The translations under genes were made by a program, and so were the position numbers. A stretch of 64,000 nt of DNA from Mycobacterium sp. EPa45 (GTDB lineage: Bacteria > Actinomycetota > Actinomycetes > Mycobacteriales > Mycobacteriaceae). The first letter of the stretch is position 1; each line of letters starts with the position of its first letter. The stretch covers positions 3,162,001 through 3,226,000 of the forward strand of contig NZ_CP011773.1 of NCBI RefSeq assembly GCF_001021385.1, in the 5' to 3' direction. Positions 1-64,000 of this stretch are shown piece by piece. The notes below the pieces were generated by a model, which had not been told where the DNA came from, did no database searches, and was given only the letters and a program-made list of their open reading frames with translations.

Positions 1-1148
1 AGAGCATTCCCACCCAACGGATCCCGGATCTGCTGAACAGCACCTACCAGGCCCTCAACGGAGCGGGTGACGACCTCACCACGTTGAACGACTCCGCATC
101 ACGGCTCGCCGCCGATTTCAACGCCACCGCCGATCAGACCCGCACCCTGGTCGAGGACAGCCGCCCGCTGTTGGACGGCCAGCTGGCGTCGGCCGACTCG
201 ATCCGCACGTGGGCGCACAGCCTGGCCGGGATCACCGAGCAGCTGAACACCAACGACCCGCAGTGGCGCGGCATCCTGGCCAACGGTCCGGGCGCCGCCG
301 ATGAAGCCTCCGCGCTCTTCACCCAGGTGAAGCCGACGCTGCCGATCCTGTTGGCCAGCCTCCAGACGGTAGGGCAGATCGGCGTGACCTACAACAAGGG
401 TCTCGAACAGCTGCTGGTGCTGCTCCCGCCGTACGTCGGCTCGATCCAGGCAGTCGGCTCACCGTTGAACAACCCGACCGGTATGACGCTGGGCGACTTC
501 ACGCTGACGATCAGCGACCCGCCGGCGTGCACCGTGGGCTTCCTGCCGCCGTCCCAGTGGCGCTCGCCGGAGGACACCTCGGTCATCGACACACCGGACG
601 GTCTCTACTGCAAGCTGCCACAGGATTCGCCGATCGCCGTCCGCGGCGCCCGCAACTATCCGTGCCAGGATGTTCCCGGCAAGCGCGCACCCACCGTCGA
701 GATCTGCGACAGCGACAAGCCGTTCGAGCCGCTGGCCATGCGGCAGCATGCCACCGGGCCTTCCCCGATTGACCCGAACCTGATTGCCCAGGGCATTCCG
801 CCCGACGACCGGACCACGTTCCAGGACCACATTTACGGACCGCTGCAGGGCACGCCGTTGCCGCCGGGGCCGATCCCGGCGCCCGCCGGAACACCGATAC
901 CGCCCGAACCGGCCACCCTCAAGCCATATGGTGTTCCCGATATCGCGCCCACCGACCAGGGGGGCGGGCCCGCGGTCGCGCCGAGCGCTTTCACGCCGGG
1001 TTCGGCCGCTGGCCCGTCGGTGGCGATCGCCACCTACGATCCCGCGACAGGGCATTACGCGACGCCGGACGGCCATGTGGGTCAACAGACCAGCCTGGCG
1101 AACGCGAACGGGAACATGTCGTGGAAGGATCTGCTGCCGACGACATGA
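1..1148 (+). CDS. MCE-family (MlaD-like) protein, 3' part only
   Basis: The reading frame is open from the first bases of the window, so the N-terminal MCE domain lies outside. What is visible is the helical C-terminal half seen in mycobacterial Mce proteins (a tandem run of polar/aliphatic heptads) followed by a Cys-containing segment and a long Pro/Gly-rich tail ending in SWKDLLPTT. Mce proteins are exported subunits of lipid or steroid importers driven by an Mkl-type ATPase; six usually form one operon. The subunit letter cannot be assigned from the tail. It is followed 23 bp later by a secreted-protein gene on the same strand, as is common at the end of mce operons. A steroid-type importer beside the catabolic genes below would make sense, but that is inference. 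Confidence 0.8.
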   Translation, partial: SIPTQRIPDLLNSTYQALNGAGDDLTTLNDSASRLAADFNATADQTRTLVEDSRPLLDGQLASADSIRTWAHSLAGITEQLNTNDPQWRGILANGPGAADEASALFTQVKPTLPILLASLQTVGQIGVTYNKGLEQLLVLLPPYVGSIQAVGSPLNNPTGMTLGDFTLTISDPPACTVGFLPPSQWRSPEDTSVIDTPDGLYCKLPQDSPIAVRGARNYPCQDVPGKRAPTVEICDSDKPFEPLAMRQHATGPSPIDPNLIAQGIPPDDRTTFQDHIYGPLQGTPLPPGPIPAPAGTPIPPEPATLKPYGVPDIAPTDQGGGPAVAPSAFTPGSAAGPSVAIATYDPATGHYATPDGHVGQQTSLANANGNMSWKDLLPTT

Positions 1149-1171
1149 GCACAGGTGAGGGGAGTGGCCAT

Positions 1172-1687
1172 ATGCGTACGTCACGAACGTTGATCAGCGT
1201 CGGGGCGCTGACCGCAGCGGTGTTCGCCGGTGTGCTGAATCCGGCCACCGCGTCCGCCAACGAGAAGTGGGCGCTCAACGGCACATACCAGGCGACGTCC
1301 AACGGTGAGTGGGCCACCAGCAACGACGTCTTCCACGACGAACGCAGCGTACGCAGCATCTGGACGATCTCGTCGACGTGCAGCTATCCCACCGAGTGCA
1401 CCGGCACCGTCAGCAGCGACGCGGGTTGGACGGCACCGATCTATCAGACCGGCGGGGACTGGCGCGTCAAACGCGTCATCGAGGACTGGATGCCGTGCCA
1501 GGACGGCACCACGGTCCCTGGGCTACAGGTGATCCGGTTTCACGGGTCCTCGCCCGGCGGTGACCAGACCGACCCGACCTCCAACACATTGGTCGGCCAG
1601 GACTCGACCACCGGCCAGCCGGGGGCCTGCGGGCGCAGTCTTGCGCTGTTCATCAACATGCCGTTCAAGTTGGTCAAGCTGACCTGA
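1172..1687 (+). CDS. small secreted protein, mce-associated
   Basis: A protein of about 171 residues with a clear Sec signal peptide: basic start (MRTSRT), hydrophobic core, and an Ala-x-Ala-type site after ATASA at about residue 26. The mature part has four cysteines (in STC, TEC, MPC, GAC), enough for two disulfides. No catalytic family is recognised. The ATG at 1172 is chosen because it gives a proper signal peptide and follows a GAGGGGA element; an ATG at 1145 overlapping the mce stop codon would add nine polar residues. Its 3' end overlaps the end of the convergent flavoprotein gene by 14 bp. It probably belongs to the mce transcription unit and works in the cell envelope. Confidence 0.7.
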   Translation: MRTSRTLISVGALTAAVFAGVLNPATASANEKWALNGTYQATSNGEWATSNDVFHDERSVRSIWTISSTCSYPTECTGTVSSDAGWTAPIYQTGGDWRVKRVIEDWMPCQDGTTVPGLQVIRFHGSSPGGDQTDPTSNTLVGQDSTTGQPGACGRSLALFINMPFKLVKLT

Positions 1688-3239
1688 CGTCGCCTGCCAT
1701 GTCGAGCGCGGCCAGATAGCTGAACAACATCGACGCACCGATCGGATTCCCGCCGCCGGGGTAGGTTGTCCCGCTGACCGCGGCCATCGTGTTGCCCGCC
1801 GCGTACAGGCCGGGGATCGGCCGGCCGGATTCGTCGAGCACCCGAGCCCGGGGGTCGGTGCGCAGGCCGCCCTTGGTGCCGAGATCGGACAGACCGAACG
1901 CCGCCGCGTGGAACGGGGGCGTGTCGATCGGCACCAGCGGAGACTCACCGCCGGAGAACGCGCGGTCGTATGCCTCGTCGCCGCGACCGAAATCGGTGTC
2001 CGAACCGGCGGCGACCATCTCGTTGTAGCGGGCAACTGTCTTTTCCAACGCCGTTGCCGGCATCCCGAGCAACTCGGCCAGTTCGGCCAGAGTGCTTGCG
2101 CTGCGCCATAATCCGGCAGCCCGATAGCTTTCGGTGTCCACCATCGAGACGTTGGTCGCCTTGACCGGTGGTACCTCCCCTTCGCGGTTGTCGTAGACCA
2201 TCCAGAACGGGACCTCGAGGCGGCCGGCCTGCATCTCGTCGATGATCTCCCGGCCGATCCGGTCGTACGCCGAGGATTCATTGACGAACCGCTGTCCGGC
2301 CTGATTGACGAAGATGCCGCCGGTGAACCACAGCGCGAACGCCGAACGGCCGTCCGGATGGGTCAGGCCCGGTGACCACCACGCTTGGTCCATCAGGTCG
2401 GTGGCTGCGCCGATCCGGATCGCGGCCTGCAGCGCCGCGCCGGTGCTGCCGGGCCCACCCATGGTGTCACGGGATTGACCGGGCACGCCGTACGACTGTC
2501 GTAGCTCCGGGTTGTGCTCGAATCCGCCTGCGGCCAGCAGCACTCCGCGCCGGGCGCCGATCCGCACCGCCTCGCCGTCGCGCTGTACGACGGCACCGAC
2601 CACCCGGCCGCGCTCATCGGTGATCAGGTCGGTCAGCTGCGCGTTGCGATACAGCGTCGCGTCGGGGTAGCCCGCCAATGCTCCGAGGAACCGGCCGATC
2701 AGCGCGCGACCGCCGAAGAGCTTGTCGGGAGCGGGTGCGCCGAGGCGGTCGTGGTCGAGGGGCCCACGCACGAAACCGGCGTAGGGGCCGAGCTTCTCCC
2801 CTCGAATCGGGGCCGCCACGATGTGGCGTAACCCGTCACCGCGGGAGTCCGGCGCCTTACCGAAGTAGTCCGGCCACGGCAGCACGCTGAAAGTGAAGTG
2901 CTCGGGGTCAGCCTCGAGGTATTCGATGAGACCGGGTCCGCGCCGGATGTAAGTCTCCTGCAGATCGCGCGGGGTGCGGTCGCCGATGACAGCGTGAAAG
3001 TAGTTCAGCGCCTTGTCGATCGTGTCGTCGCTGCCCGCACGTCGCAGCACCGGGTTGCACGGAAACCACATGCCTCCGCCACCCGAATACGCGGTGGTGC
3101 CGCCGAACTTGTCGGTCGACTCCACCAGGACCACCGACAAGCCCTCGCGGGCAGCCGTGTACGCGCCGGTGATGCCGCCGCCGGAGCCGGCGACAATGAC
3201 GTCGACGGTCTCGTCGAACGAGGTGTCCTGCGCAGTCAT
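1674..3239 (-). CDS. KstD-like FAD-dependent 3-ketosteroid dehydrogenase family protein
   Basis: About 521 residues of the fumarate reductase/KstD flavoprotein family. Visible are the N-terminal dinucleotide motif (GSGGGITGAY, about residues 18-27), the VVLVESTDKFGGTTAYSGGG segment typical of KstD, a Tyr in NESSAYDRIG, and the C-terminal AAGNTMAAV...YPGGGNPIGAS flavin-binding block containing the Tyr-Pro-Gly-Gly-Gly seen in KstD enzymes. Such enzymes introduce a C1-C2 double bond into a 3-keto ring. The ATG at 3239 is preferred to an upstream one because AAAGGAGG lies directly before it. It is the most KstD-like of the four related flavoproteins in the window. Substrate specificity is not readable. 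Confidence 0.8.
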   Translation of the reverse strand: MTAQDTSFDETVDVIVAGSGGGITGAYTAAREGLSVVLVESTDKFGGTTAYSGGGGMWFPCNPVLRRAGSDDTIDKALNYFHAVIGDRTPRDLQETYIRRGPGLIEYLEADPEHFTFSVLPWPDYFGKAPDSRGDGLRHIVAAPIRGEKLGPYAGFVRGPLDHDRLGAPAPDKLFGGRALIGRFLGALAGYPDATLYRNAQLTDLITDERGRVVGAVVQRDGEAVRIGARRGVLLAAGGFEHNPELRQSYGVPGQSRDTMGGPGSTGAALQAAIRIGAATDLMDQAWWSPGLTHPDGRSAFALWFTGGIFVNQAGQRFVNESSAYDRIGREIIDEMQAGRLEVPFWMVYDNREGEVPPVKATNVSMVDTESYRAAGLWRSASTLAELAELLGMPATALEKTVARYNEMVAAGSDTDFGRGDEAYDRAFSGGESPLVPIDTPPFHAAAFGLSDLGTKGGLRTDPRARVLDESGRPIPGLYAAGNTMAAVSGTTYPGGGNPIGASMLFSYLAALDMAGDVRSA

Positions 3240-3326
3240 CGGCCTCCTTTGTCGCTGGGACCCACTGTGATCGGTGACGCTCAAGGAAGCAACATCGACT
3301 CCCGGTCAACGGAGCCTGCGCCAGCC

Positions 3327-3935
3327 TCAGGGTCTTGCGGTGCGCGGGTGGATGAAGACGCCGTCGGCACGGACCGTGATGCCGTCCGCGGTCGACAGGT
3401 GGCCCACGGCGTAGATCTTCGATCCCTCCACCCGGTCGACGTGAGCCTGCGCCCGCAGCGGTCCCAGCCGGGTTCCCAACTCATAACGCAGGGTGAGCGT
3501 TCCGGTCACTGCCGGCTGGCCGGGCTTATGCGCGGTTGCGCCGAGTACGTGATCGAGAAGCAGGGCGCAGATCCCGCCGTGCACGTGACCCGGCGGTCCT
3601 TCGTACGCCGCGCCCAGCGTCACGTCCGCCCACACACTGCCGTCGGATTCATGGTGCACGACGAGTGGCGGAGCCAGCGCGTTGCGGAGTCCGATGACCG
3701 CATTACCCCACGCGAGCGGACGTCCGTCGGGACCTTGTTGGACACCGAACGATCCCGGCGTCACGGTTTCGCTGAGTTCGTCGGCCGCCGCATCGACGAA
3801 GGCCTTCGCCGAGGCGAGGCGATGCGAGTCGACCTCACTGCGGATGGTCATATCGACCAGCCTGCGAACCGAGTCGGTCAGAGACGTGTAAAGCGCCTCG
3901 GGTACATCGTCGTCGTGCTGGGTGGACACCCCCAT
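3327..3935 (-). CDS. PaaI-like hotdog thioesterase
   Basis: About 202 residues. The C-terminal half has the hotdog signature GPPGHVHGGICALLLDHVLG, with the HGG loop and following helix that form the active site of PaaI/4HBT acyl-CoA thioesterases, then the usual strand pattern. The N-terminal about 80 residues are helical and polar. It probably hydrolyses an acyl-CoA intermediate in the cytosol. An AAAGG element precedes the ATG. It lies upstream of the KstD-like gene on the same strand, 87 bp apart, so the two may be co-transcribed; its promoter faces the PadR gene. Confidence 0.75.
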   Translation of the reverse strand: MGVSTQHDDDVPEALYTSLTDSVRRLVDMTIRSEVDSHRLASAKAFVDAAADELSETVTPGSFGVQQGPDGRPLAWGNAVIGLRNALAPPLVVHHESDGSVWADVTLGAAYEGPPGHVHGGICALLLDHVLGATAHKPGQPAVTGTLTLRYELGTRLGPLRAQAHVDRVEGSKIYAVGHLSTADGITVRADGVFIHPRTARP

Positions 3936-3959
3936 ACCTTTCGCCCCGGGGGATGGTGG

Positions 3960-3973
3960 TGCAACACGTTCTC
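3960..3973. promoter_or_regulatory. candidate KstR-type operator
   Basis: TGCAACACGTTCTC matches the KstR pattern TnnAACnnGTTnnA as remembered, at every fixed position but the last. It lies between the divergent thioesterase and PadR genes. KstR represses cholesterol catabolism genes in mycobacteria, so the site would link this island to that regulon; one imperfect match is weak evidence. Confidence 0.35.
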
Positions 3974-3982
3974 CCGGCCAGT

Positions 3983-4022
3983 GGTTGATGAGCTCACAAC
4001 CGTGTGACCTGGGTTGATACCC
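3983..4022. promoter_or_regulatory. inverted and direct repeats before the PadR gene
   Basis: GGTTG (3983-3987) faces CAACC (3997-4001) around TGAGCTCA, and GGGT-TGAT-ACCC follows at 4011-4022. GGTTGAT occurs twice (3983 and 4012). This lies immediately before the PadR start codon and is a plausible autoregulatory operator. Confidence 0.35.
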
Positions 4023-4029
4023 TTATGCC

Positions 4030-4695
4030 GTGTCCGAACCCGAGTCTGCAGCGCAGCCGTCGCTGTCCGCGACCGCGTGGGCGCTGCTCGGGATGCTCTC
4101 GTACGAGACGGAATTGTCCGGTTACGACATCCGCAAGTGGATCGACTGGAGCATGCGGTATTACTACGGCAGCCCGGCGTTCAGCCAGATCTACTCCGAG
4201 CTGAAGAAGCTCGAGAAGTTGGGTCTGCTCACCTCACGCGTGGACGGAGACGGCCCGCGCAATCGGCGCCTGTACAAGATCACCGAGTCCGGTATGGAAG
4301 CGGTGACCCGGTGGGCGCGCGAAGCTCCGGTGGAACCGCCGTCGCTCAAACATCCAGCGATCTTGAGGGTGACCTTGGGCCACCTGAGTGATCCAGCCTC
4401 ACTCAAACAGATGCTCCAAGAACACATCGCCTACATCGACGAGATGCAACGCGACGCCGCCAAGGAAGCACGGTGGGCCGCCGCGGATCCGTCGTGGGCG
4501 TACGCCAAGATCGCACTGGACTGGGCGGACCGTTACTACTCGTCCGAGCGCGAATTGACCCTCAAACTGATCAAAGATCTCGACGAGGCAGAGGCCAACT
4601 TCCCGAAAGTCGGTGAGGGCGGGAAGATTCCGTGGCCGGATCCGGCTTATTGGTATGAGATCGAGCGGAAAGCCGACGCCGAGGACGGCGAGTGA
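4030..4695 (+). CDS. PadR-family transcriptional regulator
   Basis: 221 residues. The N-terminal winged helix is the PadR type (WALLGMLSYETELSGYDIRKWI, then FSQIYSELKKLEKLGLL and a wing RRLYKITESGMEAV), followed by a helical C-terminal dimerisation domain rich in Glu, Lys and Trp (about residues 100-215), typical of the long PadR subfamily such as AphA/PadR. PadR proteins usually repress a neighbouring operon until a phenolic or lipid-like ligand binds. It starts at GTG with no obvious Shine-Dalgarno. It is divergent from the thioesterase/KstD-like pair and convergent with the next flavoprotein, so control of the former pair is the likely role. Confidence 0.85.
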   Translation: MSEPESAAQPSLSATAWALLGMLSYETELSGYDIRKWIDWSMRYYYGSPAFSQIYSELKKLEKLGLLTSRVDGDGPRNRRLYKITESGMEAVTRWAREAPVEPPSLKHPAILRVTLGHLSDPASLKQMLQEHIAYIDEMQRDAAKEARWAAADPSWAYAKIALDWADRYYSSERELTLKLIKDLDEAEANFPKVGEGGKIPWPDPAYWYEIERKADAEDGE

Positions 4696-4707
4696 CACCG
4701 CAGCCGG

Positions 4708-6414
4708 TCACGCCCTGCCGGCAGCGTGATGGGCGGCAATGTAGCCGAACACCAATCCCTGAGCGATGGTGGCTCCCGCGCCGGGATACGTGTCTCCGAA
4801 CGCGTTGGCGGCGGTGTTGCCGATCGCGTACAGCCCATTGATGACGGTTCCGTCCTCGCGGAGTACCCGGGCTTGGTCATCGGCGCGTAGACCCCCGCAC
4901 GTTCCGAGATCACTCAGCACCATCTTCACCGCGTAGAACGGCCCCTTGGTCAGCGGCCGCAAGTTCGGGTTGGGCGTGACGGTGGGATCGCCGTAGTAGC
5001 GGTCGTATGCGCTTCGACCCCGCTCGAAATCCGGATCCTCACCGGCGAACGCATGTTCGTTGAAGCGAGACACCGTCGCATGGAAGTTGTCGGCGGGAAC
5101 TCCCATTTGGGCGGCCAGCGCCGTGAAATCGTTCGCCCTAACCGCTATTCCGGCCTCGTACCAGCGCTGGGGGATAGGCATCCGCGGAAAGAGTTCGGCC
5201 GCAAAGACATAGCTGTTGCGGTAACGCTGGTCGAAGACGATCCACATGTCCTCCACCGGGGTCCCGGCTGCTTGGAGCGCCAGAATGCGCTGCCCGAAGC
5301 TCATGTAGTCGGACGATTCGTTGGCGAACCGGTGGCCGTTCTGGTCGACGATGAACGACCCGGGCAGTGACCGCTCGGCGAGCATCACCGCGGGGGCTCC
5401 CCCGGGCAGGGGCGCGACGGCGGGGAACCACCACGATTGGTCCATGAGCGCGGTGTCAGCTCCGATGTCTGCAGCGATTCGGATCGCGTCGCCGGTATTC
5501 GACTCGGCGCCCAGACTGAGATTGCGGCCGAGGCTTTCGGATTGGAACTTCCAGCGCATCTCCATGTTGTGGTCGAAGCCGCCGGCGGCGAGCACGACGC
5601 CACGCCGCGCCGTGATGGTGACAGTCTTACCGCCGTGTTCCACGATCGCGCCGGTGATGTCGGCGCCGTCGGTCACCAGTTCGGTGAGCGACGTGTCGAG
5701 CCAGATCGGGATCCCCGCGCGGATGGCGCCGGCGAACAGGCCGGCGGCCAGGGCCTGTCCGCCGGCCGCGTAGCGCCTCCCGAGCGCAAGGCCACCGACG
5801 CCCTGTGCGAGACGCTTGGCGATGGTGGGAAGTCCTTTGCGGGGCACCCGGCTCATGAGGTTCATCCAGCGGTAATCCGCACCGGTGGTCGGCATCGGGA
5901 TCGTCGCCTCCATCACCCCGGGGCGCAGATCGGGCAAGTGCTCGCCCAGCTTGGCGGTGTCGAGTGGGCGGCATTCACAGGTGCGCCCGGCGGCCGAGCC
6001 ACCCGGTGCTTCGGGGTGGTAGTCGGAGTACTCCTTGGCCCAGAACAACTTCATCGGCGTGGTGCGGCGCAGCATGTCGATGGTCGCGGGTAGCCGCTTC
6101 AGAAACGCTGCCGACCGCTCCCGCGGCGCCGAGCCGGCGACGACAGCGTCGAGGTAGGTCTGTGCCCGAGGCGCGGAGTCGACACCGCCGCATTCCTCGA
6201 TCACCCGGCTGGACGGTAGCCACAGGGCACCGCCGGACCGGGCCGTTGAACCGCCCACGTGTGACGACTTCTCGACGACCAGGACCGACAACCCCTGCTC
6301 GTGGCCGGCCAGTGCGGCGGCCAGGCCCGTCCCGGACCCGACGACGAGCAGATCCACCTCGATGTCGGCGATGGCCAGGCCGGCCGGGACGGTGTTATGG
6401 CTGGTAGCGGTCAC
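4708..6414 (-). CDS. KstD-like FAD-binding dehydrogenase
   Basis: 568 residues. The N-terminal FAD motif is VVGSGTGLAAALAGHEQGL (from about residue 25), then VEKSSHVGGSTARSGGALWL as in 3-ketosteroid dehydrogenases; the C-terminal block reads GLYAIGNTAANAF..YPGAGATIAQG. The longer middle region compared with the gene at 1674 and the GAGATI variant in place of GGGNPIG place it in a different branch of the family, so it may be a delta4- or delta1-type dehydrogenase acting on another ring. It starts at GTG without a clear ribosome site. It is divergent from the Rieske oxygenase gene and shares a 136-bp promoter region with it, which suggests joint control. Confidence 0.8.
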   Translation of the reverse strand: MTATSHNTVPAGLAIADIEVDLLVVGSGTGLAAALAGHEQGLSVLVVEKSSHVGGSTARSGGALWLPSSRVIEECGGVDSAPRAQTYLDAVVAGSAPRERSAAFLKRLPATIDMLRRTTPMKLFWAKEYSDYHPEAPGGSAAGRTCECRPLDTAKLGEHLPDLRPGVMEATIPMPTTGADYRWMNLMSRVPRKGLPTIAKRLAQGVGGLALGRRYAAGGQALAAGLFAGAIRAGIPIWLDTSLTELVTDGADITGAIVEHGGKTVTITARRGVVLAAGGFDHNMEMRWKFQSESLGRNLSLGAESNTGDAIRIAADIGADTALMDQSWWFPAVAPLPGGAPAVMLAERSLPGSFIVDQNGHRFANESSDYMSFGQRILALQAAGTPVEDMWIVFDQRYRNSYVFAAELFPRMPIPQRWYEAGIAVRANDFTALAAQMGVPADNFHATVSRFNEHAFAGEDPDFERGRSAYDRYYGDPTVTPNPNLRPLTKGPFYAVKMVLSDLGTCGGLRADDQARVLREDGTVINGLYAIGNTAANAFGDTYPGAGATIAQGLVFGYIAAHHAAGRA

Positions 6415-6473
6415 AATTACTGACGATAGAGCCGGACGGTGAAATTTCGGATCCCGCCTCCCTATGAGCGGAA

Positions 6474-6487
6474 CGCAGACCTCTGCG
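6474..6487. promoter_or_regulatory. palindrome in the divergent promoter region
   Basis: CGCAGA-CC-TCTGCG is a perfect inverted repeat (6-bp arms) lying between the divergent KstD-like and Rieske oxygenase genes. It may be an operator; no regulator is assigned. Confidence 0.35.
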
Positions 6488-6550
6488 CAGCACCTCCGCG
6501 ACGTTCAATGGTGGCATCAGCCGCGAATCAGGAACGAAGGACGGAGCACG

Positions 6551-7684
6551 ATGACGACGCACGCCGAGGCCGACGAGATTCGGTTGATCGAGACCGGCTC
6601 GGTGCCCACCCGGTTCGCCCGCGGATGGCACTGCCTGGGGTTGATTCGCGATTTCGACGACGGCAAGCCTCGTCAGGTCAACGCCTTCGGTCAGAAGCTC
6701 GTGGTGTTCCGTGGTCAGGACGGCGCCGTCAACGTACTCGACGGGTACTGCCGTCATATGGGTGGTGACCTGTCTCAGGGGACGGTGAAGGGCAACGAGA
6801 TCGCGTGCCCGTTCCACGACTGGCGGTGGGGCGGGGACGGCAGGTGCAAGCTGGTGCCCTACAGCAAGCGCACCCCGCGGTTGGCGCGCACCGCATCGTG
6901 GCCGACCCTGCAGCAGGACGGCATGCTGTTCGTCTGGAATGACCCTGAACGCAAGGCGCCGCCGGCGGACGTGACCATCCCCCGCATCGAGGGCGCCGAC
7001 AGCGACGACTGGACCGATTGGCATTGGTACACCACTGTGGTGCACACGAACTGCCGGGAGATCATCGACAACGTCGTCGACATGGCGCACTTCTTCTACA
7101 TCCACGGATCGCTGCCCACGCATTTCAAGAACATCTTCGAGGGCCACGTCGCGACGCAGTACATGAACAGCGCGGGCCGTCCCGATATCGGGGAGCCTGG
7201 CGAGACTCAGATGCTGGGGACGACGTCGGTGGCGTCGTATCACGGCCCGTCGTTCATGATCGACGATTTGACGTATCACTACACAGATGTCGACCACCAC
7301 ACCGTCCTGATCAACTGCCACTATCCCATCGACGCCAATTCCTTTGTCCTGCAATACGGAATCATCGTGAAGAAGTCGGCGCAGCTGCCCGACGACCTCG
7401 CCATGCAAACGGCGATAGGACTGGGGGACTTCGTCAAGATGGGCTTCGAACAAGATGTCGAGATCTGGCGCAACAAGACTCGGATCGACAACCCGCTGCT
7501 GGTCGAAGAGGACGGGCCGGTGTACCAACTACGGCGTTGGTACGAGCAGTTCTATGTCGACGTCGCCGATGTCACGCCGGACATGGTGGACCGCTTCGAA
7601 TTCGAGCTCGACACCACTCGGCCGACTGAGGCCTGGATGAAGGAAGTGGAGGCCAATATCGCCGCACGCGGAGCTGCGGGTTGA
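6551..7684 (+). CDS. kshA: KshA-like Rieske oxygenase (3-ketosteroid 9alpha-hydroxylase oxygenase component)
   Basis: 377 residues. The Rieske 2Fe-2S ligands are C67-x-H69 and C86-x2-H89 (CRHMGGDLS ... CPFHDWRWGGDGRC). The mononuclear iron site is H180, H185 (DMAHFFYIH) and D302 (QDVEIW), and the C-terminal ..NPLLVEEDGPVYQLRRWY segment matches KshA closely. KshA with the reductase KshB hydroxylates C9 of 3-ketosteroids, which with KstD opens ring B. The ATG at 6551 follows GGAG and gives the usual KshA length; an upstream ATG at 6464 would add 29 unusual residues. No full KshB reductase is visible in the window; the only related piece is the ferredoxin at 25890. Mycobacteria often carry several KshA paralogues, so this may serve a substrate other than cholesterol. 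Confidence 0.85.
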   Translation: MTTHAEADEIRLIETGSVPTRFARGWHCLGLIRDFDDGKPRQVNAFGQKLVVFRGQDGAVNVLDGYCRHMGGDLSQGTVKGNEIACPFHDWRWGGDGRCKLVPYSKRTPRLARTASWPTLQQDGMLFVWNDPERKAPPADVTIPRIEGADSDDWTDWHWYTTVVHTNCREIIDNVVDMAHFFYIHGSLPTHFKNIFEGHVATQYMNSAGRPDIGEPGETQMLGTTSVASYHGPSFMIDDLTYHYTDVDHHTVLINCHYPIDANSFVLQYGIIVKKSAQLPDDLAMQTAIGLGDFVKMGFEQDVEIWRNKTRIDNPLLVEEDGPVYQLRRWYEQFYVDVADVTPDMVDRFEFELDTTRPTEAWMKEVEANIAARGAAG

Positions 7685-7686
7685 CG

Positions 7687-7965
7687 ATGGGTGTCCGTCC
7701 GGACAATCGTCTCGACGACGCCCCGATGGTCCCCATCGACTGTCGGCGCTGTGGGGCCGGCGTGCAGGTGCGTAAGAGCAGCTGGAATCAGACCAGCGTG
7801 CAATGGACCGGCCCCGCTTTGGATCGATGCGAAGAGCGTTGCACTGCGATCCAATTAGCCGGTGAGAGCGGGCGTGGCCTGTTTCTGGCGTGTTCTGCGC
7901 TCAGCGGATCGATTGTCGATGCTGTGCGCGCCGGCACGCTGAGAGTTGTCGACGACGCGGTATGA
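7687..7965 (+). CDS. small Cys-containing protein coupled to the Rieske oxygenase
   Basis: 92 residues starting 2 bp after the oxygenase stop codon, so almost certainly co-translated with it. It has CRRC at about residues 19-22, a conserved-looking QVRKSSWNQTSVQW stretch and a second Cys pair in DRCEERC, which resembles a small zinc ribbon or an iron-sulfur accessory protein. It is not a classical ferredoxin. The function is unknown; a role in assembly or electron supply of the oxygenase is inference from position only. Confidence 0.6.
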   Translation: MGVRPDNRLDDAPMVPIDCRRCGAGVQVRKSSWNQTSVQWTGPALDRCEERCTAIQLAGESGRGLFLACSALSGSIVDAVRAGTLRVVDDAV

Positions 7966-7974
7966 GCCCGCGCT

Positions 7975-8580
7975 TTACGGCAGCGGCGAGAGCGCTCCGA
8001 CGATCATTTGCATCGCGGTGCGCAGGGCAGCGCGCAGATCATTGAAGTCGCCGTGTTCGACCCAATAGACGTAGGCGTGTCGGCAGGCTTGGATCACCAA
8101 CTGCGCCGGTAACTCTCGGGTAAAAGGATCGTGCCCGAGGTTGAACCGGGCGTCGAGGAAGTCGGTGACGGGTCCGGCGAAGTCGTGACCCCAATCCAGC
8201 CAGCGCAGACGGTATCCCGGGGTGGCCAGTACCAGTGCCATGAAGGACCTGTCGACATCGACCTGCCCGCGTCGGGGCACCTCGGTACTGAATGCCTCGA
8301 CGAGGACGTCGACCGCGTCACCGTCAGTGTCGGCATCGGCGAGCACGTCCAGGCTGAGCGCACCGAACTGGCGGAACAGCGGCAGGATGACGTCTTCCTT
8401 GACCGGAAAGTGTCGGTGAAACGTGCGCGGCGCGATCCCGACGGCGTCGCAAATGCGTTCCACCGTGGCTGATGTCGAACCGTCAGCCAGGAAGATGTCG
8501 CGGGCCGCCAAGGCGATGTCCAAGCGCAGTGCCTCTGCTCGTCGCTCGGTGAGCGTCGCTGGCCTGCGTTCTCCGCTCAC
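7975..8580 (-). CDS. TetR-family regulator
   Basis: About 201 residues. The N-terminal helix-turn-helix is the TetR type (AARDIFLADGSTSATVERIC, then AVGIAPRTFHRHFPVKEDV), followed by a helical ligand-binding domain. The GTG at 8580 is chosen because AAGGAGAGG precedes it at good spacing; an upstream ATG at 8637 lacks this. It is convergent with the oxygenase pair and divergent from the gene at 8816, with a strong inverted repeat between them, so it probably controls itself and that gene. Confidence 0.85.
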   Translation of the reverse strand: MSGERRPATLTERRAEALRLDIALAARDIFLADGSTSATVERICDAVGIAPRTFHRHFPVKEDVILPLFRQFGALSLDVLADADTDGDAVDVLVEAFSTEVPRRGQVDVDRSFMALVLATPGYRLRWLDWGHDFAGPVTDFLDARFNLGHDPFTRELPAQLVIQACRHAYVYWVEHGDFNDLRAALRTAMQMIVGALSPLP

Positions 8581-8706
8581 GGTCGCCTCTCCTTGCGCGT
8601 ATCGATCGTAGCTACCGCGAGCATCGCCGGTCCTCACTGCGCCGCCGCGATCTCCCGGTCATCGGGAACTGAGGCTGACTCAGGTCCCCGCGTGGCTAGC
8701 ATTTAA

Positions 8707-8737
8707 GTCAGATTCTGCCACAGAGGCGGAATCTGAC
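8707..8737. promoter_or_regulatory. long inverted repeat, candidate TetR operator
   Basis: GTCAGATTCTGC (8707-8718) faces GCGGAATCTGAC (8726-8737) across 7 bases, with one mismatch. It sits between the divergent TetR gene and the gene at 8816. The AT-rich flank ATTTAA next to it suggests overlap with a promoter. No T-run follows, so it is unlikely to be a terminator. Confidence 0.6.
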
Positions 8738-8815
8738 ACAGCCAAGTGGCCAGCGACGCGACACGCGTTCGTCAGGCTCACCGCCGCCTATGCGACAGCC
8801 CCCGAAGGAGAAGCG

Positions 8816-9775
8816 ATGTCGACCGCTACCGAACGAGCCGATGCGAATACAGCACCACCCGAGTCCGGGGTCGACGCCGAGGAACTGAACTACGACGACT
8901 ACACCCATGATTTCATGGGGAAAGTCGGCAACATCCAGGACTTCTCGCGTGACTTCCTCCTCGGCCTCGCCCGCGTCTTCGAGGACGTCCTGAACTTCAT
9001 GCCATATGCCCACGTCAGGATTTACTCCGAGAAGGTGGGCATCAACGCCGCCATGGATGTGGCTGCCGAGGTCTCGCGGGCGGGTATGCGACAGGTCATG
9101 CCGATGGGGCGGTTCATCGCACCGCCCGGCTGGGACTGGAAAGACGCACAGTATCAGGCCATCCCGTTCGATGTGCAGACTGAGGACTTGACCAAGCCGG
9201 CATTGATACGGCTCATCAAGACCTACTGGGACCAATACCTCAAGGGGCACAACTACTTCATCGATCAGTGGACGAAGATCATCCCCGAGGAGGAGGTCTG
9301 GCTCGGCCTGCCGGACATGTACCAGCTGATCATCGACTACCAGTACCCGAAGCTTGCGGAAGTTTTCAAGATCGACCCGGTCCACGTCGTGGATTTCCTC
9401 AAGCTGGCGGTACTGAGCATCGATGGCACGCTGGGTTACGGCGGCGAGTACATCGTCTACAACCCTGACCACGTGGTACTGAACATGCGCAGATGTGAAG
9501 TGCTGCAGAAGTACACCGACGAGGGGCTTTACCCGCCAGCTCGGGCGTGGATGAATTGCACGTTCGAGCAGCGCATCTCGGCTCCGTTCTTTCCCGGCTG
9601 CAACCTCGCAATCAATCTGCCACCCAAGGACTTCAAGTTCGCGCAGGGGGAGCCGTTCTGTGTGTGGACCTACACCCGTGGCGAAGAGAACCACGCGGCC
9701 GCCGAGGCTGCACCGGACCCGCGCGCAACGGCTATGACGCGAATCCCACTGATGGATGTGACGGTCAAGGAATAG
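8816..9775 (+). CDS. conserved protein of unknown function, about 319 aa
   Basis: A soluble protein without signal peptide or membrane segment. It is rich in Trp, Tyr and Phe (for example PPGWDWKDAQYQ, KTYWDQYLKGHNYF) and has a cluster of Cys residues in the last third (MRRCEVL, MNCTFEQ, PGCNLAI, PFCVW). No family is recognised with confidence. GGAG lies before the ATG. It is alone in its transcription unit, opposite a TetR gene across a strong inverted repeat, and convergent with a SnoaL-like gene. A small-molecule enzyme under TetR control is a reasonable guess; the Cys residues could bind metal. Confidence 0.65.
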   Translation: MSTATERADANTAPPESGVDAEELNYDDYTHDFMGKVGNIQDFSRDFLLGLARVFEDVLNFMPYAHVRIYSEKVGINAAMDVAAEVSRAGMRQVMPMGRFIAPPGWDWKDAQYQAIPFDVQTEDLTKPALIRLIKTYWDQYLKGHNYFIDQWTKIIPEEEVWLGLPDMYQLIIDYQYPKLAEVFKIDPVHVVDFLKLAVLSIDGTLGYGGEYIVYNPDHVVLNMRRCEVLQKYTDEGLYPPARAWMNCTFEQRISAPFFPGCNLAINLPPKDFKFAQGEPFCVWTYTRGEENHAAAEAAPDPRATAMTRIPLMDVTVKE

Positions 9776-9783
9776 GCCTGGGC

Positions 9784-10227
9784 TCAGTTGTCGAACACGT
9801 CGAGTGTTCCGACGTATCCACGGTTGGTTTTGACTCGCTCGGCCAGGCACCAGGATCCATCCGGGCGGCGGCGCCAAGTGTCCCGGTAATCGCCGATCGT
9901 ATAGAAGCGCGTGGTCGGCGTGTTGGCCGAGTCGAGGTGCACATCACGGATGTACGCGCGACTGACGGCGCTATCTCCTTGGACGTCGACGAGGACGTTG
10001 CCGAGCAGGTGCTGGGTCGCGCCACAGTTGTCGAGGTACCCACGTATCAACCCGATGATGGCTGGAGCACCCACCAACCGTCCGGTGCCGAAATCGCCTT
10101 GCGCGTCGTCGGCGAGAATCTCCGCCATCGTCGTCCAATCGCGGTCGTCCATAGCGCGTGCGAACAGTATCAGCGCCCGCTCGATGGCACGTTCATCACG
10201 CAACTGCGTCAGGAAATCTGAATCCAC
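9784..10227 (-). CDS. SnoaL/NTF2-like protein
   Basis: 147 residues with the NTF2-like cone fold pattern: an N-terminal helix pair (RDERAIERALILFARAMDDRDWTTMAEILADDAQGDFG), then strands containing TQHLLGNVLVDVQGDSAVSRAYIRDVH and a C-terminal DGSWCLAERV. Family members include ketosteroid isomerase, scytalone dehydratase and polyketide cyclases. It could catalyse an isomerisation, dehydration or hydration without a cofactor. It starts at GTG 8 bp after the preceding gene and is the last gene of a minus-strand operon beginning at 16499. Confidence 0.75.
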   Translation of the reverse strand: MDSDFLTQLRDERAIERALILFARAMDDRDWTTMAEILADDAQGDFGTGRLVGAPAIIGLIRGYLDNCGATQHLLGNVLVDVQGDSAVSRAYIRDVHLDSANTPTTRFYTIGDYRDTWRRRPDGSWCLAERVKTNRGYVGTLDVFDN

Positions 10228-10235
10228 GCGTTCGA

Positions 10236-11312
10236 TTATGCGAACTCAAAGGCGCTCACCGGCGCGTCATCCGGGTAACTCGTCGGTCCGCCGAGGTCGT
10301 AGGCGGCGTTGAGGGCCCCGATGAACTGCGCATCGTGCAACGGCTCGCCCGGCACGTCGAGCGTGATGCCTTTGCCCTTCAGATCGTCGACCATCATGCC
10401 GATCGCACGCTCGATCGTGATGTCGTCGGTGCCGTCCATGTTCTTGCGTAGTTCGTCGAGGTCGCTGAAGACTTCCGCCGACCAGTGCACGAGGAAGCGC
10501 AACTCGCCGGTGTGGTGACGGGCGATGACATCCTCGCCGTTCTTCAGCAGCCACTGATCGCGATCGGCGGGATCACCGCTGAAGACGGTGTCGAACGCCA
10601 GACCGGGCGGAATCTGTTGATCCAGTGGGCCGTTGGCCTCACCGCGATGCACCATCATCTCGTTCTGCACGACGACGCCACGGTTGTTGATGGGTGGTAG
10701 GACCCGCGCGGGTGGTTTGAGGGGACCGTCGGGCCAGTAGGTGAAGCCCGAGCTCTCATCGAGGGAAAACCAGGTGATGACCTGCGCCATCTTGATCAGA
10801 TAGTCGGTGAACAGACCTGACTTGCCCATCACGCTGCACAACCAGGTCGGGGCGTTCTCATGGCGCACGCCGCGGAAGCTGGGTGAGTCCAGATGCCCGG
10901 GGTCGCGGTTGGCGCACGGCCCGTTGATGTTGAACAGCATCATCTCTGGCTTGGCGTACTGGGCATTCCAGTATTTCTTTGCGTGCTCGATGAAGTCGGC
11001 GTTGTAGAAGCAGTCGTGCAGCTCGGGGTACAGGACGGTGCCGTAGTTGGCCAGATAGCCGCGGAATGTCGGAGTGAGGAACAGGTCCAGCGACGGGGTG
11101 AACCCCTCGGGAAACGCACCGCTCATCGTGGCCATCAATTCGTCGGCTGAGGCGAAGTGCTGAGCGATGATGAGTTTCCACGGACCCTCACGGTGGACGA
11201 CGTCGAGCAGGCGCTGCCGCTGATCCGCGGTGTAGACGTCGCTGATCTCGCGTGGCGGGGCCACCGGGCGCAGAATGTCCGATAGTTCCAGACGCTGCTC
11301 ATCAGTCAGCAT
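10236..11312 (-). CDS. unknown protein with a possible Fe(II)-type HxD...H motif
   Basis: About 358 residues, no signal peptide. It has GHLDSPSFRG in the middle and NEMMVHRGEANGP about 80 residues later, which could be an HxD...H metal triad as in Fe(II)/2-oxoglutarate oxygenases, but spacing and flanks do not fit a family I know. The ATG at 11312 follows AAGGAGAG and overlaps the end of the upstream hydrolase by 11 bp, indicating translational coupling. A further in-frame upstream start would run through that gene and is rejected. Function is unknown; its operon mates (hydrolase, SDR, SnoaL, FadD, FadE) suggest a catabolic enzyme. Confidence 0.65.
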   Translation of the reverse strand: MLTDEQRLELSDILRPVAPPREISDVYTADQRQRLLDVVHREGPWKLIIAQHFASADELMATMSGAFPEGFTPSLDLFLTPTFRGYLANYGTVLYPELHDCFYNADFIEHAKKYWNAQYAKPEMMLFNINGPCANRDPGHLDSPSFRGVRHENAPTWLCSVMGKSGLFTDYLIKMAQVITWFSLDESSGFTYWPDGPLKPPARVLPPINNRGVVVQNEMMVHRGEANGPLDQQIPPGLAFDTVFSGDPADRDQWLLKNGEDVIARHHTGELRFLVHWSAEVFSDLDELRKNMDGTDDITIERAIGMMVDDLKGKGITLDVPGEPLHDAQFIGALNAAYDLGGPTSYPDDAPVSAFEFA

Positions 11313-12333
11313 GGTGCTCTCCTTCGGTGGTGAGGTATTCGATTGTGGGCAAGGCCCGCTCGGATGGCGTGATCGGCGTCCGTTGATCGGGAGATTCGCT
11401 GACGAGGTGGGTGAATTTGGTGCGCAGCAATGCGCCGATTTCCGCAACGGCCAACCGCCCGCGCGCCGTGGTGTCGGACCGCATCATAAATCCGTGATAC
11501 ATGCCGGGATAGCGAGTAATCGTCGTCTGCACACCGGCCTCGCGCAGCCGGCCCGCGTAGCGTTCCCCCCAGTCCCGAATCGGGTCGCACTCTGCGGTGA
11601 CCACGACGGCCGGCGGCAGACCGGCCAGATCGGCTGCATAGGCCGGGATTTGGTAGGGATCATGAGGTGACCCGGCTCCGCGATCGGCCAATTCGTGCAT
11701 GTACAGGATGTCGTCGTGGCGCAGCATGGGCGCATCCGGCATCGAGGTGATCGAGGCTGCGCCCATGTCTCTGTCCAGGCCCGGGTAGAGCAACACCTGC
11801 GCGCAGATTCTGGGCCCGCGGTGGTCGCGAGCCGCCAGCGCGACGGCGGCGGCCAGCGAACCGCCGGCGCTGTCGCCCACGACCGCGACGCGGCCGCCAT
11901 CGAGACCGAGGGTGTCAGCCTGGGCGGCAACCCATTCGGTGGCGGCGTAGGCATCGTCGAACTGAGCCGGCGGTGGCGACTCTGGTGCCAGCCGGTACTC
12001 GACGGCGACCACCACCGCACCGGAGGCCTGGGCGAGCTCGCGCGCGAGGGGTTCGAACGAGTGATTGCTTCCCATCACCAGGCCGCCGCCGTGGAAGTAC
12101 ACCACCACCGGCGGGTGCGGCTCGGTGGTGGGCCGGTAGAGGCGCAGCGGAACCGGTCCTGCCGGGCCGGGTGCCGTCAAGTCCTCGATGCCGGCCATCG
12201 ACGGCATGTCAGGGTGTGGTGCTGCCTCGAGCCCCGCGCGCACCGCGGCCAAGCCCCGGGTACGCATCGGGGCTATGTCACCGAAGGATGCGATGCGCTC
12301 GGCGGCATCCGAATCGAGTTGTGGCAGGCGCAT
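11302..12333 (-). CDS. HSL-family alpha/beta hydrolase (Lip-like esterase)
   Basis: 343 residues with the hormone-sensitive lipase signature: oxyanion HGGG at 81-84, nucleophile in GDSAGG (Ser155), acid Asp250 (TAECDP) and His280 (YHGF). These enzymes hydrolyse short or medium acyl esters or lactones in the cytosol. A lactone or ester product of the Baeyer-Villiger enzymes in this island is a plausible substrate, by inference. The C-terminal about 40 residues after the catalytic His are longer than usual. It follows the SDR gene by 2 bp and overlaps the next gene. Confidence 0.85.
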   Translation of the reverse strand: MRLPQLDSDAAERIASFGDIAPMRTRGLAAVRAGLEAAPHPDMPSMAGIEDLTAPGPAGPVPLRLYRPTTEPHPPVVVYFHGGGLVMGSNHSFEPLARELAQASGAVVVAVEYRLAPESPPPAQFDDAYAATEWVAAQADTLGLDGGRVAVVGDSAGGSLAAAVALAARDHRGPRICAQVLLYPGLDRDMGAASITSMPDAPMLRHDDILYMHELADRGAGSPHDPYQIPAYAADLAGLPPAVVVTAECDPIRDWGERYAGRLREAGVQTTITRYPGMYHGFMMRSDTTARGRLAVAEIGALLRTKFTHLVSESPDQRTPITPSERALPTIEYLTTEGEHHAD

Positions 12334-12335
12334 GT

Positions 12336-13199
12336 TCAGTCCCAGCCTGGATCGAAACGCCGTTCGGTACGCAACCGCGGCGCCTCTTGGGTGGTCAACA
12401 CGCGGGCCCGCTCCGCCATTGCCGAGCCGACGTAGTCAGGTTGAGTCAGTAGGTAGAACCGGCCCTGGGCGGCCTGTTCGAAGACGGCTTCCGCGGCGGC
12501 CAGTGGGTCCATCGCCTCCGCCTTGATGTCCAGCATGGCGCTCCGCTGTGCCTCGGCGGCGCTGGTGTCACCGGATTGCACACTGCCCGCGGACTCGAAG
12601 ATGTTGGACACCACCGCGCCGGGCAGCACCGCCTGTACGTGCAGATGGTGGTCGTGGCCGGCGGACTGGACCTCCAGATGCAGGCACTCGGTCAGCGCCA
12701 GCACCGCATGCTTGCTCATGATGTAGGGCGCCTGCAACGGCACCACCGCAACCCCACCGATCGAGGAGAGGTTCCATACCCATGCCGGCTCGTCGGTCGC
12801 CATCATCTTCGGCAGGAACGCCCGGATGCCGTGAAAAACGCCGCTGACATTGATGTCCACCACCCGCTTCCAGTTGGTGAGCGGGGTGTCCCAGAGATAG
12901 CCGAACTGTTCGACACCGGCGTTGTTGACCAACAATCGGACGCTGCCCAGATCGCGGTAGACGTCATCGGCCAGCGCTTGGACAGCGTCGGCGTCACGCA
13001 CGTCGCAGACCGCGTCGATCGCCGATCCGCCTGTCGCGGTGAGCTCGTCGCGGAGTGCCGCCACAGCCGCCGCGTCGATGTCGGCCAACACCACGGTCAT
13101 GCCCAGGCGGCTGGCGTGGCGGGCCAGGCCGGCACCGATTCCGGCGCCCGCGCCGGTGATGACGGCGACGCCGCCGCCGAAGACCTCCGATGCGCTCAC
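12336..13199 (-). CDS. short-chain dehydrogenase/reductase
   Basis: 287 residues of the classical SDR family: cofactor motif TGAGAGIG near the N-terminus, VLADIDA suggesting an acidic NAD-binding residue after strand 2, NNAG at about 92-95, and catalytic Ser with PYIMSKHA (Tyr and Lys). The C-terminal tail is long and may form a substrate lid. It oxidises or reduces a hydroxyl/keto group. It starts at GTG overlapping the previous stop by 4 bp (GTGA), so it is coupled to the SnoaL-like gene upstream. Confidence 0.85.
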   Translation of the reverse strand: MSASEVFGGGVAVITGAGAGIGAGLARHASRLGMTVVLADIDAAAVAALRDELTATGGSAIDAVCDVRDADAVQALADDVYRDLGSVRLLVNNAGVEQFGYLWDTPLTNWKRVVDINVSGVFHGIRAFLPKMMATDEPAWVWNLSSIGGVAVVPLQAPYIMSKHAVLALTECLHLEVQSAGHDHHLHVQAVLPGAVVSNIFESAGSVQSGDTSAAEAQRSAMLDIKAEAMDPLAAAEAVFEQAAQGRFYLLTQPDYVGSAMAERARVLTTQEAPRLRTERRFDPGWD

Positions 13200-13687
13200 G
13201 CCGGCTGTGAGCTTGCGGCCGCTGCCTTTGCGGTGTGTTCTGCGAAGGGAACCGAGTCCTCGGCGTCGAGCACGACCGTCAGCGAGGTGAACACCAACCT
13301 GCCGGCCTCGCGACGGATGCCTGCGTCAACGACACCGCTGGAGACCGCGAACGGGATGTTGTTCGTGATCTGGTTGACGAACAGATAGAACCGCACAGTG
13401 GTGACCTCGCCGTTGCTACCCGTACGGAAGAGGTTGGTGGCGTGATGACGGCACGGATAGGGATTCTCGTTGCGGTGCTGAATCAACCAGGCGAGAGTTT
13501 CGGCCTTGCCGTGCAATTCGGCGGCCAGCAGATGCTCGAACGGGCAGTTACCCGAGTCGGACCGGCTCAGGTAGTCCACTTCGTCGCCGAGGCGGACATC
13601 CACCTCGTTGAAGTGGCCCTGGTCGTAGTGATACCAGAATCCCGCGATGAACTCCTGAACCTCGGGCAAGGCGATCTCGTTGCTCAT
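13196..13687 (-). CDS. SnoaL/NTF2-like protein
   Basis: 163 residues of the NTF2-like group (EFIAGFWYHYDQGHFNEVDVRLGDEVDY at the start, then PYPCRHHATNLFR and VTTVRFYLFVNQI strands). The His-rich middle segment (CRHH) resembles dehydratase or ring-hydroxylating-beta-like members. It carries no partner alpha-type oxygenase nearby, so an isomerase or dehydratase role is more likely. It overlaps the SDR start by 4 bp and lies 74 bp after the FadD-type gene in the same operon. Confidence 0.7.
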   Translation of the reverse strand: MSNEIALPEVQEFIAGFWYHYDQGHFNEVDVRLGDEVDYLSRSDSGNCPFEHLLAAELHGKAETLAWLIQHRNENPYPCRHHATNLFRTGSNGEVTTVRFYLFVNQITNNIPFAVSSGVVDAGIRREAGRLVFTSLTVVLDAEDSVPFAEHTAKAAAASSQPA

Positions 13688-13761
13688 ACCTGAAAGTCAA
13701 CGCCGGTCCGGGCCGGGAAAGAACGGTCCCGCCCGTTGAGTGGAACACCGGCCAGCCGCCG

Positions 13762-15330
13762 TCACACCGGTAGGCTGAACCGCTGCCGGAGGTCGCGTTT
13801 GAGGAGCTTGCCGCTCGGGTTCTTCGGCAGCTCGTCGACGAAGAAGATGTGCTTGGGAGTCTTGAACCCGGCGAGGTGGCGCCGGCAGTGGGCGAGGACC
13901 TCGTCCTCGGTCAGGTACGTGCCGGTGCGGGGAACCACGGCGGCCACCACGGCTTCAACCCATACCGGATGTGCCAGCCCGAAAACGGCGACCTCCTCGA
14001 TGCCGTTGTGCAAATACAGGATGTCCTCGACCTCGCGGCTGGCGACGTTCTCCCCACCCGTCTTGATCATGTCCTTCTTCCGGTCCACGACGTGGAGGAA
14101 TCCACTGTCGTCATAGAAACCCAGATCGCCGGAGTGGAACCAGCCGCCACGGAATGCTTCGGCGGTCTTGAGCGGGTCATCGAGGTATCCGAGCATGAGA
14201 TGCGGACTGCGATGGGCGATCTCGCCGACGGTTCCGGCGGCAACGGGCGTATCGGCGTCGTCGAGGATGGCGGTTTCGACATTGAGCACCGGACGCCCCG
14301 CGGCACCTGCATGGGCTTCTTGGTCTTGCGGGCCCAGCGCCGAAGCAAGCGGCGCGATTTCGGTCTGCCCGTAGAAGTTCCAGAGCTGGAGGTTGGGCAG
14401 ACGATGCCTGATCTCGTGCAGAATCTCCGTCGGCATCGCCGATGCGCCGTAATAGCCTTTACGCAAGCTCGACAGGTCCACTCGATCGAACACCGGGCTG
14501 CGCAGCAGGCTGATCCAGACTGTCGGAGGGGCGAAATAGTTGGTCACCGAGTAGCGCTCGATGGTGCGCAACACCAGCTCTGGCTCCGGGCGCGGCAGGA
14601 TGATGCTCGTCGCGCCCAGGTACAGATCAGTCGCCAGGAAGTTGTCCAGCTGCGCACAGTGATAGAGCGGCAGGGAATGAATCTCGATGTCCTCGGCGCT
14701 CATGGAGCCCGCCGTGATGGAACTGACGTACTGCCACACCAGACTGCGGCTGGTGTGCATGACCCCCTTGGGTCTGGACTCGGTGCCGCTGGTGTACATG
14801 ACGCGCAGCAGTTGGTCATCGTCGACCTGCGGCCTCGGCGGGGATGACGTCGTGGTCAGGCTCTGCGCGAAATCGAGCCATCCCGGTGGCGCCGGCGATC
14901 CCGGCGCGGTGATCGCGATCCGCGTCGAGACCCTCCCACCGCGGTGCATCGCGTCCTGCGCCACGCCGGCGAGATCTGCGTCGACGATGAAACCTGTTGC
15001 GCCACAGTGGTCCAGGATGTAGGCGATTTCCTCGGCGGTGAGCATGAAATTCAGCGGCACGAGAACAACTGCAGCGCGGGCGGTGGCGAACGCGAGCACC
15101 GCGTACTGCCAGCAGTTGCGCGCCAGCAACGCCACCCGATCAGCGGGGCCGAACCCGTTGTCACTCAATGCTGCCGCGGCCCGGTCGACGAGATCGTCGA
15201 ACTCGGCGAAGGTCAAGGTCACCTCACCGTCGACGATTGCGACTTTGTCCGGGTAACGGCGGGCCGAGCGCCGCGGAATGTCTCCCAATCCATGACCGCG
15301 TGCGACGCGGACGAGATCGTCCGGGCTCAC
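13762..15330 (-). CDS. FadD-like acyl-CoA synthetase
   Basis: 522 residues of the AMP-forming ligase family: P-loop-like YTSGTESRPKGV, GQTE, GWFHSGDLG, DRKKDMIKTGGENV, and the catalytic Lys in PKNPSGKLLKR near the C-terminus. It activates a carboxylic acid to its CoA thioester via an acyl-adenylate. The compact size suits a medium-chain, ring-containing or side-chain acid rather than a very long fatty acid. It starts at GTG overlapping the FadE stop by 4 bp (GTGA), so acid activation and dehydrogenation are coupled. Confidence 0.88.
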   Translation of the reverse strand: MSPDDLVRVARGHGLGDIPRRSARRYPDKVAIVDGEVTLTFAEFDDLVDRAAAALSDNGFGPADRVALLARNCWQYAVLAFATARAAVVLVPLNFMLTAEEIAYILDHCGATGFIVDADLAGVAQDAMHRGGRVSTRIAITAPGSPAPPGWLDFAQSLTTTSSPPRPQVDDDQLLRVMYTSGTESRPKGVMHTSRSLVWQYVSSITAGSMSAEDIEIHSLPLYHCAQLDNFLATDLYLGATSIILPRPEPELVLRTIERYSVTNYFAPPTVWISLLRSPVFDRVDLSSLRKGYYGASAMPTEILHEIRHRLPNLQLWNFYGQTEIAPLASALGPQDQEAHAGAAGRPVLNVETAILDDADTPVAAGTVGEIAHRSPHLMLGYLDDPLKTAEAFRGGWFHSGDLGFYDDSGFLHVVDRKKDMIKTGGENVASREVEDILYLHNGIEEVAVFGLAHPVWVEAVVAAVVPRTGTYLTEDEVLAHCRRHLAGFKTPKHIFFVDELPKNPSGKLLKRDLRQRFSLPV

Positions 15331-16499
15331 GCCGAGGCCTTCTCTCGTGTCGGATCCAGGGCAAGGTCGCGCCCGATGATCTCCCGCATGATTTCCGACG
15401 TGCCGCCGTACACCCTGGTGACGCGGGCGTCGACAGCGGCGCGGGCGATGGGATATTCGCGCATATAGCCGTAGCCTCCGAACAGCTGCTGACAGCTGTC
15501 GAGCACCCGGAATTCCATCTCAGTCGCCCACAGCTTGGCCTTCGCGGCATCGGCAGGAGTGAGCCGACCCGCGTTGAGTTCGACGACGCAGCGGTCGACG
15601 AACGACTCCGCAACGTCGACCTCGGTCGCGGCGTCCGCCAGCGCGAAGCGCGTGTTCTGCAATGCCCCGATGGGTTTTCCGAACGCGACACGCTCGCGAA
15701 CGTGCTCGATCGTCCACTGCAGCGCCGCCCGGGCGCGCCCGAGACTGCCCACCGCGATCTGCATGCGTTCCTGGGGCAGGTTCCGCATCAGGTACTCGAA
15801 CCCGCGGCCCACCTCACCGAGCACGTTAGCTTTGGGTACCGCGACGTCGGTGAAGGACAGCTCCGAGGTGTCCTGGCAATGGAGTCCGAGCTTGTCCAGG
15901 TTTCGCCCGCGTTCGAATCCGGGCATGCCGCGCTCGATGACCATCAACGTCAGGCCGCTGTGGCGATCCGGCGACGTGCGCACAGCAGTGATCACCAGGT
16001 CCGCGTTCTGTCCGTTCGTGATGAACGTCTTGGCGCCGTTGACGACGAAGTGATCGCCGGCATCGACACCACTGGTGCGAATCGCGGCGACATCGGAACC
16101 CGCGCCAGGTTCGGTCATCGCTATCGCGGCGATCAGGTCTCCTCGGACGAAACCGGGTAACCACCGGTGTCGCTGGGCTTCGTCGGAGATTTCGGCGAGG
16201 TAGGGCAGGCAGATGTCATTGTGCACCGCGAAGCTCAAACCGACGTTGCCTGCGTGGGCTGCCATGCACCGCTCGATGAGGATCTGGTTGTAGCGGAAGT
16301 CGTTGACCCCCAGGCCACCGTACTGTTCGGGCGCGGCGAACCCGAGGAGACCGATCGTCCCTGCGGCGGCGAAGACGTCGCGAGGGGCGATACCGGCATC
16401 CTCCCAGGATTCGATATGGGGAGCGATCGCCTTCGCGGCGAAGTCGCCCGCCAGATCGCCGAAGGCCAGGTGATCGTCGTCGTAGTGCATGCGATGCAT
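15327..16499 (-). CDS. acyl-CoA dehydrogenase (FadE-like, LCAD-type active site)
   Basis: 390 residues with the ACAD pattern: AMTEPGAGSD, KTFITNG, a C-terminal QLFGGYGYMREYP and RVYGGTSEIMREIIG. Position 376 of MCAD (Glu in YEGT) is Gly here; instead LPQER (Glu244) is present, where long-chain and isovaleryl-type dehydrogenases carry their base. It should form an alpha,beta double bond in an acyl-CoA using FAD. It is the first gene of the minus-strand operon running to 9784 and is divergent from the monooxygenase at 16600, sharing about 100 bp. Confidence 0.88.
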   Translation of the reverse strand: MHRMHYDDDHLAFGDLAGDFAAKAIAPHIESWEDAGIAPRDVFAAAGTIGLLGFAAPEQYGGLGVNDFRYNQILIERCMAAHAGNVGLSFAVHNDICLPYLAEISDEAQRHRWLPGFVRGDLIAAIAMTEPGAGSDVAAIRTSGVDAGDHFVVNGAKTFITNGQNADLVITAVRTSPDRHSGLTLMVIERGMPGFERGRNLDKLGLHCQDTSELSFTDVAVPKANVLGEVGRGFEYLMRNLPQERMQIAVGSLGRARAALQWTIEHVRERVAFGKPIGALQNTRFALADAATEVDVAESFVDRCVVELNAGRLTPADAAKAKLWATEMEFRVLDSCQQLFGGYGYMREYPIARAAVDARVTRVYGGTSEIMREIIGRDLALDPTREKASA

Positions 16500-16599
16500 G
16501 ACCGGACTCTAGGTCGGGGACCGGGCGGCGCGGCCCGGCCTCCCGCTGAGTAGACAACAGGGCCGCCGGCGGTGTCCGACTCTCCGATACTCGGATGCC

Positions 16600-18522
16600 A
16601 TGAGCATTGGACGATCTGCCGTTGCGCTGAGCGCAGAAGTCGATACGCAGACGCTGCGCGAACACTTGCAGCAGGCCGACCCCGGCGTTCTGGTCGCCGT
16701 CTTGACGCAGATGACGGGTGACCCATCGGTGATCGACCGGTATGCCGCAAAGATCGACCACGTTCCCGACCCGCCGGAACGTCGAGGGACGACCGATCCG
16801 GACACGATTTACGCACTGGCTGACGACATCATCGCCGCACTCGGCAGATCCCAGCCCGCCGGGTTGGCCGACGCCGCCGATCGTGAACTGTTCATCAAGC
16901 TCCTGCCCATCGCATTGGGCGCCGACGTCGACGACGAACACGTCGACCTGCTTCTCGAGCAGGGTGGCTTTCGGCCCTCACAGCCGACACTGCCACGCAC
17001 CGCCCCGATCCCGTCGACCACCTCGATGGCGATCATCGGCGCGGGCCTTGCCGGCATCGCAGTCGCTCTGGCCGCGGCGGAGGAAGGCGTGCACTTCCAA
17101 ATCTATGACCGCAATGACGAAGTCGGTGGAACCTGGCTTACGACGACCTATCCGGGAATCGGCGTGGATACGCCCTCGGCCTACTACTCGCTGTCCCGGG
17201 AGGTGAACCCCAACTGGTCGAACTACTATCCGCAAGGCGCGGAGTACCAGGCGTACCTGGTGGCGTTGGCTGACAAACACGATCTTCGCCGTCACATCCG
17301 ATTCGGCACCGAAGTGGAAGCGCTGTGGTGGGACGAGCAGCGCCAGCAGTGGCAGATCCATTCTTGCGCCGCCGACGGCACCCGGAGCGTCGACTATGCC
17401 AGCGTCGTCGTCACCGCGGCCGGCTACCTCAACCGGCCGCGCTTCCCGGATGTGAAGGGACGAGACACGTTCGGCGGCATCAGTATCCACTCGGCGCAGT
17501 GGGACCCGGCCGTGGATCTTGCCGGCAAGAAGGTGGCCGTGATCGGTGCGGGCTGCACTGCCGTGCAGATCGTGGACGCCTGTGTCGACGACGTCGAACA
17601 TCTCACCGTCTTCCAACGCCAACCACACTGGGTGGCCCCGCGTAAGCGGCTCTCCGACGAGGTGCCCGAGCATCGTCGCTATCTGGGACGGGTGCTGCCC
17701 TTCTATGCGATGTGGCACCGGCTCAAGTCCTACTGGGGCACGGCCGACAACAACTATCCGGTCATTCTGCAAGACCCCGAGTGGGCGCGGGATCATCTGT
17801 CGATCTCACCGGCCAACGACGTGTTGCTGCAGATGTGTCTGGACTACATCGACCGCACTTTCGGTGCCGGAACGGAATTGGCGCGAAAGGTCACCCCGGA
17901 TTTCGCGCCGTATGGCAAGCGCATCATCCGCGACCCGGGCGGCTATTACGCCGCGCTGACGCGCGACCATGTCGACGTCGAGGCCAGTGAACCCGCCGAG
18001 GTGAACGCCGACGGCATTCTCACCGCCGACGGCCGCCAGATCGACCTCGACGTCATCGTCTACGCCACCGGATATCACTTGGACTTCCTGTCGACTGTCG
18101 ATATCCGCGGCCGCGATGGCAAGACCCTCGCGGGGGAGTGGGGGATGAGCCCGCGTGCGTACCGCGGTGGCACCGTACCGGGATTCCCCAACCTGTTCAT
18201 CACCTCGGCGCCGAACTACAGCCCAGGCCATGGTGCTGGCGCCAATTTCTCGATGGAAGTGCTGGCGCACTACATCGTGGAATGCCTGCAACTCATGGCG
18301 TTGCGCGATGCGCGCACCATCGAGGTGACCCAGCGGGCGTTCGATGACTACGTCGCCGAGATCGAAGCGGCGATGCAGCGCACCGTATGGTGTCACACCC
18401 CGAACGCTCACACGTACTACCGATCAGGGTCCGGCAGGGTCGTCGTGGCCACCCCGTACCGGCTGGTCGACCTGTGGCACCAGCACCGGGCTCCCATCGA
18501 AGACGATTTCATCCTGCAATGA
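16600..18522 (+). CDS. Baeyer-Villiger-type flavin monooxygenase with N-terminal extension
   Basis: 640 residues. Two Rossmann motifs (IIGAGLAGIA near 145 and VIGAGCTAVQ near 312) flank a variant of the Baeyer-Villiger fingerprint, FGGISIHSAQWDP, with Ser in place of the usual Thr after His. About 140 residues precede the first Rossmann motif, an arrangement like 4-hydroxyacetophenone monooxygenase. It would insert one oxygen into a ketone to give an ester or lactone, using NADPH and FAD. It overlaps the next SDR gene by 4 bp, so alcohol oxidation and oxygen insertion may be consecutive steps. Confidence 0.85.
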   Translation: MSIGRSAVALSAEVDTQTLREHLQQADPGVLVAVLTQMTGDPSVIDRYAAKIDHVPDPPERRGTTDPDTIYALADDIIAALGRSQPAGLADAADRELFIKLLPIALGADVDDEHVDLLLEQGGFRPSQPTLPRTAPIPSTTSMAIIGAGLAGIAVALAAAEEGVHFQIYDRNDEVGGTWLTTTYPGIGVDTPSAYYSLSREVNPNWSNYYPQGAEYQAYLVALADKHDLRRHIRFGTEVEALWWDEQRQQWQIHSCAADGTRSVDYASVVVTAAGYLNRPRFPDVKGRDTFGGISIHSAQWDPAVDLAGKKVAVIGAGCTAVQIVDACVDDVEHLTVFQRQPHWVAPRKRLSDEVPEHRRYLGRVLPFYAMWHRLKSYWGTADNNYPVILQDPEWARDHLSISPANDVLLQMCLDYIDRTFGAGTELARKVTPDFAPYGKRIIRDPGGYYAALTRDHVDVEASEPAEVNADGILTADGRQIDLDVIVYATGYHLDFLSTVDIRGRDGKTLAGEWGMSPRAYRGGTVPGFPNLFITSAPNYSPGHGAGANFSMEVLAHYIVECLQLMALRDARTIEVTQRAFDDYVAEIEAAMQRTVWCHTPNAHTYYRSGSGRVVVATPYRLVDLWHQHRAPIEDDFILQ

Positions 18523-19406
18523 CTCAACTCCTGGCCGGGAGAACGGCATTGGTGACGGGAAGCAGTCGCGGGATCGGCCGGGCGATCGCGCAGCGGTTGG
18601 CCGCGGAAGGCGCAACTGTCGCCGTCACCGCCCGCGCTTTCGAGCCTTCGCCGTCGGTGCGCGCGGGGGTCAGCGCGGCGTTGCCCGGCACCATCGAGGA
18701 AACGATCGCGCTCATTCAACAATCGGGCGGCGAGGCTTTCGGACTCGCAGCTGACCTCGACGATCCGGCTGCGCGAGACGGCCTGGTGGACGCCGTGGTG
18801 CAACGCACCGGTCGGATCGACGTCGTGGTCAACAATGCCGGCTACGCGGACTATTCGGTTGTCGAGAAGATGTCCATCGAGACATTCGATCGAACCGTCG
18901 AGCACTATTTGAGAACCCCCTTCGTGTTGACGAAAGCTGCAGTGCCGCATATGCGGCGGCAGGGTGCCGGCTGGATCGTGAACGTCGGCTCAGTCACCGG
19001 TGTTGCACCGGTTCGTCCCTATCGCGACTACAACATGACCGCGGGCGACGTGATCTATGCGTCATGTAAGGCTGCGCTGCACCGCTTCACTCAAGGTGTC
19101 GCCGCCGAACTGCTCGACGCCAACATCGCGGTCAATTGTGTCGGACCGTCGTCGGCGGTGCGCACTCCCGGCGCTGCGTCACTCATACCGGACGATTTCC
19201 CAACCGAGCCAGTGGAATACCTGGCCGAGACGGTCTTGGCCATGTGTCATCTGCCGGCCGAACAACGAACGGGTCTGGTGGCGTTCAGCTTGCACTACCC
19301 GTGGTCACAGAATCTGCCGGTGCATTCGCTGGACGGGATCACCGTGTTGCCGGCCCTCGAGCCGCCGGCGATGGCGAACCCGAATATCCGCCCTGCGGGA
19401 CTCTAG
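18519..19406 (+). CDS. short-chain dehydrogenase/reductase
   Basis: 295 residues. TGSSRGIGRA, VVVNNAGYAD and YASCKAALHRF are the SDR cofactor, NNAG and Tyr-x3-Lys motifs. The spacing between the catalytic Ser (VGSVTG) and the Tyr is longer than usual because of an insertion PVRPYRDYNMTAGDV, and the C-terminus departs from classical SDRs, lacking the usual final cofactor/substrate segment. The ATG overlaps the monooxygenase stop (ATGA), so the two are translated together. It ends overlapping the convergent Dabb gene by 4 bp. Confidence 0.82.
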   Translation: MTQLLAGRTALVTGSSRGIGRAIAQRLAAEGATVAVTARAFEPSPSVRAGVSAALPGTIEETIALIQQSGGEAFGLAADLDDPAARDGLVDAVVQRTGRIDVVVNNAGYADYSVVEKMSIETFDRTVEHYLRTPFVLTKAAVPHMRRQGAGWIVNVGSVTGVAPVRPYRDYNMTAGDVIYASCKAALHRFTQGVAAELLDANIAVNCVGPSSAVRTPGAASLIPDDFPTEPVEYLAETVLAMCHLPAEQRTGLVAFSLHYPWSQNLPVHSLDGITVLPALEPPAMANPNIRPAGL

Positions 19407-20377
19407 AGGACCGGTGTCCTCGTGTCGCAAAAGCTGTGACACACCCGATCTCGGACGATCATGTCGGTCGTCTCCGGATCGAACCAGCGGTCGACCACAG
19501 CCCAGTGGACGGGGTGCATCAGGTACGGGCCGATCAAACCGTCGACATCGGTGAATTCCTGCTCGAACACATGGGTCCACTGGGTCGTACCGACTGCTTG
19601 CACGACTCGGCTCAGCTGCCAGGCCTGGATCGTCGGTACATAGCGCGGCATCATCGCCAGTTCCTGCTCGAATGACAAGACGTCGTCAGCGGGTACGTCC
19701 GGCGGCACGCGCAACAGCAGCGTCCGGTACACCGTGCCGTTGCCGCGACGCCGCGATGTTCCGCGGTAGGTGGCACCATTGACGCGCGTGATCGCGGGGT
19801 GATCCAGTGTTATGTCGAATTCGGTTTCGGCTCCGGTCTTCTCGTCTGAGAACCGCATGTGCACCAGGATGTCACCGCCGTTGCGGGACCCTGGCAACGT
19901 CGGTTGAACCAACCACCGCAATGGTTGCGCGGCGTCGGCCGCCTTCCGCAGCCCGTCCAGAACCCGCTCCCGTTCGGACTCCACGACGTCGAGCAATCTG
20001 GTCACACCGACGGTGGTGACATCGGGCGGCAAGTCAGCCTGAAAATTGGTGCTTTCCACGTCATCGGCGCGACTCGCGACGCTGCGGTTGCGTTCGAGTA
20101 CAAGGTCTGAGATGTCGGTCCACCAGTGGGCAATCGTCGGGTCTGGCCGTCCCTGCCAGGTCATCTGCCACCATGCCTGGGGGCTCGGCAGCGACCAGGT
20201 GATCGTCACGACGTTGGGACGGTCGTCGAACCAGATCGGCGGGCTCACCAGCACATCGCGTAGTTCCATTCCACGCTCGCGGGCCCCGGGAGCGTAGCCG
20301 GACAGATAGGCGTCGATGAAGGCCTGCGCGCAGCCCGGCGCGGTCACCACCCGGTCGACGACGAACACCTCAGCCAT
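19403..20377 (-). CDS. two-part protein with C-terminal Dabb (dimeric alpha/beta barrel) domain
   Basis: 324 residues. The last about 100 residues (QAWQLSRVVQA..QWTHVFEQEFTDVDGLIGPYLMHPVHWAVVDRWF) have the stress-responsive alpha/beta-barrel pattern. The first about 110 residues (EVFVVDRVVTAPGCAQAFIDAYLSGYAPGARERGMEL) look like a related ferredoxin-like half, so two or three barrel units may be joined. Dabb proteins act as small-molecule cyclases, decarboxylases or binding proteins. It overlaps the end of the upstream hydrolase gene by 8 bp and belongs to the IclR/hydrolase transcription unit. Confidence 0.65.
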   Translation of the reverse strand: MAEVFVVDRVVTAPGCAQAFIDAYLSGYAPGARERGMELRDVLVSPPIWFDDRPNVVTITWSLPSPQAWWQMTWQGRPDPTIAHWWTDISDLVLERNRSVASRADDVESTNFQADLPPDVTTVGVTRLLDVVESERERVLDGLRKAADAAQPLRWLVQPTLPGSRNGGDILVHMRFSDEKTGAETEFDITLDHPAITRVNGATYRGTSRRRGNGTVYRTLLLRVPPDVPADDVLSFEQELAMMPRYVPTIQAWQLSRVVQAVGTTQWTHVFEQEFTDVDGLIGPYLMHPVHWAVVDRWFDPETTDMIVRDRVCHSFCDTRTPVL

Positions 20378-21293
20378 GAAGCAACTCAGCGAGCGAGCGG
20401 CTGGCGTCGCGGCGCGCGGTGCGGGCGAGGTCGAGCATGGGCATCGTCATGAAACCGTGGATTCCCCCGTCGAAAGTGCAGCGGGTGGTGGATACCCCGG
20501 CCGCGGTCAGGGCGTCGGCATAGGCGATGCCCTCGTCGCGCAGCGGATCATGACCGGCGATGACGACGACCGCGGGCGGCAGCCCACTTAGATCTGCGTG
20601 CAGAGGTGCGGCGTACGGATGCCGTCGATCGCCAAAGTCCGGAACGTACTGATCCCAATACCATTGCAGCGCAGGGCGGGGATTGTAGTAGCCGCGGCCG
20701 AACCGCTGGTACGACTCGGTGTCGAAGTCGGCGTCGATCACCGGGTACACCAACAGCTGCGCGGCGATGGCGGGACCGCCGCGGTCGCGCGCCATCAATG
20801 CGGTGACCGCCGCGAGATTCCCGCCCGCGCTGTCGCCTCCGACGGCAATCCTGGTGGCATCGCCACCCAACTCGGAAGCATGCGCGGCTGCCCACTCGGT
20901 GACAGCAAGGACATCTTCGGCCGCGGTCGGCCAGCGATGCTCGGGTGCGAGCCGATAGTCGACCGAAACCATCACGGCGGGAATGAGATTGGCGAAATTG
21001 CGGCACAGGCCGTCATGGCTGTCGAGGTCACAGAACACGAACCCGCCGCCGTGTGCGTACACCAGTACCGGCAGGGGCTCGTCGGCGCTGGGCCGATACA
21101 CCCGGACCCCGACCGTGCCACCACTGACAGCGACCTGATGGTCGGCTACGCGGGCAACCGGTTCGGGGTTCGGGTTCGCGACGAAGCGGGAGCGGATCGT
21201 GGCACGGGCCTGCGCTCCGGTCATCGTGTGCACCGGCGGGAAGCCGGAATCGAGAGTCTCGATCAGATCGGCGATCTGGGGGTCGAGCGTCAC
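20370..21293 (-). CDS. HSL-family alpha/beta hydrolase
   Basis: 307 residues with HGGG at 81-84, GDSAGG (Ser155), Asp249 (AGHDP) and His279 (GGIHGFM). The motif order and spacing match the other HSL-type hydrolase at 11302, indicating the same subfamily. It starts at GTG overlapping the IclR stop by 4 bp; a longer upstream reading has low-complexity Arg/Ser sequence and is rejected. Cleavage of an ester or lactone, perhaps from a BVMO, is the likely role. Confidence 0.85.
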   Translation of the reverse strand: MTLDPQIADLIETLDSGFPPVHTMTGAQARATIRSRFVANPNPEPVARVADHQVAVSGGTVGVRVYRPSADEPLPVLVYAHGGGFVFCDLDSHDGLCRNFANLIPAVMVSVDYRLAPEHRWPTAAEDVLAVTEWAAAHASELGGDATRIAVGGDSAGGNLAAVTALMARDRGGPAIAAQLLVYPVIDADFDTESYQRFGRGYYNPRPALQWYWDQYVPDFGDRRHPYAAPLHADLSGLPPAVVVIAGHDPLRDEGIAYADALTAAGVSTTRCTFDGGIHGFMTMPMLDLARTARRDASRSLAELLHG

Positions 21294-22114
21294 GCCGGCT
21301 GAAGGGTGCGTGGAACAGGACCACCGCGCAGCGGGCGAAGCGGTTGCAGGGTGGGCGCGACTCGCTCGGGACCGTCTTCGGCACTGCGCCAGATAGCCAT
21401 GGCTGTCATTCTCACCGGTGCCACCAGACGATTGTCGAACGCCATCCGATTCATCGGCCCGCACACCGAGACCGCTGCGACGGCTCGTCCGGCGGGGCCG
21501 ATGGGGGCGGCCACGCAACCGAAGCCCGGCAGTGATTCTTCACGTTCGAAGGCAACGCCGTGCGCGCGGACCCTGGCCAGCTCGGCAGCCAGTTGGGGGG
21601 CCGACGCGATCGAGAATCGTGTCTTGCGGCCGGACAGGTCGACGTCGGTGATGCCGTTCTCCGCCAGGATCGCTTTGCCGACGGCCGTGCAGTGCGCCGG
21701 CTGACGCCCACCGACGCGCGTGGGGACCGCGGCGCCCAGCTGGTCACCGATCTTCTCCAGGTACACCACGTCGGAGCCGTCGAGGACGGCCAGGTGCACC
21801 ACCAGCCCGGTCGCCCGGTGCAGGTCGCGCAGCACGGGGATGGCGGCCCGATGGATCCGGTCCTGATGCAGCGCGAGTGATCCCAGTTCGACCAGGCGCA
21901 TGCCCAGTTCGTAGTCGCGGCCCTCCCGCCTCAGCCACCGCAGTGCGACGAGGCGCTCGAGCATCCGGTGTGCCGACGACCGCGGAAGTCCCGTGCGTCG
22001 CACGATCTGGGCCAGAGTCAGCCGCCCCGGCCCGTCGAATGCATCCAGGACCAGCGAAATCCGGTCGATGACGGCACTCGGCGTCTCGCCCGCCTTCTCG
22101 ACAGCCATTGTCAT
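21290..22114 (-). CDS. IclR-family transcriptional regulator
   Basis: 274 residues. The N-terminal winged helix (RISLVLDAFDGPGRLTLAQI, then TGLPRSSAHRMLERLVALRWL) and the C-terminal effector domain (GRQPAHCTAVGKAILAE, GVAFEREESLPGFGCVAAPI) are typical of IclR. AGGAGG precedes the ATG. It is the first gene of a unit containing the hydrolase and Dabb genes. A perfect 19-bp palindrome lies just upstream at 22148, a likely autoregulatory operator. IclR proteins frequently control aromatic ring-cleavage operons, which fits the neighbouring dioxygenase genes. Confidence 0.88.
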   Translation of the reverse strand: MTMAVEKAGETPSAVIDRISLVLDAFDGPGRLTLAQIVRRTGLPRSSAHRMLERLVALRWLRREGRDYELGMRLVELGSLALHQDRIHRAAIPVLRDLHRATGLVVHLAVLDGSDVVYLEKIGDQLGAAVPTRVGGRQPAHCTAVGKAILAENGITDVDLSGRKTRFSIASAPQLAAELARVRAHGVAFEREESLPGFGCVAAPIGPAGRAVAAVSVCGPMNRMAFDNRLVAPVRMTAMAIWRSAEDGPERVAPTLQPLRPLRGGPVPRTLQPA

Positions 22115-22147
22115 GAGGGCCTCCTAGCTACAGCATGCCAACCAGGC

Positions 22148-22166
22148 ATATGACTATTAGTCATAT
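22148..22166. promoter_or_regulatory. perfect 19-bp palindrome, candidate IclR operator
   Basis: ATATGACTA-T-TAGTCATAT: two perfect 9-bp arms around one central base, in an AT-rich patch 34 bp upstream of the IclR start codon and 54 bp downstream of the flavoprotein stop. The AT-rich arms can also act as a -10 region, so binding there would block transcription. Confidence 0.65.
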
Positions 22167-22219
22167 AGTTGTAGCACGGCGGTGTGGGCGCTGTCACACG
22201 AAACATGCGGAGGCGGTCG

Positions 22220-23692
22220 TCAGGCCTTTGCGGCAGCGCGACCGGCTCGGCGGCCGTAGAAGCTGCCGTCGCCGAGCGAGACGCCGCTGGCGTACCCCCA
22301 GGCCGCCAGTCCTGCTGTGCAGCGGCCCGCCGCGAAGAGCCCCGGGATCGGGTTGCCGCTGACGTGGAGCACTTCGCCGTCCAATGAGGTCATCAAGCCG
22401 CCGAGGGTGAACCCGCCGCAGCTGGCCCGCAGGTCGATCGCACCGACCGGGGTGCCGACGGGTTTGATCCACTCCGGCTTCTTGTGCAGCAACGGATCCT
22501 CGCCGCGGGCGGCCGCGTCGTTGTAGGTGCTGATCGTGGTCTGCAGCGAGCCGACGGGCAGTCCGATCTCTGCCTCCAGCTCGGCGATTGTTTCGCATAC
22601 CCATGTCGCGGGTCTTTTGAGAAAGGGGGTGGCTGAGGTCGCCGCCATCGCGTCATCCTGAGCGTCGCTGTCGATGATCAGGTAGGCGGTGTCCTCCTGC
22701 CGGTACAGCGTCAGCTGACCGATCCGGCCGGAGTACATGTCCTCGGGGACATATCGCTGGCCGAGGCCGTTGACGAGAACACCGCGCACGGTCTGTTGCG
22801 GATCGATCAGGAACGCCACCTCGGTGGCGTCCATGTGTGCGAGGTCTGCGCCGAGGGCCTGTGCCATGCGGATGGCACGACCGTCGTGTTGTTCAATCGA
22901 CGCCGCGGGGCGCCCCGCGATTGCCGGGGCGAATTGCTTGACCATCGACTCGCTGTAGGCGAAGCTGCCCGCGGCCAGCATGACCCCGCGCCGGGCGCGC
23001 ACCCGCACCGTCTCGCCGTACTGTCGCGCCAGCACGCCCGCCACCCGGCCGTCGGACTCGACGATGAGCGCCCGCGCTCGGACGTCATAAACGGCTCTCA
23101 CACCGAGCGACGTCGCGGTCTCGACCAGCGGCTTCATCAACATGAAACCACCGCTCTTCTCACCGGCGACTTTCCCGGCCATCTGCGGGATGTGCCCGCG
23201 CGGAGCGGGTTCGGCGATCGTGTTGAACGGGTAGGCGTTCTCCCCGCCGGTGAACATCAGGCCCTGGTCGCCGGGTGGCTCCCAGCCCGGCTCGCCCCAG
23301 AATTCCGGTTTGAACGGCACGCCGCAATCGGTGAGCCAGTCGAAGTGGTCAAGACTGCCCTCGCAGTAATCCGCGATACGGGCCTCATCGGCGCCCGGCC
23401 CCATCGCCACATTGAGGAACGCCGCCATGTTTTGCGGCGAATCGTCGAAGCCGCAGGCTTTCTGGATCGGTGTGCCGCCCCCGAGGTAGATGAAACCGCC
23501 TGCCATCGCCGCGGCACCACCCCACGACCCGGTGCGTTCGAGCACCAGGACATCGGCACCCCCGCGCGCCGCTTCGACCGCAGCCGCGGCACCCGCGATG
23601 CCGTAGCCGACGATGACCACGTCGGCCTCGTGGTCCCAACTCTCGATCGACGACGCCGGGACTCCGGTGACGTCATCCTCGGTCGGTGTCAT
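22220..23692 (-). CDS. KstD/fumarate-reductase-type flavoprotein, module copy 1
   Basis: 490 residues. FAD motif VIVGYGIAGAAAAVEAARGG and ERTGSWGGAAAMAGG near the N-terminus; C-terminal GRCTAGLAAWGYASGVSLGDGSFYGRRAG closes the flavin site. The family is that of 3-ketosteroid dehydrogenases, but the KstD tyrosine block YPGGG is missing, so the reaction may be desaturation or aromatisation of another ring. The ATG at 23692 overlaps the dioxygenase stop by 4 bp (ATGA) and is preferred to an upstream start inside that gene. Its near twin is at 34031. Positioned last in its operon after the ring-cleavage genes. Confidence 0.8.
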   Translation of the reverse strand: MTPTEDDVTGVPASSIESWDHEADVVIVGYGIAGAAAAVEAARGGADVLVLERTGSWGGAAAMAGGFIYLGGGTPIQKACGFDDSPQNMAAFLNVAMGPGADEARIADYCEGSLDHFDWLTDCGVPFKPEFWGEPGWEPPGDQGLMFTGGENAYPFNTIAEPAPRGHIPQMAGKVAGEKSGGFMLMKPLVETATSLGVRAVYDVRARALIVESDGRVAGVLARQYGETVRVRARRGVMLAAGSFAYSESMVKQFAPAIAGRPAASIEQHDGRAIRMAQALGADLAHMDATEVAFLIDPQQTVRGVLVNGLGQRYVPEDMYSGRIGQLTLYRQEDTAYLIIDSDAQDDAMAATSATPFLKRPATWVCETIAELEAEIGLPVGSLQTTISTYNDAAARGEDPLLHKKPEWIKPVGTPVGAIDLRASCGGFTLGGLMTSLDGEVLHVSGNPIPGLFAAGRCTAGLAAWGYASGVSLGDGSFYGRRAGRAAAKA

Positions 23693-24597
23693 GGCCGCAT
23701 CGCCGCCGGAAGATCCGATACCCACTGGTGCCCCCAATAACTGTCGGCGGTTATCTCTTCTGCGGTGTAGTCGCTTTCGTCGACCAGCATGCCCGCAGTT
23801 CCGAATTCAATATCCCAATCACCCGGCGCGCGTACATAAAACGACACCATTTTGTCGTTCGTGTGCCGGCCCAGTGTCGACGACAGCGGATACCCGTGCG
23901 CGTTGACGCGATCAAGTGCCTGCCCGACGGCGTCGAGGGAATCGACCTCGACCATGAGGTGGATGAGACCCGGATCGCGCAGTGTCTGCGCCGGGCAGAT
24001 CGCGAGACTGTGATGACGCTGATTGACGCCCATGAACCGCACACGCAGCGGACCGAATTCGGGCGGTACCGGCACCCGGAACGCACCGCGCGACACGAAA
24101 CCGAGTACCTCGGTGTAGAAGTCGAAGAGCCCGTTCACGTCCAGCGCGGGCAGGACGACGTGTCCGAGTCCCTGGGCGCCGGTGACGAACCGAGCACCGA
24201 ACGGTGTGACGACGGGGGAATGGTCGAGTACCGCCCCGTGGAACACCTCCAATGACGTGCCCGCCGGATCGTCGAATGCGATGACCTCCTCCACCCGTCT
24301 GGCGTCTGCCTCATCGAGGGACAGCTGCTTGAACGGGATACCGGCAGTGTCGAGTGCGGCCTTCACCCGCTCGAGGTCGGCGTGGTCGCGTACCTCCCAT
24401 CCGACCGTGCGGATTTTGTCCACGTCGCCCGGGACGACGACGATCCGGGCGGCGCGTTCGTCCATGCGAAGGTACAGAGCGGTGTCGTCGGGACCCTTCC
24501 CCTCGGCGAAACCAAGTACGTCGAAGGCGAAGTGGCGCCAGCGACCGATATCGGCGGCCGCGACGGTGACATAGCCCAGACCTTTGATCAGACTCAT
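23689..24597 (-). CDS. HsaC-like extradiol catechol dioxygenase (VOC family), copy 1
   Basis: 302 residues, two VOC domains. Metal ligands of the C-terminal domain are visible as His146 (GLGHVVL), His213 (IHLMVEV) and Glu264 (WDIEFG). The catalytic His pair in RHHSLA (195/196), His245 (GRHTNDK) and Tyr254 are also present, as in HsaC and BphC. Type I enzymes with these residues cleave a catechol next to its hydroxyls using Fe(II) and O2. GAGGAGG lies before the ATG. It is 10 bp after the HsaA-like gene, so hydroxylation and ring cleavage are genetically linked. Confidence 0.92.
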   Translation of the reverse strand: MSLIKGLGYVTVAAADIGRWRHFAFDVLGFAEGKGPDDTALYLRMDERAARIVVVPGDVDKIRTVGWEVRDHADLERVKAALDTAGIPFKQLSLDEADARRVEEVIAFDDPAGTSLEVFHGAVLDHSPVVTPFGARFVTGAQGLGHVVLPALDVNGLFDFYTEVLGFVSRGAFRVPVPPEFGPLRVRFMGVNQRHHSLAICPAQTLRDPGLIHLMVEVDSLDAVGQALDRVNAHGYPLSSTLGRHTNDKMVSFYVRAPGDWDIEFGTAGMLVDESDYTAEEITADSYWGHQWVSDLPAAMRP

Positions 24598-24607
24598 GCG
24601 CTCCTCC

Positions 24608-25789
24608 TCAGATCATCGCTCGCAGCGGGCCCTGCGGATCGACGCCCAGCGAACTGAGCGCCGCCGCGTGGTAGATGGTTCCCGGCACATGGATGGCGTG
24701 GGCCTGGCCGACATGTACGTCGCGCCAATAACGTTGCAGCGGTTTGTCCATCCGGGCCGCATTGCCGCCACAGCGCGCGAAGATCTCGTCGACCGCGGAG
24801 ACCGCGCGCCATACCGCGCGCACCTGGGTGCGCCGTCCGGCGGCCCGGTCCTCGAAGGACACCTCGTGTCCGGAGTCGACGATGTCGTAGATGCGGTCGG
24901 CATTGGCGAGCAGTTCCTGCCGGGCGGCATTGATGTCGGCGGCGGCCTCACCAATGGCGTACATGACGTACGGGTCGTCCTTCACCGCCACCCCGCTGGC
25001 ATTGACCCGCTCTCGCTGATAATCCAGCGCGGCGGCAAGGGCGCCTTCGGCGATGCCGATGGTCGCCGCACTGATGCCGAGGGGGAACATCGTCGACCAT
25101 GGCATGAGGTAGAGAGTGTCGGTCATGCCCGCCTCGCGCTGAGCCGTGCCGTCCATCACCTTCGTCGCATCCATGGTGCGGTAGGCCGGCACGAATGCGT
25201 CCTTGACGATGACGTCTTTGGAGCCGGTACCGCGCAGCCCCACGACATTCCATGAGTCGTCGACGATCTCGTAGTCTTTGCGCGGCAGGATCATGTGGAG
25301 CATCTGCGGCGGCATGATCGGCTTGCCGTCGGCGTCGCCGAGCATCGCGCCGAGGAAGATCCAGTCACAGTGGTCGGTGCCGGAGCTGAACTGCCACCGG
25401 CCGTTGAAGAGGTAACCGCCGTCCACCGGCGTGGCCACGCCCTGCGGTGCGTAAGGCGAGGCGACCCAGGTATCGACGTCGTCAGCCCAGATCTCAACGG
25501 CAACCCTCGGATCGGCGTACGCCAGCTGATAGGGGTGCACACCCACCACACCGTTGATCCAACCGGCGGACGGATCGAGCGCAGCGGTGGCCATGACGGT
25601 CTCGGCGAACTCACGTGGATGAACTTCCAAGCCGCCGTGCGACTTCGGCTGCAGCAGCCGGATATTGCCCGCCGATTTCATCAGCTTGACGGTCTCGTCG
25701 GTGAGCTTGCCGATTCTCTCGGCCTCGACGCCCTGATCGCGGAGCTGCTCGGCGTTTCGCCGCACCCGGTCGATTACCCGCTCGGTCAT
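24608..25789 (-). CDS. HsaA-like flavin-dependent monooxygenase, copy 1
   Basis: 393 residues of the acyl-CoA-dehydrogenase-fold monooxygenase group (HsaA, HpaB-type). Typical are IRLLQPKSHGGLEVHP, AGWINGVVGVHPYQLA, WQFSSGTDHCDWIFLG, VGLRGTGSKDVIVKDAFVP and the C-terminal RYWRDVHVGQAHA. No ACAD catalytic Glu is in place, as expected. It uses reduced flavin from a partner reductase (HsaB type, not seen in the window) to hydroxylate a phenol ortho to its OH, giving a catechol for the dioxygenase downstream. Confidence 0.88.
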   Translation of the reverse strand: MTERVIDRVRRNAEQLRDQGVEAERIGKLTDETVKLMKSAGNIRLLQPKSHGGLEVHPREFAETVMATAALDPSAGWINGVVGVHPYQLAYADPRVAVEIWADDVDTWVASPYAPQGVATPVDGGYLFNGRWQFSSGTDHCDWIFLGAMLGDADGKPIMPPQMLHMILPRKDYEIVDDSWNVVGLRGTGSKDVIVKDAFVPAYRTMDATKVMDGTAQREAGMTDTLYLMPWSTMFPLGISAATIGIAEGALAAALDYQRERVNASGVAVKDDPYVMYAIGEAAADINAARQELLANADRIYDIVDSGHEVSFEDRAAGRRTQVRAVWRAVSAVDEIFARCGGNAARMDKPLQRYWRDVHVGQAHAIHVPGTIYHAAALSSLGVDPQGPLRAMI

Positions 25790-25889
25790 GATCTGTTCCT
25801 ATCTCGCTCGGCTGAGGCTGATCGTGTACCGCTGCTGCGACGGTGGCGGTGAGGATTCCCGGTCAGCGGAAAGCCGGCGCGGGCCACAG

Positions 25890-26204
25890 TCAGAATTCGA
25901 TGTGGACGTCGTCGGTGAGTGGTCTGGCCTGACAGCTGAGGATCACGCCCTCGGCAAGGTCCTCAGCCTGCAGGATGTCGCAAACGGCCATGTCGACCTG
26001 TCCGTTCACCACGGTCGCCGCACACGACCCGCAGTGACCCTCTTTACAGGAGTACGGCACGTCGAGGCCGGCGGCGATCAGGGTGTCGACCAGGGTGGCG
26101 TCTCGCGGCCAGCGCACCCGGTGCTTTATCCCGTAGAGGTCGACATGAGCGGTCGCGGTATCAGGGTCGTCGAAATCGCCCGCGCCGCTTGCGAGGTCGG
26201 TCAT
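25890..26204 (-). CDS. 2Fe-2S plant-type ferredoxin resembling the KshB C-terminus
   Basis: 104 residues. Ligands are Cys53, Cys58, Cys61 and Cys91 (CKEGHCGSC ... SCQA), spacing as in plant-type ferredoxins. The stretch from YSCKEGHCGSC to CQARPL resembles the ferredoxin domain at the end of KshB, but the FAD/NAD(P)H reductase domains are missing. It could feed electrons to the KshA-like oxygenase with a separate reductase. It lies 100 bp before the HsaA-like gene and 101 bp from the divergent BVMO. No counterpart exists in module copy 2. Confidence 0.88.
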   Translation of the reverse strand: MTDLASGAGDFDDPDTATAHVDLYGIKHRVRWPRDATLVDTLIAAGLDVPYSCKEGHCGSCAATVVNGQVDMAVCDILQAEDLAEGVILSCQARPLTDDVHIEF

Positions 26205-26305
26205 GGGCGCCCATTGTGTCCGGTTGGTCGGGACGTGGTATTCGGGCGTCCGTTCACCGGGAAGCGTGTCTGTGGGCTGCGCGACAGGCGCCTACCGTTC
26301 GGAGC

Positions 26306-27919
26306 GTGAGCAGTGAGTCGAAGACCGACGTCGATGTCGTCGTGGTGGGAGCCGGATTCGCCGGCCTGTATGCCCTGCACAAGTTTCGCTCGCAGGGGCT
26401 GTCGGTGCGCGTGTTCGAGGGGGCACCCGAGGTCGGCGGCACCTGGTATTTCAACCGCTATCCGGGCGCACGGTGCGACGTCGAAAGCGTCGACTACTGC
26501 TACTCGTTCTCCGACGAGCTACAACAGGAGTGGACGTGGACCGAGAAGTACGCCACTCAGACCGAGATTCTGGCCTACATCAATTGGGTCGCCGACAAGT
26601 TGGATCTGCGCCGGGACATCACCTTCAACACCAGGGTGACGAATGCGGTTCTCGACGAGGAGCCGTTGCACTGGACGGTCACCACTGACGCTGACGAGAG
26701 CGTGCGGGCCCGCTTCGTCGTCATGGCCACGGGTCCACTCTCGGCGGCACTGACTCCGAACTTCACGGGCCTGGAGAGCTTCCGCGGGGAGGTCTACCAC
26801 ACGGCGCACTGGCCGCATGAGCCCGTGGATTTCACCGGCAAGCGCGTGGCCGTCATCGGCACCGGGTCCTCGGGCGTCCAATCCATACCGATCATCGCCG
26901 AGCAGGCCGACCAGCTTTACGTGTTCCAACGCACCCCGAATTACAGTGTGCCTGCGGGCAATCGGCCACTGACCGCCGACGAGGTCGCCGATATCAAAGC
27001 CAATTACACTGAACGCCGACGGATGTCGTGGCGTAGTGGCGGCGGTTCACCGCACGTTGCGCATCCGAAGCTGACGATGGAGGCCACGCCCGAGGAGCGC
27101 AGGACGGCGTTCGAGAAACGCTGGGAACTCGGCGGTGTGCTGTTCTCGAAGACGTTCGCCGATCAGATGATCTCGTTGGAGGCCAACGAGGAAGCCCGGA
27201 AGTTCTACGAAGAAAAGGTCCGCGCCGTCATCGATGATCCTGGCGTCGCGGATCTGCTCATCCCGACCGACCATCCGATCGGCACCAAGCGAATCTGCAC
27301 AGATTCCAACTACTTCCAGACGTTCAATCGGCCCAACGTCACGCTGATCAGTGTGCGAGACACCCCCATCGAGTCGATCGACGAGACGGGTATCGCTACT
27401 GCGGAGACACATTTCGATATCGACGCGCTGGTGCTGGCCACCGGGTTCGACGCGATGACCGGCGCGCTGGCCAAGATCGACATCGTGGGCCGTTCGGGTC
27501 AGCGGTTGACCGACGACTGGGCCGACGGGCCTCGGACCTATCTGGGATTGGGGACCGACGGTTTTCCCAATCTGCTCCTGGTGTCGGGCCCGGGTGCGCC
27601 CGCGGTTCTGGCCAACATGGTGTTGCATGCCGAGGCACACATCAATTGGATCGCCGACGCCATCGAGTACCTCGACGACTGTGGCTATGACGCCATCGAA
27701 CCGACTGCCGAGGCCGTCGAGAGTTGGATCGCAGAGTGTGCGCAACGCGCCGAGGCGACGCTGTTCACCAAAGCCAACTCCTGGTACATGGGTGCCAACG
27801 TCCCCGGTAAGCCCCGCGGCTTCATGCTCTTCATCGGTGGATTCGGGACGTATCTCGACATATGCAACGAGGTAGCCGACGCAGGCTACAAGGGATTCGA
27901 CCTGCTCAAGGCACCGTAG
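26306..27919 (+). CDS. cyclohexanone-monooxygenase-type BVMO, copy 1
   Basis: 537 residues, the usual length for CHMO-type enzymes. First Rossmann GAGFAG, APEVGGTWYFNRYPGARCD, the Baeyer-Villiger fingerprint FRGEVYHTAHWPHE (F-x-G-x3-H-T-x2-W-P), second Rossmann GTGSSGVQ and the C-terminal ATGFDAMTG. It should oxidise a cyclic ketone to a lactone. GTG at 26306 follows GGAG. The next SDR gene begins directly after its stop. Its near twin at 37712 shares most of the sequence. Confidence 0.92.
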   Translation: MSSESKTDVDVVVVGAGFAGLYALHKFRSQGLSVRVFEGAPEVGGTWYFNRYPGARCDVESVDYCYSFSDELQQEWTWTEKYATQTEILAYINWVADKLDLRRDITFNTRVTNAVLDEEPLHWTVTTDADESVRARFVVMATGPLSAALTPNFTGLESFRGEVYHTAHWPHEPVDFTGKRVAVIGTGSSGVQSIPIIAEQADQLYVFQRTPNYSVPAGNRPLTADEVADIKANYTERRRMSWRSGGGSPHVAHPKLTMEATPEERRTAFEKRWELGGVLFSKTFADQMISLEANEEARKFYEEKVRAVIDDPGVADLLIPTDHPIGTKRICTDSNYFQTFNRPNVTLISVRDTPIESIDETGIATAETHFDIDALVLATGFDAMTGALAKIDIVGRSGQRLTDDWADGPRTYLGLGTDGFPNLLLVSGPGAPAVLANMVLHAEAHINWIADAIEYLDDCGYDAIEPTAEAVESWIAECAQRAEATLFTKANSWYMGANVPGKPRGFMLFIGGFGTYLDICNEVADAGYKGFDLLKAP

Positions 27920-28726
27920 ATGTCATCGGGCTTGAAGGACAAGGTCGTTCTGGTGACCGGCGCGGCCCGGGGCACGGGCCGGGTGCACTGTGAACAGTTC
28001 GCCGACGCCGGTGCCGACGTCATCATGCTCGATCACAGCGAGGCGGCCGAGGACCTGCGTGAGACCGCGCAGCGCGTGATGCAGCGGGGTCGGCGGGCGG
28101 TCGCCAGGACGGCCGACGTCACCGATCTCGCCGAGGTCACCACGGCGGTCGATGCCGGTGTCGGACAGCTGGGGCGCCTCGACGTTGTCGTGGCCAACGC
28201 CGGCATCCACACCCCGGGTGCGCCCGCCTGGCAGATCAGCCCGCAGCAATGGCAGCGCACGATCGACGTCAACCTCACCGGTGTGTGGCACACGGTTCGG
28301 GCGGGCGTACCGCACATCGGTCCCGATGGCGGCTCGGTGATTATCATCAGTTCCACCAACGGATTACGCGGTACCGCAGGCACTGCTCACTACACGGCCA
28401 GTAAACACGCGGTGGTCGGATTGGCGCGGACACTCGCCAATGAGCTGGGGCCCAGGCGTATTCGGGTCAACACCGTGCACCCGGGGGCGGTGGCGACACC
28501 CATGGTGCGAAACCCGGCGACATACAAACGGCTGCGGCCGGACCTGGAGGAACCAACCGAGGCCGACGCCGCTGAAGTGCTGACAGCACGTAACCTCCTT
28601 CCCGTGCCGTGGGTCGAACCCGTCGACGTCGCGAACGCCGTCGTCTTCCTGGCATCCGATCAGGCCCGGTACATCACCGGAACCCAGCTGGTCGTCGATG
28701 CCGGCCTGACCCAGAAGACGACATGA
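27920..28726 (+). CDS. short-chain dehydrogenase/reductase
   Basis: 268 residues: TGAARGTGR cofactor motif, VANAGIHTPG, SSTNG with catalytic Ser and HYTASKHAVVG (Tyr, Lys). The C-terminal ARYITGTQLVVDAGLTQ is standard for SDRs making or oxidising secondary alcohols. It starts directly after the BVMO stop codon (TAGATG) and its stop overlaps the next SDR start by 4 bp. It could oxidise the alcohol substrate of the BVMO. Confidence 0.88.
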   Translation: MSSGLKDKVVLVTGAARGTGRVHCEQFADAGADVIMLDHSEAAEDLRETAQRVMQRGRRAVARTADVTDLAEVTTAVDAGVGQLGRLDVVVANAGIHTPGAPAWQISPQQWQRTIDVNLTGVWHTVRAGVPHIGPDGGSVIIISSTNGLRGTAGTAHYTASKHAVVGLARTLANELGPRRIRVNTVHPGAVATPMVRNPATYKRLRPDLEEPTEADAAEVLTARNLLPVPWVEPVDVANAVVFLASDQARYITGTQLVVDAGLTQKTT

Positions 28727-29556
28727 CCGGCCGGCTCGCAGGAAAGACCGCGTTCATCACCGGCGCCGCACGGGGTATCGGTCGCGCCCAGGCGGTGCGC
28801 TTCACACAGGAGGGCGCAGCGATCATCGCGGTCGACAATTGCGGCCCGGTCGAGTCAGTACGGGTGCCCGCCAGCACACCGGGTGACCTCGACGAGACCG
28901 CACGCCTGGTCGAGCAGGACGGTGGTCGTATCGCCACCGACATCGTCGATGTGCGCGATCTCGACGCGCTACGGGCGAGTGTCGACCGCGGTGTCGCCCA
29001 CTTCGGTGGCCTCGACATCGTCTGCGCAACCGCGGGCATCACCTCCCGCGATCTTGCGATCGACATGGCCGAAACCACCTGGCGGACAATGCTCGACGTC
29101 AACCTCACCGGGGTGTGGCACACCTGCTCTGTCGCGATTCCGCACCTGATCGACCGCGGGGGAGGGTCGCTGGTGCTCGTGAGCTCGATCGCCGGTCTGC
29201 GTGGCCTGGTCGGCGTCGCTCATTACACCGCGGCCAAGCACGGTGTGGTCGGTCTGATGCGCAGCCTCGCACACGACCTGGCGCCGCATGGGATTCGGGT
29301 CAACACGGTGCACCCGACGAACGTCGATACCCCGATGATCCAGAACGACGTGGTGAGCAGTGCGTTCCGACCCGATCTGAATCGGCCCCCGACCAGGGAC
29401 GAGTTCGCCGACTCCGCGACGACGATGAACCTGCTTGCGGTGCCGTGGGTGGATCCGCTGGATGTCGCGAATGCCAGCCTGTTCCTGGCCTCCGACGAGG
29501 CGCGCTACATCACCTCGGTCAGCTTGCCGGTGGATGCCGGAGCTACACAACGATGA
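28723..29556 (+). CDS. SDR of the mycofactocin-dependent type
   Basis: 277 residues. TGAARGIGRAQ, then an insertion after strand 2 (VPASTPGDLDETARLVEQDG) that is typical of the mycofactocin-associated SDR subfamily, which holds its NAD tightly and passes electrons to mycofactocin. The catalytic set is SSIAG and HYTAAKHGVVG. Assigning the cofactor from the insertion is established for the family but not tested here. ATGA overlap with the preceding SDR. Confidence 0.82.
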   Translation: MTGRLAGKTAFITGAARGIGRAQAVRFTQEGAAIIAVDNCGPVESVRVPASTPGDLDETARLVEQDGGRIATDIVDVRDLDALRASVDRGVAHFGGLDIVCATAGITSRDLAIDMAETTWRTMLDVNLTGVWHTCSVAIPHLIDRGGGSLVLVSSIAGLRGLVGVAHYTAAKHGVVGLMRSLAHDLAPHGIRVNTVHPTNVDTPMIQNDVVSSAFRPDLNRPPTRDEFADSATTMNLLAVPWVDPLDVANASLFLASDEARYITSVSLPVDAGATQR

Positions 29557-29573
29557 ACACCGAGAGGAACACC

Positions 29574-30368
29574 ATGCTCGATGTGACCAAGTATGGCCCA
29601 TGGGCCGTCATTGCCGGGGGGTCAGAAGGCGTGGGTGCCGAATTCGCGCGCTTGCTGGCCGAGGCCGGCGTCAACCTCGTGCTGATCGCGCGTAAGCCCG
29701 GACCGCTCGAGGAAACGGCGCAGCGCTGTCGCGAAGGCGGTGTCGAAGTCCGAACGATCGCCGCCGATCTGCTTGACCCTGAGTCTGTTTCGCGCATTGC
29801 GGACCAGACCGCCGACATCGACGTGGGGTTGTTGATCTACAACGCGGGTGCCAGCACCTGCAACGAGCTGTTTGTGGAGACAAAGCTCAGCGAATTCCAG
29901 AAGGTCATCGACCTCAATGTGACCCGGATGCTGGAGATGGTCCAGCATTTCGGGCGGCACATGGTCGGCCGGAGCCGCGGCGGCATCATGATCGTCGGGT
30001 CGTTATCCGGTTACATGGGAGCGTGGCGACACACCGTTTACTCCGGCGCCAAGGCCTTCTCTCGAATCTTCGCCGAGAGCCTCTGGCTGGAACTCCGGGA
30101 ATGCAACGTGGACGTCCTGGAACTGGTGCTGGGAGTTACCCGAACCCCGGCGATGGAACGCGTGGGACTGAACTTCGACGCTCCGGGAATCCTCGTCAAC
30201 GAGCCCGCCGAGGTCGCGGCGGAAGGTCTTGCGCATCTGGCGGACGGGCCAGTCTGGGTGGCCGGCGGCAACGCGGAACGCGCTCAGGCCAACAGCACTC
30301 CCGACCGGGCCAGAGTCGTGCTGGAGTCCCACGAGGCAATCAAGGCGTTGATCGCGGGAGCGCACTGA
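29574..30368 (+). CDS. short-chain dehydrogenase/reductase (DltE/HSD-like)
   Basis: 264 residues: AGGSEGVGAEFARLLAEAGVNLVLIAR cofactor motif with Arg after strand 2 suggesting NADPH, IYNAGAS, GSLSG with Ser, and VYSGAKAFSRIF (Tyr, Lys). The layout resembles 17beta-hydroxysteroid or long-chain ketoacyl reductases. The ATG at 29574 is chosen because GAGAGGAAC precedes it; an ATG at 29553 overlaps the previous stop and is possible. Confidence 0.8.
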   Translation: MLDVTKYGPWAVIAGGSEGVGAEFARLLAEAGVNLVLIARKPGPLEETAQRCREGGVEVRTIAADLLDPESVSRIADQTADIDVGLLIYNAGASTCNELFVETKLSEFQKVIDLNVTRMLEMVQHFGRHMVGRSRGGIMIVGSLSGYMGAWRHTVYSGAKAFSRIFAESLWLELRECNVDVLELVLGVTRTPAMERVGLNFDAPGILVNEPAEVAAEGLAHLADGPVWVAGGNAERAQANSTPDRARVVLESHEAIKALIAGAH

Positions 30369-30370
30369 CC

Positions 30371-31216
30371 GTGCGACTGGGTTTGTCGAGTCCGATTGTT
30401 GTGCAGGTTCCTGGGCTGGCAGGCGCTTGGGAGGCTGATGCCGGAATCGTCGAATTGGCGAACATTGCCCGCGCCGCCGACGAATTGGGCTTCGATTACC
30501 TCACGTGTTCCGAACACGTCGCGATTCCCAGCGCCGACGCCGCGACGCGGGGAGCGGTGTACTGGGACCCGCTGGCGACTCTGGGTTACCTCGCCGCGCT
30601 CACCCGTCGCATCCGGCTGGCGACCTCGGTGCTGGTGCTCGGTTATCACCATCCGCTGGCCATCGCCAAACGTTACGGCACACTCGACCAAGTCAGTGGG
30701 GGCCGACTCATTCTCGGCGTCGGGATCGGTTCTCTGGTAGACGAATTCGCTCTGCTTGGTGCGGCATGGGAGCGTCGAGCCGATCGTGCCGATGACGCGA
30801 TCTGCGCTTTGCGCGCGTCGCTGTGCACCCCGACGCCGCATCATCATGGGCTGTATTACGACTATCACGACGTCACGCTGCTGCCGCATGCCCAGCAGGA
30901 TCGAGTGCCGATCTGGGTCGGGGGACGTAGCCGCGCCTCACTGCATCGGGCGGTGAAACTGGCTGACGGCTGGATGCCGTTCGGTTTGAGGGCAGACGAG
31001 GTTCGCGACCTGATCGGCGAGGTTGAACTGCCAGCCGACTTCGAGCTGGTGCTCTCGGCGCGGGTGGATCCGGAGGGCAACCCGGCGGGAGCCCGTAGAC
31101 AACTGGAGATTCTGCGAGAGCTCGGCGCCACGGCCGTCACCTGCGCCGTCCGGGCCGAGAGCCCGCAACACTACTGCGACCAGCTTGCTTTGTTGCACGA
31201 GATGAAGGAGCGGTGA
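30371..31216 (+). CDS. LLM-class F420-dependent oxidoreductase
   Basis: 281 residues of the luciferase-like family: DELGFDYLTCSEHVAIP, then RIRLATSVLVLGYHHPLAIAKRYGTLDQVSGGRLILGVGIG and PIWVGGRSRASLHRA. This type in mycobacteria usually uses F420 rather than FMN. It could reduce or oxidise an activated double bond or ketone. It starts at GTG 2 bp after the SDR stop and overlaps the next gene by one base (TGATG). Confidence 0.85.
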   Translation: MRLGLSSPIVVQVPGLAGAWEADAGIVELANIARAADELGFDYLTCSEHVAIPSADAATRGAVYWDPLATLGYLAALTRRIRLATSVLVLGYHHPLAIAKRYGTLDQVSGGRLILGVGIGSLVDEFALLGAAWERRADRADDAICALRASLCTPTPHHHGLYYDYHDVTLLPHAQQDRVPIWVGGRSRASLHRAVKLADGWMPFGLRADEVRDLIGEVELPADFELVLSARVDPEGNPAGARRQLEILRELGATAVTCAVRAESPQHYCDQLALLHEMKER

Positions 31217-31755
31217 TGATCGACGCAGACATTCTGGACAGGCTTCAGCGCCTGGAGGACCAGCAGGCCATCGCCACACTCATTGCCTCCTATGGGCCGG
31301 CGGTCGACGCGGGCGACGCGGATGCTGCCGCACGTCTGTGGGCGGCAGACGGCGGCTACGACGTCGAGGGGTGGGCGATGTCAGGCCGTCAAGCTGTCCA
31401 CGACATGGTTGCGTCGAATTCGCATCAGGAGTTGGTGGCCAGGGGGTGCTGCCACTTCCTGGGGCCGGCGGTGGTGAAGGTCGATGGGGACCGTGCTGTG
31501 GCTGTGTGCGAGTCACTGGTGCTCCTGCGTCGCCAAGGTCGAGAAGACACGAACCAAACGGACTCGTACGGCATATGGCGGGCGACGGCCAATCATTTCG
31601 TCCTTGAGCGACTGGAAGGCCGGTGGCAGATCACCACCCGCACGAGCCGTCTCCTCGATGGGGGTCGTTACGCACGTGCGCTGCTCGGCGCCGGTCTGGC
31701 CGGGGCAGCTGTGATCGAGCCGACTCCCAGTGAATGGCACATCTCGAATGACTGA
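31216..31755 (+). CDS. SnoaL/NTF2-like protein
   Basis: 179 residues. The N-terminal DRLQRLEDQQAIATLIASYGPAVDAGDADAAARLWA is the SnoaL-4 pattern; later strands carry CCHFLGPAVVKVDGDRAVAVCESLVLL and RWQITTRTSRLLDG. Probably an isomerase or dehydratase. ATG at 31216 overlaps the LLM stop; AAGGAG lies 5-6 bases before. Same operon as the SDRs and BVMO. Confidence 0.78.
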   Translation: MIDADILDRLQRLEDQQAIATLIASYGPAVDAGDADAAARLWAADGGYDVEGWAMSGRQAVHDMVASNSHQELVARGCCHFLGPAVVKVDGDRAVAVCESLVLLRRQGREDTNQTDSYGIWRATANHFVLERLEGRWQITTRTSRLLDGGRYARALLGAGLAGAAVIEPTPSEWHISND

Positions 31756-31809
31756 GTCCCGGCGCTGTTGCACATTGGAGGCTGACACGGATTGAGGCGG
31801 AGGCCTGGA

Positions 31810-32664
31810 ATGACAGCAGTCGACAGTGACGTGGTGACCTACGAAGTCGTCGGCGGAACCGCAGTGGTGACCATGAACCGGCCGCGGTATCGCAACGCCC
31901 AGAATTCGGTCATGACCTATGCCCTCGACGCTGCGTTCCAGCGCGCCGTCGAGGACGACGACGTCCATGTCATCGTGCTGGCCGGCAATGGCGACCACTT
32001 CAGCGCCGGCCACGACATCGGGACACCGGACCGCGATCACCATGTGTCGTACGACAACAAGGCCGCGCTGTGGTGGGACCACGTCGACAAGGAGGGCGGC
32101 GATATGCGCTATGCCCGTGAGGTCGAGGTCTATCTGGGGATGTGCCGGCGCTGGCGGGAGATCCCCAAGCCGACCATCGCGATGGTGCACGGTGCGTGCA
32201 TCGCCGGCGGGCTCATGCTTGCCTGGGTCTGCGACATGATCATCGCATCCGAGGATACGTATTTCTCTGATCCTGTTGTGCGGATGGGCATTCCGGGCGT
32301 CGAATACTTCGCCCACCCATGGATCGTGGGGTCACGGTTCGCCAAGGAGATGTTGTTCACCGGTGATAAGTTCGGTGCACAGCGCGCGTACGAGATCGGG
32401 ATGGTCAACCGGGTGGTGCCGCGCGAAGAGCTTCGCGCCACGACTTTGGAGCTTGCCGAGCGGATCGGGGCCATGCCGAGATTCGGTCTCGCACTGGCCA
32501 AGCGAGCGGTGAACCAATGCGAGGACCAGATGGGCTTGCGCAACGGCATGGACGCGGTGTTCGGTCTGCATCACTTCGCGCATTCGCACAACGTCGAAGT
32601 CGGTCAAGACTCGCTTGGCGGACTGGACGCGAAGACGATGGCTGCACTTCGTAAAGCGCCGTAG
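31810..32664 (+). CDS. crotonase-fold (enoyl-CoA hydratase/isomerase-like) enzyme lacking both usual glutamates
   Basis: 284 residues. Oxyanion-hole segments HFSAGHDIG and HGACIAGGLML are present, so a thioester should be bound. The two hydratase glutamates are replaced: the GGGCELA position reads GGLMLAW (Met) and the PEI position reads DPVVRM (Val). An ordinary hydration is therefore unlikely; hydrolase, ring-cleaving or isomerase activity is possible. GGAGG precedes the ATG at 31810. It closes the plus-strand operon starting at 26306, 55 bp after the SnoaL gene. Confidence 0.85.
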   Translation: MTAVDSDVVTYEVVGGTAVVTMNRPRYRNAQNSVMTYALDAAFQRAVEDDDVHVIVLAGNGDHFSAGHDIGTPDRDHHVSYDNKAALWWDHVDKEGGDMRYAREVEVYLGMCRRWREIPKPTIAMVHGACIAGGLMLAWVCDMIIASEDTYFSDPVVRMGIPGVEYFAHPWIVGSRFAKEMLFTGDKFGAQRAYEIGMVNRVVPREELRATTLELAERIGAMPRFGLALAKRAVNQCEDQMGLRNGMDAVFGLHHFAHSHNVEVGQDSLGGLDAKTMAALRKAP

Positions 32665-32750
32665 CGCAGAGCTTTCCACAGTCCCGCGTTCATCCACAGG
32701 CCCGGCCGCGCAGCCATTTTCTGTCGGCGCCGTGAAGTAATGTTTCGAAC

Positions 32751-34034
32751 ATGGGTTCGATCAATGCGGCGCTGGATGCGCTGGACGCTGCGGTCGAATT
32801 GTTGGGTGCCGCTGACATCGAGGAGCTGCCTGCTCCTGAACGCTTCTCGGCTCTGGAGCGGCTGGAGAACGCGGTGCGCCGTCAAGTCGCGGTCTCCCAT
32901 GAGCAACTCGTCCATCTCGAGCGCTACGAGGGCTGCCCGCCGATCCCGATCGTGTTGGCCGATGTGCTGCGCATCAGCCGCGCGGCGGCCAACCGCCGGG
33001 TTCGTGATGCCGAGCAATTGGCACCCCGAACCACGCTGACCGGCGATCGGTTGGCAGCGTTGCTGCCGGAGACGGGCAAAGCCTGGCAGGCTGGCCATCT
33101 CGACGGCGAGCACGTGCGAGTCATCCAGAAATTCTTTCGGGACCTGCCCGACCACGTCGGTCCCGTGGAGGTCCAAAAGGCCGAGCAGTCCTTGGCTCAA
33201 CATGCGCAGAGCATGCGGCCCGATGAATTGGAGACGGTCGCCGGGCGGCTGGCCGCTCACCTCCATCCCGACGGGAAGTTCTCCGACGAGGACCGGGCAC
33301 GCAAACGCGGTTTCCAATGGTGCGGCGCTCAGCGTCCCGACGGGATGAGCGTGGGAAAGCTGACTGCCGACCCGCAGCTGCGGGCCGAGCTCGACGCGGT
33401 GTTCGCCAAGCTCGCCGCACCGGAGCCGGACGACCTACGCGGTTTAGCGCAACGCCAGCATGACGCGCTGAAAACGTTGGTGCACGACCGGCTCGGTGAT
33501 CCGAAGCTCGGTCAGCACAACGGGTTACCGGTCACCATGATCGTCACGACCACCCTGCAAGACCTGCAGAAGGGTGCCGGCCAGGCCGTCACCGCAGGCG
33601 GCACGTTGATCCCGATCACCGATCTCATCAAGTTCGCCACGCCCTCCTACAACTATCTGGCGGTGTTCGACGGCGTCACGGGTAGATCGCTGTGGTTGGG
33701 TCGCAGTAAGCGGTTGGCTTCAGCAGATCAACGAATCATGTTGTTGGCCAAGTACCGTGGCTGTACTGCACCGGGCTGCACCGTTAACGGCTACAACAGC
33801 CAAGTCCATCACGCCACCAAAGACTGGAAATACGGTGGCACCACGGACATCGACGACCTCACCCTGGCCTGCAAATGCAACAACCTCATGGTCGAAAATG
33901 ACGGTTGGGCCACCCGCCAACTCCCCAACGGGCAAACCCACTGGACACCACCACCCGGCGTACCGCTGCGAAGCGGCGTCAACGACTATCACCATCCCGA
34001 GCGATTGCTTCCGAAAGACGGCGAAAAGGACTAG
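32751..34034 (+). CDS. DUF222/HNH endonuclease-domain protein (13E12 repeat family)
   Basis: 427 residues. The long DUF222 helical part (ISRAAANRRVRDAEQLAPR, AWQAGHLDGEHVRVI) is followed by an HNH-like C-terminus with CTAPGC, a His pair in VHHATKDW and CKCNN, as in mycobacterial 13E12 genes. These are repeated many times per genome and may behave as mobile or recombining elements; their biochemical role is not established. It lies alone between the two copies of the catabolic module and its 3' end overlaps the copy 2 flavoprotein by 4 bp. Confidence 0.88.
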   Translation: MGSINAALDALDAAVELLGAADIEELPAPERFSALERLENAVRRQVAVSHEQLVHLERYEGCPPIPIVLADVLRISRAAANRRVRDAEQLAPRTTLTGDRLAALLPETGKAWQAGHLDGEHVRVIQKFFRDLPDHVGPVEVQKAEQSLAQHAQSMRPDELETVAGRLAAHLHPDGKFSDEDRARKRGFQWCGAQRPDGMSVGKLTADPQLRAELDAVFAKLAAPEPDDLRGLAQRQHDALKTLVHDRLGDPKLGQHNGLPVTMIVTTTLQDLQKGAGQAVTAGGTLIPITDLIKFATPSYNYLAVFDGVTGRSLWLGRSKRLASADQRIMLLAKYRGCTAPGCTVNGYNSQVHHATKDWKYGGTTDIDDLTLACKCNNLMVENDGWATRQLPNGQTHWTPPPGVPLRSGVNDYHHPERLLPKDGEKD

Positions 34035-35488
34035 CCCCGGGCAGCCGCCCGTCCGGCTCGCCGGCCGTAGAAACTGCCGTCGCCCAACGAGATACCGCTG
34101 GCATAGCCCCATGCCGCCAGTCCCGCAGTGCAGCGCCCGGCCGCGTACAGGCCCGGGATCGGCTCGCCACTGACATGCAGCACCTCGGCATCGAGGCTGG
34201 TGCGCAAACCGCCGAGCGGAAACCCGCCGGTGGCGTGTCGCAGGTCGATGGCGCCCACCGGACTGCCGATCGGCCGCAACCACCGAGCCTTCTTGTGCAG
34301 CAACGGATCTTCGCCTCGCGCTGCGCCTTCGTTGTAGCGCCTCACCGTGTCCTGCAGACTTCCGTCTGGAAGACCCATCTCAGTCTCGAGTTCGGCGACT
34401 GTCTCGCACACCCACTTCGGCTTACGCAGAATCAGCTTCGGTGTTTGCGACGCCAGCGCTTGCTCCTGCGCCTCGTCGTCGAGGATCAGGTACGCCTCGT
34501 CATCCTGGTGGTAGAGCGTGAGCTGACCGGCCCGGCCCGGATAGGTGTCTTCGGCGACGTAGCGCTGCCCGCGCGCATTGACGAGGATGCCCCGCACGAG
34601 CTGTTGCGGATCGACCACGAACGCAACCTCGGTGGCATCCACATGTGCCAGGTCGGCGCCGAGCGCCTGCGCCATCCGAATGCCTTGCCCGTCATGCTGT
34701 TCCACCGCGGAGATGGGCCGCCCGGCGATCCGGGGCGTGAAGCGGGCCATCATCGACTCGTTGTAGGCGAAGCTTCCCGTCCCCAGCACTACGCCACGGC
34801 GGGCTCGGACCGTGATGTCGCTGCCGTACTGGCGGGCGGTGATCCCGACGACCCGGCCGTCGGACTCGACGACGAGGGACTGCACGCGGACGTCGTAGAG
34901 CGCCCGTACGCCGAGATCGGTGGCCGCTTGCACCAACGGTTTCATCAGCATGAAACCGGCGCTGGCCTGGCCCTGCTTCTTGTGCTGCATCTGCGGCACA
35001 TGCCCGCGCGGCGCGGGGTCGGCAACGATGTTGAACGGGTACGCATCCTCGCCACCGCTGTACATCAATCCCTGATCGCCCAGTGGCTCCCAGCCCGGCT
35101 CGCCGAAGAACTCCGCTTTGAACGGAACCCCGCAGCCAACCAGCCACTCGAAATGGGCGACACTGCCCTCGGAATAGTCGGCGATGCGCTCGCGGTCCGC
35201 ACCGGGGCCCATCGCGGCGTTGAGGAAGGCCGCCATGTTCGCCGCGGAATCCTCGAAGCCACAGGCTTTTTGCAGCGCGGTGCCGCCGCCCAGGTAGATG
35301 AATCCACCCGCCAGAGCCGCCGCACCGCCCCAGGCGCCGGCCCGTTCGAGCACCAGCACATTGGCGCCGGCACTTGCGGCCTCGACCGCAGCGGCCGCGC
35401 CCGCCACTCCGAAACCGGCGATCACGACGTCGGCCTGGTGGTCCCAGTTCGCCACTGAAGCGGCCTGGACCGGGCGGACGTCGGTCAT
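34031..35488 (-). CDS. KstD/fumarate-reductase-type flavoprotein, module copy 2
   Basis: 485 residues, near twin of the gene at 22220. VIAGFGVAGAAAAVEAASAG and ERAGAWGGAAALAGG are the FAD motifs; the C-terminal GRCTAGLAAWGYASGISLGDGSFYG block is the same. Differences cluster around the N-terminus and residues 180-190. The ATG at 35488 lies one base after the dioxygenase stop, where copy 1 has a 4-bp overlap. Its 3' end overlaps the HNH gene. Confidence 0.82.
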   Translation of the reverse strand: MTDVRPVQAASVANWDHQADVVIAGFGVAGAAAAVEAASAGANVLVLERAGAWGGAAALAGGFIYLGGGTALQKACGFEDSAANMAAFLNAAMGPGADRERIADYSEGSVAHFEWLVGCGVPFKAEFFGEPGWEPLGDQGLMYSGGEDAYPFNIVADPAPRGHVPQMQHKKQGQASAGFMLMKPLVQAATDLGVRALYDVRVQSLVVESDGRVVGITARQYGSDITVRARRGVVLGTGSFAYNESMMARFTPRIAGRPISAVEQHDGQGIRMAQALGADLAHVDATEVAFVVDPQQLVRGILVNARGQRYVAEDTYPGRAGQLTLYHQDDEAYLILDDEAQEQALASQTPKLILRKPKWVCETVAELETEMGLPDGSLQDTVRRYNEGAARGEDPLLHKKARWLRPIGSPVGAIDLRHATGGFPLGGLRTSLDAEVLHVSGEPIPGLYAAGRCTAGLAAWGYASGISLGDGSFYGRRAGRAAARG

Positions 35489-35489
35489 G

Positions 35490-36398
35490 TCAGGGACGCA
35501 TGGCAGCGGGCAGGTCGCCGACCCACTTGTGACCCCAGTAGCTGTCGGCGGTGATTTCCTCTGCGGTGTAATGATTTTCATCGACGCGCACACCGCCGGT
35601 GCCGAACTCGATATCCCAGTCACCGGGTGCGCGGACGTAGAACGACACCATCTTGTCGTTGGTGTGGCGACCAAGGGTGGACGACAGCTGGAATTCCTGG
35701 GCGGCGATGCGGTCCAGCGCTTCGCCGACGGTGTCGAGGCTGTCGACCTCCACCATCATGTGGATCAGGCCGGGATCGCGCTGATGCATGGCCGGGGCGA
35801 TCGCCAGGCTGTGATGACGTTCGTTGATCCCGAGGAAGCGGATGCGGATCGGGCCGAATTCTTTTGGCAGCGGCACCCGGAACGCACCGCGGGACACGAA
35901 ACCCAATACGTCGGTATAGAAGTTGACCAGGCCTGGGGCATCCATTGCCGGCAGCACGACGTGGCCCAATCCCTGGTCGCCGGTGACGAACCGCGCGCCG
36001 AACGGGGTCACCACCGGGCTGTGGTCGAGGACCGCGCCGTGAAACACCTCGAGATGGGTACCGGCCGGGTCGTCGAACGCCACAACCTCCTCGACCCGCC
36101 GATCATCAGCCTCCGACTGTGACAGCTGTTTGTACGCGACCCCGGCGCCCTCGAGCAGCGCTTTCACCTGCTCCAGTGCGGTATGGTCACGTACCTCCCA
36201 GCCGACGGTGGCGATCCGGTCGCCATCGCCGGGCACCACGATGATCCGGGCCGCCCGCTCGTCCATCCGCAGGTACAGCGCCGACGGGTCAGGACCCTTA
36301 CCCTCGGCGAATCCCAGTACCCCGAAGGCGAATTGGCGCCAGCGATCGATCTTGGCGGTGTGGATGGTGACGTAGCCGAGGCTCTTCAGAAGGCTCAC
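35490..36398 (-). CDS. HsaC-like extradiol catechol dioxygenase, copy 2
   Basis: 302 residues, aligned without gaps to copy 1. Metal ligands His146, His213 and Glu264 and the active-site RHHSLA, GRHTNDK and SFY motifs are unchanged. Substitutions fall in the substrate-pocket strands, for example PAMDAPGLVNF versus PALDVNGLFDF and APAMHQRDPG versus CPAQTLRDPG, so the two may prefer different catechols. It starts at GTG without a strong ribosome site. Copy 1 has ATG with GAGGAGG. Confidence 0.92.
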   Translation of the reverse strand: MSLLKSLGYVTIHTAKIDRWRQFAFGVLGFAEGKGPDPSALYLRMDERAARIIVVPGDGDRIATVGWEVRDHTALEQVKALLEGAGVAYKQLSQSEADDRRVEEVVAFDDPAGTHLEVFHGAVLDHSPVVTPFGARFVTGDQGLGHVVLPAMDAPGLVNFYTDVLGFVSRGAFRVPLPKEFGPIRIRFLGINERHHSLAIAPAMHQRDPGLIHMMVEVDSLDTVGEALDRIAAQEFQLSSTLGRHTNDKMVSFYVRAPGDWDIEFGTGGVRVDENHYTAEEITADSYWGHKWVGDLPAAMRP

Positions 36399-36411
36399 CG
36401 GTGCGTACCCG

Positions 36412-37596
36412 TCAGATCATCGCCCGCAGCGGGCCCTGCGGGTCGACGCCGAAGGAGCTCAGCGCCGACGCGTGATACACAGTGCCCGGCACGTGAATAG
36501 CGTGCGCCATCCCGGTGTGCGCGTCCCGCCAGTAGCGCTGCAGCGGTTTGTCCATCCGCATCGCATTGCCGCCGGAGCGAGCGAAGATTTCGTCCACCGC
36601 GCTGACCGCACGCCACACTGCGCGCACCTGGGTGCGCCGCCCGGCGGCGCGGTCCTCGAACGAGACCTCCTTGCCGGAATCCACCATGTCGTAGATCCGG
36701 TCGACGTTGGCAAGGATCTCCTGGCGGGCGGCGTTGATGTCGGCCGCAGCCTCGCCGATCGCGTACATCACGTAGGGGTCGTCCTTGATCGCGGTCCCCG
36801 CCGCGCTGACCCGCTCGCGCTGGTAGTCCAGGTGCGCGGCCAGCGCGCCCTCACAGATCCCGATGGTGGCCGAGGAGATGCCCAGCGGGAACATCGTCGA
36901 CCACGGCATCAGGTACAACGTGTCGGTCATGCCGGCTTCCCGCTGCGCGGTGCCGTCCATCACTTTGAACGCGTCCATGACGCGGTAGTCGGGCACGAAG
37001 GCGTCCTTGACGATGACGTCCTTGGAACCGGTGCCGCGCAACCCGACCACGTCCCAGGAATCCTCGACGATGGTGTAGTCCTTGCGCGGCAGGATCATGT
37101 GCAACATCTGGGGCGGCATCTGCACTTTGCCGTCGGCGTCGCTCTTGATGGCGCCCAGGAAGATCCACTCGCAGTGATCGGTCCCGGAGCTGAACTGCCA
37201 GCGACCGTTGAAGATGTAGCCGCCGTCGACAGGCCTGGCGATGCCCTGCGGGGCGTAGGGCGAGGCCACCCAGGTGTCCACGTCGTCGGCCCAGATCTCC
37301 TCCGCCACCCGCGGGTCGGCGTAGGCCAGCTGATAGGGATGCACTCCGACGACACCGTTGATCCACCCGGCGGCCGGGTCGAGTGCGGCAATCGCCATCA
37401 CGGTCTCGGCGAATTCCCGGGGATGGACCTCCAGGCCGCCGTGCTTGGCAGGCTGGAGCAGTCGGATGTGGCCGGCTTCTTTCATCGCCTTGACGGTCTG
37501 GTCGGTGAGCTTGCCGATCTTCTCGGCTTCTACGGCCTGCTCGCGCAGCTGGTCAGCCATCTGCATCGTCTTGTCGAGCACCGAAGCGGTCATCAT
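36412..37596 (-). CDS. HsaA-like flavin-dependent monooxygenase, copy 2
   Basis: 394 residues, almost identical to the gene at 24608 except near the N-terminus and in a few helices. VGLRGTGSKDVIVKDAFVP and the C-terminal GVDPQGPLRAMI are the same. It hydroxylates a phenol for the dioxygenase 13 bp downstream, using reduced flavin from an unseen reductase. AAGGAC precedes the ATG; a second ATG follows immediately. Confidence 0.88.
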   Translation of the reverse strand: MMTASVLDKTMQMADQLREQAVEAEKIGKLTDQTVKAMKEAGHIRLLQPAKHGGLEVHPREFAETVMAIAALDPAAGWINGVVGVHPYQLAYADPRVAEEIWADDVDTWVASPYAPQGIARPVDGGYIFNGRWQFSSGTDHCEWIFLGAIKSDADGKVQMPPQMLHMILPRKDYTIVEDSWDVVGLRGTGSKDVIVKDAFVPDYRVMDAFKVMDGTAQREAGMTDTLYLMPWSTMFPLGISSATIGICEGALAAHLDYQRERVSAAGTAIKDDPYVMYAIGEAAADINAARQEILANVDRIYDMVDSGKEVSFEDRAAGRRTQVRAVWRAVSAVDEIFARSGGNAMRMDKPLQRYWRDAHTGMAHAIHVPGTVYHASALSSFGVDPQGPLRAMI

Positions 37597-37711
37597 TCGT
37601 CCTTGTCCAAATCTGGGCTGTTGGTTTCATCCTGACCCCGGGCGCCCGTCAGTAGCGTGCAATGTCTCGATGAGCGGGGCAATGTCAGAATTTGGACCTA
37701 CTCTGCTGGAC

Positions 37712-39322
37712 ATGAGCGCAGCAGACGAGGCACTCGACGTGGTCGTTGTCGGTGCCGGATTCGCCGGGCTGTACGCGCTGCACAGGTTCCGCCGACAGGG
37801 CTTGTCGGTCCGCGTGTTCGAGGCGGCGCCCGAGGTGGGCGGCACCTGGTATTTCAACCGATACCCCGGGGCCCGCTGCGACGTCGAGAGCGTCGACTAC
37901 AGCTACTCGTTCTCCGACGAGCTGCAGCAGGAGTGGACCTGGACCGAGAAGTACGCCACCCAGACCGAGATCCTGGCCTATCTGAACTGGGTCGCCGACA
38001 AGCTCGACCTGCGGCGGGACATCACGTTCAACACCCGCGTGGCCTCGGCGGTGCTAGACGAAGCCACCCTGCGCTGGACCGTGACGACCGAGGGCGGCCA
38101 CGCGATCACCGCGCGGTTCGTGGTCATGGCGACCGGAGCGTTGTCGGCGGCCATCACGCCGGCGTTCGACGGACTGGACCGCTTCGGCGGCGCGATCTAC
38201 CACACCGCGCACTGGCCGCACGACGGCGTGGATTTCACCGGCAAGCGGGTCGCGGTGATCGGCACAGGATCCTCAGGTATTCAATCGATTCCGATCTTCG
38301 CCGAACAAGCCGAGCACCTGTATGTCTTTCAGCGCACCCCGAACTACAGCATCCCGGCCGGGAACGCGCCTCTGACCGCCGAGCAAGTGGCTGAGGTCAA
38401 GGCGACATACGCCGAGCGTCGCCGGGTGTCGATGCGCAGTGGTGGTGGCTCGCCGTATGTCGGCACGACGAAGCGGACTTTTGAGGTCTCGCCGGAAGAA
38501 CGGCGGGACGCCTTCGAGAAGCGTTGGCGCCTCGGCGGTGTGCTGTTCTCCAAGACATTTCCCGATCAGCTCACCGATCAGGCCGCCAACGACGAGGCGC
38601 GCCGATTCTGGGTGCAGAAGGTCCGCGCCGTCATCGATGACCCCGACGACGCCGAACTGTTGATCCCCGACGATCACCCGATCGGGGCGAAGCGAATTTG
38701 CACCGACTCCAACTACTTTCAGACGTTCAATCGGCCCAACGTGACATTGATCAGCGTCCGCCGTACTCCGATCGTGTCGATCGACGAGACCGGCATCAAC
38801 ACCTCCGAAGCGCACATGGACCTCGACGCGATCGTGTTCGCTACCGGATTCGACGCTCTCACCGGCTCATTGGGCAAGATCGATATCGTCGGGCGCGGGG
38901 GAGAGCTGCTACGCGACGACTGGGCCGACGGCCCACGCAGCTACCTCGGACTTGGCGACGACGGCTTCCCCAACCTGTTTGTCGTCACCGGCCCCGGAGC
39001 GCCGGCTGTGCTGGCCAACATGGTCCTGCACGCCGAGGCGCACGTGGACTGGATCGCCGAGGCCATCGCCTATCTCGATGCCCACGGATTCGTCGGCATC
39101 GAGGCGACACCGGAGGCGGTGGAAAATTGGCTCGCCGAGCTCAATCAGCGCGCCGCAACCACTCTCTTCCCGAAGGCCAATTCCTGGTACCTGGGCGCCA
39201 ATGTGCCAGGCAAGCCAAGAGTTTTCATGCTGTTCATCGGTGGCTTCGGCCCCTACAACGAGATCTGCGCGGAGGTCGCGGCCGCCGGATACAAGGGCTT
39301 CGACCTGATCAAGAATCCCTGA
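37712..39322 (+). CDS. cyclohexanone-monooxygenase-type BVMO, copy 2
   Basis: 536 residues. GAGFAGLYAL, GGTWYFNRYPGARCD, fingerprint FGGAIYHTAHWPHD, second Rossmann GTGSSGIQ. The ATG at 37712 gives the same N-terminus length as copy 1; in-frame ATGs at 37670 and 37682 are alternatives. It is divergent from the HsaA-like gene across about 115 bp and convergent with the HsaD-like hydrolase. No SDR follows it, unlike copy 1. Confidence 0.92.
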   Translation: MSAADEALDVVVVGAGFAGLYALHRFRRQGLSVRVFEAAPEVGGTWYFNRYPGARCDVESVDYSYSFSDELQQEWTWTEKYATQTEILAYLNWVADKLDLRRDITFNTRVASAVLDEATLRWTVTTEGGHAITARFVVMATGALSAAITPAFDGLDRFGGAIYHTAHWPHDGVDFTGKRVAVIGTGSSGIQSIPIFAEQAEHLYVFQRTPNYSIPAGNAPLTAEQVAEVKATYAERRRVSMRSGGGSPYVGTTKRTFEVSPEERRDAFEKRWRLGGVLFSKTFPDQLTDQAANDEARRFWVQKVRAVIDDPDDAELLIPDDHPIGAKRICTDSNYFQTFNRPNVTLISVRRTPIVSIDETGINTSEAHMDLDAIVFATGFDALTGSLGKIDIVGRGGELLRDDWADGPRSYLGLGDDGFPNLFVVTGPGAPAVLANMVLHAEAHVDWIAEAIAYLDAHGFVGIEATPEAVENWLAELNQRAATTLFPKANSWYLGANVPGKPRVFMLFIGGFGPYNEICAEVAAAGYKGFDLIKNP

Positions 39323-39324
39323 GC

Positions 39325-39334
39325 GGTCTAGACC
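39325..39334. terminator. short palindrome between convergent genes
   Basis: GGTCTAGACC is a 10-bp perfect palindrome in the 5-bp gap between the convergent BVMO and hydrolase genes and overlaps the hydrolase stop. It may help stop transcription from both sides, but it is short and lacks a T-run. Confidence 0.25.
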
Positions 39335-40182
39335 CGCTGCAGGAAGCTCATCACGACGGTTTCGAACGCCTGCTTGGCCTCGATCATCACCCAGTGCCCG
39401 CAGTTGGGGAACACGTGCAGCTCGGCATTGGGGATGGTGCGCATCGGGATCAGCGCCATGTCCAGCGGACTGACCCGATCGTCACGTCCCCACGTAAGCA
39501 GTGTGGGGGCCTTGACCTTGTGCATGATCGCCCAGGGCAGGGGGAAGTCGGCGTTGCGCATCATCTTCGTCATCGCCGCGAACGCGGCCTTGCCGTACAT
39601 CCGCCGCGCACTGTCCAGTGTCTCGGGATCGGTGGCGAGCGCGAAACGCTCCTCGATGAGCTGCTCGGTCACCAGGGCCGGGTCGTAGACCATCGAGTTG
39701 AGCCAGTCGACGAGGCGCTGGCGGGTCGGGTCCTCGGTGAACTCCTGTAGCAGCCGGATGCCCTCGCTGGGGCCGGTGCTGAAGATGTTGGTGCCGATGC
39801 CACCAATGGTGACCAGCTTGCCGACCCGGTCGCGGTGGTTGATCGCAAAGTTGATGCCGACGCCGCCGCCCATCGAGTTGCCGATCACGTCGACCTTCTC
39901 CAGGCCCAGAGCGTCGACGAAGGCCGGCACCGCCGCCTGGGCATCCAGCATGGGGTGCCCGCCGAAGTCGTCGCTCACCCCGAACCCGGGGAATTCCAGC
40001 ACCAGGCACCGGTAGCGCTCGGCGAAGAAGGCCAGGTTGCCCCGAAAGTTGCGCCAGCCGGTCACGCCGGGCCCGGAACCGTGCAACAGCAACAGCGTGG
40101 GGCCCTCGCCGGCCTCGTGGTAGCGCAGAACGCCCTTCTCGGTGGCGATCTCGCGCCTGGTGCCTTCGTAAGTCGTGTCCAC
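39328..40182 (-). CDS. HsaD-like meta-cleavage-product C-C hydrolase
   Basis: 284 residues, the length of BphD/HsaD. The oxyanion-hole motif HGSGPGVTGW, nucleophile Ser103 in GNSMGGG, acid in WGRDDRVSP (Asp234/235) and His263 (CGHW) are as in meta-cleavage hydrolases, which split the C-C bond of the ring-opened product into an enoate and an acid. It is the only such hydrolase seen, so it may serve both dioxygenases. It starts at GTG and has no close co-directional neighbour. Confidence 0.88.
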   Translation of the reverse strand: MDTTYEGTRREIATEKGVLRYHEAGEGPTLLLLHGSGPGVTGWRNFRGNLAFFAERYRCLVLEFPGFGVSDDFGGHPMLDAQAAVPAFVDALGLEKVDVIGNSMGGGVGINFAINHRDRVGKLVTIGGIGTNIFSTGPSEGIRLLQEFTEDPTRQRLVDWLNSMVYDPALVTEQLIEERFALATDPETLDSARRMYGKAAFAAMTKMMRNADFPLPWAIMHKVKAPTLLTWGRDDRVSPLDMALIPMRTIPNAELHVFPNCGHWVMIEAKQAFETVVMSFLQRV

Positions 40183-40312
40183 GGGTGCTATCCGACCATC
40201 GGGGCTGCCGGTGTGGCAACCAGCTGTACCGCTGGCCGGGCGGTGGCCGCGATGGATTCATCATCGGCCACATCAGCCTCATTGGTCACATCGTGCGGTA
40301 CTCTGCACTCCT

Positions 40313-40322
40313 GACACGTGTC
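40313..40322. promoter_or_regulatory. GACACGTGTC palindrome upstream of the cyclase gene
   Basis: A perfect 10-bp palindrome 31 bp before the cyclase start codon, in the region divergent from the hydrolase. It may be an operator. Confidence 0.35.
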
Positions 40323-40352
40323 TTTCGGGCCACGGCGGGCGAAGGGATGCCT

Positions 40353-42560
40353 ATGACCCAAGTGTCTGAGCAAGACGCTGCCCAGACGGTCACTGAGCAG
40401 ACCGCGGTGAGCGACGTTTCGCCAACCCGCTTGGAGCGTCTCCGTCGTCGGCGGCTCCTGTCCCACGTCAGCATTCTCTCCAAGCTGATTCTGATGATGG
40501 TGCTCTGCACTGTCCTGGCGTCGGTGGTCATCGGTGGCATCGCGTTCCAGGCCGGACGCAATTCGATCCGCGAAGCGGTGTTCAACCGCTTGACCGAGGT
40601 ACGGCAGTCGCAGACCCGGGCCCTGACAAACCAGATCTCCGATCTGCGAAATTCGCTGATCACCTACACCCACGGTGCCAACACCCAGAACGCCCTCGAG
40701 GCGTTCACCACCGGCTTCGATCAGCTCGCCGATGCACGGATCAGCCCGGAACAGTGGAACAACGTCACCAGTTATTACTCGAACACCTTCGTCAAGGAGG
40801 TCGAGCAGGACAGCGGCACCAAGCTCGATGCGGCCGCTCTGTTACCGACGACGCCCGCCGAGCGGTATCTGCAGGCGAACTACACCGCGCTGCGGCAAAA
40901 CGACGACAATGCAATCGCGATCAACGACGCGCGCGACGGCAGCCAATGGTCGGCGGCCAATGCGCGCTACCAGAACTTCTTCCGGCAGATCGTGACTCGG
41001 TTCGAGTTTCAGGACGCGTTACTCATAGACGGCCGCGGCAACGTGGTCTACAGCGCCTACAAAGATGTCGACCTGGGAACCAACATCGTCAACGGCCCGT
41101 ATGCCGGATCCAAATTGCATCAGGCGTATTTGAAGGCGATGTCCGCCAACTCGGTCGACTACGTCGGCTTCACCGACTTCGAGCTCTACCAGCCGGCCGA
41201 GATGCAGCCGACCGCGTGGATGGTGGCGCCGGTGATCCAGGACGGTCGCGCCGAAGGCGTTCTGGCGCTGCAATTCCCGATCACCAAGATCAACCGCTTG
41301 ATGACCTTCGACAAGCAGTGGCAGCAATCGGGTATGGGCAGCACCGGTGAGACGTTCCTGGCCGGCCCCGACGAATTGATGCGGTCGGATTCGCGGTTGT
41401 TTCTGGAAAACCCCCAGCAGTTCAAAGCCGATGTCGTGCAAGCGGGCACGCCGCCGGACGTCGCGGATATGTCGATTCGTCAGGGTGGTACCACCCTGGT
41501 GCAGCCGGTCACCTCGGAGGCGACCCGCAATGCACAGAAGGGCGAGACCGGAACGCTCATCACAAGTGACTACCTGGGCCAGGACACGCTGCAGGCCTAC
41601 GCGCCACTGGTGATCAAAGATTCGGAGCTGCACTGGTCGATCGTCGCGAAAGTGAACACCGACGAAGCGTTCGCCCGCGAGTCGGAGTTCACCAAGACCG
41701 TCGTGCTGGTGACCACCGGGATCATCTTCGTGGTCTGTCTGCTGGCCATTTCCCTGGCTCAGATCTTCGTCCGCCCGATCAGACGGCTCGAAGCCGGCGC
41801 CCAGCGGATCAGCGCCGGTGACTACGACGTCGCGATCCCGGTCGACAGTCGTGACGAAATCGGTGATTTGACAGTGGCCTTCAACGAGATGGGCCGCAGT
41901 CTGACGGTCAAGGAAGACCTGATCAACCAACAGCGCAAAGAGAACGACGAACTCTTGCGTTCGCTGATGCCCGACCCGCTCGCCGAGCGGTTCAAACAGG
42001 GCGAGGAGATCATCGCCGTCGAGCATCAGAACGTCAGCGTCATCTTCGCCGACATCATCGGGCTGGCCCGCCTGCAGGCCGAGCTCGCCACCGACGAATC
42101 ATTGGCGTTGGTCAACGAGCTCATTCGGCAGATCGATGCCGCCGCCGACAATTTCGGCATGGAGACCGTTCACACCGTGCGTAACGGCTACCTGGCAAGC
42201 TGCGGGCTGATCATCCCGAGGCTCGACAATGTCCGCCGGACAGTGGATTTCGCGATGGAATGCCAGCGGATCGTCGAGCGATTCAACAGCGAAACGGGGT
42301 ACGATCTGCGTCTGCGCGCCGGCATCGACACCGGCACCGTCAGCAGCGGGTTGCTGGGCCGGCCGTCCGTCGTCTACGACATGTGGGGTGCCGTGGTCAA
42401 TCTTGCGCACCAGATCAAGGATGGCTCTCCGCAACCCGGAATCTATGTCACCTCCAACGTCTACGAGGTGCTGCAGGAGACGGTGCAATTCGAGTCGGCC
42501 GGCACTGTCTCGGTCGATGATGAGGCGCAACCGATCTGGCGACTGTCGGAACGCCACTGA
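40353..42560 (+). CDS. membrane class III cyclase-like protein with degenerate active site (Rv2435c-like)
   Basis: 735 residues. TM1 at about 44-65, a large extracellular dCache-like sensor (about 66-445), TM2 at about 450-472, HAMP (RPIRRLEAGAQRISAGDYDVAIP), a coiled linker and a C-terminal cyclase domain from about 555. The first metal Asp is kept (IFADIIG), but the segment normally reading KTIGDAY is HTVRNGY, so the second Asp is Asn, and VNLAAR is VNLAHQ, so the transition-state Arg is Gln. Weak, altered or absent nucleotide synthesis is likely. The stop overlaps the next start (TGATG), as with Rv2435c/Rv2434c. The ATG at 40353 has AAGGG upstream. Confidence 0.85.
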   Translation: MTQVSEQDAAQTVTEQTAVSDVSPTRLERLRRRRLLSHVSILSKLILMMVLCTVLASVVIGGIAFQAGRNSIREAVFNRLTEVRQSQTRALTNQISDLRNSLITYTHGANTQNALEAFTTGFDQLADARISPEQWNNVTSYYSNTFVKEVEQDSGTKLDAAALLPTTPAERYLQANYTALRQNDDNAIAINDARDGSQWSAANARYQNFFRQIVTRFEFQDALLIDGRGNVVYSAYKDVDLGTNIVNGPYAGSKLHQAYLKAMSANSVDYVGFTDFELYQPAEMQPTAWMVAPVIQDGRAEGVLALQFPITKINRLMTFDKQWQQSGMGSTGETFLAGPDELMRSDSRLFLENPQQFKADVVQAGTPPDVADMSIRQGGTTLVQPVTSEATRNAQKGETGTLITSDYLGQDTLQAYAPLVIKDSELHWSIVAKVNTDEAFARESEFTKTVVLVTTGIIFVVCLLAISLAQIFVRPIRRLEAGAQRISAGDYDVAIPVDSRDEIGDLTVAFNEMGRSLTVKEDLINQQRKENDELLRSLMPDPLAERFKQGEEIIAVEHQNVSVIFADIIGLARLQAELATDESLALVNELIRQIDAAADNFGMETVHTVRNGYLASCGLIIPRLDNVRRTVDFAMECQRIVERFNSETGYDLRLRAGIDTGTVSSGLLGRPSVVYDMWGAVVNLAHQIKDGSPQPGIYVTSNVYEVLQETVQFESAGTVSVDDEAQPIWRLSERH

Positions 42561-43975
42561 TGGGCAACGTATTCGCGTCGGCGTGGTTTTACTGGGCGGT
42601 CGGCATCGCGATCGGCCTGCCGCTGGGGCTGGTGGCCCTCACCGAATGGCAACACGCGTTGCAGCGCAGGCAGAGTGCGCTGCTTCGGCCCGTGACGATC
42701 CTGCGCAACTATCTCCTTCCGCTCGCCGCGCTGTTGCTGCTGATGCTCGAGGCAAATCAGGTACCGCCCGGCGCCACGTCGGTACGGGTGGTCGCTACGC
42801 TCGCCGCGTTCGTCGTACTGGTGCTGCTGCTCTCGGGCATCAATGCGGCGCTGTTCCAGAGCGCGCCCGACGGGTCGTGGCGCAAGCGTATGCCGTCGAT
42901 CTTCCTCGATGTGCTGCGCTTCGTGCTGATCGCCGTCGGGCTGGCCATGATCTTCGCCTACATCTGGGGCGCGAACGTCAAGGGCTTGTTCACCGCCCTG
43001 GGGATCACCTCGATAGTCGTCGGCCTGACACTGCAGAACTCGGTCGGTCAGATCATCTCCGGGTTGCTGATGCTCTTCGAGCAGCCTTTCAAGCTCGGCG
43101 ATTGGATCCAGACACCCCAGGCCAAGGGCCGTGTCGTCGAGGTGAACTGGCGTGCAACCCATCTCGAGACGGGCACCGGGCTGCAGATCACCCCGAACTC
43201 GGTGCTGGCAAGTGCGTCCTTCACCAATCTCAGCCGCCCCGAAGGTCAGCACACCTGCGAGGTGGAGGTCACTTTCGCCCACGAGGACCCGCCCGAACGG
43301 GTCTGCCAGATGCTCACGCGCGCAGCATCCGACCTGCCCCAGCGCGACCCCGACCGCGCTCCCAAGACTGTCCCGATCGGCGGCATGGAATACCGGACGA
43401 AGATTCCGCTGAGCTCGCCCGCCGAGGACGGCAAGGCCAAAGCGACGTTCCGTCGTTGGATCTGGTATGCCGCCCGCCGGGAAGGTCTGCACCTCGACGA
43501 GGCCGACGATGATTTCTCGTCCCCCGAACGGGTCGCCGAGGGCATCAGCACGGTCGTCGGCCCGATCCTGAAACTGAGCCGCGACGAACGCGAGGACCTC
43601 ATCGAGCACGCGAGGATCGAGCGTTTCGGCGACGGCGAGCGGATGCAGACTCCTGGTCAGGTCCCGAGCGGGATGATGTTCGTCCTGTCCGGGGCAGTGC
43701 AGACGACGGCGAATCTGGACGACGGTTCGGAGGTAATCGTCTGGACACAGGACGAGGGATCGTTTCTCGGCCAGTCGACGCTCACCCGGCAGCCTGTTCT
43801 CGGGGGCGCCTATGCCGTCGGTGAAGTCGCGGTGCTGTACATCGCTCGCGACAAGATCGCCGACCTGGTGCAGCGAAATCCGCTGCTGCTGCAAGAGCTC
43901 GGCCAAACGATCGAGGAGCGCCGCGCACATGTGCTCCGGGCGATCGACCAAGCAGCCGACGCCGATATCGACTGA
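42560..43975 (+). CDS. MscS-type channel with C-terminal cNMP-binding domain (Rv2434c-like)
   Basis: 471 residues. About four N-terminal membrane segments, the MscS pore helix and beta domain (LGITSIVVGLTLQNSVGQIISGLLMLFEQPFKLGDWI), a cytosolic vestibule, then a cyclic-nucleotide-binding domain (about 330-460: GQVPSGMMFVLSGAVQTT, EGSFLGQSTL). Translation is coupled to the cyclase-like gene. The natural reading is a channel gated or tuned by a nucleotide or by direct contact with its partner sensor; ion and ligand are unknown. Confidence 0.88.
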   Translation: MGNVFASAWFYWAVGIAIGLPLGLVALTEWQHALQRRQSALLRPVTILRNYLLPLAALLLLMLEANQVPPGATSVRVVATLAAFVVLVLLLSGINAALFQSAPDGSWRKRMPSIFLDVLRFVLIAVGLAMIFAYIWGANVKGLFTALGITSIVVGLTLQNSVGQIISGLLMLFEQPFKLGDWIQTPQAKGRVVEVNWRATHLETGTGLQITPNSVLASASFTNLSRPEGQHTCEVEVTFAHEDPPERVCQMLTRAASDLPQRDPDRAPKTVPIGGMEYRTKIPLSSPAEDGKAKATFRRWIWYAARREGLHLDEADDDFSSPERVAEGISTVVGPILKLSRDEREDLIEHARIERFGDGERMQTPGQVPSGMMFVLSGAVQTTANLDDGSEVIVWTQDEGSFLGQSTLTRQPVLGGAYAVGEVAVLYIARDKIADLVQRNPLLLQELGQTIEERRAHVLRAIDQAADADID

Positions 43976-43980
43976 GCGAC

Positions 43981-45183
43981 ATGACGCCTTATGGTCGGTA
44001 CGACCTCGTGGTGGTCGGCGCGGGCATCGTCGGCTTGGCGGTGGCCCGGGAGTGGATGGCGCGCCGCCCACATGATTCAGTGACCGTCCTCGAGCGCGAG
44101 GCCGCGCCGGCCCGCCATCAGACCGGCCACAACTCCGGGGTGATTCATGGCGGCATCTACTACCAGCCGGGATCACTGAAGGCCCGGCTGTGTGTCGAAG
44201 GCGCCCGCCTGATGTACGAGTACTGCGAGCACAACGGCATCCGCCACGAACGCTGCGGCAAGCTGATCGTCGCGGTGTCACCCGAGGAGTTGGGCCGTCT
44301 CGGTGACCTACAGGAACGCGGTATCGCCAACGCCGTGCCGGGCCTGCGCCGGGTCGGCGCCGGGGAGATCGCTGAGATCGAGCCCAATGCTGTTGGCCTG
44401 CAAGCACTTCACGCACCCAACACCGGCATCGTCGACTATCCCGGCGTGGCGGGTGCCCTGGTCGGGGAACTGAGGGCCGCCGGTGTCGCCGTCCGGTTCG
44501 GCACCGCGGTCACCGCGATCGACGGTGCGGAGAACCCGGTGGTCCACATCGCCGACGGGCCCCTGCGGGCCGGTACCGTCATCGCCTGCGCCGGCCTGTG
44601 GGCCGACCGGCTCGCCCGTCGCGCCGGTGCACCGCGCGACCCGCAGATCGTGCCGTTCCGCGGCGCCTACCTCGGACTCAAACCCACCGAGACGCCGCGC
44701 CTGAACGGGATGATCTACCCGGTGCCCAACCCCGAATTGCCGTTTCTGGGGGTGCACATCACCAAACACATCACCGGCGATGTGACGCTCGGGCCCACCG
44801 CGATGATGGTAGGCGCCCGCGACGCGTATTCGTTGCGCCGGTTGAGTATTCGGGACTCCTGGGAGACGGTGACCTGGCCCGGCACCTGGCGCGTGGCGCG
44901 CCGATATTGGCGGGTGGGGCTCGACGAGATCCGGATGGCGGCAAGCCGCCGGGCGTTCGTGACCGCCGCCGCGCGCTACATGCCCGGTTTGACGCAGGAC
45001 GATCTCGACGGCAGTTCGCATGCCGGTGTCCGGGCGCAGGCCGTCGGCCGGGACGGCTCGCTGGTCGACGATTTCGTGATTTCCCGCGATGGCCGTGTGT
45101 CCCATGTGCGCAACGCGCCGTCGCCGGCCGCCACGTCGGCGTTCGCGCTGGCCCGTGAACTCGTCGACCGCGTGACCGGCTGA
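43981..45183 (+). CDS. lhgO: L-2-hydroxyglutarate oxidase
   Basis: 400 residues of the DAO/LhgO family: VVGAGIVGLAVAREWM, then RHQTGHNSGVIHGGIYYQPGS, which is characteristic of LhgO, and the C-terminal AQAVGRDGSLVDDF. It oxidises L-2-hydroxyglutarate to 2-oxoglutarate with FAD, a metabolite repair step. It begins 5 bp after the channel stop, so it may be in the same unit although functionally unrelated. Confidence 0.88.
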   Translation: MTPYGRYDLVVVGAGIVGLAVAREWMARRPHDSVTVLEREAAPARHQTGHNSGVIHGGIYYQPGSLKARLCVEGARLMYEYCEHNGIRHERCGKLIVAVSPEELGRLGDLQERGIANAVPGLRRVGAGEIAEIEPNAVGLQALHAPNTGIVDYPGVAGALVGELRAAGVAVRFGTAVTAIDGAENPVVHIADGPLRAGTVIACAGLWADRLARRAGAPRDPQIVPFRGAYLGLKPTETPRLNGMIYPVPNPELPFLGVHITKHITGDVTLGPTAMMVGARDAYSLRRLSIRDSWETVTWPGTWRVARRYWRVGLDEIRMAASRRAFVTAAARYMPGLTQDDLDGSSHAGVRAQAVGRDGSLVDDFVISRDGRVSHVRNAPSPAATSAFALARELVDRVTG

Positions 45184-45187
45184 CGGC

Positions 45188-46498
45188 TCAGTACTGGCGA
45201 TACCGGCGCTGGACGTGCGCCTGCCGGATCGCGATCTGCGCGGCACGGTCCTCCGGCGAAACCTCACGCGTGGTGTCCGGGACGAGAGCGCGCACATCGG
45301 TCAATGGCACTGTGCTGACCGAGATGGCGGGGAGCTTCTCAGGATCTTGCGCGTAGGTCCACCGGAAACTGAGGAAGCCCTTCTGCAGGCCGGTGGTGTC
45401 CAGCCAGTTCGGCACACCGGGATCGGTGGCGGCGATGACATAGCGGACGATGCCGTCTTCGTCCGGTTCGGCCTGAAACCCGTTGAGGCTGGATTGGTGA
45501 TTGGCGTAGTCCAGCGACTCACCCCACAGGTTGCTGAGATGGAATCCGCTGTAGGCGGGTTCGATGGGGACGCTGGTCTCGATCAACAGCGCCTCGTCCG
45601 GCTCCAAGTCGAACACGCCGCCGGAGTAGACGTTGGTGTTCTGGCCACCGCCGGTGGCCAGGTTGGCGCGGGCCGGCGCATTCAATCCGTTGCGCGGCAT
45701 GAACGTCGCCCCGTCACCGTTGCGGTCGCCGTGCGCCTCCAGAATGACGTCATAGAACTCGTTCCAGAACTTCATCTGGTTCTCGACGATCGCACCGGCT
45801 CGTCGCATTCGTCCCGCGGCACCTGAGGCGTCGATCGGCGCGGGATGTCGTCCCTGTTGGCCGATCTGCTCAATGTGGAGATCCGGGCAGACCTCGTTGG
45901 CCCAGTCGTGGAAAAGCATCCGGACGATGAGGTATTGCGCTGTCCCGGAGCCGTTGTCGGTGTCGCGGTGGCTGGGCAGGAAGTTGCCGGCGAACCCGGT
46001 GGGGAGTTCGGGGCCGACGAGGATCTCGAAGTGGCCGTCGTCGTCGATCCTCAACTCGCTGCTGTCCAACGACCCGGTGATCATGCGATGCGCGGGGCTG
46101 AGCTCGATCAGGCTGCCCGAGTCGCCGGCGTAGGCGGTGTGGGTCTCGAAGATCATGTATTGCGGCGCTTTTGCGAGCACCCGTCCGCTGACGCGATAGG
46201 TCTGCTCGCCGTCGACGGCCGCGGAGAGGTACAGCGCGTCGGCGTTGTCGATGGTGGCCTTGTCGACGGGCTGGATAGCGCGCCGGAAGTAGGGGAAGTT
46301 CGGGTCTTCGAAGAACGCGCGCTCGATGGCCGCGAACGTGAACCCAAGCAGATAGCGATACCCCTCGGCCAGCCCGCGATCGCTCGGCGGGGGAGCGTGC
46401 AGATTCTCGGAGTCGACGGCGTCGCGGGCCCGCCCCAGGGCGGCGGTCAGGTCGTCCCAGGCGGCACGCAACTCGGCTGCGCCGTGGTCAGTTGACAC
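45188..46498 (-). CDS. DUF1214-type protein
   Basis: 436 residues. The C-terminal LSNLWGESLDYANHQSSLNGFQ and DPGVPNWLDTTGLQKGFLSFRW segments are typical of DUF1214 proteins, which are often found near sulfotransferases and steroid-type genes in mycobacteria. No signal peptide. Biochemical function is unknown. It starts at GTG and overlaps the end of the sulfotransferase gene by 11 bp. Confidence 0.78.
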   Translation of the reverse strand: MSTDHGAAELRAAWDDLTAALGRARDAVDSENLHAPPPSDRGLAEGYRYLLGFTFAAIERAFFEDPNFPYFRRAIQPVDKATIDNADALYLSAAVDGEQTYRVSGRVLAKAPQYMIFETHTAYAGDSGSLIELSPAHRMITGSLDSSELRIDDDGHFEILVGPELPTGFAGNFLPSHRDTDNGSGTAQYLIVRMLFHDWANEVCPDLHIEQIGQQGRHPAPIDASGAAGRMRRAGAIVENQMKFWNEFYDVILEAHGDRNGDGATFMPRNGLNAPARANLATGGGQNTNVYSGGVFDLEPDEALLIETSVPIEPAYSGFHLSNLWGESLDYANHQSSLNGFQAEPDEDGIVRYVIAATDPGVPNWLDTTGLQKGFLSFRWTYAQDPEKLPAISVSTVPLTDVRALVPDTTREVSPEDRAAQIAIRQAHVQRRYRQY

Positions 46499-47651
46499 CT
46501 GCGTGCTCTCCTACTTCTCCTTCGTCGGACCAGCCGAACTGGTCGAAAAGGGTTGCGAGGCGGACGTGGATCGCCTCTGGGTCGAGGCCGAACTCTTCAA
46601 GACTGTAGCGGTGGGTGGTTTCGTGGCCTTGGCCGCGGGAGGCGCTGACGGCGGCTGCCACGTCGGGTAGCAGATCGAGGTCGAGCTCGTTGTAGACGCG
46701 GTGCATGGTGGTTGCCGGGTCACCGACGAGACTGCGGTAATCGATGACGCAGGAGCGGATCTCGGGGTGGCGGCCCAGGACGTCGAGCGGGTGACAGTAG
46801 GAATCAAAGGACTGGTCGGCCAGAATTCGCAGCGATTCCAGGATCAGCCGTTCGTCGCGGCCCTGCAGCTCCCAGGTCGTTTGCAGCATTTTGAGCAGGC
46901 TCGGGATGGTTTCATACGGATTGCGCATCAGCACAATGAACTTCGCGTCGGGAAAGGTCTCGATGAGCGCCTCGACCCGCCCGCAGAATGTCGGGTTCTT
47001 ACTCAGATGGGTCCGGCCGCCGTTGAGGGCGACTTGGCGTCGTACGCATTCGGAGTAGAACGACATCAGGCGGTGGCGCTTTCGTTCGCTCCACCGGTCG
47101 ACGTGGTAGAAGTCCAGTTCGCCCAGATAGGGGAACAGCACGATCCAGAAGCCGGACGCCAAGGACCAGGTCAGTAGGAAGTCGTCTTCCTCCGCGGCGA
47201 AGAAACCGGTGCGATGCATGTCATTGGTCTCGGCGAAGGCGCGTTCTTCGATCGCATCGATCCTGTGCCGCAGGCGCTTTCCGAACAGCACCTCGTCGGC
47301 GCGGAACAGCAACCGCAACAGTCGCTTCTCGAGCAGCGACGGGAAGAACATCTCATACATCAGCACCACGCTGAACTGCTCGTCGCGGGCCAGCAGGCGA
47401 TGCAGATAGGTGGTCCCGCTGCGGGCATGCCCAACGCAGAAGACCGGTTCGCGAACCTCCGTGCGCCGCAACGAGGGGAACAGCAGCGGATCCAGCGCGA
47501 AGCAGACGGCGTGGAGCGCGGACATCAGGGGAACGCCGATCAGGAACGCGGCAAGCAGCTTTCGGCGGCGGTCTTTGTCCGGCTCGGCGCGCACCAGTCG
47601 CAGCATCGTGAGGTAATTGCCCACGTCGAAATAGAACCGCGCCCCGGCCAT
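46488..47651 (-). CDS. PAPS-type sulfotransferase family protein
   Basis: 387 residues. The 5'-phosphosulfate loop GHARSGTTYLHRLL, the 3'-phosphate segment (THLSKNPTFCGR, FIVLMRNPYETIPSLLKML) and a hydrophobic N-terminal stretch (LLAAFLIGVPLMSALHAVCFAL) are visible. It may sulfate a lipid or small molecule at the membrane. The ATG at 47651 is placed 6 bases after a -10 element, indicating a leaderless mRNA. Co-transcribed with the DUF1214 gene. Confidence 0.85.
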   Translation of the reverse strand: MAGARFYFDVGNYLTMLRLVRAEPDKDRRRKLLAAFLIGVPLMSALHAVCFALDPLLFPSLRRTEVREPVFCVGHARSGTTYLHRLLARDEQFSVVLMYEMFFPSLLEKRLLRLLFRADEVLFGKRLRHRIDAIEERAFAETNDMHRTGFFAAEEDDFLLTWSLASGFWIVLFPYLGELDFYHVDRWSERKRHRLMSFYSECVRRQVALNGGRTHLSKNPTFCGRVEALIETFPDAKFIVLMRNPYETIPSLLKMLQTTWELQGRDERLILESLRILADQSFDSYCHPLDVLGRHPEIRSCVIDYRSLVGDPATTMHRVYNELDLDLLPDVAAAVSASRGQGHETTHRYSLEEFGLDPEAIHVRLATLFDQFGWSDEGEVGEHAGVN

Positions 47652-47657
47652 GATCGA

Positions 47658-47687
47658 AGGCTAGAAGCGAAAGATTGACAAAGTCAA
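47658..47687 (-). promoter_or_regulatory. sigma-A-type promoter for the sulfotransferase, with palindrome
   Basis: On the minus strand TTGACT (47682-47687) and TAGCCT (47658-47663) are separated by 18 bp. The -10 ends 6 bases before the ATG, so transcription should start at the ATG. TTGAC-AAA-GTCAA (47675-47687), overlapping the -35, may be a repressor site. Confidence 0.55.
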
Positions 47688-47706
47688 GTAATTCTTTCCG
47701 CGCAAT

Positions 47707-48192
47707 TCAGTCGTCGATCGGAGTGGCGAGAGAGTCGGCGACGAACCGGGTCAAGAACCGATCGAACTGATCGAGGTCGTCTTCCGTCCAGTCCACGAGT
47801 GCGCGCTGGAGGTGCCCGATTCGGACACCGAGCAGCTTGCCGGCAACGCGCCGCCCCTGCGGGGTGACCGCAACGAGCGCGACCCGCAGGTCCGCCGGAT
47901 CCGGTTTGCGGGTCACCAGTCCCGCGTCGACCAGCGAGGTGACCTGCCGCGTCGCCATCCCCATGTCCATGTGGGCACTGCGCGCCAGGGCTCCCATCGC
48001 GAGCGGGCCGTTGTCGATCAGGGCGCGTAGCAGCGCATACGACGGTTGGGTCAGGCCGACGCCGGCTGCGCTGGCCTGCCGGGCGAACAGGGACCGGCTG
48101 CTGGTCAGGCGCACGACCTGAGCCAGCGTTCGGCTGATCGAGTCGAGCGACTCGTCCTTCGGCGAAGAAGTCACAGCGCGTCCGTTCCTCAT
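47707..48192 (-). CDS. MarR-family regulator
   Basis: About 161 residues. The winged helix is the MarR type (LTQPSYALLRALIDNGPLAMGALARSAHMDMGMATRQVTSLVDAGLVTRKPDPADLR in sequence order), with helices on both sides for dimerisation. ATG at 48192 or GTG at 48174 (AGGA 11 bases before) are both possible. Divergent from the EamA transporter gene with CAACGTTG between, so it likely represses that exporter. Confidence 0.85.
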   Translation of the reverse strand: MRNGRAVTSSPKDESLDSISRTLAQVVRLTSSRSLFARQASAAGVGLTQPSYALLRALIDNGPLAMGALARSAHMDMGMATRQVTSLVDAGLVTRKPDPADLRVALVAVTPQGRRVAGKLLGVRIGHLQRALVDWTEDDLDQFDRFLTRFVADSLATPIDD

Positions 48193-48201
48193 CAGGGTCA
48201 G

Positions 48202-48209
48202 CAACGTTG
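48202..48209. promoter_or_regulatory. CAACGTTG palindrome, candidate MarR operator
   Basis: Eight-base perfect palindrome in the short divergent region between MarR and the exporter gene. Short, so support is mainly by position. Confidence 0.3.
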
Positions 48210-48259
48210 ATACCAGCCCGGTGCCGGATTGGCGCGACGGGTGTCGTTGAATGCGAACC

Positions 48260-49123
48260 ATGACCGCACATCCGGCCCGCGTGGGTGCTGCCCTGGCGGT
48301 GGGCGCGATGGTGTGCGTCCAGCTCGGGCTTGCGGTGGCGATCGGACTGATCGGCCGGATCGGGGCCGAGGGCGCCGCGTGGCTGCGGGTGGCCTGGGCC
48401 GGGGTGCTGCTGCTGGTGGTGCGCCCGCGGCCCTCTGCATTCACCCGCGCCACATTCGGGATCTGCGTGCTGCTCGGTGTCGTGACTGCGCTGACCACCA
48501 TGTTGTTCATGGCCGCGCTGGCGCGCATTCCGATGGGGACGGCCAGCGCCCTGGAGTTTCTCGGACCACTGGCCGTCGCGGTCATCAGCGGCCGCGGGCG
48601 AGGCCGCTGGGTGTGGCCGGCGCTGGCCGCAGTCGGCGTCGCGGCGCTGACGCAGCCGGTGCAGGGTGCAATCGACGTGGTGGGGGTGGGGTTCGCGCTG
48701 GGTGCTGCCGTCTGCTGGGCGGCGTACATCCTGCTGACTCAGCGTGTCGGCGATCGAGTAAGCGGGCTGCAGGGTCTCGGGGTGTCCATGCCGGTGGCCG
48801 CCGTCACCATCACCGCGGCAGTCGGCTGGGCGGTGCTGCCCCGGATGACGCCGGACCTGATTCTCATTGGCCTCGGCCTGGCCGTATTGCTGCCGATCGC
48901 GCCATTCGTCCTCGAGTTGCTGGCATTGCGCCGCCTGAACACCGCGGCGTTCGGGACGCTGATGAGCCTGGAGCCCGCGCTGGCGCTGTTGATCGGGTTC
49001 GTCGTCGTGCACCAGGTTCCCACGTCGTGGGCGATCCTCGGTGTCGGCTTCGTCGTGGCCGCCGGGATCGGGGCGGCCCGCTCCGGCAGCCGCGACGGCC
49101 CGGCCCCCATTCAGCTCGGGTAG
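48260..49123 (+). CDS. EamA/DMT-family exporter (RhtA-like)
   Basis: About 287 residues with roughly ten membrane helices in two EamA repeats ([20 protein letters not shown] at the start; [32 protein letters not shown] in the second). This layout is that of RhtA-type amino-acid or metabolite exporters. ATGs at 48251 and 48260 are both possible starts. It sits opposite a MarR regulator and ends 1 bp from the convergent MFS gene. Confidence 0.85.
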
Positions 49124-49124
49124 C

Positions 49125-50576
49125 TCAGCCCCACTCGTGGTTCATCGCGCGCGACTCGGTGACGTCGTCGATCGAGACAAGAGGCCGCAGCCGCGAGCGA
49201 GTGATCGCGATCAGCAGCATCGCTGCCGCCGCGGTGATCGCACCGAGGGCGAAGATGACGGTGAAGCTGCTCTCCGGGATGTGGCCATGTTGCGACCGGC
49301 CCAGCAGCACCGCGACGATCGCGGCGGCGATGGAGCTGCCGACCGTTCGTGCGATCGCGTTCATGCTTGTGGCGACGCCGGTTTCGTCGGCGTCGACCTC
49401 GCGCACGACCAGGGCGGGCAGCGCGCCGTAGGCCAGACTGATGTAGGCGTTGGCCAGCACCCCGGCCATGATCACCTGCCATGGCTCGTCGTGCAGCACT
49501 GCCAGCAGAACGAAACCGAGGACACCGGCGCCGGCGCCGATCATCAGGACCACGCGAGCGCCGAAGCGGTCGATGTAGCGTCCGCTGGCCACGGCGGTCA
49601 CGAAACCGGCGAGCGCACCGGGCAACAGGAACACGACGCTGGCGCCCAGCACCGTCGCACCGAAGCCGTAGCCGCTGTCCATCGGTGCCTCGACGAAGTC
49701 GGTGAGACCCAGGAACGCGAAATACAAACCCATCCCGACCAGGATCGTCGCGAGATTGGTCAACAGGATCGGCCGTCTCGACAGCATCACCGTCGACACC
49801 AGCGGGCGGGCGCTGCGGCGTTCCCACCACCACCAGGCGGTCAGCACCGCCAGCCCGGCGGCCAGACATCCGATCGTGGCCGGCGAAGCCCAGCCCCAGC
49901 CATGCCCCTGGGTGATCGCCAGGAGCACCGCCGACAGACCCAGGGCAAGCCCGGCCGCCCCGGCCCAGTCGACCGTCCCCTCCGAGGTGCGGGAGCGGGT
50001 CGGCAGTACCGCGAGCACCGCGACGATCACCAGCACGGTGAACACCGTTGTCAGCCAGAACACCCGGTGATACCCGGCGTCGCCGCGCATCAGCAGACCG
50101 GTGACCACCAGGCCCATGCCGCCGCCGAACCCCAGGGACCCGGACAGCACGGCCATGGCACGCATGAGCCGGTCGGCGGGCAACTCCTCACGCAGGATCG
50201 ACACCCCGATCGGGTACAGCGAGTACGACGCGCCCTGCAACACCCGCGCGGTGATCAGCAGTGGAAGCGACGACGTCAGCGCGGCCAGCAAGGAGCCGAT
50301 GAGCACGACCGCGAGGACGGCGAGCAGCACCCGCTTCTTGCTGTACAGATCGGCCAGCCGCCCGATGAGGGGAGTGGTGGCGGCGGCCGCCAGCAGATTC
50401 GCCGTCACCGCCCAACTGACATCGACCGGCGAGGCATGCAACTGCCGTGCCATCACGCCGAGGACCGGCACCACACCGGTCTGCAGCACCGCCACGGTCA
50501 GGGCGACGACGCTCAGGGTGGCGACGAGCAATCCCGGCCTGCGATAGCCGATGCCGCGCATCTCGAGGGCTGACAC
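49125..50576 (-). CDS. MFS drug/metabolite transporter (EmrB/QacA-like)
   Basis: 483 residues and about 12-14 membrane helices. The A-loop motif GRLADLYSKKRVLL and the C-motif-like ARVLQGASYSLYPIGVSI of drug:proton antiporters are present. GTG at 50576 lies 9 bases after CATAAT on the same strand, so leaderless transcription is possible; ATG at 50561 is the alternative. The upstream open frame in the ORF is low-complexity and overlaps the divergent thioesterase, so it is rejected. Confidence 0.85.
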   Translation of the reverse strand: MSALEMRGIGYRRPGLLVATLSVVALTVAVLQTGVVPVLGVMARQLHASPVDVSWAVTANLLAAAATTPLIGRLADLYSKKRVLLAVLAVVLIGSLLAALTSSLPLLITARVLQGASYSLYPIGVSILREELPADRLMRAMAVLSGSLGFGGGMGLVVTGLLMRGDAGYHRVFWLTTVFTVLVIVAVLAVLPTRSRTSEGTVDWAGAAGLALGLSAVLLAITQGHGWGWASPATIGCLAAGLAVLTAWWWWERRSARPLVSTVMLSRRPILLTNLATILVGMGLYFAFLGLTDFVEAPMDSGYGFGATVLGASVVFLLPGALAGFVTAVASGRYIDRFGARVVLMIGAGAGVLGFVLLAVLHDEPWQVIMAGVLANAYISLAYGALPALVVREVDADETGVATSMNAIARTVGSSIAAAIVAVLLGRSQHGHIPESSFTVIFALGAITAAAAMLLIAITRSRLRPLVSIDDVTESRAMNHEWG

Positions 50577-50640
50577 CCGTTGATTATGTCGTCTAAACAC
50601 CGGCCGCCCGACACCGGAGGGGCTGTGCGAGGATGCCCGG

Positions 50641-51453
50641 ATGGCCACCCGACCGGCGCATTTCATATCCGATCCCGACGGCATGTTCCATCCGACGGAG
50701 AACGCCCGAAGTCGCTGGGGCGACGACATGCTCAACGGGCCCGCGGTAGTCAGCCTGGCGGCGTTCAATCTGGAGCAGCGGTTCGGGCTGCCCGAGTTCC
50801 TGCCGGCGCGCCTCACCGTCGACCTGTTCAAGGCGGCGCGGCGAGTGCCGACGACGGTCCGCTCGCGGCTGATTCGCGACGGTCGCCGGATCCGCAATTC
50901 GGAGTGCGACGTCATCCAGGGTGACGTGATTGTCGCGCGGGCGACCCTGGTGCAGTATCGGTTCTCCGAACCACCGCCCGGCGAGGAATGGTTCGCTGAC
51001 GCCGTTTTCACCCCGCCCTCGAACGGCGAGCAGCATGCCTTTTTCATCGGCAGCGACGACGTCGGTTGGATCGCCGACGGAGCAGCCCACCAGAACGCGT
51101 CGCGCAAACGCGTCTACCACAGCCCGATCGACGTGGTCGCCGGTCACGACATCACGCCGTTCGTCCGCACTGTCGTCGTCGCCGAGGCGACCAGCCTGGT
51201 GAGCAACCTCGGTACCAAGGGCATCGGCTACATCAACGGTGATCTCACGGTCGCGCTGTCCCGGCTGCCACGGTCGGAACACATTGGCGTGCAGGGTGAT
51301 TCGCATTGGGTATCGGACGGTATCTCGGTCGGTACCGGGACGCTGTTCGACGATGCGGGCCCGTTCGGGACCGGTCTGGTCACTGCGATCGCCAATCCGG
51401 CGGCTCAGATCGACTTCAGCGCGCCGGGTTCGATACCGAAATTGAGCGTCTGA
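50641..51453 (+). CDS. TesB-like acyl-CoA thioesterase (double hotdog)
   Basis: 270 residues. FLPARLTVDLFKAARRVPTT and RDGRRIRNSECDVIQGDVIVARATL are hallmarks of the first hotdog of TesB-type thioesterases in actinobacteria; the second half (DITPFVRTVVVAEATSLVSNLG, HIGVQGDSHWVSDGISVGTG) completes the double fold. It hydrolyses acyl-CoA in the cytosol. Divergent from the MFS gene, convergent with the peptidase 1 bp apart. Confidence 0.82.
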   Translation: MATRPAHFISDPDGMFHPTENARSRWGDDMLNGPAVVSLAAFNLEQRFGLPEFLPARLTVDLFKAARRVPTTVRSRLIRDGRRIRNSECDVIQGDVIVARATLVQYRFSEPPPGEEWFADAVFTPPSNGEQHAFFIGSDDVGWIADGAAHQNASRKRVYHSPIDVVAGHDITPFVRTVVVAEATSLVSNLGTKGIGYINGDLTVALSRLPRSEHIGVQGDSHWVSDGISVGTGTLFDDAGPFGTGLVTAIANPAAQIDFSAPGSIPKLSV

Positions 51454-51454
51454 G

Positions 51455-52582
51455 TCACAGCAGCGCGCGCAGTTGATCGTGCGGTAGTGCCGGGGAGCGG
51501 TGTCCCGCACGGCCCACCATGTCGGCGTTGACCACCAACGCATTGAGCACGGCCTCCTCGACGCTGTGTACGACAGCCGCGTAGAGGTCGTCCATGCGGC
51601 CCCACGGCAGGAACCTCACGTGACCGAACTCGTCATCGGCAACCGGGCCGATGGGGAACCGGCTGGCAAGATCCGGTGCGTCAGCCGTGGAGAAAGCCAG
51701 GAAGATATCGCCGGAGAAGTGGCTGCCGGTGGTGCCGGTGCGGGCCAGCCCCAGCGGTACCCGCCGGGCGAGTGCCTTGCACTGCCCGGGTAGCAGCGGC
51801 GCGTCTGTCGCGATCACCGCGATCACCGAACCCGCGCCGGGCGGCGGCCGGTTGAGATCACGCTCGAACCAGTCGCCGTCCAAGGGGTTCTCGACGTCCA
51901 GGTGGGGCCCGATGTGACGCCCGGCCACGGTGAGCTCCCGGCGCGCACCAAAATTCGCCTGGACGAACGCGCTCACCGTGAAGGTATGGCTCGCGTAGCG
52001 GACCAGCCGGGACGCGGTTCCATTGCCGCCCTTGAACTCATAACAGTTCATCCCGGTACCGCCGCCGACTGAGCCCTCCGGCACCGGGCCCCCGGTGGCT
52101 GTGTCCAGGGCCGCTTCGGCATGCTCGGGTCGCACGTGCCCACCGTTGATGTCATTGAGGTAGCCGTCCCAGGTTTCAGCGCACACCGGCAAAAGCCACT
52201 GCCGCGCCAGGACCGGGTCGACCCGGTTGACCCAGGAGATCACGCCCGTATGGCAGGCCCCGACCGCATGCGTATTCGACAGCAGCACAGGAAGATTGAA
52301 CGCACCGGACTCCTCGATCCAGGTCGTGCCGGTCATCTCGCCGTTGCCGTTGAGCGAAAACCATCCGGCCGCGCAGGGCTGGCCGAGTCCGGACCGGCCG
52401 CGTGGCAGGATCGCCGTCACACCGGTCCGGACCGCGTCGCCGGCCACCAGAGTCGCGACTCCGACCTCGACGCCGGGCACGTCGGTGATCGCGTTGAGTG
52501 GGCCGGGGTCGCCGGGAAGGGAAACGCCGAGGCCGCGGACGCGCGGCCGGCCGTCGGCGGTCAATGCCGCAGGAGACGTCAT
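51455..52582 (-). CDS. P1-family (DmpA-like, S58) peptidase
   Basis: 375 residues. GGGTGMNCYEFKGGNGTASR and GTTGSHFSGDIFLAFST match DmpA-type N-terminal nucleophile aminopeptidases, in which the chain cuts itself before an internal Ser that becomes the nucleophile; the Ser in GSHFSGD is the likely one. It releases D- or L-amino acids from peptide amides or beta-peptides. ATG at 52582 is chosen; the longer upstream frame runs through the structured intergenic region. Confidence 0.85.
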   Translation of the reverse strand: MTSPAALTADGRPRVRGLGVSLPGDPGPLNAITDVPGVEVGVATLVAGDAVRTGVTAILPRGRSGLGQPCAAGWFSLNGNGEMTGTTWIEESGAFNLPVLLSNTHAVGACHTGVISWVNRVDPVLARQWLLPVCAETWDGYLNDINGGHVRPEHAEAALDTATGGPVPEGSVGGGTGMNCYEFKGGNGTASRLVRYASHTFTVSAFVQANFGARRELTVAGRHIGPHLDVENPLDGDWFERDLNRPPPGAGSVIAVIATDAPLLPGQCKALARRVPLGLARTGTTGSHFSGDIFLAFSTADAPDLASRFPIGPVADDEFGHVRFLPWGRMDDLYAAVVHSVEEAVLNALVVNADMVGRAGHRSPALPHDQLRALL

Positions 52583-52634
52583 CCGGCCGACCCTACCGTC
52601 GGCCGCGGCGCGGCGAAGTCCCGAAAAGACCACG

Positions 52635-52744
52635 GGCGCCGGGGAAGGCTTTGACACCTTCCCCAGCGCCGCCCGGTACTCGCACCACACCCCCCAAAGC
52701 GGTGGTGCGAGCCATCAGGCGATTCCGGCGCCCCCGGCGGAATC
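52635..52744 (+). ncRNA. candidate small RNA: three consecutive hairpins, two with C-rich loops
   Basis: Hairpin 1: GGCGC/GCGCC and GGGGAAGG/CCTTCCCC (52635-52670). Hairpin 2: CTCGCACCAC (52679-52688) with GTGGTGCGAG (52702-52711), loop containing six C. Hairpin 3: GATTCCG (52721-52727) with CGGAATC (52738-52744), loop with five C in a row. They lie in a divergent intergenic region, so they are not a terminator of either neighbour. Two stem-loops with runs of about six loop C recall the actinobacterial 6C RNA, but no typical terminator follows. The strand choice is based on the loop C runs. Confidence 0.45.
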
Positions 52745-52800
52745 CGTGTTTCGACTGATGCTGTAGCAAAGTTAGCGGGCCGATATCGACGCGCGCACGC

Positions 52801-52812
52801 GTAGTGCACTAC
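52801..52812. promoter_or_regulatory. perfect 12-bp palindrome upstream of sseB
   Basis: GTAGTGCACTAC, 98 bp before the sseB start. About 20 bases downstream CAGGT-TGATC-ACCTG is a second inverted repeat. Either may be a repressor site for the sseB unit. The rest of the 52583-52910 gap shows no gene. Confidence 0.35.
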
Positions 52813-52910
52813 TCGATTTCAGGTTCTTCTCAGGTTGATCACCTGGTGCCGGCTTGGACGGATGCGCCGGGCATGATCATCGGTGCCGGCTGACGACGAA
52901 CGGAGACTCG

Positions 52911-53759
52911 ATGACGGGGCGCGCTGACGTGCTGATCACCGCTGCAGCGTTGGTCGACCGCTTGGCGGCCGGTGAACCGGTGACCGTGTTGGATGTGCGC
53001 TGGACCTTGAGTGAACCAGATGGGCGGGAGCGCTACCTGCAGGGGCACGTGCCCGGTGCGGTGTACGTCTCGTTGGACGACGAGCTGACCGACCACAGGG
53101 TGACGGGCCGCGGGCGGCATCCGCTGCCGTCGGGGTCGGCGGTGCAGGCCGCCGCGCGCCGCTGGGGTGTCCGCGACGGGTGCCCGGTCGTCGTCTACGA
53201 CGATTGGAACCGGGCGGGCTCGGCGCGGGCCTGGTGGGTGCTGACGGCGGCGGGCGTAGCGGACGTGCGCATCCTCGACGGTGGCTGGTCGGCATGGAAG
53301 GCAGCGGGTGGACCGGTGGAAACCGATTCGGTGGATCCCGCACCGGGCGACGTCACGGTGGCATACGAGGACCTTTACGCCGGCGCCTTACCCACGCTGA
53401 CCGCCGATGAGGTCAGCAACGGGCCGCTGCTCGACGCCCGCGCGCCGGAGCGGTTCCGTGGCGAGGTGGAACCCGTCGACCCGGTGGCCGGGCACATCCC
53501 CGGGGCGCGCAACCTGCCGAGCACGATGCTGCTCAGCGAGCAGGAGACTTTTCTCGATGGCACCGCCCTGGCTGGGCTGCTGACCGAGCGCGGCATCGAG
53601 CCCGGAGAGCCGATCGGTGTGTACTGCGGGTCGGGGATCACCGCCGCGGTGGCCGTCGCGGCGTTGACTGCGGCGGGGCGGGACACGGCGCTGTTCCCGG
53701 GGTCCTGGTCGCAATGGAGCTCCGATCCGGACCGGCCCGTCGCCCGCGGTGAGCAGTGA
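52911..53759 (+). CDS. sseB: thiosulfate/mercaptopyruvate sulfurtransferase (SseB-like)
   Basis: 282 residues, two rhodanese domains. The C-terminal domain has the active-site Cys loop YCGSGITA; the N-terminal domain has DWNRAGSARAWW in place and is inactive, as usual. HPLPSG and SWSQWSSDPDRPV resemble M. tuberculosis SseB as remembered. It transfers sulfane sulfur to a thiol acceptor. GGAG precedes the ATG. First gene of an overlapping five-gene chain. Confidence 0.85.
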   Translation: MTGRADVLITAAALVDRLAAGEPVTVLDVRWTLSEPDGRERYLQGHVPGAVYVSLDDELTDHRVTGRGRHPLPSGSAVQAAARRWGVRDGCPVVVYDDWNRAGSARAWWVLTAAGVADVRILDGGWSAWKAAGGPVETDSVDPAPGDVTVAYEDLYAGALPTLTADEVSNGPLLDARAPERFRGEVEPVDPVAGHIPGARNLPSTMLLSEQETFLDGTALAGLLTERGIEPGEPIGVYCGSGITAAVAVAALTAAGRDTALFPGSWSQWSSDPDRPVARGEQ

Positions 53760-53761
53760 CG

Positions 53762-53998
53762 ATGGAAACGTTCCTGGTGTACCTCAAGATTCAGGCGATG
53801 TGCTTCGTGTTCGGCATCGTGGGGCCGATCTTTCTGATCGTGTACTTCGCTGTGCAACCCGACCCGACGGTCCGGTGGATGTACTACTGGGGGCTGGTGA
53901 TCACCGCGATCGACATCCTGATCGCGCTGGGAGTCACCGACCAGACCATGCGGGCCCGGCAGGTTCCGCGCAAGCAGGAGGAGGCCTCCGGATCGTGA
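53762..53998 (+). CDS. small two-helix membrane protein
   Basis: 78 residues with two hydrophobic helices (AMCFVFGIVGPIFLIVYFAV and YYWGLVITAIDILIALGV) and a charged C-terminal tail. A GTG at 53756 overlapping the sseB stop is an alternative start. No family is recognised. The stop overlaps the next GTG start (GTGA), so it may be a small partner of the K+ channel downstream. Confidence 0.65.
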   Translation: METFLVYLKIQAMCFVFGIVGPIFLIVYFAVQPDPTVRWMYYWGLVITAIDILIALGVTDQTMRARQVPRKQEEASGS

Positions 53999-54765
53999 CG
54001 ATCGTTGATCGTGAGATAGCCGACGAGACAACGGATTACGCCTCGCGGCAGCAGCGGTGGGAGGGGCTGGCAGAGTGGCCGCTGGCGGCATGCGCCGGGG
54101 TCTTTCTCGCGCTGTTCTCGGTCAAGGTGCTGGCTCAACCACACGGCTTGAGCGCGCACATCATCCACGGGCTGCTGTTCGTGCTCTACCTGCCCTTCCT
54201 CCTCGACTATGTCGCGCGTCTGGTCCTGGCCGAACATCGGACGCGGTGGTTCGTCCGCCACCTGCTCGATCTTGTGATCGTGGTGTTGCCGCTGATGGGT
54301 CCGCTACTCCTGCTGCGACTCGTCGCGCTCGTCGGTGCCCTGCAGCGTGCGGTCGGCGACGCGATCCGGGGCCGCGTGGTGGCGTATACCGCATTCAGTG
54401 CGGTCCTCCTGGTTTACGCGGCATCGCTGGCAGTGCTGCAAGTTGAACGACCTGTGGCCGGAGCCAACATCAAGAGCTTCGGTGATGCCGTGTGGTGGTC
54501 AGTCACCACGATCACCACCGTCGGTTACGGCGACCTGTATCCGGTGACCGTCCTGGGGCGGGTCGTCGCCGCACTGCTCATGATCGGTGGGATCAGCATG
54601 GTCGGTGCGATCACTGCCACCATCGCAAGCTGGATCGTGCAGCGGGTCGCGGCGGAGGACAGCGCGCAGCAAGCCGCCACCGTCGCCCACATCGAGAGCC
54701 TGCAAGCCGAGGTGTCGCGGCTCGCGGACCTCGTTGCCGCGCAGACCGAGGGCAGTCGCCGGTGA
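53995..54765 (+). CDS. voltage-gated-like K+ channel, two-pore-helix type
   Basis: 256 residues with several membrane helices, an Arg-bearing fourth-like helix (LLLRLVALVGALQRAVGDAIRGR) and the selectivity filter TVGYGD at about 175-180 in SVTTITTVGYGDLYPVT. The last about 40 residues are polar and coiled. Conducts K+ across the cytoplasmic membrane. GTG start overlapping the previous gene; its own stop overlaps the thiolase start. Confidence 0.88.
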   Translation: MTIVDREIADETTDYASRQQRWEGLAEWPLAACAGVFLALFSVKVLAQPHGLSAHIIHGLLFVLYLPFLLDYVARLVLAEHRTRWFVRHLLDLVIVVLPLMGPLLLLRLVALVGALQRAVGDAIRGRVVAYTAFSAVLLVYAASLAVLQVERPVAGANIKSFGDAVWWSVTTITTVGYGDLYPVTVLGRVVAALLMIGGISMVGAITATIASWIVQRVAAEDSAQQAATVAHIESLQAEVSRLADLVAAQTEGSRR

Positions 54766-55958
54766 CACGCGGGCCGTTCGACGGCAAGGCCGTCATCACC
54801 GGAGCCGGCAAGTCGCAGGTCGGGCGCCGCCTGGGCCGCACCGGACTGGAACTGACCGTCGAAGCGGTGTTGCGGGCGATCGCCGACGCCGGGCTGGATG
54901 TCGACGAGGTCGACGGCATTGCCAGCTATCCGGGCGCGGTAGCCGGTAACCCGGGCTTCTCCGGTGCCAACGTCACCGAAGTGCGTACCGCCCTGGGGCT
55001 GCGCAGCAGGTGGTACATGTCCGGGCTGGAGACCGCGGGGCAGATCGGACCGGTGATCGAAGCCTGCATGGCCGTCACCCTCGGGCTGGCCAACCATGTG
55101 GTGGTGTTCCGGTCGGTATGGGAGTCGACGGCGGCGCAGCAAGCCGGTGGGGGGCACGCCTCGGTGTTGCTCGGCGGTGGCGGAAAGTTGCCGCCGCAGA
55201 TGGAGTGGACCGCGCCGTTCGGCGCGCTGTCGGCGGCCAACTGGCTGGCGATGCCTGCCCAGCGGTACATGCACGACTTCGGGCTCACCCGTGAGCAACT
55301 CGGCGCGATCGCGCTGAACGCCCGTCGTAACGCGGGTCGCAACCCTGACGCCGTCTACCGCGACCCACTGACGATGGAGGACTATTTGTCCGCGCGGATG
55401 ATCTCGGAACCGTTGTGCCTGTACGACTGCGATGTTCCCTGCGACGGCGCCACCGCGGTCATCGTCTCCCGCAGGGACGCCAGCGGCGGATTGCCCCGCC
55501 GGCCGCTGACCGTCGAATCCGTCGGCCCGGGCATGTTCGAAAGACCAACGTGGGAACAGCGTTTCGACCTGACTACGATGGCCGCCCACGACTCGGCCGC
55601 CACGTTGTGGGAGCACACCGAGCTGCGACCGGGTGACGTCGACATGGCCCAGTTGTACGACGGCTTCAGCTTCCTGACCGTCATGTGGTTGGAGGCACTC
55701 GGATTCTGCGAGCACGGGCGGGTCGGTGAATTCATCGAGGGCGGTGGGCGGATCGCCCTTGACGGCGAGTTACCGCTGAACACCAGCGGCGGCCAGCTGT
55801 CGGGCGGACGCCTGCACGGTATGGGTTTCCTGCACGAGGCCTGCGTGCAGCTGTGGGAGGAGGGCGGCGAACGTCAGGCGCCACGCACCCCGGAGGTCGT
55901 CGCGGTCGGTGTCGGCGGCGGACCCGTCGCGGGTTCGATGTTGGTGAGCAGCCGATGA
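54762..55958 (+). CDS. thiolase-fold protein (Ltp/non-specific lipid transfer type)
   Basis: 398 residues. Thiolase-like halves with VITGAGKSQVGRR, DGIASYPG and the C-terminal LNTSGGQLSGGRLHGMGFLHEA. The usual thiolase Cys is not in its place; AQLYDGFSF has a Tyr, as in Ltp2-type retro-aldolases that pair with DUF35 proteins. It may cleave a side chain or acyl chain from a CoA ester. Overlaps both neighbours. Confidence 0.85.
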   Translation: MTRGPFDGKAVITGAGKSQVGRRLGRTGLELTVEAVLRAIADAGLDVDEVDGIASYPGAVAGNPGFSGANVTEVRTALGLRSRWYMSGLETAGQIGPVIEACMAVTLGLANHVVVFRSVWESTAAQQAGGGHASVLLGGGGKLPPQMEWTAPFGALSAANWLAMPAQRYMHDFGLTREQLGAIALNARRNAGRNPDAVYRDPLTMEDYLSARMISEPLCLYDCDVPCDGATAVIVSRRDASGGLPRRPLTVESVGPGMFERPTWEQRFDLTTMAAHDSAATLWEHTELRPGDVDMAQLYDGFSFLTVMWLEALGFCEHGRVGEFIEGGGRIALDGELPLNTSGGQLSGGRLHGMGFLHEACVQLWEEGGERQAPRTPEVVAVGVGGGPVAGSMLVSSR

Positions 55959-56398
55959 GCTATCAACGGCCGGATCTGCGGCTCGCGCCCAGTCCCACCC
56001 CCGAATCCGAGGCGTTCTGGACCGGGGGACGCGACGGAAACCTACTGATCAGCCGCTGCCGCGCCTGCGGACACTTCTTTCACCCGCCCGGACCCGCGTG
56101 CTGGCGCTGCCGCAGCACCGATGTCGCACCGGAGAAGGTGTCCGGGCGGGGGACCGTGGCGGCGTTCAGCGTCGACCGGCAGCCATGGATTCCCGGATTC
56201 GAGCCGCCCTACATCGTGGCTATGGTGGAAATTGCCGAGGAGCCCGGCGTTCGGCTGATCACCAATGTCGTGGACATCGAGCCGGCGGACATGCGCATCG
56301 GGCTCGAGGTGGAAGTGTTCTTCGAAGACTGGACCGGGCTGTCAGGCGGGGAAGACACCCGGGTGTGGATACCGTTGTTCCGGCCCGCTGCTCATTGA
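55955..56398 (+). CDS. DUF35 OB-fold/zinc-ribbon partner protein
   Basis: 147 residues. Zinc ribbon CRACGHFFHPPGPACWRC (two C-x2-C pairs), then the OB-fold (GRGTVAAFSVDRQ, PPYIVAMVEI). DUF35 proteins bind a thiolase-fold partner and shape its active site. ATGA overlap with the thiolase gene supports a heteromeric complex. Confidence 0.88.
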   Translation: MSYQRPDLRLAPSPTPESEAFWTGGRDGNLLISRCRACGHFFHPPGPACWRCRSTDVAPEKVSGRGTVAAFSVDRQPWIPGFEPPYIVAMVEIAEEPGVRLITNVVDIEPADMRIGLEVEVFFEDWTGLSGGEDTRVWIPLFRPAAH

Positions 56399-56409
56399 CC
56401 GGCTCAGCT

Positions 56410-56428
56410 CCCGTTGCCAGGCAACGGG
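56410..56428. terminator. perfect hairpin between convergent genes
   Basis: CCCGTTGCC-A-GGCAACGGG: nine-bp arms around one base, 12 bp after the DUF35 stop and 8 bp from the end of the convergent small gene. ATTAAGAT follows on the plus strand. Probably a bidirectional terminator. Confidence 0.6.
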
Positions 56429-56435
56429 ATTAAGA

Positions 56436-56699
56436 TCAGTCGCGAGTCCAGACGGAGATGTAGCCGATCGGGATCCCGGTGCGGGTGGCGATGCACTCGC
56501 GGGCGGCCAATTCGACCTTGTCCCGTGTCGTCGCCTCGGTCGCATCGTTGATCTCCGGAATGCGGATCAGCCACCGATTGCTTTCGAACCGAATGTCGAT
56601 TTCGAAGCACTGGCCGGCCATCGGCCGAAGGACGTGATGGGTGCGAAGACTACGTTGCGGACGGGTGGAGAAGCCGCGCGTTCTGTAATGAGTAGGCAT
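56436..56699 (-). CDS. small protein with HicB-like pattern
   Basis: 87 residues. After a basic start, FEIDIRFESNRWLIRIPEIN, TRDKVELAARECIATRTGIP and YISVW follow the strand-helix order of HicB-like partial RNase H folds, in which an antitoxin or a free-standing domain is possible. No HicA toxin gene is seen beside it. ATG at 56699 has GGAAAG at 7 bases; ATG at 56705 is an alternative. Function is unknown. Confidence 0.55.
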   Translation of the reverse strand: MPTHYRTRGFSTRPQRSLRTHHVLRPMAGQCFEIDIRFESNRWLIRIPEINDATEATTRDKVELAARECIATRTGIPIGYISVWTRD

Positions 56700-56793
56700 C
56701 TTCATGCTTTCCGAAACGATTCTGGGCCGCGGGAAAAGATACTCTCTGTGACCCGGAATACAAAATCGCGGTGCCGATGACCATGATGGAGAT

Positions 56794-57195
56794 ATGGCTG
56801 ACGACAACCTCACCGCTTCGCAGCGGATCGATGCCCGAATCGCCGAGTTCGATGATTGGCGCGGCGAGACGCTGGCGCAGATCCGTGCCGTGATCAAACG
56901 TGCCGATCCGGACGTGGTGGAGGAGTGGAAGTGGCGCGGTGTGCCGGTGTGGTCACATGCCGGAATGATCTGCACGGGTGAGACATACAAGACGGCGGTC
57001 AAGATGACGTTCGCCAAAGGCGCGTCGCTGCCGGATCCGTCGAACCTGTTCAATTCCAGTCTGGAGGGGAACACCCGCCGCGCCATCGATTTTCACGAGG
57101 GCGACGCCATCGAGGAAGAAGCCCTTGCGGCCCTCATTGCGTCTGCGGTTGAACTGAACCTGTCGTCGAAGTCGCGGTCGGGTAAACGCGGGTAG
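56794..57195 (+). CDS. DUF1801 protein
   Basis: 133 residues. RIAEFDDWRGETLAQIRAVIKRADPDVVEEWKWRGVPVW and the following TYKTAVKMTFAKGASL are typical of DUF1801/YdhG-like proteins. Function is not established. A GGAG lies just before the ATG. Monocistronic, convergent with the oxidase-like operon. Confidence 0.8.
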   Translation: MADDNLTASQRIDARIAEFDDWRGETLAQIRAVIKRADPDVVEEWKWRGVPVWSHAGMICTGETYKTAVKMTFAKGASLPDPSNLFNSSLEGNTRRAIDFHEGDAIEEEALAALIASAVELNLSSKSRSGKRG

Positions 57196-57242
57196 CCGAG
57201 CGCCGAAGTCGACCTCGTTCGAGTTGTGGCGGACCGACGCCG

Positions 57243-57521
57243 CTAGACACCGGCGAAGTACACGCCGAGCATCGCCGCGAAGACCACGACCACCCATCCG
57301 CTGGTGATGGCCTTCAGCCACGCCGGCGCGCGACGGACTTCCATGAAGTGCCAGATCACCAACTGCGCCTTCACCGCCGCGATCAGAAGGACCACGGTGG
57401 TGACCGTCGAATTGAGCTGGTGGGCGGCTCCGCCATCGCGGGAGACCAACCATGACACGACCGTGACCGCGGTGAGCAGCGCCCAGACGAAGGTCAGCGG
57501 ATTACGGATCACCGATGTCAT
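57243..57521 (-). CDS. oxidase subunit IV-like (NorF/COX4-type) membrane protein
   Basis: 92 residues, three membrane helices (FVWALLTAVTVVSWL, STVTTVVLLIAAVKAQLVIWHFM with the KxxLVIWHFMEVR segment of prokaryotic subunit IV, and ITSGWVVVVFAAMLGVYF). GAGG precedes the ATG, 2 bp after the subunit III-like stop. It probably packs against the subunit III-like protein. No catalytic subunit I is seen in the window. Confidence 0.8.
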   Translation of the reverse strand: MTSVIRNPLTFVWALLTAVTVVSWLVSRDGGAAHQLNSTVTTVVLLIAAVKAQLVIWHFMEVRRAPAWLKAITSGWVVVVFAAMLGVYFAGV

Positions 57522-57523
57522 CG

Positions 57524-58138
57524 TTACCTCATCAAGTAGAACGCGGCGAACAGGACCAACCACAAGACGTCGACCATGTGCCAGTACGTGGCACCGGTCT
57601 CGACGAATGAGATCTTCGGCCTAGCAGCTGTTTTCAGATTGCGGATCACGAAGCACAGGATGATGAGGCCCAGCAGAACGTGACACAGGTGCAGACCGGT
57701 CATCACGAAGTAGAACATGAAGAACAGGTTGGTCCCGGGCGTGATACCTGCGGTGATCTCGGGGACCCATTCGAACACCTTCAACACCGGAAAGGCGGCG
57801 CCGAGCGTCAGCGCAACGACGAAGCGGCGCAGTGCATCCGGTGCATTGCCTGCGCGCGCCGCGGTGGTACCCAGGACTACAAAAAGTGAACTGGTCAGCA
57901 GCACAACGGTGTTGACCGCGCCGATGTCCACGTTGAGCCGAGCCTGGCTCTGCAGGAAGAGATCGGGACTCTGGCCGCGGAAATAAATGTAGCCGACGAA
58001 GTAGATGCCGAAGATCAGCAGATCACCGATGACGAAGAACCACATGCTCGGGTCACCGGGCACATGCCCACGCGCGGCGTCGACGTCTCGCTGGGAGCCG
58101 CTCAGGTCGTCGGCACGGTTCTGCGCAACATTGGTCAC
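57524..58138 (-). CDS. heme-copper oxidase subunit III-like (NorE-type) protein
   Basis: 204 residues, about five membrane helices. MWFFVIGDLLIFGIYFVGYIY, the helix with FFMFYFVMTGLHLCHVLLG and WHMVDVLWLVLFAAFYLMR are the COX3/NorE signatures. It starts at GTG overlapping the previous stop by 4 bp; the long upstream frame is antisense-like and rejected. Subunit III supports the stability of an oxidase or NO reductase, yet no subunit I or II is adjacent. Confidence 0.88.
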   Translation of the reverse strand: MTNVAQNRADDLSGSQRDVDAARGHVPGDPSMWFFVIGDLLIFGIYFVGYIYFRGQSPDLFLQSQARLNVDIGAVNTVVLLTSSLFVVLGTTAARAGNAPDALRRFVVALTLGAAFPVLKVFEWVPEITAGITPGTNLFFMFYFVMTGLHLCHVLLGLIILCFVIRNLKTAARPKISFVETGATYWHMVDVLWLVLFAAFYLMR

Positions 58139-58926
58139 GCGGTCGCCCCGGTGCGGGTATCGACCGGGCTGGTGTGCAACTCGGCCGTGTCCAGCTCTGC
58201 GTCCGGTTGCCTCTTGATCGACCGGTAGATACAGGTGTAGACGACGAGTTGCCAGGAGACGTACAGCACCATCGTGAACCAGAAGGTCATCAGGCCGTTC
58301 CACGCGAAGGGCCCCGACTTGTTGATCCAGACCGGGGCGGCCATCAGCTCTGTCATGTATTGCCAGACGGTGTAGTAGCCCAGCCACTTCGGCAGGACGT
58401 TGTTCTTGTCGAGGAGGATGGCAAGACCGAACGCCATCCACATCACGCAGAAACAGCCGAGGGATCCGATGAAAGCCAGGTATCCGAAGTCGTAGAGCAT
58501 CGACATCACGGCCGGGCTGTAGCCGGGGCGGAATGCGCCAAGGCCGAAGCAGAACATCGGGAACAGCATGCCGACGATCGCACCGGTGATGGCGCCCATC
58601 ATCAACGTGTAGCGGAACGCGGGACTGACCGACATCCGCTTGATCTGCATCAGATAGACCGCATTCGACACCGGCGCGAGCCCATAGGACAGCGTCAGAA
58701 GGACACAGGCGACGAGCAGGTTGTGCGACTGCATGAACGCGACGATGTCCGGCGTGGTCGCGCTCGGCGACCTCGGCGGCATCATCCAGCTCAGCGGGAC
58801 GAACACCAATCCGAAGACGTTGAAGAAGAACGGCACGCTCCAGAAGGTGATCCATTGGTCGAGCTTGCGGTTCCTGCGTCGCGACGGGGCGCGCCCGGCC
58901 GGGGGAGCCGTGGACAGGCCGGTCAT
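58135..58926 (-). CDS. multi-pass membrane protein, paralogue B
   Basis: 263 residues with about six to seven membrane helices. Shares with the following protein the segments RPGYSPAVMSMLYDFGYLAFIG / RPDRDPELVSLLNDMAWFFFIA and KSGPFAWNGLMTF / KTGPLAWNGALSF. No known family or cofactor motif is recognised. ATGA overlap with paralogue A and GTGA overlap with the subunit III-like gene point to one complex. Confidence 0.7.
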   Translation of the reverse strand: MTGLSTAPPAGRAPSRRRNRKLDQWITFWSVPFFFNVFGLVFVPLSWMMPPRSPSATTPDIVAFMQSHNLLVACVLLTLSYGLAPVSNAVYLMQIKRMSVSPAFRYTLMMGAITGAIVGMLFPMFCFGLGAFRPGYSPAVMSMLYDFGYLAFIGSLGCFCVMWMAFGLAILLDKNNVLPKWLGYYTVWQYMTELMAAPVWINKSGPFAWNGLMTFWFTMVLYVSWQLVVYTCIYRSIKRQPDAELDTAELHTSPVDTRTGATA

Positions 58927-59627
58927 GCCAACACTTCCCGCTCACTGCCCTGGTTGTTCACCGCACGCAGGAGAACCAAGAACATCACCACGATGTAGAC
59001 CGCGAATGTCACCAGGCGCAAGGTGAAGGACAGAGCGCCGTTCCACGCCAGTGGACCGGTCTTGACCAGGATCGAGAACGCGCTCGGAGCAAGCAGCAGG
59101 ACGGTCGCGACGTTGAAATGCGCCGCCCAGCGCGGAAAGATCGGGTCCGGTCGCTCGTCGAGATACACGCTCAGGGCGAAACACAGGTTCTGCACGATGA
59201 TGGTGCCGACCGGCGCGATGAAGAAGAACCACGCCATGTCGTTGAGCAGGCTGACAAGCTCGGGATCGCGGTCGGGCCGGAAAGCGGCCATGCCCCAGCA
59301 GTAGTCGGCCAAGATGAAGGCGGTCGTTCCGACGCCGACGCAGATGATGTAGGCGTAGGTCAACACCACGCTCGAAGTTGCGACACGGGAGATCTGGACC
59401 GCGGTCACCGCGAAGAGTGGGATCAGCGAACCGGCGATGAGGTTGCACAGGATCGCGACGCCGAGGACACCGGTGGCATTGTCGCGGAAGAACGCCGCCA
59501 CTTCGTCGGGCGACAGCGTCGGGGAGAGCGGCGGGGAGAAGACCGGAAACAACAGATAGGCCAGCGCCAGCAGGGCCGCCGCCGGCGGAGCGGTCCACAA
59601 CAGAATGCGCTGGCCCTTGGTGTTCAT
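58923..59627 (-). CDS. multi-pass membrane protein, paralogue A
   Basis: 234 residues, about six helices, first gene of the four-gene operon. Paralogous to the next gene (see there). ATG at 59627 is chosen over a TTG at 59663. Possibly an unrecognised core of a membrane oxidoreductase, or a sensor/transport component. Divergent from a TetR gene, which likely represses it. Confidence 0.7.
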   Translation of the reverse strand: MNTKGQRILLWTAPPAAALLALAYLLFPVFSPPLSPTLSPDEVAAFFRDNATGVLGVAILCNLIAGSLIPLFAVTAVQISRVATSSVVLTYAYIICVGVGTTAFILADYCWGMAAFRPDRDPELVSLLNDMAWFFFIAPVGTIIVQNLCFALSVYLDERPDPIFPRWAAHFNVATVLLLAPSAFSILVKTGPLAWNGALSFTLRLVTFAVYIVVMFLVLLRAVNNQGSEREVLA

Positions 59628-59698
59628 CGAGCTTTTTGTAGCACGCTCGCTGACAAATGACAACGAATTCTTACCGCCCGTAGGCCTCTATCTGGGAG

Positions 59699-59708
59699 AT
59701 TGATCAAT
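59699..59708. promoter_or_regulatory. ATTGATCAAT palindrome, candidate TetR operator
   Basis: Perfect 10-bp palindrome in the 112-bp region between the membrane operon and the divergent TetR gene. GACA-TC-TGTC at about 59717-59726 is a second, shorter repeat. Confidence 0.4.
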
Positions 59709-59739
59709 TTCGAGTGACATCTGTCGATGAGTACGGACG

Positions 59740-60354
59740 GTGCTGCACAATGGGACGGTGCGAGAGACCGCGACGAGCCGCGAAGCCCAGCGTCGTCGGA
59801 CGCGCGCGCGGGTTCTGGACGCCGCCATCGTCGAGTTTCAGCGGGCCGGTGCGAGTTCGGCGGATATCAACGCCATCGTCGAAGCCGCCGGCGTTGCCCG
59901 AAGCACCTTCTATTTTCACTTCCCGACCAAAGAGCATGTCCTGCTTGAGCTGATCCGCCGTGACGAAGAATTCCTCGGTGAGGAACTCAGCCGATTCCTG
60001 GAGGCCCGGCATGACCTGGGTGCGGTTTTCGAGGAAGTCATCAGGCTGGTCGTCGAGCTCGAAACTCGCTGGGGTGCAGCGCTTTTCCGGGATGTGATCA
60101 GCCTTTACTTTTCACCGGAGCTTGCCCGAGACGAACGGTGGAGCAGACACCCGACCTTCGTCTTGCTGGCCGCCGAGATCGAACGGGCCCGAATCCGCGG
60201 CGAACTCTACGACGACGTCGAGGCTTACGACGGTGCCGCCTTCTTCCTCATCGGACTGCATGCGGTACTCATCAGCGCCAGGGATACGGGTGCCGCGCGC
60301 GACGTGATGCTCAAGAAATTCGTGAAGAGCACGTTGCGCAGCCTTCGCCCTTAG
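59740..60354 (+). CDS. TetR-family regulator
   Basis: About 204 residues. RARVLDAAIVEFQRAGASSADINAIVEAAGVARSTFYFHFPTKEHVL in order is a clear TetR helix-turn-helix; the remaining helices form the ligand pocket. GTG at 59740 is used; GTG at 59758 is an alternative. It faces the membrane operon and ends overlapping the convergent SnoaL-like gene by 4 bp. Confidence 0.85.
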   Translation: MLHNGTVRETATSREAQRRRTRARVLDAAIVEFQRAGASSADINAIVEAAGVARSTFYFHFPTKEHVLLELIRRDEEFLGEELSRFLEARHDLGAVFEEVIRLVVELETRWGAALFRDVISLYFSPELARDERWSRHPTFVLLAAEIERARIRGELYDDVEAYDGAAFFLIGLHAVLISARDTGAARDVMLKKFVKSTLRSLRP

Positions 60355-60758
60355 GCGCCGGTGTCCTCGATGAGGACGCGGTAGCGGCGCACACTGAATC
60401 GCCACACCCCGTCGACGCGACGCAGTTCATCGTCATAGGCCCCGACGAGCTGGCGTGTTGTTCCGTCGTGAAAGCGCAGCTGCTCCAAGCAGTAGGACCG
60501 CGCGGTCGCGGTCGTTCCGTCGACGACGATCGCCCCGATCTGAGTCATGAATGCCATGTGCGACAGGGCTTTCCAAATGCCACGCCAGTGCGTGCGCAGC
60601 TCGTCGAGGCCGCGACACTCGCCACCGCTGCCATACCGTTCACCGTCGTTGGTCCAGCAGTCCAGGTAGTCGTCGAGATCCTGCCGGGTGACCGCATCAC
60701 TGTAGCTGTCGAAGCGTTCCCGGATGGCGAGGCGATCGTCGATCGGGCCACTGAACAC
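60351..60758 (-). CDS. SnoaL/NTF2-like protein
   Basis: 135 residues: RERFDSYSDAVTRQDLDDYLDCWTNDGER start, then GIWKALSHMAFMTQIGAIVVDG and DGVWRFSVRRYRVL. NTF2 fold; enzyme or binding protein. GTG start with AAGGAG at good spacing. Convergent with TetR. Upstream are GTGC/GCAC repeats at 60803. Confidence 0.78.
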   Translation of the reverse strand: MFSGPIDDRLAIRERFDSYSDAVTRQDLDDYLDCWTNDGERYGSGGECRGLDELRTHWRGIWKALSHMAFMTQIGAIVVDGTTATARSYCLEQLRFHDGTTRQLVGAYDDELRRVDGVWRFSVRRYRVLIEDTGA

Positions 60759-60802
60759 GAAGCAACTCCTTCCGCAGGCGAGGCTGCCCCCGTAAGGCTA
60801 TT

Positions 60803-60819
60803 GTGCTAAAGCACTGTGC
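60803..60819. promoter_or_regulatory. overlapping GTGC/GCAC inverted repeats
   Basis: GTGCT-AA-AGCAC followed at once by GCAC-T-GTGC, 45 bp before the SnoaL-like start. Two overlapping dyads suggest cooperative binding of a dimer. Confidence 0.4.
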
Positions 60820-60854
60820 GACTGAACTATTCGCGTATTGCGGGTCCAGTCAGG

Positions 60855-60891
60855 CATGGGTCATTATGTCACTGTGACGTAATGACCCATG
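60855..60891. repeat. near-perfect 37-bp palindrome
   Basis: CATGGGTCATTATGTCAC (60855-60872) and GTGACGTAATGACCCATG (60874-60891) around one T, with a single mismatch. It contains TTATGTCA, which recurs at 61273. The 60759-61390 stretch shows no gene apart from these sites. Confidence 0.75.
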
Positions 60892-61255
60892 CGGTCCCGG
60901 ATGGAGCAGGGGCAGAGGTATCCGCGAGTGGGGTCGAACCGTGCGGGCAAAGCCGTGCGAGAGCTTTCGAACCCCGCCGGCCCGCCAGGCCACTGGTCCG
61001 GGAAGCCGGGCTTGCACACGGCCGACGCACGTGTGCGCGGCTGCATAAACGTCACGGTGACGAATTGGTGATTTGACCTTGGACTTCGGCAAGCCTGGAA
61101 CCGAGGACGCCGCGTGTTTCGGAGCGATTCCGTTCACCCAGCGGCGGCGGCATCGCGAGCGGCGCGGTCCCGAAGCGATTGCGTTCGTCCAGCAGCAGTG
61201 TGCACGCCAAAACTTGGTGAGAGATGCGGCGCTCCGGGTTGATCGAGGTCCAGGT
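60892..61255. other. non-coding stretch, no gene seen
   Basis: Open frames here have no start/ribosome site or family pattern, and no tRNA fold is found. An imperfect inverted repeat lies around 60929-60975 (GGGGTCGAAC with TTCGAACCCC). It may be degraded sequence between two recombination-like palindromes. Confidence 0.5.
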
Positions 61256-61283
61256 TTTGCCGATAAGCCACATTATGTCAGGT
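61256..61283 (+). repeat. dif/XerCD-like recombination site
   Basis: TTTGCCGATAA (XerC-like arm), GCCACA (6-bp centre) and TTATGTCAGGT (XerD-like arm) form the 11-6-11 layout of dif. The CCGATAA and ACATTATGTCA blocks match the actinobacterial dif consensus as I remember it. An inverted second TTATGTCAGG arm follows, so it may also be the attachment site of a Xer-using element. Confidence 0.55.
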
Positions 61284-61296
61284 TGTCCTGACATAA
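61273..61296. repeat. palindrome TTATGTCAGG-TTGT-CCTGACATAA
   Basis: Perfect 10-bp arms around four bases; the left arm is the XerD-like half of the site at 61256. It shares TTATGTCA with the palindrome at 60855, so both may bind the same protein. Confidence 0.65.
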
Positions 61297-61345
61297 CGAC
61301 ATATACCTAGATATTACCACACCACCACCACCACGGTCGTCGTCT

Positions 61346-61383
61346 CAGTGCAGTTGTCATTTTCGCAGTGAAGTTGTCCTTTT
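61346..61383. repeat. tandem CAGTGnAGTTGTCnTTTT motifs, possible IS end
   Basis: CAGTGCAGTTGTCATTTT (61346) and CAGTGAAGTTGTCCTTTT (61366) are 20 bp apart and differ at two positions. Repeated motifs of this kind occur at the ends of some insertion sequences (IS21 type). No transposase gene is visible; a gene fragment starts just after. Confidence 0.4.
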
Positions 61384-61390
61384 ACGGTTT

Positions 61391-61693
61391 GGGGGGCCAG
61401 CCAGCACCTACCGGGCACTATGTCGACACCAACGGCTATGGATTTCCGGCCTGGGCCCGTCATATTTCACCAAGCTGATGTACTTCGCCGGTTACGATGC
61501 GAAACCTCACATGTCGCCGCCACTTATCATGCACGACAACGTAATTGAAGGTCTCGCCCGAGTCACTCAGCAGCCGTGGCGAGCAACGGTTGAGGACTAT
61601 CTGCGCTACATCGACCTAAGCGAAGACATGGCCGACAAGCACAACACCACACCCGACGTGATCGAACGCCGCCTTTTCGATCTCGGATCCTAG
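61391..61693 (+). pseudogene. 3' fragment of an OGG-like (8-oxoguanine glycosylase-fold) gene
   Basis: The frame reads LWISGLGPSYFTKLMYFAGYD and on to a stop at 61693. GLGPSYFTKLMYFAG resembles the C-terminal half of mycobacterial OGG-fold proteins of unknown activity. No start codon with a ribosome site precedes it and the frame meets the IS-like motifs, so the 5' part appears lost. Internal ATG at 61478 would give only 71 residues. Confidence 0.55.
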
Positions 61694-61719
61694 GCAGCCG
61701 ACAACCGATCGCCGCCGGA

Positions 61720-62175
61720 CTACGTGCCGGGCTGACGCCAGCGGGTGAACACTTCACGATCGACCCGCGTGAGCTTGATCGGCACCTTGATCGGTCTGTC
61801 GGTCCGGCCAGGATGCGGCTCCGGTGGGCGACGCACCAGGGATGTCACCTTGGCCTTGGCCTTGCTCACCAGATAGGTGGGGTGTGCGCCGTGGATGCTG
61901 GCGCGCATCTGCCCCCAGGGGTCGATCGCGACCCAAAACGGGGGCTGAGCCTTGGCCTGCTGGACCCACTCGCTGTCGCGGTCACCGTCGAGGTAGAACT
62001 CGGGCGGCCCCTTCACCGTTCGGCGCCCGACGATGAACACCTGGATGTAGGTGAAGAAAGCGCTCTCTTGCATGGAGTCGATTTCCCCCACGAGCTGCCA
62101 GTGACTGCCGGGGGTGGCGCCGTCGAAGTCGATGTCCGGCGACGTCGCCGACACCCATACCTGCGGTCTGGTCAT
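61720..62175 (-). CDS. unknown protein, about 151 aa
   Basis: RPQVWVSATSPDIDFDG at the start, a Trp-rich centre (SHWQLVG, FFTYIQVFIVG, FWVAIDPWGQMRASIH) and a basic tail rich in Arg and Pro. No signal peptide, no membrane helix, no known family. ATG at 62175 has AGGATTG upstream; an alternative start is at 62229. It lies 78 bp after the next gene on the same strand and may share its promoter. Confidence 0.5.
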   Translation of the reverse strand: MTRPQVWVSATSPDIDFDGATPGSHWQLVGEIDSMQESAFFTYIQVFIVGRRTVKGPPEFYLDGDRDSEWVQQAKAQPPFWVAIDPWGQMRASIHGAHPTYLVSKAKAKVTSLVRRPPEPHPGRTDRPIKVPIKLTRVDREVFTRWRQPGT

Positions 62176-62253
62176 GAAAACAATCCTGCCTGCTGATGCA
62201 GGCGCTGGAACGAGAAGCGCCAGCTTCATCGCGGCCTCTCCGGGCGCGGCGCG

Positions 62254-63378
62254 TCACGGCGAACCCGGTTCCTGCCACCTGCCGCTGTTGTCGAGGAGCC
62301 GCAAGGCCGTGGCCCTGTCGACCCAGCGGGGCGGCAGCGGCTTCTTCAGCGCCGCGGCGACCACGTCGATGGCCTTGCGTGAGAAATCGACCTCGTCGAG
62401 CTTGGGTGTGATGCGCGGTGCGCGCAGCACGTCGGCCTGGCGCTGAGTCGCCGACAGCTTTCCGTCCGTCCGATCCATCGGGTCGACCATGTCGATCAAC
62501 CCAAACTCTTCCAGTTCGTGGCGTGCGGCGAACGCCTCGGGAGCCAGACCGTAGAACTGCCACCGCACCAGCTGAGGCAACGCCACACCATCAGCATCCT
62601 TGCGGGACCGCGGCCGCCCCCACTGGGCAATCACCGCCAACAGTGTCGCCATCTCTTCCCCGGTCAGCACCAGATGCCACCCCGCCCGAAAGAAGCCCGC
62701 CGGCAGAATCACTGACTCCTCGGCGGCCGGGACGAGATAGGGCTTCCGAGAGAGGTCCTCGCGATAGAGGCTGAACCCGTCGAACCTGCTCCTGCTCTTC
62801 CACGCCCCGACGCCCACCAGGTCATGATCTGCCAGCTTGGCCAACGCCCGAGTCATGCGCAGATTGAGCTCACGGTTCGGGACAGAAGGCGCCAGCAGCC
62901 CGCACAGCTCACCCCAGCCACCCACGCCGGTGTTATCGCGCTCATTCGCCCACCGCGCACCGGGCTCAAATTCCAGATGGGCGATGTAGATCAGGCTCAG
63001 ATACACCTGCAGCGCATTACTGGGCCGGTACAGCAGCCTGCTCAGCGGTGGCCGGGAATCAACGTCGGCCTTCACCAACTCTCTCGCGGTCTTGGGCTGC
63101 GGATCGTCTTCCCGGGGCGGCCGTGCGCTGGCCAAACGCACGAAGCGTTTCCGTATCCGGACCTCCGGGTGGTCGTTCTCGTCGTCCAGCTGTTCGTACT
63201 TAGCGGTGGCGCGGGTGATCGCCGCCGCCTGGGTATCGAGCTTCTCGCGGCGCCGCATCCTAACGCTACGGGCCTGCTGAATGGCCGCTTTCGTCTCGCG
63301 GTCCCACTGCTCCCGCTTCGCGCCGGCCGCCTCCACGACATCCATGCCGATCTTCATGTGGAAGCGCCGAGAATTCAT
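62254..63378 (-). CDS. unknown, helix-rich, possibly DNA-binding protein
   Basis: 374 residues. A highly charged N-terminus with a likely coiled coil (AAGAKREQWDRETKAAIQQARSVRMRRREK in order) is followed by winged-helix-like segments (VYLSLIYIAHLEFEPG, LNLRMTRALAKLADHDLVGVG). This resembles replication or regulatory proteins of plasmids and integrated elements, but no family is identified. TAGGAG precedes the ATG. An inverted repeat lies upstream. Confidence 0.6.
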   Translation of the reverse strand: MNSRRFHMKIGMDVVEAAGAKREQWDRETKAAIQQARSVRMRRREKLDTQAAAITRATAKYEQLDDENDHPEVRIRKRFVRLASARPPREDDPQPKTARELVKADVDSRPPLSRLLYRPSNALQVYLSLIYIAHLEFEPGARWANERDNTGVGGWGELCGLLAPSVPNRELNLRMTRALAKLADHDLVGVGAWKSRSRFDGFSLYREDLSRKPYLVPAAEESVILPAGFFRAGWHLVLTGEEMATLLAVIAQWGRPRSRKDADGVALPQLVRWQFYGLAPEAFAARHELEEFGLIDMVDPMDRTDGKLSATQRQADVLRAPRITPKLDEVDFSRKAIDVVAAALKKPLPPRWVDRATALRLLDNSGRWQEPGSP

Positions 63379-63409
63379 GGGTAGCTCCTAACGGGGTATG
63401 CGCTGGCGG

Positions 63410-63432
63410 CATATACCTGATGAGGTTATATG
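63410..63432. promoter_or_regulatory. AT-rich inverted repeat before the 62254-63378 gene
   Basis: CATATACCT faces AGGTTATATG (one-base bulge) around GATG, 32 bp upstream of the ATG. On the minus strand it gives TATAAC, a good -10. Probable promoter with operator. Confidence 0.45.
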
Positions 63433-63529
63433 AGTATGTCTACGAGCCGCCACCGGCCACCCTGACAGCCGCCAGCGCTTACCCACATGGCCCAAGAATT
63501 CAGAGGCCGCTACGGCGCAGCATGCGTGC

Positions 63530-63727
63530 ATGGCGAAGCATGACGATGAGCCCAGCGAGCTCGAGCGAGTGGCCCGAGCGGGTTGGATGGTGACCCTGCG
63601 GTACCGCCTGCTCCTGCCAACCACCCAGCCTCCCTCGCGGTCGGCAAAGTGGCGATGGGCGGCCGGCGGGGCGTCGGCGGCGCTGGCGGTCACCGACGTC
63701 ATCACCAAGCTGGGCTGGTTCGGGTGA
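63530..63727 (+). CDS. small hypothetical protein with one possible membrane helix
   Basis: 65 residues: charged start MAKHDDEPSELERVARAGW, then a weakly hydrophobic end (WAAGGASAALAVTDVITKLGWFG). No good ribosome site and no family. Low support; the remaining 63433-63894 stretch shows no gene. Confidence 0.3.
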   Translation: MAKHDDEPSELERVARAGWMVTLRYRLLLPTTQPPSRSAKWRWAAGGASAALAVTDVITKLGWFG

Positions 63728-63894
63728 CCCCGAGGGTGGCGAGGCCCACTGGATGTCAGCTATCCCTTCCGCTACCCCACCGCGATCTCATCAACCGCCT
63801 GGCCCCCGCCGCCAAACGGGCCGCCTCCTCGTCCAGCAGCCAACCGCGGAACCCCTGTGGCACTGCATATTCCGCCAGGTGGGAAGATGGGCGC

Positions 63895-64000
63895 ATGGAG
63901 GAGGGCGTCGAGCAGCCGCTCACGGGCTTCAATTTCAGCTACTGGTTCAGCTGTGTTGAATGCGGGCGGCGCGTCGAGATCGCCGCCGACCTCTACGAAC
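63895..64000 (+). CDS. start of a gene running off the window, Cys motif
   Basis: ATG at 63895 opens a frame to the edge: MEEGVEQPLTGFNFSYWFSC, then VECGRRVEIAADLYE. The C-x2-C pair suggests half a zinc ribbon. Too short to identify. Confidence 0.45.
   Translation, partial: MEEGVEQPLTGFNFSYWFSCVECGRRVEIAADLYE

Follow-up and report, generated by a model that had tools for sequence, protein, structure and literature searches.

Positions 1674-40182 of the window (the whole 64,000-nucleotide stretch of Mycobacterium sp. EPa45 DNA analysed here) probably hold a merged steroid cluster of the C-19+ type, in which clusters of two lineages have been joined head to tail and whose chemistry would be directed at C21/C19 steroids. 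Cluster 1, which would represent the common mycobacterial C-19+ type, contains copy 1 of a repeated four-gene module and consists of the following parts.

1674-3284, minus strand: kstD_a, KstD-like flavoprotein (FAD_binding_2, 3.5e-86; syntenic in M. neoaurum ATCC 25795, 73%)
4708-6414, minus strand: kstD_b, KstD-like flavoprotein (FAD_binding_2, 1.1e-79; M. neoaurum, 68%)
6464-7684, plus strand: KshA2-type 3-ketosteroid 9α-hydroxylase oxygenase (KshA_C, 2.2e-91, Rieske; kshA tree)
7975-8637, minus strand: TetR-type regulator (Pfam; M. neoaurum, 57%)
11302-12333, minus strand: est1, HSL-type esterase (Abhydrolase_3, 1.9e-66)
16600-18522, plus strand: third BVMO, not of the STMO type (33.9% to STMO; syntenic in single-copy loci)
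20370-21518, minus strand: est2, HSL-type esterase, candidate steroid-acetate esterase (Abhydrolase_3, 1.1e-75)
21290-22114, minus strand: IclR-type regulator adjoining copy 1 (IclR_C, 2.6e-30)
22220-23737, minus strand: copy 1 flavoprotein, 3-ketosteroid Δ4-(5α)-dehydrogenase type (68.6% to 4AT0)
23689-24597, minus strand: copy 1 HsaC-like extradiol dioxygenase (TIGR03213, 373.1 bits, above the cut-off of 366.45)
24608-25789, minus strand: copy 1 HsaA-like flavin-dependent oxygenase (HsaA model, 365.2 bits)
25890-26204, minus strand: [2Fe-2S] ferredoxin-only remnant of KshB2 reductase (49% to residues 259-353 of KshB1)
26306-27919, plus strand: copy 1 steroid-monooxygenase-type BVMO (65.7% to STMO 4AOS; start corrected)
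27920-28726, plus strand: mycofactocin-coupled SDR (TIGR03971, 329.8 bits)
28609-29556, plus strand: mycofactocin-coupled SDR, ORF, domain from about residue 43 (TIGR03971, 372.7 bits)
29115-30368, plus strand: third SDR, ORF, domain from about residue 163 (Pfam)
30023-31216, plus strand: F420-type luciferase-like oxidoreductase, ORF, domain from about residue 120 (TIGR03619, 232.8 bits)
31213-31755, plus strand: SnoaL-like protein (Pfam)
31792-32664, plus strand: enoyl-CoA hydratase-like protein (NF006140, 452.5 bits)

Cluster 1 also includes fadD/fadE genes. The junction and cluster 2, a putative paralogous or xenologous lineage with a Δ4-dehydrogenase, dioxygenase, HsaA-like enzyme, STMO-type BVMO and HsaD-like hydrolase, comprise the following.

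32751-34034, plus strand: DUF222 gene where the two clusters meet (Pfam; ENV421 has cluster 2's kshA at the same place)
34031-35674, minus strand: copy 2 flavoprotein, Δ4-(5α)-dehydrogenase type, ORF (67.0% to 4AT0, match from residue 61)
35490-36398, minus strand: copy 2 HsaC-like dioxygenase (78.8% to copy 1; Fe ligands kept)
36412-37593, minus strand: copy 2 HsaA-like oxygenase (86.0% to copy 1; best solved relative 2OR0)
37712-39322, plus strand: copy 2 steroid-monooxygenase-type BVMO (69.5% to STMO; start corrected)
39328-40182, minus strand: HsaD-like C-C hydrolase adjoining copy 2 (HsaD model, 278.5 bits; Mtb HsaD, 232 bits)
40185-46498, no single strand: cyclase, MscS, DAO and DUF1214 genes (the first three are also found after copy 2 in stand-alone loci)

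Comparison of the window DNA with itself revealed two collinear blocks (E = 0), pairing 22230-25753 with 34041-37557 (75.9% identity, 3538 bp) and 26331-27910 with 37734-39313 (75.2%, 1584 bp). Together with protein identities of 70.6% for the flavoproteins (500 aligned), 78.8% for the HsaC-like dioxygenases (302), 86.0% for the HsaA-like oxygenases (393) and 76.7% for the BVMOs (541), these blocks confirmed the preliminary description in that the module is present twice in equal order and orientation. Also as described, a [2Fe-2S] protein and SDR genes accompany copy 1 alone, a single HsaD-like gene adjoins copy 2, and the two halves are complementary in anatomy. The divergence between the copies must be old because third-codon-position identity is 0.50-0.60 and dS is 0.9-1.4, and dN/dS values of 0.03-0.12 indicate purifying selection in both lineages. 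The BVMO reading frames as originally listed start too early; the corrected starts lie at about 26306 (copy 1) and 37712 (copy 2).

We then placed the two copies in a rooted four-gene tree of 56 rows, 12 of them in the copy-2 clade and 11 of them copy 1 rows from linked genomes. Copy 2 formed its own clade (100/100 support), older than most single-copy modules sampled, and its first branches (M26, CH28 and G018) are all without copy 1; copy 1 of the linked genomes formed a separate 100/100 clade beside M. fortuitum-type single copies. Thus, in the trees the copies are not sister lineages, the relationship by which a tandem gene duplication is recognised, and forcing them into one clade was mildly rejected (AU test, p = 0.0405). 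Further, in seven other loci copy 2 is not linked to copy 1; there it adjoins its own kstD and, in two of them, its own kshA as well. Four of these seven contain the BVMO and three the flavoprotein, with kstD_a directly beside the dioxygenase instead in four; the BVMO is also missing from three single-copy loci (L009, L018 and L026). Neither BVMO nor flavoprotein is thus an obligatory part of the module. The linked genome ENV421 retains cluster 2's kshA at the junction, where it groups with stand-alone copy-2 kshA (99/98), in addition to cluster 1's own kshA (88%). The separate clade, the stand-alone loci and the ENV421 kshA together argue for the joining of two C-19+-type clusters with loss of redundant genes; we infer the joining event from phylogeny and synteny, and the subsequent losses would have included cluster 1's hydrolase and cluster 2's kshA. 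ENV482, nested among linked genomes, carries copy 2 alone, which calls for one or more additional losses, or else for a second joining event.

The arrangement had initially been described as a direct duplication, and tandem duplication of a single module in place, with the copies later diverging towards two substrates, would account for the adjacency, direct orientation and complementarity of the copies, for lineage-specific dioxygenase pocket positions (see below) and for the mildness of the AU rejection. Nevertheless, it is unlikely and largely refuted, because the copies fall in separate old clades, that of copy 2 being common to other gene orders, because copy 2 is accompanied elsewhere by a kstD and in places a kshA of its own, and because ENV421 retains cluster 2's kshA at the junction.

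Enzyme homology points to C21/C19 steroids as the putative substrates of the merged cluster because the flavoproteins are 67-69% identical to a 3-ketosteroid Δ4-(5α)-dehydrogenase (R. jostii RHA1, PDB 4AT0; 477 aa aligned for copy 1 and 485 for copy 2), from which their activity is predicted, and the BVMOs are 66-70% identical to the progesterone-oxidising STMO of Rhodococcus rhodochrous (PDB 4AOS), a type I BVMO class whose defining reaction converts progesterone to testosterone acetate. The BVMOs had been called divergent; on the contrary, known enzymes are close, and steroid monooxygenase is the nearest solved relative of both copies. BVMOs are marked by the fingerprint FxGxxxHxxxW[PD], which both copies have in common with STMO. 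Three of seven mapped STMO docking contacts are changed in the window BVMOs (S54P, W62F and N160A), and copy 1 and copy 2 agree at every one of the seven. The type I extradiol iron ligands are kept in both dioxygenases (H146, H213 and E264 in copy 1; same columns in copy 2), and two of the five positions contacting DHSA in HsaC differ between them, the copy-2 residues occurring in 12 of 12 copy-2-clade rows and in 0 of 81 other aligned rows. These pocket positions lend some weight to the earlier proposal of two related substrates, whereas the BVMO contacts speak against it. It is possible, if somewhat doubtful, that the copies are redundant, both serving one substrate, retained fortuitously or for dosage and decaying in some relatives, which is compatible with the joining of two clusters: copy-2 genes are broken or missing in G009 and G171 and the BVMO contacts are alike, but purifying selection has acted on both lineages across a long divergence and the pocket residues are lineage-specific.

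Ring cleavage may act on a substrate other than canonical 3-HSA/DHSA because the equivalog cut-offs were missed for HsaA (NF045629; copy 1 at 365.2 bits, cut-off 450, canonical HsaA 679), HsaC (NF045631; copy 1 at 359.7, cut-off 450, the genome's canonical HsaC 550.7) and HsaD (NF045632; 278.5, cut-off 400). Those scores, and a top NCBIfam BVMO model (pentalenolactone synthase) that is far below its cut-off, would also fit a cluster degrading a terpenoid, bile acid or other polycyclic compound outside the C19/C21 steroids. This is quite improbable given that KshA, two KstD-like proteins and STMO-type and Δ4-KSTD-type enzymes co-occur, and that the available literature ties the M. smegmatis C-19+ cluster to C19 steroids.

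In the pathway that we propose from these homologies, the Δ4-(5α)-type flavoproteins would introduce Δ4 into 5α-reduced 3-ketosteroids, the BVMOs would convert a C20 ketone (progesterone type) to the 17β-acetate, the HSL-type esterases would release the 17β-alcohol, and the mycofactocin SDRs would oxidise it to the 17-ketone. KstD and KshA would then open ring B, and the HsaA-like enzyme would form a catechol with a flavin reductase supplied from elsewhere, for example HsaB of the cholesterol operon; the genome's three flavin-reductase genes (PF01613) are all outside the window, and HsaB of the canonical operon is one of them. Either dioxygenase could cleave the catechol, leaving the last step to the single hydrolase.

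That hydrolase is the only close HsaD relative that the complete genome encodes (next best, 32% identity and 131.6 bits). We placed it in cluster 2 mainly by position because it is nearly as close to the copy-1 locus hydrolase of G009 (88%) as to the copy-2 locus hydrolase (90%). The canonical hsa operon of EPa45 (L003) has equal reaction types but differs in sequence (dioxygenase 47% and HsaA 40% to copy 2) and is without hsaD, which is also absent from the cholesterol operon in 11 of 19 others checked; the steroid cluster may therefore also serve cholesterol, through putative cross-service by its hydrolase. A C-19+ cluster is expected to lie outside KstR control and to be required for the catabolism of C19 steroids once derepressed. 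No exact match to the KstR-type site motif TNNAACNNGTTNNA was found within 1674-40182, whereas the canonical hsa region, used as control, has one.

A single C-19+ module is already known, from M. smegmatis (Fernandez-Cabezon, Galan and Garcia 2018; cited in PMC6351609, PMC5962712, PMC10672877 and PMC12239570) and from a homologous second cluster of M. neoaurum ATCC 25795 (PMC5962712), so the statement that no such mycobacterial cluster had been described does not hold for one module; the fused double arrangement was not found in searches of open-licence literature. Gene order in the cluster equals that of M. neoaurum contig 21 (L201 + L033), and six of the seven gene types in the C-19+ list available from PMC6351609 are present together (kstD2, kstD3, kshA2, hsaA2, hsaC2 and hsaD2). 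The KshA2-type protein is 58% identical to the genome's own KshA1, encoded elsewhere. The seventh gene of that C-19+ list, a full-length kshB2 reductase, is absent from the window: the "ferredoxin" is the 104-aa C-terminal domain of KshB2 without the reductase part, and KshB2 is full-length in relatives (L010, L021, L023, L113 and L116). EPa45 differs from C-19+ clusters in its second, paralogous module, its cut KshB2 and its one hydrolase beside copy 2; the STMO-type and Δ4-(5α)-KSTD-type genes inside its cluster go unmentioned for C-19+ in the available texts. Strain ST-F2, credited in PMC6351609 with the full set of seven C-19+ genes (similarity threshold 50%), carries the same module (L039).

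According to PMC10672877, it is not established how the C-19+ pathway is activated in nature; PMC12239570 states that pathways of complete aerobic progesterone mineralisation had been unknown and reports, from a personal communication, progesterone use by M. smegmatis after derepression of its C-19+ cluster. We tentatively suggest that mycobacterial C-19+ clusters may be catabolic clusters for pregnanes (C21, including 5α-reduced), in which STMO would cut the C17 side chain, the Δ4-(5α)-dehydrogenase would admit 5α-steroids and a C21 steroid would be the natural inducer; two would have fused in one clade, and the hydrolase may have replaced HsaD in trans in several lineages, so that hsaD of the KstR operon became deletable and cholesterol degradation dependent on a "silent" cluster. 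The STMO-type and Δ4-(5α)-KSTD-type genes point to a direct, testable substrate, and the fused cluster supplies natural isoenzyme pairs for steroid biotechnology. With hsaD missing, cholesterol catabolism in some mycobacteria would rely on a gene outside the operon, and an operon survey would score the pathway as incomplete. The pdc progesterone cluster of Caenibius tardaugens likewise has BVMO and luciferase-like monooxygenase genes, but its BVMO shares only 30.4% identity with STMO, and the other two of its four pdc genes are regulatory (available text of PMC12239570). In the filtered locus set, an IclR-type regulator stands beside the module in 59 of 76 loci.

The preliminary description had reported a four-gene block that occurs twice, and comparison of the DNA and the proteins of both blocks bore out two collinear repeats, although the interpretation attached to them was supported only in part. 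In each block, the genes for an HsaA-like monooxygenase, an HsaC-like dioxygenase and a flavoprotein lie on the minus strand, with a BVMO gene diverging on the plus strand. The window covers bases 3162001–3226000 of a complete genome (6.18 Mb); of the loci fetched, the nearest one with a named record is from Mycobacterium sp. BK086 (98% in HsaA of copy 1). Alignment of the protein pairs gave 71–86% identity between the copies, with a match at the third codon position in 0.50–0.60 of codons and a synonymous divergence of 0.9–1.4. The dN/dS inside each lineage is 0.03–0.12 in the comparisons kept, which leave out the row BVMO2 versus L007 (a relative's locus), a pairing that most probably involved the other copy. 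It follows that the two copies are old and that both are maintained. A candidate operator shared by the divergent spacers, GTCCAAAT, occurs in the window only at 37605 and 37690, and alignment of seven relatives showed no conservation of it.

Comparison with solved structures placed the flavoprotein closest to 3-ketosteroid Δ4-(5α)-dehydrogenase (4AT0; 68.6% identity for copy 1 and 67.0% for copy 2) and both BVMOs closest to steroid monooxygenase (STMO; 4AOS; 65.7 and 69.5%, respectively). A third BVMO, at 16600, is 33.9% identical to STMO and thus not of the steroid-monooxygenase type. A terpenoid cluster, prompted by SDR and PtlE-like NCBIfam matches, was dropped after this PDB comparison. 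The docking passage available for STMO names eight contact residues (PMC5332494), seven of which were mapped, Lys404 being left out because of a mismatch with the chain numbering; at these seven positions the BVMO copies do not differ, and four of the residues match STMO. In both dioxygenases the three iron ligands and the residues of the HsaC O2 pocket are retained, and the pocket loop is shorter by five residues. Five HsaC positions touch the C/D-ring portion of DHSA according to the available part of PMC2652662; there, copy 1 has V, V, C, I and W, copy 2 has V, I, A, I and W, and HsaC has L, L, L, V and F. Ile at 190 and Ala at 205 were found in 12/12 rows of the copy-2 clade and in 0/81 rows outside it (78 with a copy-1 label, and L082, L119 and L128, whose copy-2 label comes from HsaA alone). 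Scores against the HsaA, HsaC and HsaD equivalog models were below the cut-offs, and we therefore name these proteins HsaA-, HsaC- and HsaD-like. Around the module lie genes for KshA, two KstD-like proteins, two HSL-type esterases, mycofactocin SDRs, TetR and IclR, together with fadD and fadE.

The arrangement had been thought to match no described mycobacterial cluster. This did not hold for the single module, which is known as C-19+, the steroid cluster type of M. smegmatis, as judged from its synteny with M. neoaurum ATCC 25795, where the entire order from kstD to the hydrolase lies on a single contig, and from its presence at locus L039 of strain ST-F2. The passages available assign kstD2/kstD3 of M. 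neoaurum ATCC 25795 to that strain's second steroid cluster, a homologue of M. smegmatis C-19+ (PMC5962712), and list seven critical C-19+ genes, all of which ST-F2 is said to have with above 50% similarity (PMC6351609). Neither STMO nor Δ4-(5α)-KSTD is named as a C-19+ component in these C-19+ literature passages. For the linked pair, in which both copies lie near each other, no description was found among the open-licence papers listed, and it appears to be a new arrangement of a known kind of module. The search found 442 relatives, and the 76 named loci are the best-scoring ones; most of these loci hold a single module, arranged (with gaps) as hydrolase, SDR genes, BVMO, KshB2/ferredoxin, HsaA, dioxygenase, flavoprotein, IclR, esterase, Dabb, SDR, BVMO3 and fadD. 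Among these best 76 of 442, at least 70 have the dioxygenase, at least 63 the STMO-type BVMO, at least 60 the flavoprotein and at least 54 all three, within distance limits that undercount neighbours (L007, L030 and L035 scored without a BVMO though one is present). Related clusters with KstD, STMO-type BVMO, IclR, dioxygenase, HsaA and KshA occur at two loci from another genus of the same family (L195 and L196).

The two blocks had further been taken for a direct (tandem) duplication, and this was rejected on account of the trees, which put the copies in separate clades, together with the synteny, which shows copy 2 apart from copy 1. The copy-2 proteins group as a clade to themselves in the trees of HsaA (SH-aLRT 98) and of the dioxygenase (SH-aLRT 99). 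On the rooted tree of four genes, the 12 copy-2 rows (100/100) are sister to 36 others (group support 81/96), a three-row M. llatzerense-type lineage having split off before. The earliest branches within the copy-2 clade are the genomes M26, CH28 (a row filling just 39% of the columns) and G018, which are without the copy-1 type. Copy 1 of the linked genomes forms a separate 11-row clade (100/100) beside M. fortuitum-type single copies. Constraining the linked-genome copies and the copy-2 lineage to one clade cost 61.6 log-likelihood units, although the rejection by the AU test was mild (p-AU 0.0405). Copy 2 may have originated either by transfer or by ancient duplication. A plasmid origin was rejected, the sole match at megablast sensitivity to a plasmid record being one from Nocardia farcinica with 8% of the query covered. 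Pairing of modules recurs, since four other genomes also carry two, at different places: those of CBMA 226 (L124/L125), G222 (L126/L127) and G038 (L129/L130) belong to different lineages, and those of G234 (L131/L132) are sisters.

The linked pair is best explained by the joining of two clusters. In all seven stand-alone copy-2 loci read (L068, L073, L076, L117, L122, L231 and L232), kstD is nearby and hydrolase, cyclase, MscS and DAO genes then follow, the same right flank as that of copy 2 in the window. Of the seven, four have the BVMO, three the flavoprotein and two (L076 and L117) a kshA; because flavoprotein and BVMO are absent from several, our confidence is slightly lower in the joining explanation and in the bolder reading, in which C-19+ clusters would break down C21 steroids and their hydrolase would have replaced HsaD. 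In L068, L073, L231 and L232, which have no flavoprotein, a kstD_a-type gene (81–85% to window 1674–3284) directly adjoins the dioxygenase gene. In the genome ENV421 (L035), the modules are linked with a kshA between them that groups with the stand-alone-locus kshA of G018 and ENV482 (99/98), not with the kshA of cluster 1, the wider steroid gene set around copy 1, whose own kshA ENV421 also retains (88%). In the window, the spot of this junction kshA is occupied by another gene:

Window 32751–34034, DUF222 gene at the cluster junction

The junction DUF222 gene was seen in 7/12 linked genomes read (the window, L007, L010, L020, L021, L030 and L115). ENV482 nests among the linked genomes yet carries copy 2 alone, which requires either an additional loss or a repeat of the joining. 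The hydrolase of cluster 1 was probably lost. A search for the empty site by way of the cyclase/MscS pair (six loci read) found the pair without copy 2 but also without DAO and the following genes, and the insertion point was not located. Elsewhere in the genome, a third KshA-type reading frame (G000:C1:54203–55339) has one in-frame TGA and is possibly a pseudogene.

A dioxygenase with 87% or more identity to that of copy 2 is carried by 12 of 248 genomes in the genus, this one among them, and about 158 (read from the table) have some C-19+-type dioxygenase. The copies lie on one contig in 9 of the 12, about 6–12 kb apart, and 1.6 Mb apart in G009; G018 and G155 are without any other HsaA above 63%. 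By flank and identity (dioxygenase 82–83%, HsaA 90%), G098 and G240 have further copy-2-type loci. Both copies were seen in eight of the best 76 of 442 loci (L007, L010, L016, L020, L021, L023, L030 and L035). An orphan HsaA-like/IclR pair without dioxygenase, flavoprotein or full BVMO (21 kb read) was observed in M. septicum, CBMA 247, DL99 and M. frederiksbergense (L015, L022, L024 and L028).

We confirmed that the genome has no close HsaD homologue other than the hydrolase bordering copy 2. The next-best hydrolase, at 2022536, is 32% identical and adjoins an MhpA-type hydroxylase; the two score 278.5 (window) and 245.2 bits with the HsaD model, both below the cut-off of 400. The window hydrolase occupies the same position as in stand-alone copy-2 loci, and its identity is 93–97% among linked genomes, 90–92% to the copy-2 loci of G018, G009 and G155, 88% to the copy-1 locus of G009 and 71–84% to the hydrolases that accompany single copies. 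By the locus tags in the available part of PMC6429209, M. tuberculosis hsaD is flanked by hsaC and hsaA; the corresponding operon here has an hsaC-hsaA gap of 44 bp:

G000:C1:5594360–5597097 (L161:4361–7098), canonical cholesterol hsa operon, hsaB-hsaC-hsaA without hsaD

Among 20 operons checked directly (own included), picked partly by HsaD-type match counts, hsaD was absent between hsaC and hsaA in 12 (G000, G004, G016, G022, G024, G053, G072, G093, G098, G101, G150 and G240) and present there in eight (G009, G011, G018, G049, G155, G171, G175 and G183). The 12 genomes have exactly one HsaD-type match each, of C-19+ type, and the eight have two or three each, counts that lend support rather than proof because nine candidates were scored per genome. 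G016, G022, G072 and G101 (L227–L230) have the hsaD-less operon and a C-19+-type hydrolase without a C-19+ module (15 kb read) and without a C-19+-type dioxygenase. The simplest reading of these gene contents is that the C-19+-type hydrolase would serve cholesterol degradation in hsaD-less species. Recruitment of the hydrolase by KstR was rejected: the upstream stretches scanned hold no exact KstR site, giving no support for co-regulation, and a KstR-like string with two mismatches, near −46 in several of the linked genomes, is unconvincing.

The "ferredoxin" gene described for copy 1 is present, but it is the C-terminal part of KshB2 (49% identity to KshB1):

Window 25890–26204, stand-alone ferredoxin of KshB2, matching KshB1 residues 259–353

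Relatives, including the linked L010, L021, L023, L113 and L116, have a full reductase of about 350 aa at this spot. Of 59 copy-1-type units scored, 34 have full KshB2 and 25 the ferredoxin only, with at least five changes between the two states on a quick tree. Similar N-termini suggest that the ferredoxin-only form may have arisen by in-frame internal deletion. Because KshB2 is without its reductase part, KshA2 must borrow a reductase such as KshB1. Likewise, none of the three flavin-reductase genes of the genome lies inside the window (HsaB is in the canonical operon), and the HsaA-like oxygenases must therefore borrow one.

The points of interest are the possible double duty of the hydrolase and the proposed substrate assignment, for which homology and a personal communication in PMC12239570 make the following pathway most likely. 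The flavoprotein would carry out Δ4 desaturation of a C21 or C19 3-ketosteroid, possibly 5α-reduced, and the BVMO would convert the C20 ketone to a 17β-acetate. An HSL-type esterase would cut the 17β ester and an SDR oxidise the resulting 17β-alcohol; ring B would be opened by KstD and KshA, and ring A degraded by the HsaA-, HsaC- and HsaD-like enzymes in turn. According to that communication, M. smegmatis uses progesterone once its C-19+ cluster is derepressed, and the available part of PMC12239570 suggests the luciferase-like MSMEG_4862 as the cause. We propose the STMO-type BVMO, which M. smegmatis may likewise carry, as an alternative candidate for this progesterone use.
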